Assembly: GCF_910592395.1 (NCBI RefSeq)
Contig: NC_088308.1
Location: forward strand, 24,817,501-24,881,500
DNA length: 64,000 nt
From: Lineus longissimus
Taxonomy: Eukaryota; Nemertea; Pilidiophora; Heteronemertea; Lineidae
Direction: 5' to 3'
Part shown: positions 1 to 64,000 of the stretch, in pieces
Layout: the number at the start of each line of letters is the position of its first letter
Numbering within the stretch: position 1 is the first letter of the stretch
Notes under the pieces: generated by a model
Told to the model about the DNA's origin: nothing
What the model saw: only the letters and a program-made list of their open reading frames with translations
The model's database searches: none
Translations under genes and position numbers: made by a program

Positions 1-3000
1 CGGTCTCCATCTCTCCCGTGCTTTCCATGTACTGAGCCCACCACTTACGTAAAGCTCTGAATAGGAAAAGGATAAACAGAAAATGAGATGAAACGTCACC
101 TCTTTCAGAGTGATCTATTTTGGGGTTTGAAACAAGGGAAGATGCTGTTAATCACAGATTAAGAATACACACTAAAGCCAATAATTTCCACTTACTTGTC
201 TTTGGTTTTCATGATGTAAGCTTCAAGAGCTTGAGGTTCCTCAAACAGCATCCTTGGCACTTCAAATCTGTGGGTATCAGCTTTCTCATAACTGAAAGAC
301 AACAATAAACACAAAGTATTAGAGTAAGAATGGAAGGGGAGGCAAAATTTGCATCATGGACCTAGAAACACTGTACTCCACACTCGTGTGTACATGTACA
401 TTATGTGAAAGTGCTCACAAAATCCTTTTTAAGTCAGTACTGTCATTTGCACTAGGTGGCTAGACCAATGAGATAAAATACATACACAGGCACAGCTGAT
501 GTGATGTCTCCCTTCGCTTCGAGATGTTTAGCATAGTTGTAATAGGTTGTCCTAAGATGAACTCGGTCGTACATCTCTGAAGTGTCCATTGCCTGAAATA
601 ACCAAATCAATCATTGCAATTTTAGTTACAGAGGATGAGGAAATAGAGGTAAAGCAACTTGCCCAAGGTCACAAGCGACTTGGTAAGTCACAGGATGATG
701 TTCAGATAAGAACTCCAACACCATGACTACTAGATCATACCCCTCTTATATTTGCAGATAACCTTAAGACAGGTCAAGGCAGTGAACATACCTTATTCCA
801 TTGACCAGTGGATTGGTAGAACTCATTCAGAAGATCATATCTCTGACAGTTCTTCAGTAGGCGCTCAGCATCTTCTGTGAGTCCCAGTTGGATAGCCAAG
901 ACAGCCACTTGAGCATCTAACTCCGGTTCTTTCATGGCTTCCCTCAGTGCCTTGGCACCGCGAGCATGGCCCATATTACCCAGACATACGCTGGCCACAT
1001 CAAGTCGACGACTTTTCACACACATCTTGGCCATGTTTTCCCACACAGATTCACTGCAATGACAACACAAACATTTATTCAAATGCTAACTGTCTGACAT
1101 TCACCACAACTACATGATTTTTCAAAAGATTACATTGGCAGACAACCGAGGCCTTCTGGTTTTGCTTGAAGCTCAGCCAGCTAGAACTTTTTCTCTTACA
1201 GACTCAAGTTGAGTACAATGGTGACAGGACTGAAAAAAACCTGTCCTACCTGATTGAATACAGTATCAAATGAGCCAGGTATAGCAAGTCAGCATACCAG
1301 CTAGATGCTTTGGCATTCTGTAATCCCTATGTTTTAGCACAAAAATATGACGAATCAATCACCTACTTTTTGATTAACTTGATAGCTTTAAAAGCCTCAT
1401 CCATGTTCCCAATGGTTAAGTAGTAACTGAAGTTCAACATGGCATCTCTTGTGTTCTTGTCACTGTATTCCAATCCTACAAAATCTCTCATTGTCCACCG
1501 GGCAACCAACTTCGATAATGTGTTGGGCATTGATGTTTGTGGCCTGTCTGTGATTTGGGCAGTCTGATCTTCGGATTCTTCAGTCTACATCAAACACAGA
1601 GAAGAATGTGAGCAAACTCTATAGTGAGTAGCAATGCTTGTAAAGCACCAAGTTTACTTGTCTATCAAATGCAACTGGCATGCGAGCTGAATTCAATACT
1701 GCATACGTCTGACTATGCTGTGACTTATCATCTGCTCAACTCTTATGTAAGTCTCAACATCTGAGAACCAGGTCAGTTCCACTTTGACCAACTGCATGTC
1801 CACAATTTTGAGGCATTTCACACGAACAATGCCTCCAAGTTTAGTTCCAAATGAAATAACAATAATCATCACAAGAACATACCTTTTTAATGAAATAATA
1901 ATAGGGCACTTCCAAGCCAATTAGTCCACTGTATGTCAGATTCATTGCAAAGTTATCTTGGAGGAGAATTCCATTCTCGGGTGTGGAAAAAAGAGACACT
2001 ATCATAGTCTCAATCTACAAATAAGAGCAAGAAGATGTATGAAGTCTACACAATCTGAGTCTGACACAAGTTTTGAAGACACATTCAGTTATTCAATGAA
2101 GTGTAAACTACTAAAAGTCTTGGACAAAACTCTAGCATTGATGAAACATAAAGCACTACTCATGAAGTGACCTTTGCGACCCGAGCAAACTGCTCACCTT
2201 ATCCTCCATGACATGCTTTGATAACGACACTGCAGCCTTCTCCTTGTTCTCGTCTTCTTTCTGTTGTTTACCACGCAGAAGTTTAGCCTCACAGACCAAC
2301 AGCTTGGACTCATGGGAATCCCAATAGTGTGACAATGGATAACGCCCGGCAATGTCCTTTGCAGCCTGATTTTTTCCTCTGGAACAAAACATGCATTCAT
2401 TTTAACTGCATGAATTCTGATTTGTGCATAATGTACATTCTGAGAATGACGTTGAAGAGCAAAGTTGCAGTAAAAAGTGAATGCACTGAATGGGGGATAG
2501 AGCCTTTACACCTACCTCTCCTCAGCGGAAATGTATTCATCATCTGCCGTCTGGGTATCGAAGTCATCCTGCTCACCCTTCCCAGATTCGAAGTTGAAGA
2601 ACTGCAGCGTGTCTAGCTCAACGTCCCAGATATACAGCTTGGGATCTGGTGACCCATCAGGATTTGAGGCAATGATGCTCACTCTGTTACCAGTTGAGTT
2701 GACGCGGACTGATTCAATGCGGCCGAAGCCTGGGATCACATCGTGCAGGTTCTTTGGGCTGGCGTGTTGCTTGGCCTCCCTGGAAATTAGGAAACAATAA
2801 CGATTAAAACAATGTCTGTGAATTTGTAGATACCTCATGAACTAATAGGCTAACAGACTAAAATTTGACTTCAAACTGAATTTTGAACAATGGTTTCAAA
2901 GAGAGTCGGCAGGTAGCAGCCAGGTAGGTCAGATTAAGTTACACTTTGTTGCCAGTAGGGATCTCTCCCATCTCAAAGTACATCAAATCATATTCAACGT

Positions 3001-6000
3001 GTCGACTTACCTTCGTGACAAATCATAGATTTTTATGAAACCACCCTCACTTCCAATGGCCAGGAAATTACCACAGATATCTAAGAAGATGGGATCACCC
3101 TCCAACTCGGTGAAACTGATAAGCTGCTTTACTGTACCCTGAAAGTGGCAAGATGAGAGTTCTGGTGATAAAATTTCCAACAAACATGGAAGGGTGGACC
3201 GTTACTTTAAACTTCTGATTCTAATCAGTCCAAAAAACCGAGAAAAAAACGAAAGATTCTGTGCACTCAAGACACTTTTGATTTTTCAACGTGAATGCAA
3301 ACCGGTATTGCATTAATGTTAACAGATGAGTTGTCCTCGTACCTGATGTGTTCTGACTTGAACCTTGCCTGGTTCAACTGTGTATACATTCTGTTCATAG
3401 AGGCAGTTCAGATGAGATTCAGTGGCGAAAGTGCCAGTTGGACGTATCGCTGATTTATCTGGTGTGTATTCATAGACTGTGAATTTCTTGTTGTTCCAAA
3501 CAGCTAGGAATTCCTGTAAGAAAAAGTGTATTCCCGTATGAGAAAAGTTATTAAGCTTCTATCAATATTTACGACCTACTCTGGCAAGAACAGTTGATGC
3601 ACTCTCTTTGCCCAATGTCAGAAATCCTGTCAGCATTTTTAATGAACTTACCTTGGTAGTGTATGTGCCTTTGACTTGAAAATCTGTCTTCACCTCCAGG
3701 TTAGTGCCAGTCCCAAAGATATTGACTGAGAGCATTGTTGGCCCAGTTTGAAGGACAGCAATCTGGTCTGCATAGTGGGCACTCATGACTTGTTCACTGA
3801 GGACGTAGACCACCTCTACTGCATTGACAGCTAGTAAGTTCCTTGGCCCCCACTGAAAAAGAAACCAAATGTTTAATCCAAGACATCGGGGGCTGGTTGG
3901 TGAAGACTTGTTTGTGATTTATGATCTGTAGTTCAATGAGAATTTAGTGTTATACTCAACTCAGTATGTTCAGGGGAGAGTAACTTCCAAACAAACAGAA
4001 TGTGTCAGCCTCGGACATGATATTTTATGAGTTCTTGAATATCACTGGAACTAAAGTACCTCAATCTGCAAGATATTTCCTTCAATATTTGACGGAGGTT
4101 GAAAATGCCACTTGTCCTCAGGCTCTGCTTTCTTCCCCGGTATACCTAGAGAGGAATATTTCCACATGGCGACAGTCCCCGACGATGTTCCCACTGCAAG
4201 GACTTGCTTAGCAATGGAGTAAGAAACGCATGTCAGTTGAGTGTCTCTTCCATAACTCTGTGACTGTTCGCCAGTGCTTTTCAGCACTGTATCGGCATTC
4301 AGAATGTAGTTTTCTTCCCTATCTATATCCCATAGCCTGAAAAGATTGAAGAAAGTGATTGGTAGATTTATGATCACAATTTGCTATTATTCAAAGATAA
4401 ACACCATGGTAATGTCTGTCTCTGAGCAATAAAGTTGATAGAAGATGAGTGAAATATAATGACTATTTAATCTAGACCATAAAAAAGGTTTTAAATTTGT
4501 ATTCTTTAATAATTAATTTCAGTGGACGTAAGTCGATGCTGTTAAGGATGACAGCGCATGCAAGTCAAAATGTTCCCAAATAGTTTTGAGCTCTCACCTG
4601 ACAACACTTTCACCTGAAACTGTTGCAAGCACACCCTTTCCAGCCCAGATCACATCGGCCTCTGCGGCCTTCCCACTCAGCTTGACCTTCATGATCTCTC
4701 TTGCATCACCATCGGTCGTGACACTGTGCTGACTCAGGATCAGGTTCTCCCCGATGGTAACCAAAATATTCTTCTCTTCATAGTAAAGCAGCTTCTTCAC
4801 TGCCTCATCAATAGTGAAAAGATTCACTAATTTTCCAGCTTCGTTGATGAAAGAAACACCTCCTGTAATGCAAGTTTTGCATTGATTAGATTTCATCTAA
4901 TGCACCACACTAGACACAATGGAGAAAGTTTTTACAGGAATTGCTAACTTAACTAAAACACTGCCCAAAGAAGAAAGTAGAACACTTTTATACGTACAAC
5001 ATTCTCAAAGTGCTTTATGATTATTCCCCTACCTTATACAGAAACCTTTTCTGCAGAAACCTCAAACAGACTGCTCTACAGTCGGCTATTTCAGGCCAGT
5101 TGTGACCATACAATAAGGCTCAAACCCACGAGACGCTCTTAACTGTGTAACTGGCTCTCAACAATTTCACTATTGTTCACAATGACTTCCTCAGGACTGT
5201 TCCTATCAGACCTATCAAAACCCACATGGCCTAGTCCTGGCTGTGAGTGATAATCTGTTTCATACTGAGATCACTAACCATTTTCTAAGCCAATGAAGAA
5301 TGACTGTGCTTCGGAAGGCAGCAAAGATGGTCCCTTCATTCCATCTTTTCCTCTTCTCCAAGTAAACATATCCAAGGCATTTTCATCACCACTGACTGCA
5401 GCTCTTGCCAGGGCCTTCAAATCACTGCAACCAATGGCAATAAAATGCAGTTGAGACAGAGAACAGCAAGCAGGCTTTCTTTACAAATCTAAAGATAAAC
5501 CAACAGTCCGCAGTCATACTGATACAACTGATATTACGTTCATTTATTGCAATCCACTGACCTTGATCATGATCTTGATTTTTCACATGATCATTCGTTC
5601 TCTCCAGAAATGAGAAAGGTTTGGAAGTAACTGCACAAGGGAAGGGATGCTTTATGATGTAACAACACCATGAAATAGTACTAGAAGGAAGCTTTCATGT
5701 AGTTGTACTTACTTGTTTGGGTCAACAGGCGGGAGAGGTTTGAGAAGAACTTTGGTGACACCTTCATGGACATTGTGTTGACATAACGGGATGTGTTGTA
5801 CTCTCCCCCGGGCATCCACTTTAAACACTAGGATAAAACCACTCTGAAACAACAAATGATTGTATCTAGTACGGACACATCACAATCTTACTTGTCTTGG
5901 ATCGCTAGCGAAAGTTGTGGCCCAATTAAATACACCAGAGATCCACAAGACCACAACAGAACTACAACACAGAAATAGGTTTGAAAAACAAACTTCTATG

Positions 6001-6759
6001 TGGCCATAAGAAGAGTCAACCTATAATTCAATTGCAGACAGCCATCACATAGTTTTCTTAATCAATCGCAGCTACTCAGCCAGTTTCCATGTGAAAAAAT
6101 TCAATAGACTGAAATTGGAAAGGTTTTGCCTTTATACCTACCGAGTCTCCTGTTAGTAGACGAGTCCCGCTCGAAGACCATTCCATGGCTTTGATATCAG
6201 TGCGATGAACCGTAGGCACATCATGAAGTTCCCGCTCATGTTCATTCCAAACAATGATTTCGCCTGTATCCCAACCAATGGCCACTATCTTTTTTGTTGG
6301 ATGCCATCTGACACAGGTCGGGGGGCTGGACCTCTGGAATTCCCCATGAGGAAGAACTTCTCCCTACAGGAACAATATAGAAATTTTATAAGCAGAATTA
6401 AGTTTCAAACACATGACCTAAATAAGAACCAAATGATGGATCTCTCTGTTGCAGATTTAGGAAATAAAAGGTAGCAGGCAGTTGGCTTCATTCAGATACA
6501 AAATGCAGGTACTGGAGGACCAAAACCCAGTCAGTGTTCAGGGTCAAATGAACTATCAATTGAGTACCGTGGACGAAATGTTTCCTTGTCTGTAGAGAAT
6601 TAATAGTTTACTTGCCTCATCTTGATATAGATTAACACATCCACCTGTTGCTGCATTGTATGAAGAAACTGCAAGGATTGTTTGGTTCTCATGCCAAGCA
6701 ATATTTGTTTTATTCCCATGATGGCTGGACTGGAGCTTGAAGTCAAAATAGACTGCCAT
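1..6759 (-). CDS. IFT140: Intraflagellar transport protein 140 homologue (IFT-A subunit), 5' part, 17 coding exons
   Basis: IFT140 is a core IFT-A subunit that acts in retrograde ciliary transport and in entry of membrane proteins into cilia. The spliced product reads like animal IFT140 throughout: two N-terminal WD40 propellers (hallmarks [73 protein letters not shown]), then GLEVPYYYF and the start of the TPR-like solenoid ([59 protein letters not shown]). Exons from 5' to 3': 6759-6616, 6363-6142, 5843-5713, 5424-5279, 4862-4598, 4336-4060, 3852-3652, 3513-3343, 3138-3011, 2779-2516, 2378-2198, 2014-1883, 1584-1367, 1053-792, 592-486, 291-196, 56-1. All phases join, giving about 1,000 codons. 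Known family members are ~1,450 aa, so the C-terminal third lies off the left edge. ATG at 6759 follows an acceptor at 6780 and matches the family N-terminus. Intron 1 appears to use a GC donor. Confidence 0.96.
625..735 (-). repeat. CORE-SINE (MIR-like) fragment in an IFT140 intron
   Basis: In reverse complement, part of the interval reads GTGACCTTGGGCAAGTTGCT followed by TTACCTCTATTTCCTCATC. This is close to the conserved central domain of CORE-SINEs such as mammalian MIR, recognised from memory of that consensus. The tRNA-derived head is not clear and the ends are uncertain, so this is a degraded fragment. It lies in the intron between the exons at 792-1053 and 486-592. Confidence 0.6.
5075..5165 (-). 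repeat. Possible tRNA-derived SINE remnant
   Basis: The reverse complement contains GTTAAGAGCGTCTCGTGGGT followed by TTGAGCC. This resembles the tRNA-derived head of a SINE, with a B-box-like GGTTTGAGCC. No A-box or tail could be placed with confidence. It sits in the IFT140 intron between exons 4862-4598 and 5424-5279. Confidence 0.3.
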
Positions 6760-6779
6760 TCTGGACGGATAAGTAGATG
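6616..6779 (-). other. IFT140: IFT140 first coding exon with 20-nt 5' UTR
   Basis: On the minus strand a pyrimidine-rich acceptor (TTTCTTCCAG) ends at 6780. It is followed by 20 nt of 5' UTR and the ATG at 6759, so at least one non-coding exon lies further upstream (larger coordinates). Homology requires this exon to stop after GAT GAG at 6616, in phase 0, where the flank reads GAG|GCAAGT. That is a GC-type donor with otherwise ideal consensus. The GT-type alternative a few bases on (6612/6611) would end in phase 1 and break the join to the next exon at 6363. Confidence 0.8.
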
Positions 6780-7462
6780 CTGGAAGAAATTGGTATGAAA
6801 AGTATGACTATAAGTACATGTCTTGAATAATTTCATATCATGTATTACTATTAGGCAATAGCCTTTTGGACAAAGACGAAATCAGAGCCAACAAAACAAA
6901 TGCGCACACTCGGAACACGCAAGAAGGCCAAAGCCGACTTAACTTCTTAAGACAATGTCACAAGTCGCTGTTGCCCTTTGACTTGTTCCAGGTGAAACAT
7001 TTGTCTTGAAACGCATGACTCAGACTGGTCAGCACCCAAACAATCTTCTAAAAAAAGGTTGATGCAAACATGGGAAAGCCAAAGCCAAGGTGAAGATTGA
7101 TTCACACATTTCATTCCCAAAAATCCCATGCCCGAGTCGAGTGTCAGTCCCACAAAGAGTAATTTGTTCTTAAACTTATTTAGTTACCACAAAACAGAGA
7201 CACTTGACTGTCCTGTACTGTGCAGGGAGTGGACGTGGATTACTCTTATAGGCCTACTGAACTGGAACTCAGAACTGGATTGAGTGGATAATATAGGCTA
7301 TCACACATCACTGACACTAGTCGTCTAAGAGAGAATCAAAGATCCATGTATGTATTCAATTCAAGACACAAAAAAACATCCGTCATTCATCTCCTTCGTT
7401 TTTCAGTCAAGGCAACCAGTTCAATGTGAAGACTGTATTCACATGCATATTTCTAAACCTAC

Positions 7463-7550
7463 CACGTTGTTTGAAAAAGTATCAATCGGACGCAAATTAC
7501 TGATGTTCAGCTAAAGTTTGGTGGTTGCTATAGAATGACACTCCATTTTC
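7463..7550 (-). other. Inferred non-coding first exon of IFT140
   Basis: A minus-strand donor (CGTG|GTAGGT) ends a possible 5' UTR exon at 7463, about 680 bases upstream of the acceptor at 6780. The transcription start is not visible, so the right end given here is arbitrary. It is inferred only from the donor consensus and from the need for an upstream exon. Confidence 0.3.
7524..7537 (-). promoter_or_regulatory. X-box-like (RFX) site upstream of IFT140
   Basis: Read on the minus strand the 14-mer is CATTCTATAGCAAC. It matches the ciliary X-box consensus GTHNYYATRRNAAC at 12 of 14 positions and has a perfect 3' half (ATAGCAAC). Only the first two bases differ. RFX factors are established regulators of IFT genes, and the position just upstream of the inferred first exon suits such a site. 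A single degenerate match can arise by chance. Confidence 0.35.
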
Positions 7551-7594
7551 ACGATTTTGCTCTCACGAAAATATGACGATGTCCCGGATGTAAA

Positions 7595-8218
7595 CGCTTG
7601 TTGGCTGATCATTTATTGGTTCCCCAATTCTGCGGTAAGTGGTAGTGTTCAAGGCGCATGCGTTGACGGACTGAAGAAATTTCCTATGTCAGGTGACCTT
7701 CTCATTCTTCTTGCGGGAAACCATGAAACTAAAGTTCTGACACGTACGGCATGCAGTAGGGCCTGCTGTAAATTTGTCAGGAGCCGTTGTAAGTTTCAAA
7801 AGTGGAGTCACTTGCAGTTGAAAGGATTTTTATCACAGAATGAAGGCCATTCATCTGGAAGCTGCAACATTCAACAACATAAGATTTGTAAATCATTGTA
7901 ATGGCCTTATTTATACTCCCTTTAAACCCGGGCCGGGGTTTAAATCTTGATATAAGATGCAAAAACCTTGGTGGTCAAGATGCTACAGGCCCTGAGAAGC
8001 AATAACAATCAAAGATATTTGTGAAGGACTCTATGATTTGAGAGACTATCTTTCACTCTACACCACCCATGCATTGTGTACACAATGTGCAGCTGATGTA
8101 CGCCATGGTCATCCCCATCTATTAATAGACTTCAGCCCCAGTGACGTTTGTACGACAAATCCCAAAACGAGGCCGTACCACAGAATTGGGGAACCAAACA
8201 GCGATCAGCCAACAAGCG
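7595..8218. mobile_element. MITE/foldback-like insertion with ~44-bp inverted ends
   Basis: The left end (7595-7638) and the right end (about 8175-8218) are inverted copies. Identical blocks are CGCTTGTTGGCTGATC and TTGGTTCCCCAATTCTG, separated by five diverged bases. Both outer flanks carry ATGTAA (7588-7593 and 8219-8224), as expected of a 6-bp target-site duplication; on the left one extra A separates it from the inverted end. No transposase frame is visible inside, so it would be non-autonomous. The left arm contains a plus-strand splice-donor consensus (GCG|GTAAGT at 7634/7635). Confidence 0.6.
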
Positions 8219-8224
8219 ATGTAA

Positions 8225-9200
8225 GGTCTCACTAGCCGGTGCGGAGGCCAGGCCTACCTTCCTCCAAAATGACGCGACGTCATTTCATGCATACCCCTGT
8301 TCAAGCGGCTGTAAAATTGGCAGTACTTTACTCTCACACAAGCCTATACATTTCTGAATAGCTTGTATCTTGTAGAATACATCTGGCCAAGTTTCAACGT
8401 CGTCTAGACATACAGGCATGCATAGACTAATGCAGCACAATGCATGAGACACCCTGTATGTTAACGCAAATTTGAAAAATTTCACCTCTATGCCTTATAA
8501 CTTCAAAGATTAACAAGGGTGGTGAAAAAGAATTTTCATACACATCTACTCATCACCTTGAGAAAGCCAACTGGCGACTATTTCAATCTTTTATATAAAA
8601 ATAGGCTGTCGTTGCGGCTTTTGTTTGAGATTTTTGCCCTCGAAATTTTACCTTGAGAACATGTGCAATCTCACAGGAACCAGTCGATGTCAACATCTTC
8701 TTGATCTATAAATAGCATGCGGGGCCTGCTCACCGCGTGAGTGCACAGAGAAAACTGGTATTTTCCTCAAATAATGAGGCTAGTGAGACTTAGAACAAAT
8801 AGATGGAACCTGGAATGCCGAAGCGCCTTTTGAAGCAAACTTGGCTTCAGCCCTGTCATGAAGACGACATTTTCACAACCAACTTATTTGTTCCGCTATT
8901 AGAAGACGGGGAAAGACACCGAGGAAAGATTGTCTCAAAGATATATCTGAATATCCTGAATTCTGAAAGGTGATAGAGACAAATAAATTAGCCCCTTGAG
9001 GACGAAATATTGGTCTAGAGACAAAAATGACCAGGGAATGAAATTTGATCTGGGGTCAAGTAATACCCGAGCAATTATTTTTGCATGAATATTTGGCTGC
9101 GAAAAAATACTCGGCAAGTTCCTAGACTCCATGAGCAGTCCATTCTTTAGGTCTCCTTATGAGAAACGAGGCCGGTCCACTGCGTCGGGAGTGTAGTAGT
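8225..9200. other. Intergenic DNA between IFT140 and the divergent small gene
   Basis: No frame with splice support was found on either strand. It contains AT-rich unique-looking sequence and a short ACACCCTGTAT motif near 8450 that resembles an eroded repeat terminus. Nothing else could be supported. Confidence 0.5.
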
Positions 9201-9204
9201 TCAC

Positions 9205-9300
9205 CCCGATATTGATGACGTCATCTCACGATCGTCTGAGCACGTGCAAAAAACCTGACGGTACGGCGGCTTTTTTGTTTCAAAACTTCTCCGTTAAATT
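9205..9300 (+). promoter_or_regulatory. Candidate promoter with CRE palindrome and E-box
   Basis: A perfect 12-bp palindrome GATGACGTCATC (9214-9225) contains the CREB/ATF site TGACGTCA. A CACGTG E-box follows at 9241-9246. Both lie 100-130 bases upstream of the inferred plus-strand donor at 9345/9346, so they suit a promoter of the small divergent gene. Neither a TATA box nor a start site was identified. Confidence 0.4.
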
Positions 9301-9342
9301 CTTTGATTCTACATCTATTTCGCAAATAAATACATCTTTTGG

Positions 9343-11806
9343 ATGGTAAGTTTATGGATAAGGTATCGAATCACATCCATGTTCCGATTTCTTTGAGTTT
9401 CTTGTGTTATCGGGGTAATAATAAGGATTTTTGTGCAGGTGGTCAAAAGTGGTGATGGCGGCGTTGCGGCCCGCACCAGCGCACAGATTCTTTTCACTGA
9501 AAAAAACATCGTTTTATTGTTCCATGATGGTCATCAAAGTGCCTCAAGCAGATATTTGTGTTGTGTATGTAATTCTGCGTCTGATGAACTGAAGTTCGTG
9601 GCGATATTGACCATTTTTATTAGTGAAAATCATGTTGAAACTGGCCAGTCCAGTGCGATAACTGAACACAAGGTTTCGGCGGCACGTGTTCGCTGTGTGC
9701 ATGAAGTACATGCATTGTGTGCATGACGGACATGCATGTTAAATTTGGTTTTCGCGGAGACGGAAATTGGCCTGTGGAGGTGGATGCTGTACCATATTTA
9801 GAGGGGGCAGGGGGCAAATTGTCTCCCCTTAAAGGCCTGTTCACCAGGCATGGGTTTTTCATGCAGATTTTTTCTGATTTTTAAATTTGTGGCGGAAGAG
9901 ATGCCCCTGGGGAGCCTCTTTTATTATATTGTTTGGTGACCAAAAGTTAGTTCTTGCAAGGGATTTTCTCCAAGATTATGAACCTTTTACAAGTTGGAAC
10001 AAATTGTGAGTGGAGATACTTTTACTACTTGACCATCCCTCTATGTTCCATTGAACAAACAATCATTTCTTTGGACAACAATTTTCTCAAAAAATCTTGC
10101 CCACCAGTCAACCTCAGTAAGGACTTCAGATGTCCCTTGAAGTAAGGTCATTGTCACAACCATCAATAGATTTCGGTGTCCAGACGTCCCTCGCAGATGG
10201 GCCTCACAACCATGAATAGGTGTTCAGATTTCAAATGTCCCTTGAAGACGATTCAAAGTCACAACCACAAATATTATCTCAGTAAGGACTTCAGATGTCC
10301 CTTGAAGTAAGGTCATTGTCACAACCATCAATAGATTTCGGTGTCCAGACGTCCCTCGCAGATGGGCCTCACAACCATGAATAGGTGTTCAGATTTCAAA
10401 TGTCCCTTGAAGACGAGTCAACGTCACAACCAAAAATATCTCTGTAAGGACTTCAGATGTCCCTTGTAGTAAGGTCACTGTCACAACCATCAATAGATTT
10501 CAGTGTCCAGTTGTCCCTTGTAGATGGGTCTCACAACAATGAATAGGTGTTCTGATTTCAGATGTCCCTTGAAGACAGCCAATTTTACAACTTGCAGTGA
10601 TCTTTGGTGTTCATAGTTTAGATGTCTCTTTGAGGACAGCTCAATGTCATTGTCACAACCACAATCACTGGTCTCCCACCCATGCTTGCAAAACTTCAAA
10701 TTGGGACAATAGGATTGATTTCTTCAGCTATTGCATGCTGCAAAAAATTCTTGACCTCACCACTACTTTGCGAGATACACTTTAATATTCATCTTTAAAA
10801 ACTAGAATTAAATTTGTTAATTGCAGACAGCCTGGCCAGAGATGTTCCTCAAACAAATATGATAACAAGTACCGAGCTTTGGATTCAATTCACCACACCA
10901 CCATCTCCATATCCAAGCAAGACAAAGCATGATCAAGATCAAATGGAGGTAAACCTTGACTTGATTTAAACTTGAATTCTTGCCTCCTTCCGGGGGGGGG
11001 GAGGTAAAGACTAACTTTGTACAGGGTTATGAAACATTTCAAAGTTTTTACCATTTTGTCTTCGGAGTGCAGGACCTATTGCGTGGTAGCTAGCAGTGTT
11101 AATCATGAGGCTGTCCCTTGCAGATGGGCCTCATAACCATGAATAGGTGTTCAGATTTCAAATGTCCCTTGAAGACGAGTCAATGTCACAACCACAAATA
11201 TTATCTCTGTAAGGACTTCAGATGTCCCTTGAAGTAAGGTCATTGTCACAACTATCAATATATTTCAGTGCCCAGATGTCCCTTGCAGATGGGTCTCGCA
11301 ACCATGAATAGGTGTTCAGATTTCAGATGTCCCTTGAAGACGAGTCAATATGACAGCAGATATATAATATCTCTGTAAGGACTTCTGATGTCCCTTGAAG
11401 TGAGGTTATTGTCACAACCATCAATAGATTTCAGTGTCCAGATGTCCCTTGCAGATAGGTCTCGCAACCATGAATAGGTGTTCAGATTTCAGATGTCCCT
11501 TGAAGACGAGTCAATGTCACAACCACAAATATTATCTCTGTAAGGACTTCAGATGTCCCTTGATTATGTATCTATGTACTCTTATCAATATCCCTTTATA
11601 TATTTTCAATGGAATCAAAACTGGTGAAACTAGCCAGAAACTGTTCCCCCCCATATCCACTGCAAATGAGATGCATTACATTACCCGAGGTGAGCACATG
11701 GTCCCCAGACAATTTCATTTCTTTTCAGCCTGATTCAAGATCGGGGACATGGACGTCACCAAGGCTGTCGATGAGGGATGTGCCACCACATAACAGCAGT
11801 AGATAG
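9343..11806 (+). CDS. Small unrecognised protein gene, inferred four exons, ~97 aa
   Basis: The inferred exons are 9343-9345 (the ATG itself, directly followed by GTAAGT), 9439-9529, 10827-10948 and 11729-11806 (TAG stop). Exons 3 and 4 are the best supported: each has a good acceptor (GTTAATTGCAG; TTTCTTTTCAG), and exon 3 has a clean GAG|GTAAAC donor. Exon 3 is open in the frame that leads into exon 4 in phase. The product would begin MVVKSGDGGVAAR and contain STELWIQFTTPPSPYPSK; it would end MRDVPPHNSSR. The donor of exon 2 (GATG|GTCATC) is weak and that junction is uncertain. No domain, signal peptide or membrane segment is recognised. The ending is basic and S/P/R-rich. Confidence 0.45.
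10113..10640. repeat. Tandem repeat array 1 (~165-bp unit of three ~55-bp subunits)
   Basis: The phrase GTAAGGACTTCAGATGTCCC recurs at 10117 and 10282, and again at 10444. Within each ~165-bp unit the core CAGATGTCCCTTG (or a close variant) occurs about every 55 bp, giving a higher-order unit of three related subunits. Occasional short open frames in it have no splice or start support and are treated as non-coding. It lies in the intron before exon 3 of the small plus-strand gene. Confidence 0.85.
10827..10948 (+). CDS. Exon 3 of the small unrecognised gene
   Basis: This 122-nt exon is bounded by a consensus acceptor and donor and is open in only one of three frames, starting with two bases of a split codon. 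It reads SLARDVPQTNMITSTELW and ends KTKHDQDQME in phase 0. Copies of the same tandem repeat lie in the intron on each side of it. Confidence 0.6.
11100..11575. repeat. Tandem repeat array 2, same family, on the other side of exon 3
   Basis: The unit anchor GTAAGGACTTC recurs at 11209, 11375 and 11540, a spacing of 165-166 bp. The subunit core CAGATGTCCCTTG is as in the array at 10113-10640. The two arrays share order and orientation but are separated by about 460 bp of unrelated sequence that includes a coding exon. Confidence 0.85.
11729..11806 (+). CDS. Terminal coding exon of the small unrecognised gene
   Basis: A strong polypyrimidine acceptor is followed by 25 codons and TAG, in phase with exon 3. 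The product PDSRSGTWTSPRLSMRDV continues to PPHNSSR at the C-terminus. The reading is supported by phase agreement, not by homology. Confidence 0.55.
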   Translation, partial: PDSRSGTWTSPRLSMRDVPPHNSSR

Positions 11807-13370
11807 TGGGCATGGATATCACTGTGGCTGTCCAAGAGAGATATGCCACCATATTACAGTAGTAGAAAAAGAGGAAGCTACGTATTCACTGACAAACTGT
11901 TAAAAGGGGGGGGGCACAGTGAGTGCTCTTGAAACAACGATGCCTCGCTGACTTATCTGCAGACCAGTAGTTATGTGCAGACTTGGCTCTTTCTTTGGAG
12001 CAGTACAGTTGTAAGATAAATCCTGTTTGTAATTTTATGAATTAATTGTTCAATAAGAGCTTATGAAGGTTTTGATGCCTTGCTGGCATATCTGCATACC
12101 AGTAAATATGTGCAGATTCATTTCTTGCTTTGAAGCAATATTGTTGCTACACTCCTAAAGCAGTGGCAATGTTCAGGTCTTTTCTGCCTCGCGGGCAAAT
12201 CTGCATACCAGTAATTATGTGCAGACTTGGCTCTTCCAGAGATTGTAGGACTGGGTCCATTGAATGTAACAAAAATAATCGATGCCTATTTACAAATGAA
12301 ATGAAGAGTCTGCATTTTGGTGCAACTCCATATAACTGTCAGGTGATTTCGCTCTGAACTTGTGACACTCTGATCGGTCTGAAATAATCATAATGCCGCC
12401 CCTCTGGGAAAAATTTGCAGCCCCATTGCACCTTCTTGTTACCGTCTGAGAGATGGCGATGTCGGAAGGGCATGGCGGTGGTTAAACCTATTGCGAATGG
12501 GCAGCACAATTGGGTGTAGGATATTCCGAAACCATTGCACACTCCTGAATCTGCGGTGGGTTGGTACCCCACGCTACGTAAGGAGTAGGTTTCTGGGTAA
12601 AACTTGGTCCACGTGAATAGGCAGCGCCTTAAAAATGATGAGAAGTTGCGAATTGACGCCCTGTGAAGTGTCCTTCGACCAGCTAGTGCTAATCCGGTCA
12701 CTGTCTCCAGGTCACCATGCCTCGGTCAATGAGCGGGCGAAGCACCCAATGGCTCCGTCAGGAGTACATCGTCAACTTCAGCCCGTAGTCAAACCGGTAC
12801 GTGCACAAATATCTTAGTTGAGAGTGGGGGACATCAGTAAAGTGCTTCTCATCGGGGTAATACAGTACCACTGTATACAATGACCCCATTTTTTGTTGGA
12901 TTCATTTCCACTGAGGAGTGGTCGATAATGAGAATTTCAGGCCAGTCTGATTATCACTAATACAGAGGGCAATTATCTGATATTTATGTGGCTTTCCCTC
13001 AAACTGTATACTCTTTCATGTCCATTGTAAATTAGTGTTGCTAATTTTACCTCGCATCTAATGGGTAGAAAGAACAGTAGTGTGTTAGTTTTCACTGTTG
13101 AAGGACAAACACAGATGTGAATCAGCAATGAAGTTCCTTCTCAAGCGAGGAACCAACGTCTTGGCATTGTGGTCCAGAGGGAAAATGCCTGATAGTTATG
13201 TGGCATTCCTTCAAACGGTTTACTCTCTCGTGTTATTTGTAAATTAGCCTTGCTTGTTTGTGATTCTGTTTTACAATGAGTAGGCCTAGTGCTGTATGTG
13301 ATTTAAGCTTGTGCACTGTTTGTATATTTAGTTATTGGAATAAATAGTGTTAAATTGTGTGAGTGCAATT
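11807..13370 (+). other. Probable 3' UTR of the small plus-strand gene, with internal duplications
   Basis: No supported coding frame was found. It holds about three copies of a ~110-130-bp unit (near 11940, 12078 and 12187) sharing TCTGCA(G/T)ACCAGTA and ATGTGCAGA. A later duplicated block (near 12970 and 13190) shares TTATGTGGC and GTAAATTAG. An AATAAA at 13339-13344 is followed by T-rich sequence, so it would make a plausible polyadenylation end. Confidence 0.4.
13339..13344 (+). terminator. Candidate polyadenylation signal (plus strand)
   Basis: AATAAA is followed within 40 bases by a GTG-rich then T-rich stretch, as expected downstream of a cleavage site. It would close the small plus-strand gene. 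Confidence 0.4.
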
Positions 13371-13804
13371 TGTTTTTTTGCTTTATTTTACTATGACATG
13401 ACATAACAGGATTGGACGTGCAGAAGAAATGAAATAGAGTGAATAGGCAGAACTGCCAGAGCTTTGAAAAAAATCAAGCAGCATTACAAGAATCTATCTT
13501 GAAAGCGCCTCACGTGTTGTGACTTGCAATCCTGTATTATTTATGGATAGATAGGTGTCTTCAAACTATTTCGAAGTTTGGCCTTGTACCTTTGCATGGA
13601 GACCCAGCGGGATAAATCTCGAAAATGAGTCTTGCTCTGGTGGTGCAACTGGGACAACGTTGCAACCTGTGGTCGACACCTGTCTGTCTGATGTAGATTA
13701 GTTTCGGGTTGTGACATTGTCTTGGCTATGAGCAACTGTCCACTAGAACTGAACTGATATTCGTCCATGGCCGTTTAACATTGGGCCTATTGCATTCAAA
13801 ATTA

Positions 13805-14310
13805 GTGTTGGCCCCCATCTGGGCTTGTGGTCTCGACTAGACTGTCAAGTAATGCTGTATTGAGTGACGCAGCATCCTCCATTTGCCTCTGTGCTCCAAA
13901 GATGTGAAAAAGGAACGTTCTTATGAAGTACAATTGATAGGCAATGATTCCACACAGAGGGGGTTAATTTTGAGAAAAAAAGGTGTATCCTTTTCATAAG
14001 GCAGAAATTTTGCAAAATAAAATATTCCCACGGTCAGAGCCAAACGGAATGAGAGGGTTAATGGAAACCTTGTTCCTAGGAAAATGTTATAATAATTTCT
14101 TAATACACAACACCTGTAATTTTCATTTTTTGAACCTGGGTACAAGGTTGTTTATTAACCCTTGCAGCCTGTTTGGCTCGGACCGTGGGAATATTTTTTT
14201 TGCAGGAATTTTCATTGTTTGGGGGAGTATTTAACTTTAATGGCAATATTAACCCCATCTTGGCTGGCGGTCTCTACTATTGAGTGACAAAGCATCCTCC
14301 TTACCCTTAG
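13805..14310. repeat. Foldback element flanked by short direct repeats
   Basis: Inverted arms at about 14010-14075 and 14142-14207 share AATATTCCCACGGTC, GAGCCAAAC, GGGTTAAT and CCTTGT in reverse complement, with a ~65-bp loop. Outside the arms, diverged direct copies (13809-13879 and 14247-14310) share TATTGAGTGAC and GCATCCTCC. The structure looks like a non-autonomous transposon or nested insertion; no coding capacity is seen. Confidence 0.55.
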
Positions 14311-14455
14311 GAAAAATGTGTCTCAATTTCACCATGGTAAATCCACAGTTCACCATGGTAAACTGACAGCACTTCACAAAATGAATTGGGACGGTGACGT
14401 ATTTTGATATTTATAACAGAATGAAAAGCGATTCGTTTATAGTTTTTAACGAAGC

Positions 14456-14461
14456 TTTATT
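14456..14461 (-). terminator. Candidate polyadenylation signal of the giant gene
   Basis: On the minus strand this reads AATAAA within GCAATAAAGCTTCG, about 2.6 kb downstream of the stop codon at 17077. A second AATAAA in the foldback repeat (14150-14155) is an alternative. Experimental 3' ends would be needed to choose. Confidence 0.4.
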
Positions 14462-17076
14462 GCAACATCAATTGGACAACCATACTTTTGGGAGTGAATC
14501 ATTGATGTCGGCATACTGAACCCACATACCATCTTTGACATTGCTTAAATATCTAATTGCCGCAAAAAGACATTTAGCCAACTTGGTAAAAATTATCTTT
14601 GAATAGCTAAAAAATTGCTAAATCAGGGACATAGGGAAAACTAATTACATGTACAATGATTTATGAAGTTTCAATCAGAAGATTTTTGGGAGAATGTGAA
14701 ATTTGTTTATCACTGATATGATAATTTGATAGCGGTTCACACACAGATAATATGAGCTAGACAACAATATTTGTCCCAAGGACCTGTATACAACAATGCC
14801 TTTTTGCATTTCATGTCAATACTTTGGGTGAAGCAACGGCTCTCTCTACTCACACCAAGCTGCTCATTCTGCGATTCATATGTACATACAACAGTACGCC
14901 TGCTGGGGACTGCCATGTTTAGAAACACAGTTTGAGATAAACGAAATAATGCATGCAACCATTTTTATGCAAAATAATTCAAACTCCAGACACGCCTTAT
15001 AAGTTCAATCATAATCAAGGACTTTGTTACAAAAGATATTGAAATTTGAGTGAGCTTGCCTATTACAGGGCATTGCCATGAAGGCACAACCTACATGGCC
15101 AAAATTGTAAAATCGTCCATTTTACCCATCCACCAAATTAAGAATTTTTTAATTTTTACAGTCTGAACTTGTAAGAGTATCTGGAATATTCAACGATTAA
15201 CACACAGCAATATTTCTATTCAAATATTAAGTGCCAAGTGAGTAAGAATGTGACGTAGAGGCAAACAAGGTGCTGCGTATTCAAGTTGTGCTTGGGACTC
15301 TCTTTTCATCCATCACCAAGTTGTGGCAGACGACACTTATACAGGGTATCCCAGAAAGCACCAATTTTTGAAAGTTCAAAGAACGATTACAGAAATTCGG
15401 TCACTTTGGTAAGAAATCCTCAAACAGGGGAGCTTTTCCTTATTTCAATATTGGTTTTCATTAATAACACTCGTGGAAATATTCAGGAAAAATAAAAATA
15501 ATTTTGATCGGCCAAAATCAACATTGGTGATGAATGAACTGGAATTTAAATATTCCTACAAATTACATTATAACTTGCTGCATCACATGATAACACAATC
15601 TGTTTGAAATGGAAACAGGTCTGGTGTAAACTGGTCACTTAAGCAGGGTACGACCTCTATTATCACAAGCAAAGACTAATCATGCACAATGATGAGTATC
15701 TGGGGTGCCTAAGCTAAGGATTGCGTCAGTTCACTTTGAATATGCTAGCAAAGCATGTACTTTTTGGACATGATAATGACACTGAAGTACAAATTTCAGT
15801 AAACTTAAAACGCTGCTATGGTACACGATAAATCTGGTAAGTCATGCCATTAAGCGACCCCTTCTGACATGGCAAATGCAGTAGGGTGCAGTAGCCGATT
15901 ATGTTATAAGTCGGGTATATAAATACATTTATGCCTTGATGAAAGCGGTTTACATGGATAAAATACTAATGTTTCGATAGTTCAATTCTCCCTAACCAAA
16001 AGTTACAAGTCCTAAAAGCAAAATAAACTGCATGATAAAACCTTCAGCAGACACTATAAATTTTTATAGAGGGGGTTTATAAAATTGCTCATTACTTCAG
16101 ACGCCAACCGCCATGATGACTAATAAAAGTTAGTATCACATGATTGGTTCAATATAATGACGTTGACATGAACTATCAATTAACATTTGAAAATAATAAG
16201 AGAACGGCGAACGAACGACTGTAGTTCAACAGTGCATTTATATGTCCTCTTGTGTGATAGGCTAGGGTTCGCGACTACACCAAATATGCTTTCTTATGAC
16301 ATCGACATGATAAAATATGTTACATCTCACAACTACAGCCACTAAAACTACATACAAAAATCATGGCATCCATTGTGGTAAACGTGTGCCTACCAATTTA
16401 AATTCTGGCGCCACAGAGCTATTGAAACGTGATGTTTTGGGGCAACTATACAGAAACATCAGATTTAATAGAAAGCCTCGGAATCTCTCCTAAGACTTCG
16501 AAGAACCCCGTGATGGGAGACAACGGGCTGTTTTGCATAAAACTACCCGAACGAAAGTTTACGAATGTCATATGAAAACTGAAACGAACATTTGATTATT
16601 TGTTCCAGGGCGTTCCACAAGAAGTCTTAGGATTGAGGCCGAATACACATTGCAATTAATTCACGGCGACACACTAAACATTACCGTCGAATGTTCCCAA
16701 GAGAGTACAATGGTTCGATTAAAAATATCTATTAACATTTCTAAGTCGTGAACAAAGTTTGACTGAGAGAGAAGTTAGAGTTGAAAACTATCTTGATCTA
16801 AAAAGTCCATTACAGCATGTTCTTTAAATAAACGTGATAGTCCAGACATTTGCATCAGTTGAAAAAGTACCGATGAGGACTTTAAAGAATTCCGACTTCC
16901 TTCAAAGCTCTTAAACTTCATCTTATCAGCATTCTAGGGGCTACCTTCAGTGATTTCATAATTTGAATCTAATTTCACCAGTTTGTCATGGTCGCTTCGA
17001 AATTCTTATCTTAAAGTCCTCATCAGTTCTTTAAAATGGGCGGGACACCTTTAGGAAACTCCTAAACGACATGATG
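14462..17076 (-). other. Probable long 3' UTR of the giant gene
   Basis: This AT-rich stretch between the TAA at 17077 and the AATAAA at 14456 has no supported frame on either strand. No other gene boundary was seen, so a ~2.6-kb 3' UTR is the simplest reading. It is inferred, not shown by sequence alone. Confidence 0.4.
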
Positions 17077-17269
17077 TTATGACGGTCTTTGTGCTATAAA
17101 CTGTCCCTTATTCTCAAGGAATTCATCCATGATTTCTTTCACTGGCACATGAAGTTCCTCTGGACTTTCACCGTCACTTTTAATATGCGAATCTTCAGTG
17201 ATGACGGTTTCTTCACAGCCATCGTCATTAATGACGGTTTTCTTATGGACTTGTTTCTTCATTGTAACT
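17077..17269 (-). CDS. Terminal coding exon of the giant gene
   Basis: The acceptor GCTTTCAG is followed by VTMKKQVHKKTVINDDG and a stretch containing EETVITEDS. The exon then reads SPEELHVPVKEIMDEF and ends NKGQFIAQRPS with TAA at 17077. The pattern of a basic strand followed by DDGxEETV recalls the DGT modules in the giant exons and the charged C-terminal tails of ankyrins, but I cannot confirm homology by eye. Confidence 0.8.
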
Positions 17270-19665
17270 CTGAAAGCATTAAGATTAGACATTTAGTTTA
17301 TAAGACACAGTAGCTCACAGCTACGTCATGCAATCGCCAAGTGCTTCAACAAACATACATGCTCAATAGTTCTGACTGCCAGATGTGACAAGTTATCAGT
17401 TGAAATTGAGGTGTCATCATCAGTTGGCTGTACATGATATTAACAGAACTACAATCAGTAAAAATAGAGCTAAAATTGGACATGCTAGGAAGCATGCACA
17501 CCCACTTCAGGACCTTCTAAGTAACATTATATGGAGACTGAGAATGGTGTCCTATCATGAGGTTAGAATAGTGAGAGGACTAAAATGTGGCTTACTTGCT
17601 GGGGGTATCATTCTGTGGGGTTTGAGACGCATCTCACTGCGCAGTCATGCTAAAAGAAAGAAACAACTGGGGTTAGTGAAAAATCAAGCGAGTCTGCGAT
17701 GGCTCAACTATAGGGCCTTTGAGGCCAGAGGTTCTCCTTTTCACCAGGATTTTTGGTACAATGGAAAATTTAGAGTACAGAATTGTAGAGATATCATGAT
17801 CAAGTTTATCACCATATCTGACATGAAGTTCATGAAAATTCTTCTTTATTTAACAATGAGACCTCTCATCCAAATTATCAAAATCTCAAAATTAAACCAT
17901 TCATTTCAAAATACTACCATCTGCAGTTCCTCACACATGAAATACATTTCTTTCTCAAAAGAATAGTCTTTCTTCTCAACAAACCCTTCTAAACATTACA
18001 TAGAGCACAGACATTTTCAATAATTTTCAAACAAAACAGAAATAGTTCTCATGCCAAACATAAAACGCATTCTTTGGTTAATTCAAAACTATGGTATTTT
18101 CTATTCAAACCAAGCAAGAGAAATATGAATGCAACCAAAAAGGAAATATAGAACTGAAGCTTTAAACAAAGGAAATTCAGCAAATCTTTTTTCTAACTCA
18201 GCAATCCCTTTTTTTTATTGATTTTGCAGATGATTCTGCAATGACATTTTAACTTTGAGATTTTGGTAATTGCGAGGCTGGCCCTTTTCAGGTCAAAGTA
18301 AATTGAGGGCTCATGGTCATGGAAGGCCTTTTTGAATTTGAAGGGAAAGGGCCAGATTCAACTCACCTGGTAGTGTGAACTTCCCCTCCAGCGGCACCCT
18401 CTTGGTCACCCTCATCTGTTAAAATAGAAACAAACACATGGTCAGATGAATTAGTGAAAGAATAAGCATTCGCAACAATGTCCATGTCCATGTTTGCTGT
18501 GCAAGTCTAAAAGTGTCCCTGCATTAATTTTTGAAATTTCTGGATAACCATATGAACAATTGGCTGAAATTGAATTGCCTACTGATTCAAAACATTGGAA
18601 ATGAAATGGCCAGGGCCATTGTGCTCACCTCATGTGGAGGAAAGATGGATAAAGAGCATGGTCTTGTGTCATGTAGTGTTAGGTTTGATGTAGGTCCAAG
18701 CAATTACAATTTCCCCAAAATGGCCAATTTACAGTACATTCGACCTCTGTGACCTTGAAAAGTAGGTCAAATCAAAGAAGACCCGGGTGACACATTGAAT
18801 GGTTGTTAGAATTAGATGTACCTATGATATAAAATTGGTGCCAATCGGGCAAGTCATTACTAGGAATAATGGCATTTTGAAGAATTTAGGATTTGGCCCC
18901 CTCCCTGGAGGCCAAACGGCAAATCAGATCGCACCAAACTTCGGTATCTGAGATCACCTGACAAAGGGGTACATGTGTACTTAATTTGTGATCAATAGTC
19001 ATTGCAGTTAAGAAACGTGCCATTGTTACGGCCTGACGGCGAATTTACGCCATTTGACCTCTGTGACCTTGACAAGAAGGTCAAATTAAAAACCTGTGTG
19101 ACATATACTGTATGGTGGTTAGATGTACCCATGATATCAAATTGGTGGCAATCGGGCGAGAAGTTAAGGAATAATCACATTTTTAAGGTTTTTGGATTTT
19201 GCCCCCTGGTGGTCAAGTGGTGAATCATATTGGACCAAACTTCGGTCCCTGAGATCAGCTGACTAAGGGGTAAATGTGTACCAAATTTGGTATCAATAGT
19301 CATTGCAGTTTAGAAACGTGCCATCGTTACATCCTAACGGCCAATTTACACCATTTGACCTCTGTGACCTTGAAAAGGAGGTCAAATCAAAAACCCGGAG
19401 GATATATGATGCACCTTTGCTAGAAGTACCTACCATATTTTTTTCAAAATTTCCCGACTACTATTGAGGGAGATATTGCATATTTTCACTTTTAACGTTT
19501 GGCCCCCTGGTGGCCAAACCATGAAACGAATCGGACCGAAACTTGGTCTCCCAGGTGTCACTACATAAGGGTACATGTGTACCAAGTTTCAACTCAATAG
19601 CTCTAACAGTTACGAAACGTGCCCTGCTAACGGACGACGGACGACGACGACGACGACGACGACGC

Positions 19666-19716
<51 letters not shown>

Positions 19717-22700
19717 ACGACGGACGCCACGGTATGGGATAAGCTCACCTCTGCTAAGAGGTGAGCTAAAAATGAAATCAAAATACTCCAAAGTCTTCGG
19801 TTAACTTCAAATTGTATCCAAGATACATTTACCAATGGGGGAAAAAGCCATAAAAAACTGACCTCTGACCAAAAGTGGAGACTCTGAAGAGGCAACAGCA
19901 AATTGAACCAAAAGGTTTGAATTAGCACCACCGACTGTCCCTATATTGAGGGTTCCAATGTACCTATCAATGAATATGGACGGAAGATGAGAAAAAGAAC
20001 ATTGAAATGGCTGAAATACCTGTAATCCAGAGTATCACATATGAACGAGTCCTGTCCAGAACAAACTGATTCAAGAACATACAAATGAGATCAGAATAAT
20101 GTGGGAGGCAAAAATACCCAAAAAATACTGAAGAATTTCCAGGCTCATGGGAGTAGAATAAAAGATTTGAAAACACCACATTTATCTAAACCTATATACA
20201 AGTGTGATGGAAAGATTGATCTATTCTTAAAATCTGAACACAAGATCATGAAGTTTTCATAAAAATCAATCGAAATCCTCAAGAAACATGCCAGGCCAAG
20301 GGAATCATGAAAGGATGAACGATTTGAGGTCACAGTATTTGTTTAGACATTCTCAACTGAATCTGATAGGAAGAGGGAAACAACTGAACATGTCAACATC
20401 TAGAAGAACATCAAAAGCTCAATGAAAGCTGGATGGTAGCGATAAAATCTGAAATGTGTCGATTATTCTTTTAACATGTTTAAAACGTTTTTACCAAAGA
20501 AATAAATAATTTGTTTGGCTCAACACAACTTCTTTCAAGCACATCGCTGTCACATCATCAACATTCAACTGGATACAAATTTAGCAAGAACTAAAGAACA
20601 AGGCTGAAATTTATCATCAAGAACCTTTCTCGACCAGTCCAGCTTCCACCGTGGCTTTTTCTGCAATGAATCATGGGAAGAAACAACATCAACTCCGAGA
20701 GACTAGAAAACATGCCATGATAATGGGTGAATAAAGTTAATAGGGTAAGATAAATCGGACCTTGGATTCCCAATAACTTTGCCATTTTTGCACTATTAAC
20801 TATGAGAAAACACTAGAATGAAAGAAGAAGCAGACCGAAGGACATGGAGTAGAATTAAGAATTGGAATATTTGGATTGAGAACTTATAAGTCTCACCTCA
20901 CCAGTACTTATGTTCAGTGGTTTCATAAACAGTTTTATAGGCGATGGAACAGTAGGCAAAACTTTGGTTGATCATAATCTAAATCTATCAATAACATCAA
21001 CCTATGCTGTGAGCTTATCTGAGAATATATGACCACAACAAAGAGGATGAAAGAAGACAACTAAGCGTCAGTCCCCCTTCATTCTCGTACAACAACGTAG
21101 GAAAGGTTCACACATAATGATTGGAGAAAGAACTAAATACACCAAAGACACATAGTGAGGTGAGCCAATAACACACAGAACATGAATTGGTCCAGGTACA
21201 ATGATATCTAAGGTTGAGAAGTGATCACAAGCTAGCTCAGAAAGACAGGTGCCTTCAAAAAGATATTCAAAGATTTCTTCACAAGTTGATGCCAAGTGTC
21301 AAAATAGAACTTTGCTCCAGCTTAAAGTTGGTTGCCGTAAAAATTATTTCATTCACAACAAATCACACATGTTGGCACCAGAAGATAAGAGACCTATGTA
21401 TGGAGAGAACAATATTATGAAATCTCATGCTTTTATACCTGATCCCTTTCAAAATCGAAGACATTTTCCCCATGACAATGGTACACACACACAATCCGAA
21501 CCTGGACCATTCCTCTTACATCAAGTGTAAAATGATTCCATCAAACATCTATAGCTATATATTGAAAGCTGACACAGTTACACGGGGATGAAGCAAACGT
21601 AATCGACATAATCTGTAGTGTTGAAATCAAGTCAGAAAGTGAGAGTGTAACGTACTGAAATTGACAATAAAGTGATGCACAAAGCTGTTGGATGTACACA
21701 ATAGTATACTGGGTGCTGTAGAAGAAATGAAGCTATCTGAAAGAAGAAAATGATGAAAAAAGAACTGACCACAGGATAGGACAATACTGTTACCAAATAC
21801 ACTCTAGCGGATTTCTCACTGAGTCATCACAAGACCTTTTGGCTGATGACTCAATGAGGCATTTGTTACTGGAAGCTATAACTCACACTGGGAAACAACA
21901 CTAAGAGACAAGGAGTCAAATAATGCACACCCCAGCTTCCATTGCACACCGAATAAATTTCATGATGATCTGATTAAATGGTGACATGAAAATGATTAAG
22001 ACTGTGACATGATGTAAACAATGTAAATGATTCACTGTCAAAACACCAAAGAAACCACCATCAATACCAGTTGCTATGGATACCACAAAAAGTTGTGATC
22101 TTCACTTCTTGAAGGTCATTTCATGACCTTCACCTGCCTGGAAACACTGTAGAGATTATTAGAATACAATTACAGCAAACCTGCAAAGTATCAACTGTTT
22201 TCATATGGAAAGAAGAGTTACTTGTTAGACAGGGAAGGGGTTTCAATGGATCACAGCCAAGATTTCTGAACCCACAAATGGAGGTAGTATTCTCTAAAAG
22301 AGGGTCTAGGGTGTCTGTGTACGTTCATACAACTGCATTGCTATAAATACATCAAGCTTAAAGAAAAAATAAGCTTAAAAAGGAAAGGTACATTAAGAGG
22401 CCAATTTCATCGACAGATTTTTGTGCTTTCCTCAGTGTATAAAAAATGACATGCAGTTCCATAGCAACATTCAAATTTTAATCATTCATCAGTTCTGTCC
22501 TAAGATTTCTTCACTCTCATGTCAATAAAAATCTTCCAAATACAATCATCGCATTGTCACTAGGATTTGGTCTACAAGTGCATAAGTGATGTGCTGTAAA
22601 CCAGTAACAGGAGAGATTTTTTAAATCTACTATCATGAGAAATTTGTGAACTTGAATTCTTTTTGAGAATTTTGAGTATTTTTTGAAGTGGGGTGTGCAT

Positions 22701-25700
22701 TAGCCTGAAACAAGAGAACTCCACATTATTACACAATGAGGGTGCATGGTCTGAACTGAGCCAGTCTTCTAGAATACTTCCCGTGACTACGAATATAAGC
22801 AGGGAAAATTTTCATGTTCAAAGAAGATTTGCAGATATATTTTTTGTTAGTGTGAGGGATGGTGCCATGGCTAATACACAAGGACAAGGGAAAAAAATCT
22901 TTTCAAAAAAATAGTTAGGACAAAACCAGGGTCTCAAGGTTGATAACCTGTGCTTCGGTCGCAGCGAGACCCTGCAAAGGTATGAACCCAACTGGCCAAT
23001 TCAAACCAGTGTGCAGAAGCAGAACTAAACCTGAAATAAACAAACACAGACAATAACCTGCAACAGAAGGAACAAAAAACTAAATTAGTATAGACTTGCA
23101 AACATGCAGTGAGCACATGCGACAGAGGGGAGAGAGCAAGTACTACCTCCTGGTTTTGTGGGTTCATCCACCTTGCTGGACGCGGCTGCTGATAATTCTG
23201 GCCCGCAGTAGCAGTTGTCAGAGTGAGAGGAGTCGGAAGTGGGTGAAGAGGCAGAATCAGGAGACTGAGGGTCAAGTAAAGGCCGAACCTCTCGCATTGA
23301 TGCATCACTACTACTTTCAGAAAGTTCACGTTTTGCAGACTTATGTTCATGATGCTCAAGTTCAGTTACATTAAAAACCTTCCTCTGTCGCGTTTGAGCG
23401 AAATCTATTCGAAAATTACCCTCCCGATCATACTGTGTTTCTTCTGTGCTAGATTCTGTTCGTATATTGCCTTCACGGTCAACAAAAGAACTTTGAAATA
23501 TATTTTCTGTTTGTTGAACCTGTACATGCCTTATCTCGGCTTCTGTGTGGCGTGATACAACAGATTTCGAAACTTTTGTGTCGGTGCGAGTTGTTTCTAC
23601 CTTACATGTGGCTGAAGATTCAACTTCTTCAGTTATTTCACCCATTGACATAAATGACATCGTCATAATGTCTTGACTACTATCTAATGATTTAATATTT
23701 TCATGAGAAAGACCACTACTGTGACTCCAAGCACCCGATTCAGTCGACATTTCCATGACACTTTCTTGTCGTTGAGGTGGAGGCAACTCAAAATGTTCTC
23801 CAAATGTCAGCATGGGATCCTCTTGTCCTCCAAGTGAATCCGTCTCAAACCGCTCCTCAGGATCCTTGGCTTTGCTTCCTAACTCTAATGAATCAGTCAT
23901 GACATCTGGCACTCTCTGCTCAGTTAGGGAGTCAACCGATGAGACCATTCCTTCCTCAATCTTGTGAGTAGCAGGGTCTTCCATTTCTAAAGAATCAGCA
24001 GATTTAATCATGACAAACGCGTCCTTCTTGTCATCTGCCGTAAGAGAATCAACGGACTGCTGCATTAGGTCCTGTTGCAAAGAATCAGCATCAGCCGATT
24101 TTGCCATTTCCAAAGAATCTATAGACTTGATCATTGCAACATCACCGAGCAAAGAATCAGTGTCAATATGATCGCTTGGCAGGCTAGGGACCTTCTGATC
24201 AAACTCTATTGAATCAATTGAAGCTTGCATGATTGAGTCCTGGCCATGAAGAGAATCCGTGTCTATTTCTTGTGAGAAACTGCGATCACTTGCAATCTCG
24301 TCTTGCCCTTGAAGTGAATCTTGGTCCATGTCTATCTCTTTCGGCTGAACTGCCACGACGCTAGCATAATCTCCATCAAGTGAGTCGGCGTCAGCGTCCT
24401 TTTCTCTTTCTGGGGATTCTTTGATGGGCATCTGGATGAGCTCTGCACTGCCACCAGCAGACCTGACTGTCTCCTGTGAGACCATACTGAAGCCACTGGC
24501 AGCACTCCAGGTACAGGAATCCGTCGAGATGAAAGATGATTCCATGACAGTAGTATGGCGAACTGTACCATCTGGCAAGTCTAACTTCTCAAAGCCTTCG
24601 ACATTCATTGCAGCTTGTTGAACAATATTGTCCATTTCATCCTCCTCGTCCACCTCACCTTTGCAACTGGCGGGATCAACGCCCTCAACGAAGTCTTCCC
24701 CCACCGCTGGCAAGTCTTTGCTTGAGTCCGACTTGTCAGATGAAGGTTTCTGATCAAGATCACTCGATGAGCCTTTACCACTACCACTGTCTGTACCAGA
24801 GGGTCCAGGCAGTTCACCACTCTCTAAGAGATCAACGATTCTTTGAGCCTCAGCTTTTACTTCGCCTAATATCAACCCCTGTTCAATCCTTTCGAACTCA
24901 GACAGGGATGAAGTTGAGGACTGAAGGCTCTTACGTTCATATGAGTCATATGAATCTCTCCGCTCGCCATGAGTATCTAACTCCTGCTCTAGCCTCTCAA
25001 ACTCAGCCAGAGAGGATACTGATCCTGCACCGACACTACTCTGCGTTTCTGGTGTAATTTTTTCTGTGGATTCACACTGCATGACTTCTCTCTCAAGACT
25101 TTCAAATTCAATGAGAGAGGATGTGACAGATATGTTATCTTGTTCTTTGTTTTTATCTGGTCGAGTTAGGCGTTCCATGTCATCAAATTCTGACGACTCA
25201 ATCTGAAAGATTTCTTGTTGATGAAGCTCTTGCTCGATTTGTTCAAACTCAGCCAAAGATGATGGCACTGACGATGACACTGATGCATTATCACTTTCTC
25301 CATATTTAGCAAAGAAACGATCTCTTGGCGAGGCAGTGTAACTTGGCGACGATCCTGGTAGATCTGGTAAACTAGAAATGCTAGGTATACTACTTGGTAA
25401 ACTAGGAATGCTACTTCGTAAACTTGGAATGCTTTTTGGCAAACTAGGAATGCTTTGAGCCTTTTCTGAGCTTGGAGAGTCGAGAAGATCCTCCTTTTCG
25501 ACCATTTCGAACCTGTCTTTTTCTGAGCCTTCCGTATCAAGAATTGTTGTTGAGACATCAATCTCTGACAACTCTGATTTATCAATTATTTCAAACTTGT
25601 CACTACTCGATGAAGACTCACTCTGATCCTCTTCCTCTTTGTCTCTAACATCTATCGATATGACAGCTTGTGGGAGTTCTTCTGTGCAGACTGCACCATG

Positions 25701-28700
25701 GACATCAGAGTGAAATGAAGAATTCATGGATGAGACCTCGGCTAAACGGTCCTCTTCCTCTTCATCATAATCAGCTGCAACAACGGTAGTGAAACTGTCA
25801 ACACTGGAAGAGTCCTCCTCAATGTCCTCTGGACTAATAAGATCAGCTGCAATACCACTGATTTCAGCTTTCTCCTGTTCGGTATCTGTGTCATCGTCAG
25901 ATTCATCATCATCAGCCATTTCAGTAGGCAAACCTGTTGGTCGTTTAATATCAGCTTTGGTCACAGTTGTTGTTGTGGTTGTAGTTGTAGAAGTTCTCAT
26001 CTCCTCTAGCCCTTCAGCACCAGTTGCCTCTTCAATGTCTTCATGTGTTGTTTGGAGTTTTGTGTGCTGGACAATTTCAACTTGGGTAGCAGACAGTTTT
26101 CTGAATTCAATTTTCACTGTCTTTGTACCACAGAATGATTCCTCAGGGACTTCTTCAAAGGAATGAGTTCTGTGGACATGTTCATGCATTTTATCAGGAT
26201 CTTCTTCTTCCTGGTGCTCCTCAACCGGTGCTCCCCCTAAAGGTACATCCTCGATCAAGGAATCAACATCTTCAGATGCTTCAGAGCCCGATATGCTAGC
26301 ATCAACAGTCTCAAGCTCAACAAAGTATCCTTGGTCAACCTCAACTTCATCACCTGTCATGGGTTGCTCTGATTGGACCGATTCTACAGCAAGCGTACCT
26401 TCAACGATGGCAGCCTCAGTAGGAATGTCTTCTTTCTCCGCAGGAATGGATAATGGGTCTATTGACTTCACAGACTCTGCCTTAGTTGGCTGTATTAATT
26501 CTTCTTCCTCCTCTTGGCAAATAGATGATGGATCTACAGACTTCACCGCCTCTGCCTTCGTTGGTTGTATTATTTCTTCTTCCTCCTCCTCTTGGCCAAT
26601 AGATGATGGATCTACTGACTTTACAGCCTCTGCCTTAGTTGGCTGTATTAATTCTTCTTCCTCCTCTTGGCAAATAGATGATGGATCTACAGACTTCACT
26701 ACCTCTGCCTTCGTTGGCTGTATTATTTCTTCTTCCGCCTCCTCTTGGCCAATAGAGGATGGATCTACTGACTTGACGGCCTCTGCTTTGGTTGGTTGTA
26801 TTATTTCTTCCTCCTCCTCTTGGCCAATAGAGGATGGATCTACTGACTTGACAGCCTCTGCCTTAGTTGGCTCAATTACTTCTTCCTCCTCTTGGGAAAT
26901 AGATGATGGATCTACTGACTTTACTGCCTCAGCTCTGGTTGGTTCAATTACTTCTTCCTCCTCCTCTTGGCCAATAGACTGTGGATCTACTGATTTAACT
27001 ACATCAGCCTTAGTTGGCTGAATTTCTTCTTCGTCCTCACCAGGAATAGACAATGGATCGACACCATGGACCAGACTGACAGTAGTTGGGACTTGAACGG
27101 CCTCATGAACATGCTGTGCATCATCAAATCGAGTGTAATCTATTGTTGCTCTTGCAGGCAATATAGTAATATCTTCAATTCTGTCAGCAGATGGGTGTGG
27201 CATAAGACTTTCAACTGATTCTGACTCCTCTGGTTCATCATCTGACTTCTCTGTCGACTTTACTGCCTCAGCTCTGGTTGGTTCAATTACTTCTTCCTCT
27301 TCCTCTTGGCCAATAGACTGTGGATCTACTGATTTAACTACATCAGCCTTAGTTGGCTGAATTTCTTCTTCGTCCTCACCAGGAATAGACAATGGATCGA
27401 CACCATGGACCAGACTTACAGTAGTTGGGACTTGAACGGCCTCATGAACATGCTGTGCATCATCAAATCGAGTGTAGTCTATTGTTGCTCTTGCAGGCAG
27501 TAAAGTAATATCTTCGATTCTGTCAGCAGATGGGTGTGGCATAAGGCTTTCAACTGGTTCAGACTCCTCTTGTTCATCTTCTGACTTCTCTGTCCTCAAA
27601 CTTTCAATTAACTCATCTTCGGTGAGCTCACTTGACTGAGATTCCATTTCTGGAATTGACCTTTCTTCAAAGAAACTAGCCCCCTGTTCCATTACCTCGG
27701 AAAGGGCTTGAGAAACAGCAGACCGCTCAATTTCTCTTTCGAACACCTCTGACAGTTTTGTTTCTGTAAGATCAACCGTGACTTGCTTTCTGGTTTCAAC
27801 CATTTCAACCTTCACTTTCTCATGGGTGATTGTGTCTTCAGATTCATTACTGTGTAACTGGGTGATTCTTGAGGTTTCTTCTAGATACATCTTGCTTAAG
27901 TCTGAGTCATCAGTCTGTTTAAGAATGACGTCAGGTTCCGAACTTGATACATGGACATCCTCCGGAGCTGAAACTATCTCTTCGAGTTTGGCATTCATGT
28001 CATCTATAGAGATAGCTGACTCATCTGGCTTAACAAATTCTTCTGTCTGCTCTTCCTCATCAACTAAAGAAGCAGTCTCACTTGATTTGGTACTCCAAGA
28101 AAGATCGAGATTAAGAGTTTCTGCCATCTCATCTAGACTGCGCTCATCCATGACCTCTTCCATTGGCTCATCTTTCATTTGAACCTCTACCTTCTCACCA
28201 AAAGCATCTTCAAACATTTTACCCAAGTCGTCTTTTCCAAAATGTGGCGAGATGTCTCGGTGAATAGCAATAACCTCATCACTCCCAACTGATCCAGCTT
28301 CTTCCCTCACCTGTAGTATTTTGTCATCCCCAGTTACCACTGGAGCCAGTGGGGCCTTCCCATCCTCGGCTTCAGTCGTAACTGGTTCATCCACTAAAAA
28401 AGACTCCTCTTCTTCTTTCTCCTCCTCCGGTTTGTAATAAGATGTGGGATAATCTTCCTCATTTACCTCTTCATGGTAATGTTGAGTGAGTGTAATATCT
28501 GGAATTTCCTCAGAGCCTTGCTTTGCAAAATAATCAGTGTCATCTATGTGCACCTCAGTCGTGGGTTCAGATATCCCATCTTCTTCTTCATCCGGACCCG
28601 GAGGTTTATCTCGATGCACCTCATAGTCTAAAAAAGAATCCACAGGTTCTTCAGTGGGTTGCTCTGCATCAGGTGCATCTTCTGTGATGTTTTCATTATT

Positions 28701-31700
28701 CCGAAACATTTGGTCTTGAGCTTGTTGAATCACAGTATGCACAAATTCGGAAGCTGTCTGCTCCAGTTTCTCATTCCTTGGTTCTGCAGGCTCTGGTTCA
28801 GGTGTAAGAGCACCAAATGGAAAATGTACCCTTGGTTCACTTTCGTCATCGTCATCATTGATTATGCAAGCCTTGTCATCAGGAATGGGGGAAAGTGGGC
28901 GCTCATACTCAGTGTTATCCTGCTGGTCCTTTTCAAATTTGGTATCATCATCAGAACTTCTCAGGTCTCGTAGTTGCGAATCTGTTCTACTTCCACTTGA
29001 ACCCCTCAAGTCAGATTCAGGTCTTGAGGAAAATGCAGAAGATTCTGATGTTGGCCGCTGCTCCTCGAATTCTGGAAGTTCTGAGTCAGGCCTGTCTTCT
29101 TCCACAAGAGAGAATTCGACATCTGGCCTTTCCATTGGTGATTCAACTGGTTCTGCCAACATAACCTGGATTATTTCTGGTTCAGGTGAGTCTTCTGAGT
29201 CCTCAAAGTCCTCAAGTTCATCCTTCTCATCCTCAGCTAGTTGAGCGCTCTGTGGCCCTTGTGATGGGGTACCTCCATATGCCCCGAGCTCTTCCTCTTT
29301 TGTCTTAGCTGCCTCAGCAGTCTCCTGAGTTTCCTGGGACTCCTGTATGCCTTGGCGATCCATAACCTCTTGCAATTCAGTTTCACTTTCGGAAGAGTCA
29401 TCTATTGTAGGATCCTTTATTTTCTTTCTGCGTTTCGACAGATCAGGAGTGAGTGATTCGGGAACAGCAGAATACTTTGAATCATCAAGAGTGGCCTCAC
29501 CAAACAGTGTGCCATAGTCAATTTCTGGTATTACCGTAGCTGTACTCTGAGCCCCTTCTTGTAAAACAGATTCTTGTACAGATGGAACGGGCATTCTTTT
29601 TACATCATCAGGACTAGGTAATGGTGGAGTCTCATCCCTTTCTTCCTCTGCAACAGGTTGTGCAGCAGCTTGTGTTGTGACCTCTTCCACTGGCATTTCC
29701 ATATCATATAGAGTAGCGTCTGAAGCAGCCATCCTATCTACACTTGGCACTGATATATCATCACCCAGACTTCCACTCATCACAGCTGGTTCACTCGGTT
29801 GTGTTACTTCTTCACTTTCTGCTGTAACCTGAGGCTCATCAGCAGGTGCACTGATAATAATGGGTGCTGCTTGAGTTGTTGGCTCCTCCTCTGTTGATAT
29901 GGGTTCTTCTTGAACAGCTGCTTCAGATTCAACTCCACTAATGTCTTGGTCATCAGTAGCAAGAGTTTCTGATGGACCAGGGAATGTAGCTTGAAGTGGA
30001 GACTCAGGTGAATAGTCAATCTCTGTCGGCCCATTAGTGTGGAGATAAGGTTCGGGTTGTGTTTCATCAACAGCTTCAGATTCAATTTCAGGGGGTGGTG
30101 TAGGTAGAACACCTGCTGATGCTTGGGCTACATCAGGCAATGGTTCACTTGAAGGGAAATCATAAGGAGACACTGGGCCCCTGTCTGATTGTTCACTGCT
30201 GCTTACTGGGGACACTTCAAATGTTGGCGATTCTGCTTCTTCAACTGTGCCTGGCGTAAATATTGGTGGGACGACACTTGAAGACTGTGGTGTTGACTCT
30301 GCAGCTGTCTGTAATCTGTGCATCTCTTCCTCGTATTGTTCATACCCTTCCATGTCCTCTTCAGTAACCAGCTCAAATGATTCATCTGCAGTAGTAGCCA
30401 TTTCCTTTTTGGCTCTGACCTCATGCTCCTGCTCAGAGATCTCCTCCAACGGACGTTCAAATCTGCTAAAAGGACTCTTTGGCGATTGACTCCCAGTGCT
30501 TGATCCGGTTGCAGGAGTAGATGGAACTGACTCAGTTGTGTCTGATTGATCAGTTTCACCTTCTTCTATGCTTTCTGTGATTACTTCCTTGGATAAGAGA
30601 GGAGCCTTGTGTTTCTGTGGTGACTCAGCTTCAAATACTTCATCCTCTGGGCTAGAGAGAATGGCTTTTGTTTGTGACGGGATAGCAACAGTTTTATCAA
30701 CACTATCTGGAGAAACATCATATGAACTGACAACATGAGAAACGTGACCAAAGTCTAGATCGTATGTAGCTGCTAACAATGTTGGCTCACGGTTATCTTC
30801 AGAAGAGGAAGATGTTGCCATATCTTCACTTGATACAGAACTTGGCGGCATGTCCTTGCCTTTGGAATCATCCTGAAATTTCACTCTCTGAATTTCAGGT
30901 CTTTGTGGTCTGTCTTTACTGCTATCAGTGCTGCCTCCTTCCTCACATATTGTCTCAAGTTGTTCATCACGGATCTGTTCATCTGAAATACGCCTCTGTA
31001 TCTCTACATCCTGCTCTTCTGGGAAGTCTCTTGACACCATGAGAACTTCTTGTTTCTTTTCTACAGAAATGTCTTCCTCAGCAGTAGGGGATGCAGGCTT
31101 CTCACCAGGCTCAGTCGGTTCAGAAACAGTAACCTCTGGCTCCACTGAAGTTGACAAATCTTTCCTTAATTCCTCTTGCATCTCTCGTATGTTGTCATAG
31201 CTGGTTTCCAATTCTTCTGAATCAAATGATCCTGACTTGGTATGATCGTCTTCAGAATACTCTTTCAACATTGGAGGCCTAGACTGCCGTTCCTGTTCCA
31301 TGTGAGACTCCTGTATCATTTTGAGAGCAGGGTTTGCAGAAACATCAGACAGATCTGCTTCGGGAGAATTGTCAAGTGAATTCTCGGGTGAGCTCTCCCC
31401 GGTTGTAACTGGAACAATGACAGTAGTATGCTGATCACGTGTAGGTGTAAGGTCAAGATCAAGGTCAAGTGTTTTCTCTGGAACATCTTCTTCTTCCTCA
31501 TCAGGAAGTTCACCAATGACTGCCTTGGTTAACTTATCCCGGGCTTCCTCTGTATCAGAAGAAACATATTCTGTAGTACCAATGCGGAATGCATTAGCAT
31601 GCATAGTGCGGTCTGTAGGTGACGGTCCTGGTTCATGAGATCTGCTTTCAAGGATACTCTCAATAACTGTTGCTTCATAAGATTTCATGATGTCTTCATG

Positions 31701-34700
31701 AGGTTCCGACACTTGCCGTATAATGCGGGAATGATGTATAGCCTCCTGTTCCTTCTGTTTTGCCTCAACATCGTGTCTGATTTGTTTACCAGTCAATGGA
31801 AGGGGTTCAAAAGAAGGAGCAGCTGGTGATGGCAATGATTGGGGTACTGTCTCGTGTTTCTCTTCATGTGTGGCAGCGAGGGGTTTCGTCTCAGATTCTG
31901 GTGCAATAGCCATCTTTTCAGGAGAGGGGGCTTCATGTGATTGTTCCTCAGTCTTTGCATGTCGCTCAATCTCTGCACGCTTCTTATCATCGATGGTTTC
32001 TTTGCCCTCAAAACCAATGTTGTCAAATGCCAAGAGCTCAGCACGACTGATATCGGAGCTTGAAGCAGCAGTAGTGGTGCCTTCTGCTGCACTGTCTTTA
32101 GGAGGTACAGATGTTTGCAGCTCAGTGGGAGAGTGAGAAGAAGGAACACCAATGGTTCTTTCTTCAGTTGGAGAATCAAAAGCTCCCAGCTGCTCAGGCT
32201 GAGAAAAGTCAGAAGAAAGATATTCAGGTTCCTCAGGGATACATTCTGTAGGCGAATGCCCAATACCAAATCTAAGTTTAGTAATATCAGTAATATCAGC
32301 ATGAACTGGTGAAATGTCAGGTGAAGAAACAGGAGAGGAAGGTTTATCGGGAGGGGTTTCAGTGATAGGGTAAGATGAAGCATCAAGATCTAGGTCAAAA
32401 GAGCCCTTAGCCTTAGGGGAAATTTGATCCTCAGCGTCTCTTTCTTCCGTTTTTGATTCCAATTCACTCACAGCATGGTCGATAGGAACTAGAGAAATCA
32501 GGTTAGAAAAAGCAACATGTTAGTTTGTTATCGTAGTCAAAATATAATCTAATTTCTACCGATGTGGCGAAAAGCATAGACGGTTATGAAGCAAAATGCT
32601 GAGCGTTTATGAAACCGTCATCGTTCTTTCACATTCATTTTAAATGGTCATGAGGCGCAGCTTGGCAGACTGTTTCAGGGGTTAATTGATTAGAACATGT
32701 AACAAACTGTGCAGCAACAAACTCAACATATGTGAACAGCGCATGATGCATGTTGACTGAATTTCTGTATGAGGGAAGTAGGAGGTTTCAACTTATTCAA
32801 AATGAAAAGACGGAACTAAAGATGTCTAGGTGTGCAACACTGGATTAGCAGCAAGACCAAGCCATGCAGACATGCATGATACACTGCATCAATCTTGGAA
32901 GAAACCTGCAAACAAAGATACTCGAAATTAATTACAGACTTCATCTCTTCAGATGAAAAGCCATCTTGTCCATATAATAATGGTCAAAGAGTGACATAAG
33001 AACAAAATACATCAAGAGAAGGTTACGTCAGCAGTAGAAGTGACCAGGGGAATTGCCCAAAATATCATGTTAAAGATATATACCTCAAAGGAAACATGTG
33101 GATCATGGAACAAAAATTTGTGTTGGCCCTGATTTCCTTTTGCCTAAAGATTGGTTTCATGACAGTGAGAAATATTTCAACAGAAAATGAAACTTCCTGA
33201 GAATTTCAGTTATTGTGCAATTCACAACAGTATCAGCATGGCAGTACTTCATGTTCCTAACACATGTTCTACCAGTTGTCTTAGTCATTAAGTCCTGAAT
33301 AATCCTTAGCGTCCAAAAAGTCCTTCAAAATATTTATGAATAATGCTCGAGAGAATCTCTACTGCTGACATAGATATTCAAGATGGCTTCTCATGCGATA
33401 TGTATGTAGACAAACAAATAGTGATTAAGAAGCGATGTGAACAGCTTCATTCAAACTGGTCCTCTACCTTCATGCAAATCTTCGACATGGGCCACTTCAT
33501 CCCGTTCTAGGGCCTGGCCCTCTGCTTAAGGAAAGATTAAGAAGAAATAAACTTTTCTAGGACAAGATATAGTGATTAAGTAGAAACAGATAACTCTGAA
33601 AAAGATTCATTATAGTTTCATCTCCCTTGATATCCTGCATTGGATGGAAGTGAAAACAATATTTTTCAGCCAACTCAATTAATCACTGACATAGCAGAGA
33701 TTTTAGCCATCTGGTCACATAAACTTAGAAGCATGAGAAGTCTCTTGTTTTTTAATAGACTACAACATCAAAAGATGGCTTTTTGCATGCAAGTTCAGAT
33801 AGTCAAGAATTCCATCAAAAAAGAACAGGTCTGAACTGAAAATCCAATGCGTAATACGTTGCCATGCATAGAAAAGGGCATTCAGCCATAAGGGCTAGAA
33901 TTTATTTTGTAGCCATAATATCAAAACTGTGTGTTTAGCTTTCAAACAACAGGAGTACCTCCCTCCGTGCAAGGGTATTAAGGGATCACAACCAGACAAA
34001 AGTGAGACTGCATGTAAGTGCAAAAAGTTTCCCAATAAAGTAAATCTTATAAAGATAGATGGGGGGACTCACGAAATTTAGCAGCTGTGATGATGTAGTA
34101 GCAATATAATAGCAACGTATCTTGAACAAGAACTAAATGACAGGAGTGCACAGGGGCTAAATAAAGCAACGAAAGGAAAAGTGGTGTTCTTGCAAAAAAG
34201 GCAAAGTGCAAATAAATAAAATTCTTAATTGGGTAGGTGGTTTTTGGAATTGGCGGAAGCTAAAGGAGACAAAGGCCTAGGTACCTTTGTCTAAGTGTGC
34301 TGCCCGTAGCTCATCTAATAGCTTTTCATGCTGTATAGAAAAGTCTGGCGAGGAGTGGTGCCGGGTTCTACCCTCTCGCATTGGTAGGTCCACTTCAACA
34401 GATTGTGATCTCTCCAAACGGTCATGTTGAATTGTGTCTCCATCTCCAATTGCATCTAGGCCAGACTCGAACGTCACATCAATTGGGACCTGATGCATTG
34501 ACGACAAGTCTAAGCGCATCGGTTCTGGAGAGGTAGCTGTTCTTCTTCTTGATTCTGACTCTGAATCGCTAGCACCAAAATCTGACTGTCCATATTCGTC
34601 TTGCTCTTGTGGTCGGAACACAACAGGCTCGCCTGCTGAATCAATAGAATCTTCGTGGATGGTGTACAACTCGGGAGCGTCATTTTGGTAAAACTTCGTG

Positions 34701-37700
34701 GAATCATTTCTGTCATCTTGGGGTCCATCTTTCATGAAGCAAAGAAACCGGGAGAGGTATCAGTGTTTGTACTTTGATCATGCAGACATGCAATTAGGCT
34801 ACAGAAGGCAGAAGAAAGCATCCCATACCAGGCATAGAAAGAAGTGGTTTCTAGTATGGAGTGGTGTACAAAGGAAGAGAAAGAACATACTAGCTGGGTG
34901 CTAGGTGCAAGTGGCTGCCCATTTGATTCTTTGTTCAAGTTACATTGTGCGACTAACATGTTACCTTGCTCACTCCGCTGCATAGGTTGTTAGACATCTG
35001 TAAAGGCAATCTGGTTAAAGCAAAGCAATTTACCTCAGCATCAATTTACTTGTGTAAGCTCAAGCTTGTATTGTACTTTACAAGTAAAAACCAAAGAAAA
35101 GCATTTCAAATTACAACTGTAATGAACATCTACCTGTTGTTTCTGAGCTTAATTTGGTGGTTAGTGGCTGAAGATTGGTCTCCCCTTTGGTATCAGATGA
35201 TTGTTCGGAGGGCTCCTCACATTCAGCAGGTGTGTCTGCTGCAAGTTGCTCATGTTCAGTAGGTGAAACTAGTTCTGCTGCTTCACAGGAATCATCAGCC
35301 ACAATTTTAGATGTGTCTGTGATTAAGACCGTTGTCTCCCGAGTTTCGGTCTTTTCCTCAGATTCCACGAAAGTTTGGTGCGACTCAATCAGCATTCTCT
35401 TTGGCAACTGAATTATTATTTCAGTACGCTCAACAGAGATTTCTTCATCCGCAAATATGGAAGACTTATCTGGTTCATCACATAGATCTTCAAAGACATC
35501 TCCATTTTGAACTGGAGATACTGGAGACTCAATAAGTGAAAGACTTTTGCTACTAATCGGGGAAGTTATCTTTTGTGGTTTGTCACTGGGTGAGGTTAGA
35601 CTGTCCCTCTCCGACACTATCACCGTGTCAAAGGCGATTGGATCCATCTCAAGATCTGCTTCAGAGTCTATTCGTTCCTTAGTCAGGTTGGTAATTTCCA
35701 GCTCTTTGGGACGGAGAGGAGGTTCCCTGTCCTTAGGACTTGTTGGAGGCTTTGTTGCAAACTGCTCTCCCCTCTCAACATTTTCTTCAAAGACAAAAGC
35801 TTCAAAATCACCATCTTCAAATTGGTCAACTCCTACCTCCTCCAAGAAAGACTGAGAATAAGTCACCGTTTCAATTATTCTTGATGAATATTCTGTGGTC
35901 ATGATTTTCTCTTCTGTTTGGTCTTCTCTTGGTGATTTGGTTTCAGCTGCTTTTTCTACTCCAGCAGTGACATCACTCGTTTCAGGTTCTGTCTCAACTT
36001 CATGTTCAATCTCAGCCTCCAGAGCTTCTTCCACAACCACAGGCTCATCAACAGTCAGAGCTGCATTCATTGCTTCTAGGGTAAATCTCTCCCCTCTTTC
36101 GATTTCACCATCTAGAATGAACGGTTCAACATCCTCGTAAGTATGCTCACCCACCTCATCCTGGTAACTAGTCGAAAAAGTGACAGTTTCAATCACCCTT
36201 GAAGAGTATTCAGAGGTCAACTTCTGTGTCTCAAATATTTCATTGTCCTCTTCAACAACTTCTTGTTCTTCAACTAACAGTTCTGCCTCTGGTTCTTCAG
36301 CAATGTCTTCCTTCTCCGGAATTTCATCAACAACAGGCACCGACTCTGGTTCTTCCACACTTTCTTTTTTCTCTGGTGTTTCATCAGTGATAGGTGCTAT
36401 CTCCTGCTCACGAATAATCTCTTGCTCTTTCGGTGTTTCCTCAGCGTCATGTTCCCACTCGTCCCCCTTGAACTCCTCAATTGTCTCAGCATCCACAAAT
36501 ATTTGATCCCCTCCCTCAGTCTCGTATGTAGTTGAAAATGAAACTGTTTCAACAACTGTAGACGCATACTTGGTCATAACCGTTTCTTCTTTATGATACA
36601 CAATATCAGTTTGCTTCTTCTGCTCCACAATTTGCTCTTCCATAACTGGTTCGGACTTTGGTTCTTCAACAAGTTCTTTCTCCTTTGGAGTTTCCTCAAC
36701 TCCAGCTTTTGTTTCCCGTTCTTGAATCATTGCTTGATCTCCTGGTGTTTCCTCAATCATAGGTTCCGAGTCAGTTTCTTCAATACCAATTACTTGTGAC
36801 TCACGGTCATCAACCTCAGCAAGGGGGTCAGGACCTGATTTCTGTGTCAATTTCTCCCCTCTTTCAACTTCATCATTCAATATGAAAGGTTCAACATCAT
36901 CAAAGGTGTGCTCGCCAACCTCTTCCCTGAAGGTAGTGGAAAAATTTACTGTTTCAACTAATCTCGAAGAGTACTCTTTTTGATAAGATATTTCTTTACT
37001 CTCCTCCTTTAGTGTTTCCTCAACTAGAAGTTCCGCCTCTACAACAATTTCTTTCTCCTCTACTGATTCCTGAACAATAGGTTCTGACTTTGGTTCCTCT
37101 ACAATATCTTTCTCCTCTGGTATTTCTGCAATCACTGGTGCAGACTCTGGTTCCTCCACAATTTCTTTCTCCTCGGGTGTTTCCTCAACCACAGGTTCTG
37201 ACTCTGGTTCCTCTAAAATTTCTTTCTCCTCTGGTGTTTCTGCAATCACTGGTGCAGACTCTACTTCCTCTATAACCTCTTTCTCCTCTGGTGTTTCCTC
37301 AACTGAAGGTGCAGCCTCTGGCTCTTCAACAATTTCTTTCTCCTCGGGTGTTTCTTCAATCCCAGGTTCTGACTCTGGTTCCTCTACAATTTCTTTCTCT
37401 TCTGGTGTTTCCTCAACTGAAGGTGCAGACTCTGGCTCTTCGACAATTTCTTTTTCCTCTGGTGTTTCCTCAACCACAGGTTCTGACTCTGGTTCCTCTA
37501 CAATTTCTTTCTCCTCTGGAGTTTCTGCAATCATTGGTGCAGACTCTACTTCCTCTATAACCTCTTTCTCCTCTGGTGTTTCCTCAACTGAAGGTGCAGC
37601 CTCTGGCTCTTCAACAATTTCTTTCTCCTCAGGTGTTTCCTCAACCACAGGTTCTGACTCTGGTTCCTCTTCGATTTCTTTCTCCTCAGGGGTTTTATCA

Positions 37701-40700
37701 ACTACAGGTTCTGACTCTAGTTCCTCCACAATTTCCTTCTCCTCCATTGTTTCCTCAACCACAAATTCTGACTCAGGTTTCTCAACAATTTCTTTCTCCT
37801 CCGTTATTACTTCAACCACTGGTTCTGACCCTGGTTCCTCTTCAATTTCTTTCTCCTCCGAGGTTTCCTCAACTTGAGGTTCCGACTCTGTTTCTTCCAC
37901 CATTTCTCTCTCCTCTGGTTTTTCTTCAACAACAGCGTCTGGCTCTGGTTCTTCTACCATTTCTTTCTCATCTGGTGTTTCCCAAACTACAAGGGCAGAT
38001 TCTGCTTCCTCCACAATTTCTTTCTCCTCTGGTGTTTCCTCAACAACAGGTTCCATCTCTGGTTCCTCTACAATTTCTTTCTCCTCAGGTGTTTCTTCAA
38101 CCATATGTTCAGACTCTGGTTCGTCTACAATTCCTTGCTCCTCCGGTGTTTCTTCAACTACAGGTGCAGACTCTGGTTCCTCAACAATAATTATCCCTGC
38201 TGGGGTTTCTTCAACCACAGGTTTGGACTCTGGTTCCTCTACAATTTCTTTCTCCTCTGGTGTTTCCGCAATCACTGGTGCATACTCTACTTCTTCTATA
38301 ACCTCTTTCTCCTCTGGTGTTTCCTCAACTGAAGGTGCAGACTCTGGCTCTTCAACCATTTCTTTCTCTTCTGGTGTTTCTTCAACCACATGTTCTGAAT
38401 CTGGTTTCTCTATAACTTCTTTCTCCTCTGGTGGTTCCTCAACCACTGGTTCTGACTCTGGTTCCTCCACAATTTCTTTCTCCTCGGGTGTTTCCTCAAC
38501 CACAGGTTCTGACTCTGGTTCCTCTACAGTTTCTTTCTCTTCTGGTGTTTCTGCAATCACTGGTGCCGACTCTGGTTCCTCCACAATTTCTTTCTCCTCG
38601 GGTGTTTCCTCAACCACAGGTTCTGACTCTGGTTCCTCTAAAATTTCTTTCTCCTCTCGTGTTTCTGCAATCACTGGTGCAGACTCTACTTCCTCTATAA
38701 CCTCTTTCTCCTCTGGTGTTTCCTCAACTGAAGGTGCAGACTCTGGCTCTTCAACCATTTTTTTCTCCTCGGGTGTTTCTTCGACCAAAAGTTCTAACTC
38801 TGGTTCCTCTACAATTTCTGTCTCCTCTGGTGTTTCCGCAATCACTGGTGCAGACTCTGGTTCCTCCACAATTTCTTTCTCCTCGGGTGTTTCCTCAACC
38901 ACAGGTTCTGACTCTGGTTTTTCCAAAATTTCTTTCTCCTCAGGTGTTTCCTCAATCACTGGTGCAGACTCTACTTCCTCTATAACCTCTTTCTCCTCTG
39001 GTGTTTCCTCAACTGAAGGTGCAGACTCTGGCTCTTCAACCATTTTTTTCTCCTCGGGTGTTTCTTCGACCAAAAGTTCTAACTCTGGTTCCTCTACAAT
39101 TTCTGTCTCCTCTGGTGTTTCCGCAATCACTGGTGCAGACTCTGGTTCCTCCACAATTTCTTTCTCCTCGGGTGTTTCCTCAACCACAGGTTCTGACTCT
39201 GGTTTTTCCAAAATTTCTTTCTCCTCAGGTGTTTCCTCAATCACTGGTGCAGACTCTACTTCCTCTATAACCTCTTTCTCCTCTGGTGTTTCCTCAACTG
39301 AAGGTGCAGACTCTGGCTCTTCAACCATTTTTTTCTCCTCGGGTGTTTCTTCGACCAAAAGTTCTAACTCTGGTTCCTCTACAATTTCTTTCTCCTCGGG
39401 TGTTTCCTCAACCACAGGTTCTGACTCTGGTTTTTCCACAATTTCTTTCTCCTCAGGTGTTTCCTCAATCACTGGTGCAGACTCTACTTCCTCTATAACC
39501 TCTTTCTCCTCTGGTGTTTCCTCAACTGAAGGTGCAGACTCTGGCTCTTCAACCATTTCTTTCTCCTCGGGTGTTTCTTCAAGGACAGTTTCTGACTCTG
39601 GTTCCTCTACAATTTCTTTCTCTTCTTGGGTTTCAATCTCAGGTTCTGACTGTGTTTCCTCTACAATTTCTTTCTCCTCCAGTGTTTCTTCAACTACAGG
39701 TGCAGACTCTGGTTCCTCAACAATAATTATCCCCGCTGGGATTTCTTCAACAACAGGTTTGGACTCTGGTTCCTCTACAATTTCTTTCTCCTCTGGTGTT
39801 TCCGCAATCACTGGTGTATACTCTACTTCTTCTACAACCTCTTTCTCCTCTGGTGTTTCCTCAACTGAAGGTGCAGACTCTGGCTCTTCAACCATTTCTT
39901 TCTCCTGAGGTGTTTCCTCAACCACAGGTTCTGACTCTGGTTCCTCCACAATTTCTTTCTCTTCTTGGGTTTCAGTCTCAGGTTCTGACTGTGTTTGCTC
40001 CATAATTTCTTTCTCCTCTGGTGTTTCTTCAACCACAGGTTCAGACTCTGGTTCATCTACAATTTCTTTCTGCTCCGGTGTTTCTTCAACCACAGGTTCA
40101 GACTCTGGTTCGTCTACAATTTCTTTCTCTTCCGGTGTTTCTTCAACTACAGGTGCAGACTCTGGTTCCTTAACAATAATTATCCCCGCTGGGGTTTCTT
40201 CAACCACAGGTTTGGACTCTGGTTCCTCTACAATTTCTTTCTTCTCTGGTGTTTCCTCAATCACTGGTGCAGACTCTGGTTCCTCCATAATTTCTTTCTC
40301 CTCCGGTGTTTCTTCAACCACAGGTTCAGACTCTGGTTCATCTACAATTTCTTTCTCCTCCGGTGTTTCTTCAACTACAGGTGCAGACTCTGGTTCCTCA
40401 ACAGTAATTATCCCCACTGGGGTTTCTTCAACCACAGGTTTGGACTCTGGTTCCTCTACAATTTCTTTCTTCTCTGGTGTTTCCTCAATCACTGGTGCAG
40501 ACTCTACTTCCTCTATAACCTCTTTCTCTTCTTGTGTTTCCTCAACTGAAGGTGCAGACTCTGGCTCTTCAACCATTTCTTTCTCCTGAGGTGTTTCTTC
40601 AACCACAGGTTCTGACTCTGGTTCCTCCACAATTTCTTTCTCTTCTTTGGTTTCAATCTCAGGTTCTGACTGTGTATCCTCTATAATTTCTTTCTCCTCT

Positions 40701-43700
40701 GGTGTTTCTTCAACCACAGGTTCAGACTCTGGTTCATCTACAATTTCTTTCACCTCCGGTGTTTCTTCAACCACAGGTTCAGACTCTGGTTTGTCTACAA
40801 TTTCTTTCTCCTCCGGTGTTTCTTCAACCACAGGTGCAAACTCTGGTTCGTCTACAATTTCTTTCTCCTCCGGTGTTTCTTCAACCACAGGTGCAGACTC
40901 TGGTTCCTCTACAATAATTATCCCTGCTGGGGTTTCTTCAACCACAGGTTTGGACTCTTGTTCCTCTACAATTTCTTTCTCCTCTGGTGTTTCCGCAATC
41001 ACTGCTGCAGACTCTACTTCCTCTATAACCTCTTTCTCTTCTGGTGTTTCCTCAAGTGAAGGTGCAGACTCTGGCTCTTCAACCATATCTTTCTCCTCTG
41101 GTGTTTCTTCAACCACAGGTTCTGACTCTGGTTCCTCAACAATAATTATCCCCGCTGGGGTTTCTTCAACCACAGGTTTGGACTCTGGTTCCTCTACAAT
41201 TTCTTTCTTCTCTGGTGTTTCCTCAATCACTGGTGCAGACTCCACTTCTTCTATAACCTCTTTCTCTTCTGGTGTTTCCTCAAGTGAAGGTGCAGACTCT
41301 GGCTCTTCAACCACTGCTTTCTCCTCTGGTGTTTCTTCAACCACAGGTTCTGAATCTGGTTCCTCAACAATAATTATCCCCGCTGGGGTTTCTTCAACCA
41401 CAGGTTTGGACTCTGGTTCCTCTACAATTTCTTTCTCCTCAGGTGTTTCCTCAATCACTGGTGCAGACTCTACTTCCTCTATAACCTCTTTTTCCTCTGG
41501 TGTTTCCTCAACCACAGGTTCTGACTCTGGTTCGTCCACAATTTCCTTTTTCTCAAGAGTTGCCTCAACAGAAGGTTCAGACTCTGCTTCGTGAACTATT
41601 TCTGATTCTGGTTCATCAATTGACTCCTCTGGCTTTTCAAATTCAGGTTCTATGATAATTTTGGCTTCCTTAATTGGTGCTTCATGCTTTTCAGATTCTA
41701 ACTCAGTAATAGTTTTAGGTTCCTCTATTGGTTCTTCTGGCTTTTCGGCTTTCAGGTCCTCCGTAGCTTGCTGTTCTTCAATTGGTTCTTCTGGTTTTTC
41801 ACATTTAAGCTCCATGACTGCCTGTGGTTCCTCAATTTGTTCTTCTGGCTCTTCAGATTTAAGCTCCTCAATTGTCTGTTGTTCCTCAACTGGTTCTTCT
41901 TGCTCTGCAGGTTGAAGCAACTCAATTGTCTGCGGTTCCTCAATTGGTTCCTCTGGTTTTGTGGATTCTAGTTCTGCAGTAGCATGGGGCTCCTCAAATA
42001 AATCATCTGGCTTTGATGATTCTATGTCCTCAATTGTCTGTGGTTCTTGAATAGGCTCTTCTGGCTTTTCAAACTCTAGCTCATCAATTGCCTGTGGTTC
42101 CTCAATTGGTTCTTCTGGCTTTTCAGACTTAGGCTCCCCAACTACCTGTGGTTCCTCAATTGATAGCCCTGGCCTTTCAGGCTCTACATGTAGCTCCTCA
42201 AAACCCTGTGGCTCATCAAACTTTTCATCAGACCAGGTTTTCTCAACTTCATCCATCGCTGCTGGCTCTATCACCTCCTCAGGGCTTTCTATTTCAGCTT
42301 TTTCAATTACATGAGATTCGTCAGGAACCTCAGATTCCTTTTCATACAAGTCTTTTTCATCAGTTTCCGGCTCCTCATCAACTTTCTCAGTCATGTCTTG
42401 GTCAAAAGATTCCTGCTCAAGCAGATCTTCCTCAGAATCAGCTTCATACTTTTCTTTCAAAACATCATTGGGTGCCCCATGTAATATAACTACACTAACA
42501 TCATTACTAATATCCCCATCTTCAAGAGGTTCCACCGGTTCGGGCAGATGTTCAGGCTCGGGAATAGGTTCCTTTTCTGGTGTTTCCACAGTCCCATCTT
42601 CTTCTTTCTCAACCACTAATGTCATAGTAGAGGGTGATGGAGGTCGTTCCTGGTCTTCAATCACAGGTGAGCTGCTAGTTGAATGTCGCTGTGCCTCTAT
42701 ACTCTGTTCAATGAAGATCTGTTCTGAGGTGTCAGCAGATATCCTTCCTTCTGGTTCATGCTCTAGCTGGGCTATTTCTTGCTCAGTGTCTGCCTCAGGG
42801 TCTATAGTGTATTCACTAGGGGATAATGGCCTATCCTCAGGCTCAGTTGGAAGGTCATCAGTTTGTAAATGTTCAGTGTCAGAGATATCACTTGGGGTAC
42901 GTGATCGGTCGTGACATTCTAATGAGGCTGATGGCGCAGTCATGGCAATATGAAGCCTTACATCACGGAACTTCTTTGCTGTTTCATCATCTATTTCTGC
43001 CATTTCATCATCACTGCCAAATAAGTCATCACCTTCTACGGCTTCCTTTTCAGGGCTTGCAATCTCCACTGGCTGTTCCTCAACACCGTCCTCCTCCATC
43101 TCTTCCTTTGGTAGGTCGTCTCCCTTTGACAAGTCTTCTTCTTCTGAACCTGGTGGTTCTGGAGTGGCAGCAGTAATGGTGATGTGGTAATCAGGAAGAT
43201 CCAAACCTCCTTGACGAGCAGTGGTGTCAGGTTTAGGAGCAGACATTTCCTCATCTGTTTGTTCTTCCAGCATTATCTGAGGTGCAGACTCAGACACTTC
43301 AGAAGAGGTCACTATGATCACTTCCTCAATTATCTCCTCCTGTTTTTCAGTCACACTAAATGGTTGAGCCTCAACTGGGGAAGCTTGTTTTTCCTCAATT
43401 TCGGGTTGCACCGTGACCTGTGAAGCAGCAGAGATAGTTGTGTCCTCACTTGGGGCCGTTTCAACCGACTCCAAGGGAGGACTTTCTACTTTTGAAACTT
43501 TTTCAGTTGTTGCTTCATCAAGCTTTATCTTTTCTTCGCCCTCCTCCAAAATACTGTCATCTTTGGTAATGATAGTCTCAGAGTCCTCAGACTCTCGCTT
43601 AGCGATGTCTTCAAATATGGTCACAATTTCTGTGACACTTTTTCTCTTCTCTTCAATCACCATAGGTTCAGGTTCTAATATTTTATAGGTGTTGCATTCC

Positions 43701-46700
43701 AAAAGGTTCCAATCAACGAAGCAAAGAAAATAGCATTTTAGTCAGCCAAAAGCAACAAAACAAGTAGTCATTTTGATAAGGAATTATTGTTCAATTACAC
43801 ACAAAAATGAGGTTTAATTATGAGGTGAATAATTGGCGAAATGATGGCACCAATTATAGATTTACGTTGATTCCAAGTATCCCGTGATCCAAAGGGGAGC
43901 AAGCATGGAAAAGATGAGAAGGAACAACATCATTAGCATCAATGTTAATTTTGAGTCATGACAGGTACGTATTACTGAACATGTGATAGGCAGAAGCGAA
44001 GCAAGCAGCAAGCTCACTACAAGCATTTGTGAGGAGTGTCAAAGCAGCTAAAGACAGAGTATACTACCCTAGAGAAGAAAAGACGAAAAATCTTGGACAT
44101 TTTAACAGGAGGCTGCACATTGTGATGTGTTGACACAGGGCATGGAAATTATCAAATTGGATGGTTTTTTGATTAGTTTGAAGCTTGAGCAAGGAAGTAA
44201 ATCAGAAGCACTTACATGCATTATCAGCAGAATGACAGCCATATTGGAATATGCATTAACCTTTTGGGGAACGTTTCTTCCTGTAGGAGTTTTGTAACAT
44301 AACGAACTGGTTTTCATTTGTTCTCTTAGTTCTTCAATCTATTGAGAATACAATAATATAGGGGCATCTGTGCTAATTTGACCAGTTTTTATCAAAATTT
44401 GTATGGAGACACTTTAACAATGATGCAAGTTACTACTCTAGATCATGCTCAAAATCCCAACCTCAGAAAATGCCAGGTAAATTGAAGTAAAATCCAATAT
44501 GGCTGCCAAGGAACATATTTATCTCATGCTACAGAATATAGATTAGACATGGCAGCATGACATGGCTGTGTCCTTGAACATGCTGAAGCTGACACACAAT
44601 GACTCGTCTGGCGTACAACTGGGCTTGGCTGAAATTAACAATGACTTCACAGAAATTCCCAACACTTGCGGCTAACACAGATGGAAAAGTAACACTAAAA
44701 AGAACATGGTTTGTTTGGATAGATTGCCATCTGATAAAAAAATCGGAGCAACTAAATTTCGTACCCTGCTTTCGACTGAGCAGTTAAAAAAAAAGTAAAT
44801 CTGTAGTCTAACTGCTGCTCTGTTTGTTTCTCTTGTTACAAAACCTGCCAGTATTCCCCCATAAGCATGCAAAAAGACAAATTAACATTTCACAGAAAAG
44901 AACTGCAGTGCCCTGACCCCAAACCCCTACTATTGACTGTTGCACAACAAGAAATAGCTGGCACTGTGAAACAACTTTCCTCAGACTGCCAAAGAACAGC
45001 TCCTATGTCACAACCCTTCCTCTATATCAAGCCATGGTACAAAATATTATCTTGCCGCTCCCCTTACATTTACTGTTGATGTTTGTAACATAATTTACAT
45101 GCAATAAACCCAGTGATTGCATACTGACAGTGTCCCATCACCCATGTACACAAAAGTCCAGAAAGAATGCCCAAGGCACTTCACAACGTGGTAAAAGGGA
45201 ATATTGGCAGTTGTGATTTTCCTTTAAGTCAAAAATGTCAACAACCCTAGCAATCTCATCCCACAGCTCATTACACGACCTGTCATCATCTTATTTTACA
45301 TTTACGAAACCAAATGTTCTTATTGGATATTCAGTACATAATGGAAACTTGCATTCTAGGTCAGTTTCTGCAGGCTCAGCATGGCATGGACTGACACTAA
45401 CAATGGAAGAAAAGGCAGGCTATAACCAGTCCACAAACAAAATCAAGTGTGTGTGGACTGGTACCTCAGGATGAACAAGTCACAAAAAGAGGAATACAGG
45501 CCATGACGTTTGTAATCTATTCTTCAGAGGGAAAGTAGTTTGGTAGTTTTGCAATTCATTAGATGTACAGAAGCTGGGGACGATGAGTATATTTTCTATG
45601 TCATGGCCTGTCAAGACATTTAAAATTTGATGGAAAATACAGGGGTGTCCATTTTATCAAATACTGTTCAAGTCACCAGGCACTTGCCAGTTGGTGTGAG
45701 CAGATGCTGACCCTTGACGGTCATTTAATAAGGGTGGATGTGTCCACACAGATAGCATGATGCCCTCTGTTATTGTGCACCCACAAAAAATCTGCAACAC
45801 AACTTTTCCTTGGTGTTAAATGCTGATCTTCTCAGATCAGTTGACACCTGGAGCATGTTACCATGTAAATATATCTAAACATTTTACAAGATACAGTGTG
45901 GCACAAAAAATGAACTAGTGGCACAAGGTGAGTACGAGGCATGTATGAATAACCAGCAGAGTAAGTAGACAACTTGCATATCTCTAATGCTGTCTAGCTC
46001 TACACATTCAGCTTCAGAACATTGCAAAATCTCAAAGCATCCCAACAATGAATGCGGTAGATAAGCCCTAAACACCAAGCTTGAGCACACTGCAATTACC
46101 CCCAAAACAATTACCCCCAAAAGGTCACCAACTGGATGGATGGATGGTTGGATGGATAGAAGATTTAACTTCCAACACATTGTGACAACCCTAAGGGCTC
46201 TCTGCAAGAAGCGAGTAAGGTTTTCTCTGCACTGACCACAAAAGAACAAGGGAGGCAAATTTGCCTCACATAGCAAGAACACACTCAACCCCAATGGTTC
46301 TCAACTAGATGGTAAATTTGACGAACACCCCTGGGTAGGATACAGTTGTGGAATGAGGGTGCTAGGAGAAGATTTTTGGGACAATGAATTGACAATAAAA
46401 GAAAGAGAAATAAGAGATTGTAATAATCACATTTCTACAAATGGCAAAGCTGACTGGCGGCACAGAGTGTCGTCTAAAATGTGTCAAAATATATCAAATG
46501 TCTATCAGCAGAGTGCAGCGAAGCAACCGTAAAATTCAAGAAATATCGTCTAAATGAATGCAAAATTGATAAATTTTGAATTGAAACTTTGGTTGAAAAT
46601 TACACAATCCAGGGAATTTCTGTGAACATTTTTATTGATGCACCTTGTCTTGTCACATTACATGCATATTGTAGAGAAGAATGTAAGATATTGTTGTTAT

Positions 46701-49700
46701 GAAAAGTTGATGTTACATTGTTGACATTACGATATATCGTATGCCTCATGCAAGAAACTAGCCTAGATTTAGGGTAGAGGTCACAACTCTAGTAGTACCT
46801 TCGTCTTCTTCCTCCGCGAGCTCCGTAGACTGCTGTCCTTGGTCTAAAAGTGAAATGGAAAGGTTGCAGTTAAAATGTGGACCTCACATCTGCGCAGGCA
46901 GGGAGATCTGGAGCTAAAAAACCAGTAGTCAATCGTAAATCAGAAGAGAATACGTGAGACAGGGTTTGAATATGCAATACAAGGAGATTTCAGGTTCTTA
47001 ATTTTAATATTTTTCTTCATGGCCAATTATTTCCTTCAGGTGTTTTTTGTTATACAAAAAGTTTCAGACACCAAAACAAGCTACAAGCTGTCATGACAAA
47101 GCCTGTGCCACAATTCCAAATATTAGAGTAAAAAATCGAAAATGACAAGACCAAATCGAGTCAAGTCGCTACCCACTGGAATCCTTGGTTTTATTACCAG
47201 TGAAGTATTATAATATTTCTTCACCTACGAATCTATGAAATTCTTGATTAGTTTAAGAATTTTCAATGCAATGCATCTCAATCCTACTACCTTCTAAGAA
47301 TGATATTTGGAAAGGAAGCCATAGTGAGAACAAAGCTCACATTGCAAGGTACAGCATGGACTATGGGAAGGAGAAGAATATCTCCAGGTAAATGATTGTT
47401 GCAAAAAATTATCGAAATTTTAGTCAAAAATTGCCTAAAACCAAACTTTTGTATTGCATATAAAGAAAGAAAAAAAAATATCAAGGAAACCACTCCAATC
47501 CACTACAACCAGCAACATCTAACAGATTCCACAATGTAACTTTATCTAAATCCACATACATAATTGATATTCTAACAGTGTCCTAAACCAACAGCGACTA
47601 TTCATGCACAGCACAAAAACAATTCGTCTTGAATTGATTTAATGTTCTTTCAACAACAGGTCTGGACTTGATGAGTGATCAAATACTTGCTCAAACATAT
47701 ATTTTAATAGTAACGGCCGAAAATTATTCGATTTGCCAAGATTTGTAAATAATTTTGCATATGGGGCATCCGAAAGAACCATGCTGTTAATATTATGAAA
47801 TGAAACAACTTCAACTGAATTTGGCCCTTCGTCAGTTTGATATTTGAGATCTTTCCAATGATTTTCATTGAATTGAATCCAGTGAAATGGAGCACGTAGA
47901 TTATCCTGATTATACTGGAGTTGTGTGAAAAATAATAGACATCTTCACTTTATTACACGGTATAAAGACCCAGAACCAGACAGGGTGAAAATAACAGCTT
48001 GAAGTAAACTAGCTGAAATCTTCAACTCTTTGAGGGTGGAAACTGCAAGTATTGGCAGTTTATTCATTCAATCCAAACATTTCAAAAGAGCCCTTCTTCT
48101 ACAGAAGGGACAACAAAACAGATGCTGACACTAATACCAATTAGTGATCTGTTTGCTACAAAATCATTACCAGTAACAGCATCAGATCTTTCAAAACCAA
48201 TAGTGCCTCTGCTGAGACCTATATAATAGTGACCTGTTGATAGTTGTTGTAAAGCCCTTCGAGACGGACCTTGGTCAGCGGCCATTATGACTGGATTCAA
48301 ACTCTATTGATATCTATATGAAGTCCTCATCGCCTTGCCTCTGGGTCTTTAAAAGATCTAAAACTCCTGTGGTCAGTTTTAAAACACACCAATAATACAG
48401 TCTATCCAGACTAAAAAAATAACAAGTCACACAAACTTCACAGAATATAAAGACTAAGGCCCTGGTGCTTGTGCAAATAAGATCATCAACACAATTCACC
48501 AGTAGAGTATACCTTTAGTCTGCTCTATTCCAAAATATTTTAAATGATCATCGTCCTCCTGGCATGGGAGGGAATGATCCTCAGTGATCGTGATGACGGG
48601 GGTACCGGGGCTTTCATCTTCAAAACTGACTGAAAATGGGGAAAACAAAACTCAGTTGGACATGAACAGCACCGAAGCACAAACATTGGTGTCACATGGA
48701 CTTGAAACATTCAAAGCAGTTCTTTTTTGTGGAAATATCTGTTATTATTACTGCAACATCTATATAGAGATATAACAACCAAAGGTGGCAGCACTACCTA
48801 TATCTCTCATGCTAAACAATACATATAAGAAATTTGATTGTCCAGGACAGAAAATGTCAAGTTCCTCTTCAGGCCAACAAAAATGTACCTTGCCCTCTTT
48901 TTGGGACACTCTGGTCATTATCAGACAAGTGCTGCCCCCTCATCAGTTGTCATGGTTCCTGCCTGACGAAGCAGTAATAGGATCAAAATACCGATAACTG
49001 TAATTCTGATCAATGAGAGATGATTGATAAGTTGATGGATGAAATCAGATATAGATGGCTTGCAACGTGGAAATGAAAGCACTGTAACCAAATCTTTGGC
49101 CAACAGTTCTAAGATTCCACATAGTTCTCAAAATAATCACCACACAATCATCCACAGACACTCATTCGGAACAACAACGCAAAGGACAACATCATATTAA
49201 ACAAGTGCAAGACAAGATTTTACGAGCAGACCCTGGGATACTACTTATTTGAGGAAACGGCAAGATGACTAAACAACACCTCACAACCTAAACTTGGTCG
49301 GTATTGTCAAGGTCAAAACTAGACCCAGACCTTTTGACCTTCATTGCTGATGAGCATTAAACTGACCTTCACCTTTGGTCAAGATTAAGTATGTTAACCT
49401 TGACCTGCATGCAAGGTCAAACTATTCTATGGAATGAGATCGAATAACCAAAAACCGAAAGGCAAATACTGGATTTGGAGAAGCACACTAGAACAGAATC
49501 AGAAGCTGACAATATTGATAACAAAAGACATTTAGACAACGAACAGGTAAACAGGTCGTTCTGGATGGGAGAGGGAAATCAATAGAAAGAATATCTGGTT
49601 GTGACCGAGAATCCAAATGAACCACATTGTCAAAAATGAAGGAAACACCTCCTTGTAAAAGAAAATCGGCTGTACCATTTCTGTCTGGAACAGACTCAAA

Positions 49701-52700
49701 AAAGACATCAGAAAGATAATACCTTAAATTAGCATGATACTAGGCATTATTACTTCTTAACCATAACGTAAGTTTTTCATAGTTAAATCATTTACTTACC
49801 AATACCTGATAAATAAATTCTACAGCTATTACAGCTCGGCTAAATTTGGATGTTTGATGAGAAATTCTACGCAAACACAGACGGGCAAGACAAATTATTC
49901 ATATCATGATAACTGAGTAAAGATATGAAGAAAGACCAATGAGATAATAAAATATTTTAGAAGAAAATGTGGGCAATGAAGTTGCAAGGCCACTTCAGCT
50001 TTATGCATCATGGCTGATTATTTCTTTCGTCCAAATTTCTGTAAACGCACAGAAGGTCCAGAATAATTGCGCGAATAGGTGATGTCCTCAACATCGAAGC
50101 TTTATTGTTAAAATGGCGTACATGATGCCCAAGATAGCACCGCAGGACATGGACATGGACAGATGCTGAGTTATATGATGGGGAGGATAGGAAGAAACCA
50201 TCACCAGAGTGAGAGTTACCCTGTGGGAACATACACAGCATTCTATTTCACCTATGTTACGCAAACACCAATGCATTTATCTTCACAAATACACAGGTGC
50301 TTCTGTTAACTAAGGTTTGAAAAATGCAGCCTATTTCACCTTAGTAAGCCTTGGTAAAGTTGTATGAATATGCAACACACTTATTCCAGTTAGCTGAAAT
50401 GATTGGTGATACAGTCTTATTATCTCAATCACTTCATGCCAACTTCAATCATCATGGAAGTTAATCCACTTTTTGCCAGACCATGTGTATATTTATGTAT
50501 TTAACCCACGCAAGGTGAAATAGGCCAGGATTCTAATTCAGATTGAGAAAAAAATCCCACACAGTAATGTACAAGTACGATGATAAGGTCTCTTGACAAT
50601 ATGATCAACAAATTCACAAAAATTTGCCAAAATTATATATTTCATATTTCAAAAGACAGATTTCTTTTGATTTTTACCTGCTCATAAACCTGGTACCTCA
50701 TCGACAAAGTTTTTTTCCATAGGCTAAAACGATTTTGTCAAGACACCACGTGCGGAGGGGCAGTAAACGTGACATCATATAACCCCTTTAAGACATCATG
50801 ACGAAGTTTCCAAGAACAGCCTTCTGGCCACTGGTTTCAGTACAACATTATTCTTAAGAAAATCTAAAAGTCATTTTGTCCTGGAGGGGTTAATCTAACA
50901 TTCGAAATGGACACTGTTTCTACCTGAATGGGACACGCTTACAACTTCACATAAGTTCACTTGGTAAACACCATGCAAAATTCACAAAATATCAAATTTT
51001 TAACGGGTTGACAAAATCTTCACCATAACGCATAAATCTAACTAACTTGCCAACTAAACAAACGTAATGTGTTCATGGACTAACTATACGTGCTTTGGAC
51101 AAACAGTACAAACAAGTTTCAACCACTAAAGAACTGCTTGTCACCTATATCTGAGTCACGTTTGTGTGCATCATTGCAAAAGGTGTTCAACTATCGTGAA
51201 AGATGTCGGGGGGGGGGGGGGGATCAATCTGTGCTCATAGCAGCTACATGTACTGTATATAGACGTGGCATGAAGCTGCGCTATGGACGGTGAAGTGATG
51301 TGCTACGCCTTGGCTTGCGAAGTGGAAAATGAGGACTGTACTTGTAAAGTTCTGCTTCATTCAGCCAAAGGCACGCTTGTTCACACAAAGTAAACAACTT
51401 CTTTTTCTCCCACCAAGAGTGACAAGTTTGGAAGTTGTGATTGTACTACATTGTTTTGTGTTGTCGGCGTTGTCGACTCCCTTAACCAGGGTGTCTAATT
51501 ATGTCAAACAATTTAAACCCATCACCTCATGGAGGGAACAAACATACAGTACATCAGATGTACCAATAAATGTGTAGTTCTACGTACAATAGAAGTACTA
51601 GAAACTAAGTGAAGGTAAGTTATTTATCATCTTTTATTCATGTGTATAATCTATAATGATGTAAACGATAGTTGAGCTGCCACAAGGACACCACAAGACT
51701 GGGGTACCCAAATACGACTGTGAGTAAAGAGAGGAGGAAATGCTGGTTTTTGAGAAGTACAATCTTAGTTTAAGTCTCAGAGAGATAAAAGAGTCGATGG
51801 AGACAAGATAGTCAAATTCTACAAGAAGTAGAATGTATTCAATACATGTACTGAAATTGAAATAACCAGTTAACGTCAAAAAAAGTACACGAGGACGTAA
51901 ATAGTCTCACAGTCCTGCCGAGGAAAAAATACAGAAATATTTGAAAAAAGAAACCACAACCATAGAAACCAGAGCTCGTAGCATTTACGTCGTTCTCACG
52001 GAAAATTTCGGCATTTCTAATCACTGTTACACGAAGACAGTTAGCGACAGCAGCGCAGCATTTCTCCAGCAGTTGTTGTTAGTAAACGTACGGGAAAGTC
52101 TTTCCAAAGGTAGTTGGATAGAAGCACTGCAACAAGGTTAACACACTAGGAGCAAGTTAGCAGCCAACTTCCCGTTCATCAGCGATTCCATCATAAACTT
52201 TAGACAAAATATAAAAGTGTTTCTCTAATGTAAACCACAAATGAGATGGTTTTGTACCTAATCAGAATTATTCATCAACTTTTTCATCACTTCATGCATT
52301 TTTGGAATAGTTTCATCATGATGCTGTTTGACTTAATCACAGGTATACAGAACAGGTAGGCTGGGTTCGTCATTCATTAGAAGAGGGTTCGTCATTCACA
52401 AGATGAGTCAAGCTTATTTACAAACCATCAACCGAGCAGCCAGGTCAGTGACTAATGGATATGACATGAGAATGATATGGATCAATTAGACACCAACATT
52501 CTAAGAGTTAACGATAACATGTGCTAGGTTCTATCACACTTCCTGGTGTAACATTTATCAGTTGCTATTACTAGTACAGTTATTAGTTCTATCTCAGAAC
52601 TCTGTTGCCAACATCAGTACCATATCACAGGTACCTGATACATCCTTGTGGTGTCCAATACCATTTTGGCTTGTCTCTCTTCCTGAGGAAGAAGTAAATT

Positions 52701-55700
52701 TCCTCCAACCCACCTTAGGAAAGTGACTCCTACTACTAATAACAGCCTTCGGCAAGCAGTGTTCAGTGCTAGTGGACGTGAGGCGGAAGCTTAGTATACA
52801 CGAAGTGTTTATAAACGAAGCGTAAGCATCTTAACAGTAAACGAAATATCAGAGCTTCTCCTTGTTGGCTTGAAATGGTCAACACATAAAGTTGATGGTA
52901 GTAAACTTGTAATGCAGGATGTAGTAGAAATTTCACTAAGGAGTGTTAATATATTAAAACTAGAGTAAAAGCAGTCATGTTTAAAATGGGAAAATTTGCA
53001 GAAAAGTCTTTAGTTAAATGCTGAAGCAATGAAACCAGGAACGCAAAGCTAGCTGGACCTCCTGTACTGATTCAATTGAGCCATTCCAAAAAAGGTGGAC
53101 ATGCTGTACCTAGCCATGCTGCATTAGCTCTAATGCTCTCTGGCTTACTGGTATACCTGAGTCACTAGAGTCCTCTGCGCCCTCTACTGATAGTCTTGTG
53201 CACACTCGACGGGTTTTCGTTTTGGTCTTTACTCGTTTAACCACACGGGTGCCATCAGGGAGAACATCTTCATACTCTTCTATGTCTGCTTCTTCATGTG
53301 GCTCATCATGGACCAGATCGGTCTGAAAATGGAATCCCCCAGGAATGTCGCTCTGGTGGAATGCTTCTTTCTCCTCCCACCGACTACGAGTGACTGTCCC
53401 GCGCGTTTCCTTTGTCTTGACTACATGCTTCCTCACCACCACGCCATCTTGGATAGTCTCGGCAATTTCTATATAATCTTCACCAGTGCTGTCGTCATGT
53501 TGCACTGTTCCTTCCAAAACATCTCGGAAAAGTTGCACCCTACTCGGACCATGCAAATCACTTTCAACCCTCTCAGCCCCTCCAAAGCTAAAGTGTTCAG
53601 CTGGTTCATCTCTCGTGGTTTGACCAGATTCGCTCATCCAAAGATGCGAAGTTCTAAATGATCTCTCCTCACTTCTTATTGTACGGGTGCTCTCCAAATG
53701 TGTTGTAACTGATTGTTCCTCAAAGCTCCGACTACTGCGCATTTCACCATGTGCTAACTCTCTTCTTTCTCCACTCAAATGAGATAAATCTATCCTCCGA
53801 TGTTCCAGACTCCTGACAACAGATTCTGTCCTCTCCGCATAAGGATTACCACGATCAGAGACCCTGTCATCAAGTCCCTCCCAACTGATTGGATAATCCA
53901 TACCATATGGCCGACTAGCCGCCATTTTACTGACAGAAACTAGATAGATATTCCGCCCAGACATGTCCAGCACGTCATGAGCTAAGGGAGGCACTAATCC
54001 TTCAGCTTCTGCAGTATGTGTGATTTCTCTCTCCAATGACCGCCTCAATGAGAATTCTCCCTCCTTCGACACATTGCGCCTTGTCATCCTAATAACCTCA
54101 CCTGATGCACTAAGCCTTGGCAAGTGTTGCTGTGTTATATAGGATTCACCCCGCTCTGACATTGGCAAGACATATGGACTAAAATCTTCACTACTCTCAA
54201 CCTCTGTTATTTGTGCAGCATGCAACCTCTGCCTCCCTTCGTGAACAATGACAGACTCTGTGTGTTCTGTATCTGGTGTTACCATTGTCGACCCAGCTAC
54301 AGAGGATTCCGTAGCAGTATCACTTGGGGACGTCTCTATCACAACTGTGGATAATGATGCTTGTAGCTCACTTGCACTAGGAAGTGATTTCTTCCCATAA
54401 TCTGGTGGGATGACGATGGATGGGGAATCTTCAGATGTTGACACAAACTGAACTGTCTTGACTTTGACCTTGACTGGAGTATCCACAACTTTCCCTTGAC
54501 TAGCTCCATCCAATGGCTTTGCTTGGCTAGTGACCTCAACAGACTTCCCAAAGTCATCCACAGCTACCAAATCCTCAAGGTACAGGCTACTTCTTTCCGC
54601 CTTTTTACTTTCAGTATCCACATCATCTTGAGTTGATGTTATTTCTAAACCAGGCATTGACTCACCAGGTTTTATAACCATATGAACAGGGACTCCTTCA
54701 TCAAGATACAGACTAGACCTTGCCAACCTCTCAGCCTCTAACTGAGCTGTGTATTTAGGATCCTCTAATTGAGTAGGCACTTGACTCGCCACTTGAGCAA
54801 CAGGTTCTTCTGGCTTCTCACCAACACTGGTAGCAGTATCCCTTGCCACACCTTCTACAGAGATTTCTACATCTCCATCCAAATACATACTCGTTCTAGC
54901 TAACCTAGTTGTTTCTAATTCTGCAAGATATCTGGGATCTTTGGTATCTAATCCTGATTCCTTAGCCTGTTTATCAACATCTCTCTCTGTTTCATCACTG
55001 ACCTCAGTTACATCAACATCTCCATCTAAGTACATACTTGCCCTTGCTAACCTAGTTGTTTCTAATTCTGCAAGATAACTTGAATCTTGTGTTTCTAGCC
55101 CAGTTGCTTTGATTGGTTTAATATTGTCCGGTTCAACCACTCCATCAGTTCTATCAGTACTAGGTTCAGCATTCTGTGGGACATCACCACCAAAGTACAT
55201 ACTAGTCCTTGGTAACCCAGTTGTTTCTAATTGTGCGACATATTTAGGATCTTGGATATCCAATCCTGCTTCCTGGACCAGGTTTACTGCATCAGAATCA
55301 GCAACTTGGGTTTTATCACTGGGTTCAGTTGCATCTGAATCCAAATACATACTCGTTCCAGTTAATCTCATAGTTTCCATTTGTGCAAGATATTCTGGAT
55401 CATGGGTTTCTAGCCCCATAGTCATGAGTGGTTTGATAGTTTCAGGCTCAACAATAGTTATTGCTTTATCACTGGGCTCAGTGTCATCAGAGACAGACTT
55501 AATCATCATGGAAGGTTCTTCGTCATCTTCTTCTTCAGTTAAAGATGACTTTGAAATCGTATCGGGAGTTTCTAAAGGCTCTGAGAGGTACGAGTTGGTC
55601 TGTTCAGGGCTTCCCTGTGTAGCTCTTTCCTCCTCTTCTGTGGTCTCTGATGAATCTGGCTTAGTTAAGATATCAATTCTAGCTTTGTCATCTTCACTTG

Positions 55701-58700
55701 ATGTAGAGTCTGGTGTTTTGATTTCTGGGATCTGCCCTGGTTCAACCTCTTGCAAGAACTGACATTCAAACGGTTCATCTTCCCCAGGAGGCACTGAACC
55801 ATCATAGATCAAGCTGGCTTTTGCATAGCTAGACGAAGTTGTCACAGTCACCTTTTTATAAACCTTAGACCCATCGGGCAAAGTATCCCCAAACCTATCA
55901 ACATCCACCTTTACATCTGGTTCAGTCATTTCTGTTTTAACTATAATTGTGGACCGGTCATCTTTCGGCTCCAATTCATATTCCTCGTCTAATCGTCTTA
56001 AATCGACAGAAGTTCTAACTTCAGTGACCTCCTCATATCTAGCATCAGGCTGTTCAATTGTATCCTTAGATACTGGCTCCACCTTTACTGCAGTAGTAAC
56101 TGCACCGAGCACGACTGTAACATCAGCATCCACCTTCTTAGTAACATCACTGTCACGCACTCTGTCTGTTTGTTCGATGGACTCATCAGTGACTGTGGTT
56201 TCTACTTCCTCTACAGTTTCTGCAACCAATACAGGAGCAGTTTGATCTGTGACTGGTACATCCAGCGTCGTTATTACAATATCAGTTTGTTCGGTGGACT
56301 CATCGGTGACGATCGTCTCTACTTCCTGAACAGTTTCAGCAACCAATACCGGAGCAGTTTGATCTTTGACTGGTACATCCACTGTTGTTATTACAACATC
56401 AGTTTGTTCGGTGGACTCATCAGTGACTGTGCTTTCTACTTCCTCTACAGTTTCAGCAACCAATACTGGAGCAGTTTGATCTTTGACTGGTACATCCACT
56501 GTTGTTATTACAACATCAGTTTGTTCGGTGGACTCATCAGTGACTACAGTTTCTACTTCCTCTACAGTTTCAGCAACCAATACTGGAGCAGTTTGATCTT
56601 TGACTGGTACATCCACTGTTGTTATTACAACATCAGTTTGTTCGGTGGACTCATCAGTGACTACAGTTTCTACTTCCTCTACAGTTTCTGCAACCAATAC
56701 CGGAGCAGTTTGATCTTTGACTGGTACATCCACTGTTGTTATTACAACATCAGTTTGTTCGGTGGACTCATCAGTGACTGTGCTTTCTACTTCCTCTACA
56801 GTTTCTGCAACCAATACCGGAGCAGTTTGATCTTTGACTGGTACATCCACTGTTGTTATTACAACATCAGTTTGTTCGGTGGACTCATCAGTGACTGTGG
56901 TTTCTACTTCCTCTACAGTTTCTGCAACCAATACTGGAGCAGTTTGATCTTTGACTGGTACATCCACTGTTGTTATTACAACATCAGTTTGTTCGGTGGA
57001 CTCATCAGTGACTGTGCTTTCTACTTCCTCTACAGTTTCAGCAACCAATACTGGAGCAGTTTGATCTTTGACTGGTACATCCACTGTTGTTATTACAACA
57101 TCAGTTTGTTCGGTGGACTCATCAGTGACTACAGTTTCTACTTCCTCTACAGTTTCTGCAACCAATACTGGAGCAGTTTGATCTTTGACTGGTACATCCA
57201 CTGTTGTTATTACAACATCAGTTTGTTCGGTGGACTCATCAGTGACTGTGGTTTCTACTTCCTCTACAGTTTCTGCAACCAATACCGGAGCAGTTTGATC
57301 TTTGACTGGTACATCCACTGTTGTTATTACAACATCAGTTTGTTCGGTGGACTCATCAGTGACTGTGGTTTCTACTTCCTCTACAGTTTCTGCAACCAAT
57401 ACTGGATCAGTTTGATCTTTGACTGGTACATCCACTGTTGTTATTACAACATCAGTTTGTTCAGTGGACTCATCAGTGACTACAGTTTCTACTTCCTCTA
57501 CAGTTTCTGCAACCAATACTGGAGCAGTTTGATCTTTGACTGGTACATCCACTGTTGTTATTACAATATCAGTTTGTTCGGTGGACTCATCAGTGACTAC
57601 AGTTTCTACTTCCTCTACAGTTTCAGCAACCAATACCGGAGCAGTTTGATCTTTGACTGGTACATCCACTGTTGTTATTACAACATCAGTTTGTTCGGTG
57701 GACTCATCAGTGACTACAGTTTCTACTTCCTCTACAGTTTCAGCAACCAGCACAGGAGCAGTTTTATCTGTGACTGGTACATCCACTGTTGTTATTACAA
57801 CATCAGTTTGTTCGGTGGACTCATCAGTGACTACAGTTTCTACTTCCTCTACAGTTTCAGCAACCAGCACAGGAGCAGTTTTATCTGTGACTGGTACATC
57901 CACTGTTGTTATTACAACATCAGTTTGTTCGGTGGACTCATCAGTGACTGTGGGTTCTACTTCCTGAACAGTTTCAGCAACCAATACAGGAGCAGTTTTA
58001 TCTGTGACTGGTACATCCACTGTTGTTATTACAACATCGGTTTGTTCGGTGGACTCATCAGTGACTGTGGGTTCTACTTCCTGAACAGTTTCAGCAACCA
58101 ATACAGGAGCAGTTTTATCAGTGACTGGAACATCTACTGTTGTTATTACAATATCAGTTTGTTCGCTGGACTCATCAGTGACTACAGTTTCTACTTCCTC
58201 TACAGTTTCAGCAACCAGCACAGGAGCAGTTTTATCAGTGACTGGTACATCCACTGTTGGTATTACAATATCAGGTTGTTCAGTGGACTCATTAGTAAAT
58301 GAGGTTTCTATTTCCTCAACAGTTTCAGAAAGCAAGACAGGAGCAGTTTGATCTGCGACTAGTACATCTGCTGTCATTAATATTGGTTGAGGTTTGCCGG
58401 ACTCAAGTTCATCAGCTTCAGCAGAACTTTTCTCTTCGTCACTTTCAGAGGAGGTTGGCGATTCACAGATGGCCTCAGATGGTAATTTGCCATCAGTAAC
58501 TTCCAAATCAACTTGTACTCTATCAACATCTGGACTGGATCGCTGAATTACCGCAACTTTTTTGACAATGACTTGATATTCTGAACGTTCAATTGACATA
58601 GACCGTTCAATTGGCAGAGGCTCAGGTTCACTCTCACTGGAAGAGGAACTAACCTCAGACTTGGGCTTAACAACTTGTTGTTGCTCTACATGTTCCTTTC

Positions 58701-61700
58701 TCTCTGTATCAGTTATTTCTGGTTCCTTTGGTACAGATTCGTTGGCAGTTATCTCCACAACTTGTGGTACAGGTGTGTCAGGTTCTCCAGGTTTAGTAGC
58801 TACCTCACTTGCCTCAATTTTAACATCATGTCTCAGTTCAGTCATTTGTTCATTGGTAACTTCAACTACCAGAGCTGCATCCTTTTTATCAGTCTCGGGT
58901 GGCTCACCATCACTTTCACTGGAAGATGAGCTTATCTTAGACAATGGTTTCAAAACATCAACAATGTATTTGGGTTCCTTTCCCTCAGCATCTGATGGTT
59001 CCAATTCACTTTCCTCAACTTCTGTCTGTTCCGACTCAGGTTCAGTTACCTCAGCAATAGTTTCAGGAAGCACCAGCTCTGAGGTTTCTGTCTCTGAGGT
59101 TTCAGGCTCAGTACTCTCTGTTTCTGATGCAACATCTGAATAAGTTCCTGAAGCAGGTCCACTACTAAGTTTGACTTCACTGTCTTCCTCTTTGTCAGTA
59201 TCAGTCGGTCCAGATTCAGCACTTTCTGGTTTTGTTGTAATCTCAGAAATGGGTTCAGATGTTCCCCTACTGTTTGGGGGAGTATCTGCTCCTTCCTCTT
59301 TCTCAGTATCAGATGATTCTGGTTCTGTTGTAGTCCTGCTACTTGGTACAGGTGTCCATTCTCTTTCTGTATCAGTGTCTCGTTCTGTGCCTGAAGACTC
59401 TGGCTCATGACTCTCAGGTTCTGTAGTGGACTCCCTACTCGTTGTTATCACAGAGCTGCAAACAGATGTTGCCCTACTGCTGGTCACTTCTTCCACAACA
59501 GCAGTCTCCTCAGATGTTTCTGCTTCCGATTCAGATGCTTGTTTTGGCGGTGACTCAGAAGTTCTTTCTACTGGCTCGGATACCTGTATCTCCATCACCA
59601 TCTTATCAACATCATCAGTATCAGATGTTTCTGGTTCTGAAATAATCATTACTTCTGTTTCCAAGGCAATGGTTTCTTCCTTTGGTTCTTCTGTAACGTG
59701 TAGTGTCGGTCTTTCAGGTTCTTCAGGTTTAGCAGTTACATCAACTTTAACCCCTTGTTCTATTTCAGCAATTTGTTGAGTAGTCCCAATAATTAAGTTT
59801 GAATCCTTTTCAACAGCTTGCAGTGGTTCCTGCTCAAAATCTGTTTCGCTCGAAGAAGGTTCTGAACTACTTTCAACCTTCACAGGCTCTTCAATAGTTG
59901 GTTCGATAGGTTTGACAGGTTCTTCCTTAACTTGGCCCAATTCAGATACAGCATGAATATCATGTTTGACATCAGTAACTCTTTCAGTAGATGTTTCAAC
60001 AATTAAAGTGGTATCCTTTGGTTCCTCTACAATATGCACCTCTGGTCTCTCCGGCTCTTCAAGTTCCTCAGTCATAGCACAGACTTCAGGTTGACCAACT
60101 GCAACTTGTTCATGGACTGCGGTGCCTTGAATGCTTAAATCTGTTGGCCTAAGCTCACCATAAAGATTCCTAGTAGGTTCAGGAATAATTTCAACCTTCT
60201 GACCATAAGATGCAGGTGTTTCTGGCCTTGTTCCCTCAGATGGTTCCTCTACAACTAGTGTTTCTGGTCTTTGAAGCTCTTTGGGTTCCTCAGCATCAAC
60301 ATTAGATGGTTCTGGTTCTGGTCTTGTTTCCTCAGTGGATATCTCTGCAACTTGTGCCACTGGTTTTTGAGGCTCCTGCGGTTCCTCTGTATCAACATCA
60401 GAAGGTTCTGATTCTAGTCTTGTTTCCTCAGTCGGTATCTCTGCAACTTGTGCTACTAGTTTTTGAGGGTCCTGGGGTTCCTCTGGAGCAACATAAGATG
60501 GTTCTGGTTCTGGTCTTGTTTCCTCAGTTGGTATCTCTGCAACTAGTGCTACTGGTTTTTGAGGCTCCTGGGATTCCTCTGTATCAACATGAGATGGTTC
60601 TGGTTCTTGTCTTGTTTCTTCAGTTGGTATCTCTGCAACTAGTGCTACTGGTTTTTGAGGCTCCTGGGATTCCTCTGTAGCAACATGAGATGGTTCTGGT
60701 TCTTGTCTTGTTTCCTCAGTCGGCATCTCTGTAACTTGTGCTACTGTTCTTTGAGGTTCCTGGGGTTCCGCAGTATCAAGAATAGATGGTTCTGGTTCTT
60801 GTCTTGTTCTCTCAGTTGATATCTCTGCAACTTGTGCTACTGGTTTTTGGGGCTCCTGGGATTCCTCTGTATCAACATTAGATGGTTCTTGTCTTGTTTC
60901 CTCAGTTGGTATCTCTGCAACTAGTGCTACTGGTTTTTGAGGCTCCTGGAATTCATCAGTATCAACATGAGATGATTCTGGTTCTGGTCTTGTTTCCTCA
61001 GTCGGCATCTCTGTAACTTGTGCTACTGTTCTTTGAGGCTCCTGCGGTTCCGCAGTATCAAGAATAGATGGTTCTGGTTCTTGTCTTGTTTCCTCAGTTG
61101 ATATCTCTGCAACTTGTGCTACTGGTTTTTGAGGCTCCTGGGATTCCTCTGTAGCAACATCAGATGGTTCTGGTTCTGGTCTTGTTTCCTCAGTTGGTAT
61201 CTCTGCAACTAGTGCTACTGGTTTTTGAGGCTCCTGGGATTCCTCTGTATCAACATCAGATGGTTCTGGTCTTGTTTCCTCAGTCGGCATCTCTGTAACT
61301 TGTGCTACTGGTTTTTGAGGCTCCTGGGATTCCTCAGTATCAAGAATAGATGGTTCTGGTTCTTGTCTTGTTTCCTCAGTTGGTATCTCTGTAACTTGTG
61401 CTACTGGTTTTTGAGGCTCCTGGGATTCCTCAGTATCAAGAATAGATGGTTCTGGTTCTTGTCTTGTTTCCTCAGTTGGTATCTCTGTAACTTGTGCTAC
61501 TGGTTTTTGAGGCTCCTGGGATTCCTCTGTATCAACATAAGATGGTTCTGGTTCTTGTCTTGTTTCCTCAGTTGGTATCTCTGCAACTTGTGCTACTGGT
61601 TTTTGAGGCTCCAGGGATTCATCAGTATCAACATGAGATGGTTCTGGTTCTGGTCGTGTTTCCTCAGTCGGCATCTCTGTAACTTGTGCTACTGGTTTTT

Positions 61701-64000
61701 GAGGCTCCTGGGGTTCCTCAGTATCAAGAAGAGATGGGTCTGGTTCTTGCCTTGTTTCCTCAGATGGCATGTCTGCAACCTGTGCTACCAGTCTTTGAGG
61801 CTCCTGTGGTACCTCAGTATCAACTTGAGACAGTTCAGGTTCTAGTCTTGTTTCCTCAGATGGTTCCTCCGCAACTAGTGCCTCTGCTTTTAGAGGCTCC
61901 TCAGAATCCTTGGTATCAACATGATATGGCTGTTCTTGTAGCACATTGGTGACAATAACAGAACCTTCAGAGACATCCCCTTCAAACTCCAAACTTGCAG
62001 AAACCCTAGTGGTGGTAATCGTTGTTATATTTTGCTGAAGAACAGATGTACCATCTGGTTGAACATAACTTGTTTCTTCTGTTGTCTGTTCAACAACTGG
62101 TTTGTCTTCTTCAGTACAGACAGTCACTCTTGAGGGTTCACTGTCAATATCAGGCATTTCAGATTCCTTGATAGTTTTTTCAACTGATGTAATCTTTGAA
62201 ACCTCGGTCTTGATTTCCTGGTTACCCAAACCCATATCTGGTAGTACTTTCACTTTTGCTTCCTCATCAACAGTCATTGACAAGTCTGATGTAATTGTTT
62301 CTGTGCCTGCCTCAACTGGAATAGCAGTTTCTGGTTCTGCTGGTAGTTGTTCACCAGGCAAGGCTTTTAATTGCTTTAGAGGAGTGCGGGTAGCTATTGC
62401 CTGCTCAACTTCAGGGACTTGTTCAGATGCAGTTCCCACACCTGAGGTCTCATCCTCCTTATCAAAGGCTAAAGCCCTGGGTTTTTGATCAGATTCACCT
62501 GATGATGATTCCAGACTACTATCTATCTTTTCAGGTTCGGAAACAGGTACTGTTTCAGGCTCAGAGGCAACTGTTTCTTCAACTGGTTCCTCTGCCAATT
62601 GTGCTACTGGTCTTAGAAATTCTTCGGGTTCGTTTAGCTTGGAAGACAGATCAGGCATTTCACCAGCAATTTGTTCTGTTGTTGTTTCAAGACTTCTAAG
62701 ATTTGCATCTTTTAAATCAACCTGTGCTGGTTTATCTTCATCATCAGTTTCACTGGATGAAGGTTCAGAACTGCTGCTTTCAACTTTCTCCAGTTCATCT
62801 GGTTTTGCAATGGCGTCAGTGGTATCAACTTGTAAATCATCCCTACTTTCATTGATTGATTCTGTAACTGGCTGAGGCTCACTTCCATCAGAAAGAGTTT
62901 CTTCAATTTCTTCCACAGGACTGGTATCCAACCTTTCTTGCACAGAAACATGCAGCAGTTCAGCCACAGGATCAACAGATTCTTCTACAGTTGCCTCATC
63001 AACTTGTGGGGCTGGTTTTTCAATTTCCTCTGGTTCCTCAGGTTTAGTAATCGCTGTAGAAGTTTCAATCCCAACCTCTTGACTTACTTCAGCAATTTGT
63101 TGTGTCATTGTTTCAACAACTAAACTTCTGTCCTTGGCATCAACTTGTGATGGTTCTTTCTCATCCTCAGATTCACCTGCAGATGACGTTTCAGACTCCC
63201 TCTCAATTTCTCTTGGCACTGCTTCCTCACTGCTTTCATCAGGTCGCTTTGGCTCTTCTGAGTCCTTCTCTACATCAACTTCTCGTTTGATATCCGCGAG
63301 TGGATCAGCAGTAGCTTCTACTGTCAGGGATACATCCTTTAAGTCAATGGCTTTTATTTCCCCAGGCTTTGAAGTCTCAGTTTCTGGTTGATCAGGTTCT
63401 CTTGATTCAGAGATATCATTCTCCACTGGCACCTCAGGTTTGGTCAGTTCTACATTGGTTTCTTTACCAACATCTTGTTCAATGCCAGTGATTTGTTCAG
63501 TATTTGTTTTAACAACTAAAGTTGTATCCTTTGAATCAACTTGTGACGGAGATTTCTCACCATCTGACTCACTTAAAGATGATTCGGGACTTTCACCTTG
63601 GTCTAGTTTTTCAGCAGTTGTGTCAACTGGTTGCTCAGGTTCCGTTTTTAAAAGGCCTTCAGTTTCAGTAGGAATTTCCTGTTCGATTTCAGCGATTTGT
63701 TCAGTCGTACCAGGAACACCCTTTGTTACATCCTTAACATCAATCTGCGAAAGCTTTTTCTCACCATCAGATTCACTTGAAGATGATTCGGGGCTTTCAA
63801 CCATGTCTTCCTTTTCATCAGTTGGTTCAACTGGTTGCTCAGGCTCAGTTTTTACAAGGCCTACTTCAGTTTCAGTGAAAATTTCAGGTTTGCTTTCAGC
63901 GACTTCTTCAGCTGTACCAGGAACAACCTTTGTTACATCCTTAATATCAACCTGCGAAAGCTTTTTCTCACCACCAGATTCACTTGAAGATGATTCGGGA
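17077..64000 (-). CDS. Giant multi-exon acidic repeat protein, candidate giant-ankyrin tail (partial)
   Basis: Exons from 5' to 3': >64000-53157, (48629-48513), (46843-46799), 43674-35134, 34728-34285, (34084-34073), 33521-33468, 32488-23147, (20660-20625), 18415-18367, 17269-17077; those in brackets are candidates. Every internal junction before the last two exons is phase 1, and the sum is about 9,800 residues in the window. The protein is acidic, E/S/T/P/V-rich and predicted disordered, with large tandem arrays and short repeated modules. It ends in a charged segment (MKKQVHKKTVINDDG ... TVITEDSHIKSDG ... EIMDEFLENK). Known giant ankyrins carry disordered tails from giant exons that link membrane/spectrin to microtubules in axons, and this architecture fits. 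No ankyrin, ZU5 or death domain is in the window, so the assignment is inference. A MAP1/futsch-like protein is less likely because no MAP1 light-chain C-terminus is present. Confidence 0.6.
18367..18415 (-). CDS. Penultimate exon of the giant gene (49 nt)
   Basis: A good acceptor (ATTTTAACAG) and consensus donor (CCAG|GTGAGT) bound the exon. It enters in phase 1 and leaves in phase 2, encoding EGDQEGAAGGEVHTT plus a split arginine codon. It joins the terminal exon in frame. Confidence 0.75.
18729..19775 (+). mobile_element. Helitron-like/pearl-type non-autonomous element (3 x ~303 bp, GAC run, hairpin end)
   Basis: Three tandem units share GACCTCTGTGACCTTGA, GCCAAACGG/GCCAAACCA and GAAACGTGCC. 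The phrase GACCTCTGTGACC occurs at ~18744, ~19052 and ~19358, which sets the unit length. A (GAC)n microsatellite follows (about 19631-19727), then an imperfect-spacer hairpin with perfect 11-bp arms (AGCTCACCTCT/AGAGGTGAGCT) and CTAAAAA. Central tandem repeats, a microsatellite and a 3' hairpin recall Helitron-like non-autonomous elements of marine invertebrates. The boundaries are uncertain. It lies in the giant gene's intron. Confidence 0.6.
19631..19727. repeat. (GAC)n microsatellite
   Basis: The run is nearly pure GAC/CGA with a few GGAC interruptions. Long frames read from it on both strands (poly-R) are artefacts of the trinucleotide repeat. Confidence 0.95.
20625..20660 (-). CDS. Candidate 36-nt phase-1 exon
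   Basis: The acceptor TTCATTGCAG and a weak donor (AAAG|GTTCTT) enclose 36 nt that are open and symmetric in phase 1, reading EKATVEAGLVEK. The composition suits the gene, but the donor is poor. Confidence 0.35.
20661..23146 (-). other. Intron downstream of giant exon E
   Basis: AT-rich sequence containing the AGGTCA palindrome. A 24-nt open stretch near 22961-22984 (after TTTGCAG) is phase-compatible but has a weak donor. No exon is confidently supported. Confidence 0.45.
22110..22132. repeat. Perfect 23-bp palindrome of nuclear-receptor half-sites
   Basis: TGAAGGTCAT-TTC-ATGACCTTCA has 10-bp perfect arms around a 3-bp centre, i.e. AGGTCA half-sites inverted with a 5-bp spacer. It lies in the intron between the giant exon at 23147-32488 and the 49-nt exon. 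Confidence 0.6.
23147..32488 (-). CDS. Giant exon E (9,342 nt)
   Basis: The acceptor is TTCTCTAG|TT at 32488 and the donor GGAG|GTAGTA at 23147. Both are phase 1, giving 3,114 codons. The first two thirds are S/T/P/E-rich and disordered, with LDLDLD stretches. Then come a 339-bp duplication and a ~24-residue IQPTKAEAVKSVDPSS array (27.6-26.4 kb), four SSLxEFExLE motifs (25.3-24.9 kb), a DLPDGTVRHTTV module and about a dozen DSL motifs (24.4-23.8 kb). The end has VDREGNIRTES and YDREGNFRIDF, which resemble repeated charged beta-strand segments. If the donor is not used, the frame runs 20 more codons to a stop at 23085. An initiating methionine is not needed, because the frame continues upstream of the acceptor. 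Confidence 0.87.
23820..24395 (-). repeat. Ladder of about a dozen (D/A)DSL motifs
   Basis: Motifs such as ADADSLDGDY, DQDSLQGQDE, DTDSLHGQDS, IKSIDSLEMAK, IKSADSLEMED and VSSVDSLTEQ recur every 15-25 residues. The spacing is irregular, so this is a motif ladder and not a strict tandem repeat. The DSL context could serve as phosphorylation or scaffold-binding sites. Confidence 0.75.
24880..25270 (-). repeat. Four SSLxEFExLEQE motifs
   Basis: Copies read SSLAEFEQIEQEL, SSLIEFESLEREV, SSLAEFERLEQEL and SSLSEFERIEQGL at about 25250, 25110, 25000 and 24890. Each could form a short amphipathic helix. They are spaced by unrelated polar sequence. Confidence 0.85.
26440..27600 (-). repeat. Coding array: 339-bp duplication plus ~24-residue IQPTKAE repeat
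   Basis: Blocks 26921-27259 and 27260-27598 are near-identical copies 339 bp (113 codons) apart, both containing SLMPHPSADRIEDI and SLVHGVDPLSIPGEDEEE. Downstream, eight or nine further units of IQPTKAEAVKSVDPSSIGQE plus E-runs follow. Near-identity of the 339-bp copies implies a recent duplication. Confidence 0.9.
32489..33467 (-). other. Intron upstream of giant exon E
   Basis: No repeat, RNA gene or further exon in phase could be supported on either strand. Confidence 0.6.
33468..33521 (-). CDS. 54-nt phase-1 exon of the giant gene
   Basis: The acceptor AAGCAG and donor GAAG|GTAGAG enclose 54 nt that join in phase 1 to both neighbours. It encodes EGQALERDEVAHVEDLHE. It is symmetric, so it could be a cassette exon. 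Confidence 0.75.
34073..34084 (-). CDS. Candidate 12-nt microexon
   Basis: CTGCTAAATTTC is bounded by a good acceptor (CATCATCACAG) and a consensus donor (C|GTGAGT). It is a multiple of three in phase 1 and would add four residues (A-A-K-F) between the 444-nt and 54-nt exons. Such a short match can be fortuitous, so transcript evidence is needed. Confidence 0.4.
34285..34728 (-). CDS. 444-nt phase-1 exon of the giant gene
   Basis: An acceptor (TTCATGAAAG) and donor (AAAG|GTACCT) bound a symmetric phase-1 exon of 148 codons. It encodes GPQDDRNDSTKFYQNDAPEL, later FRPQEQDEYGQSDFG, RRRTATSPEPMRLDLSSM and RTRHHSSPDFSIQHEKLL, ending ELRAAHLDK. This is less repetitive than the giant exons and has a possible short helix at its end. 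The upstream and downstream giant exons join it in phase. Confidence 0.85.
35134..43674 (-). CDS. Giant exon B (8,541 nt)
   Basis: The acceptor is TATTAG|AA at 43674 and the donor ACAG|GTAGAT at 35134. Both are phase 1, giving 2,847 codons. The 5' part is mixed acidic sequence (EEDGVEEQPVEIASPEK, HIAMTAPSASLECHDRSR). Then come ~18-residue PEEPIEEPQ-type repeats (42.2-41.6 kb), about 80 copies of a 19-residue E-rich repeat (41.6-37.0 kb), and four spaced copies of a YSSR..ETVTFST module (37.0-35.7 kb). The end is an S/P/D-rich stretch (SPSDKPQKITSPISSKSLSL). The composition suggests a long, highly charged, extended tail. The upstream acceptor has a weak pyrimidine tract, so its position rests mainly on phase. 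Confidence 0.85.
35770..36975 (-). repeat. Four dispersed YSSR-ETVTFST-EVGEH modules
   Basis: Copies lie near 36970-36845, 36570-36480, 36214-36083 and 35893-35770. The pattern is EYSSRVIETVTFSTSY, four or five residues, then EVGEHTxxDVEPFIL and ExERGE. The order of hydrophobic and aromatic residues is conserved while the acidic spacers are not. These are the best candidates for folded or ligand-binding elements in this exon. Confidence 0.85.
37050..41600 (-). repeat. Coding tandem array, 19-residue (57-bp) unit, ~80 copies with 285-bp higher order
   Basis: The unit is approximately EIVEEPESEPVVEETPEEK. A higher-order unit of five (285 bp) is visible: equivalent positions at 38716, 39001 and 39286 are 285 bp apart, and the next at 39514 is 228 bp on (four units). 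Variant units are ordered within the higher-order block. The whole array stays in one frame. Confidence 0.92.
41600..42200 (-). repeat. Coding repeats, ~18-residue PEEPIEEPQ unit
   Basis: About nine or ten imperfect copies follow the pattern (K)PEEPIEEPQTIEELxSE, with a spacing of 54 bp where clear. The array adjoins the 19-residue array but has a different unit, so it is listed separately. Confidence 0.75.
46131..46160. repeat. (TGGA)n microsatellite
   Basis: Short, slightly interrupted TGGA repeat in the intron between giant exons A and B. Confidence 0.85.
46631..46636 (-). terminator. Candidate minus-strand polyadenylation signal
   Basis: AATAAA on the minus strand lies about 165 bases downstream of the candidate exon at 46799-46843. 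It would give a short alternative transcript end inside the giant gene's intron. Confidence 0.3.
46799..46843 (-). CDS. Candidate 45-nt phase-1 exon of the giant gene, or terminal exon of another transcript
   Basis: An acceptor (TTTCACTTTTAG) and donor (GAAG|GTACTA) bound 45 nt that read DQGQQSTELAEEEDEG in phase 1, consistent with the gene. In another frame the same DNA reads RPRTAVYGARGGRRRRYY and then TAG, followed within ~170 nt by AATAAA on the minus strand (46631-46636). It could therefore be an alternative 3'-terminal exon with an arginine/glycine-rich tail. The sequence alone cannot decide. Confidence 0.45.
48513..48629 (-). CDS. Small phase-1 exon of the giant gene (117 nt)
   Basis: It is bounded by TTTTCAG and AAAG|GTATAC, starts and ends in phase 1, and is open only in that frame in the context of its neighbours. 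It encodes SFEDESPGTPVITITEDH followed by SLPCQEDDDHLKYFGIEQTK. The acidic composition fits the flanking giant exons, and the exon could be skipped without frameshift. No homologue was recognised. Confidence 0.65.
49307..49420. promoter_or_regulatory. Cluster of AGGTCA-type half-sites
   Basis: Within ~115 bp there are TCAAGGTCA (49307), TTTGACCTTCA (49333), CTGACCTTCA (49362) and ACCTTGACCTGCATGC followed by AAGGTCAA (49398-49420). These are sites of the NR5A/ERR or RAR/RXR class. It could be an intronic enhancer or a remnant of a repeat that carries such motifs. Confidence 0.3.
51208..51222. repeat. Poly-G run (15 G)
   Basis: An uninterrupted run of 15 G on the plus strand in an intron, likely length-variable and error-prone in assembly. 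Confidence 0.9.
53157..64000 (-). CDS. Giant exon A (>=10.84 kb), open to the window edge
   Basis: The frame is open from the right edge (no stop between 63805 and 64000) to a phase-1 donor, CAG|GTATAC, at 53157. Regions in 5'-3' order: repeated modules built on SSSESDGEK...SQVD.KD (64.0-62.5 kb); a DGT module (62.0 kb); a 32-residue tandem array (61.9-60.2 kb); an S/T/E/P-rich region (60-58.4 kb); a 39-residue tandem array (58.4-56.2 kb); a second DGT module (55.85 kb); five or six SMYLDGD modules (55.4-54.6 kb); and a more mixed, R-rich end with WMSESGQTTRDEP and a third DGT module. If the donor is not used, the frame continues 15 codons to TAG at 53110, an alternative C-terminus. The exon start is off the window. 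Confidence 0.85.
54571..55440 (-). repeat. Dispersed SMYLDGD modules in giant exon A
   Basis: Five or six spaced copies of a ~30-residue module follow the pattern GLETxDPxYLAxLETTRLAR then (T/A)SMYLDGD. The last copies are shortened (SSLYLDEG, SSLYLEDL). The spacers differ in sequence, so the module rather than the spacing is conserved, which suggests a short binding motif or helix. Confidence 0.8.
56170..58370 (-). repeat. Coding tandem array, 39-residue (117-bp) unit, ~19 copies
   Basis: The unit is approximately VVITTVDVPVKDQTAPVLVA then ETVEEVETVVTDESTEQTD. Anchors at 56361, 56478 and 56595 give an exact 117-bp period. Terminal copies are the most diverged and central copies nearly identical at DNA level. 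The T/V alternation and lack of bulky residues differ from the E-rich arrays elsewhere in the gene and could favour extended beta conformation. Confidence 0.92.
60240..61900 (-). repeat. Coding tandem array, 32-residue (96-bp) unit, ~17 copies
   Basis: The unit reads approximately EPQKPVAQVTEIPTEETRQE then PEPSILDTEESQ. Adjacent copies are exactly 96 bp apart where measured (61341 and 61437). Some copies lack two residues (EPS for EPEPS), so indels are whole codons and the frame is kept. Confidence 0.9.

Follow-up and report, generated by a model that had tools for sequence, protein, structure and literature searches.

Three giant exons in one gene of the nemertean Lineus longissimus, a probable giant-ankyrin tail

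The 64,000-nucleotide stretch of Lineus longissimus DNA analysed here as a whole (hereafter the window) appears to hold the 3' part of one animal gene, transcribed from right to left, whose eight exons join in one frame down to a stop at 17077; this reading is well supported by the sequence. A preliminary description of the locus had proposed a single minus-strand gene with three giant exons, and that proposal is borne out by the splice phases, by the nulls computed for the small exons, by the coding scores and by selection on five of the six repeat arrays. Judging from composition, exon size, repeats and layout, the gene is probably a bilaterian giant ankyrin, of which the window encodes the tail.

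Gene model, splice sites and neighbourhood

The open-frame listing contains three giant frames on the minus strand: 53110..63999 (3,629 codons, with no stop before the right edge), 35111..43741 (2,876 codons, the frame of exon B) and 23085..32519 (3,144 codons, the frame of exon C). By comparison, the longest stop-free frame across 40 order-3 Markov sequences of 64 kb each reached 249 codons. The protein predicted from the three frames is acidic and contains few cysteine and aromatic residues. Splice sites were scored with simple consensus matrices, and coding potential with a codon model trained on exon C. The resulting model comprises the following exons, given with their site scores:

63999(open)-53157, minus: giant exon A, 10,843 bp or more, cut by the right edge of the window and ending in phase 1; donor CAG/GTATAC, 5.0
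48629-48513, minus: small exon e2, 117 bp, phase 1-1; acceptor 12.4, donor 4.9
46843-46799, minus: candidate microexon, 45 bp, phase 1-1; acceptor 10.8, donor 4.6
43674-35134, minus: giant exon B, 8,541 bp, phase 1-1; acceptor at 43674, -0.7 (weak), donor 6.9
34728-34285, minus: small exon e4, 444 bp, phase 1-1; acceptor 6.6, donor 5.6
32488-23147, minus: giant exon C, 9,342 bp, phase 1-1; acceptor 7.2, donor 4.3
18415-18367, minus: small exon e6, 49 bp, phase 1 to 2; acceptor 11.8, donor 12.2
17269-17077, minus: last exon e7, 193 bp, entered in phase 2 as e6 requires and carrying the TAA stop; acceptor 8.6

Joined by splice modelling, these eight exons give one frame of 9,857 residues (1,091 kDa, pI 4.05) whose sole stop lies at its end. 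The preliminary description had put the coding capacity within the window at no less than about 9,800 residues and the giant exons at 10.8 kb or more, 8.5 kb and 9.3 kb, and the modelled protein, free of internal stops, and the modelled exon lengths agree with both estimates.

The codon model returned positive coding log-odds in every block of exon A (36/36) and of exon B (28/28). When the phases were imposed, the best exons of the three gaps, namely e6, e2 and e4, each scored above all 200 Markov nulls (35.1 against a null maximum of 21.4, 31.5 against 26.6 and 69.5 against 26.6, respectively), these nulls being built from the introns and intergenic DNA of this same window and thus not independent of the locus. 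A scan without phase constraint also ranked e6 at the top of its gap of about 6 kb, with the phase change from 1 to 2 that C and e7 require. The same kind of scan in the gap between A and B placed e2 first (31.4), e2 with another donor second (31.0) and the microexon third (30.6); e2 and the microexon are both phase 1-1, as the joining of A to B needs. The rival e2 donor of the second row, at 48499, thus has a nearly equal total score, and it gives the wrong end phase. Mediocre scores (4.3-5.0) were obtained for the donors of A, e2, the microexon and C. At the weak acceptor of B, the coding signal shifts from -18.5 bits before the site to +63.3 bits after it.

The region between A and B is also where a division into two genes would fall, the first ending with A at the TAG at 53110 and the second consisting of B, e4, C, e6 and e7. 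In favour of such a division are a stop codon about 45 bases past the proposed donor of A, the weak sites on either side of the gap (5.0 for the A donor, -0.7 for the B acceptor) and the methionine codon found a few codons into B. We nevertheless regard it as improbable, since the two best independent exons of this gap in the unconstrained scan, e2 and the microexon, are in the phases needed to link A with B, and neither contains an in-frame methionine codon. Within the single-gene model, a second junction from the donor at 53148 (5.7) to the acceptor at 43417 (10.5), in phase 0, also keeps the frame and may be an alternative splice.

Every junction from A through C is in phase 1. Each of e2, the microexon, B, e4 and C is thus a symmetric cassette whose skipping would leave the reading frame intact.

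On its 3' side the giant gene is bounded by an IFT140 gene, which also lies on the minus strand (774-6807). Four of the five pieces tested there match IFT140 Pfam models, and the fifth, at 1366-1584, gave no Pfam match of note:

6559-6807, minus: piece of the first IFT140 beta-propeller, Pfam E 1e-13
6079-6363, minus: piece of the first IFT140 beta-propeller, Pfam E 3.3e-27
4054-4383, minus: piece of the first IFT140 beta-propeller, Pfam E 9.8e-25
777-1085, minus: piece of the IFT140/IFT172 TPR domain, Pfam E 3.8e-43

Between the two genes lie two tandem arrays with a 165/166-bp unit and an inner 51-bp periodicity (10113-10576 and 11112-11563), in which coding bias is absent. The intron between C and e6 contains a 301-bp tandem repeat at 18722-19517 and a GAC microsatellite of about 29 copies at 19633-19722. 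A plus-strand frame of 196 codons in the intron between e6 and e7 (17376-17966) has no Pfam match and is probably due to chance.

Repeat arrays, modules and selection

All three giant exons carry tandem arrays, and exons A and B contain in addition short modules in several diverged copies:

60220..61929, minus: 96-bp (32-aa) array of exon A, 17.9 copies, dN/dS 0.94
56168..58368, minus: 117-bp (39-aa) array of exon A, 18.8 copies, dN/dS 0.31
54661..55428, minus: 36-aa module of exon A, five diverged copies, core DPxYLAELETTRLARTSMYLDGDV
41719..42162, minus: 54-bp (18-aa) array of exon B, 8.2 copies, dN/dS 0.30
37044..41590, minus: 57-bp (19-aa) array of exon B, 79.9 copies, dN/dS 0.32
35759..36979, minus: 46-aa module of exon B, four diverged copies outside the arrays, YSSRVVETVTFSTSYxEEVGEHTFEDVEPFILxxEVERGE
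26445..27594, minus: repeats of exon C, 75/153-bp (25/51 aa), dN/dS 0.32 for the 75-bp unit, and 339-bp (113 aa), dN/dS 0.12

The main arrays make up 34% of the model, leaving out a 207-bp pair at the right edge. The ratios come from correlated comparisons in the minus frame, between copies one to three periods apart. Five of the six arrays are under selection at the protein level (dN/dS 0.12-0.32), the 96-bp array being the exception. The latter (60220-61929, minus strand), unlike the other arrays of the gene, has no third-position bias, as if it were free to drift. Low ratios are also found in the antisense frames of some arrays (0.45-0.5, and 0.23 opposite the 339-bp repeat of exon C); the strand was therefore assigned from the length of the frames, the coding scores and the splice sites. 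The plus strand has five frames of 267-766 codons, which overlap arrays with a period divisible by three and were taken as antisense shadows.

The preliminary description had spoken of several unrelated arrays. This fits the comparison of A, B and C with one another, which revealed no significant similarity; the best match, between A and B at E 0.054, was the only one in favour of the exons being duplicates of each other, an origin that we rejected. Profiles built from the five copies of the 36-aa module and from the four copies of the 46-aa module found no further copy in the model. We also searched for relatives of these regions by pattern. The pattern for the 46-aa module matched 78 stretches in viral contigs and that for the end of exon A matched nine, while the pattern for e7 matched 41 stretches in bacterial and archaeal genomes; none of these matches was confirmed. 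A short recurring element resembling LPDGTxVxKxV was noticed on the minus strand at about 53268, 53460, 55887 and 24581, near the ends of A and C.

A charge-hydropathy rule classes 362 of the 391 windows of 100 residues as disordered, and the remainder fall mostly in the 39-aa array and around residues 3025-3425 of A. AlphaFold2 modelled the 46-aa module with a mean pLDDT of 56.7, which is too low to support a fold search.

Evidence bearing on the identity of the protein

Ankyrins such as ANK1/2/3, Ank2 and UNC-44 are recognised by 24 ankyrin repeats, a ZU5-ZU5-UPA cassette and a death domain. Pfam searches of the window, covering the exons and the three minus frames of all three gaps, gave no ankyrin-repeat, ZU5, UPA or death-domain match (cut-offs of E 0.1 for B and C, E 10 for A, e2, e4 and e7, and E 1 for the minus frames of the gaps). 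If the gene is an ankyrin, the exons for the ankyrin repeats and for ZU5-ZU5-UPA would lie beyond 64000. The death domain precedes the long exon in protostomes and echinoderms, and would then lie off the window as well. No Pfam family names the protein: the only match above the cut-off in the exons and gap frames was PF25505 (ARM_CPL3, E 3.9e-7, 51 of 122 positions), which falls inside the 39-aa array and was taken as a repeat coincidence. Among the matches below the cut-off, Circo_capsid (E 0.061) comes from a gap frame in which the GAC microsatellite is read as poly-arginine, and Septin (0.007), LLGL (0.013) and CPCFC (0.088) come from plus-strand frames opposite arrays. Searches of PDB sequences gave no match for A and C at E 1, nor for a LIR-like piece and the C-terminal tail at E 10. 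The end of A together with e2 retrieved three weak and unrelated matches (E 0.5, 1.9 and 2.2), none of them an ankyrin.

The case for an ankyrin is instead built on size, composition and arrangement. According to a comparative survey, giant ankyrins are present in every bilaterian group examined (Jegla 2016, PMC5135030), and their long exons measure 8,103 +/- 4,850 bp, with arrays of 36-228-bp units in a subset of them (PMC5135030). The three exons described here are each at least 8.5 kb long, compared with the more than 3 kb expected of the long exon or exons that follow UPA in a giant ankyrin; in this gene UPA would be encoded past 64000. The survey gives a composition of about 25% Ser+Glu and more than 55% S, E, T, D, K and P (PMC5135030). 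All three exons show this composition, with Ser+Glu at 25.8% in A, 38.5% in B and 28.4% in C and the six residues together at 58.2%, 66.0% and 56.0%; the match is not specific to ankyrins. Since the long exons share no sequence across phyla, as far as the survey describes them (PMC5135030), missing similarity says little either way.

The unspecific composition leaves room for a giant intracellular scaffold of an unrecognised family other than ankyrin, whose tail would still be an acidic modular spacer. Candidates would be an AHNAK-like protein, a lineage-specific protein or one of the intermediate-filament type carrying a long acidic tail. We consider such a scaffold unlikely. The lack of any named Pfam domain in the searches and the position of the diagnostic N-terminus outside the window speak for it, whereas in the genomes covered by the survey, giant acidic frames rich in S, E, T and P have repeatedly turned out to be ankyrins: ankyrin long exons rank 1st, 1st, 2nd and 23rd among the longest open frames of four genomes, with the second long exon of the fly at 84th (PMC5135030).

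The make-up of exon B (31.5% E, 10.7% P, 10.1% V and 6.0% K) also recalls the elastic PEVK segment of a titin-like muscle protein. This identity is scarcely credible, as A and C are rich in S and T and not PEVK-like, and as Pfam detected no Ig or Fn3 domain in the exons or in the three minus frames of all three gaps, the protein ending without them. Futsch is a giant, acidic, repeat-rich neuronal protein, and the composition observed here would fit a microtubule-associated giant of the MAP1/futsch kind, in which the acidic repeats would form a brush around microtubules and the folded ends would lie elsewhere or have diverged. MAP1 proteins end in a conserved light chain, whereas e7 and the gap frames match no Pfam family, a result to be read with the reservation that Pfam may hold no light-chain model; we judge a protein of this kind very improbable.

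Short linear motifs were also counted. SxIP microtubule-end motifs are not enriched (four against 3.7 expected, with 155 of 300 shuffles as good). Atg8-binding LIR-like motifs following a core-plus-C-helix pattern, which has been described for AnkB and AnkG (PMC8727931), occur four times in exon C against 1.76 expected, with 48 of 500 shuffles as good; this weak and non-significant enrichment provides a lead. Three of these four motifs resemble one another, FELVTEEDM, FEIIDKSEL and FEMVEKEDL (minus strand, 30342-30377, 25560-25595 and 25485-25511).

Possible role and comparison with known giant ankyrins

At the start of the axon giant ankyrins have an organising role, and they link the membrane and spectrin to microtubules. 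If the present gene is one of them, exons past 64000 would encode the ankyrin repeats and ZU5-ZU5-UPA, plus the death domain if the order is of the protostome/echinoderm type, and at the neuronal cortex this core would hold spectrin and proteins of the membrane. The acidic, mostly disordered tail, about 1.1 MDa in mass, would extend inward as a spacer. By analogy with Drosophila Ank2-XL, which organises microtubules, and with the C-terminus of UNC-44, which binds UNC-119 and CRMP, the modules outside the arrays (36 aa in A, 46 aa in B) may dock cytoskeletal partners. Skipping of B or C, as symmetric phase-1 cassettes, could tune both the length of the tail and its set of partners.

We tentatively suggest that an ankyrin gene with three giant exons unrelated in sequence may be seen here for the first time. 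At least B and C would be symmetric phase-1 cassettes that can be included or skipped in frame together with the intervening small exons, so that a neuron could choose by splicing how long the tail is (up to about 1.1 MDa) and which docking modules it carries. The frame and the phases of B and C, on which this suggestion builds, are read directly from the DNA. We found no report of three long exons in one ankyrin gene in the text of the survey (PMC5135030, supplementary tables aside) or in a wider literature search. As the long exons evolve too fast for comparison across phyla, according to the same source (PMC5135030), exon number, phase and layout are the main clues to their origin. If the locus is confirmed as part of an ankyrin gene, its three giant cassettes, unrelated to one another and set apart by small exons that share their phase, would suggest that long exons can be gained repeatedly as modules, a source to be added to the splitting or duplication of one ancestral exon. 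Its tail lengths would also form a natural series in which the spacer idea could be tested.

Among known systems, Drosophila Ank2 offers a close parallel. It has an L isoform of 450 kDa and an XL isoform of 1,200 kDa, through which synaptic adhesion molecules as well as microtubules are controlled (PMC6703079). Its giant exons, too, are non-homologous; there are two of them in the gene, which follow the death domain, and the XL exon carries a long array, of 93 repeats of 76 aa (PMC5135030). In contrast, the nemertean gene has three giant exons with several smaller arrays; the sequences differ, judging by composition and unit length alone, and the core of the nemertean protein lies out of view. 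The giant tail of Caenorhabditis elegans UNC-44 (AO13) shows an alternation of six repeat blocks rich in S, T, E and P with segments of greater hydrophobicity, and the C-terminus of UNC-44 binds UNC-119, which recruits CRMP and anchors microtubules to the cortex (PMC7159925). A similar alternation is seen here between the arrays and the 46-aa and 36-aa modules, whereas UNC-44 has, as far as described, one giant exon, situated in the longest open frame of the worm (PMC5135030). The vertebrate ANK2 and ANK3 giant exons are alike in composition and size class; most of these genes have one such exon, upstream of the death domain (PMC5135030). Tandem long exons within one gene are shared with the two-long-exon giant ankyrins, which account for 8 of the 23 loci surveyed (PMC5135030). 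Where the origin of the second exon is known, it arose by duplication (amphioxus) or by intron insertion (zebrafish AnkB, Lytechinus and Limulus; PMC5135030), whereas the gene described here has three non-homologous long exons with small phase-1 exons between them.
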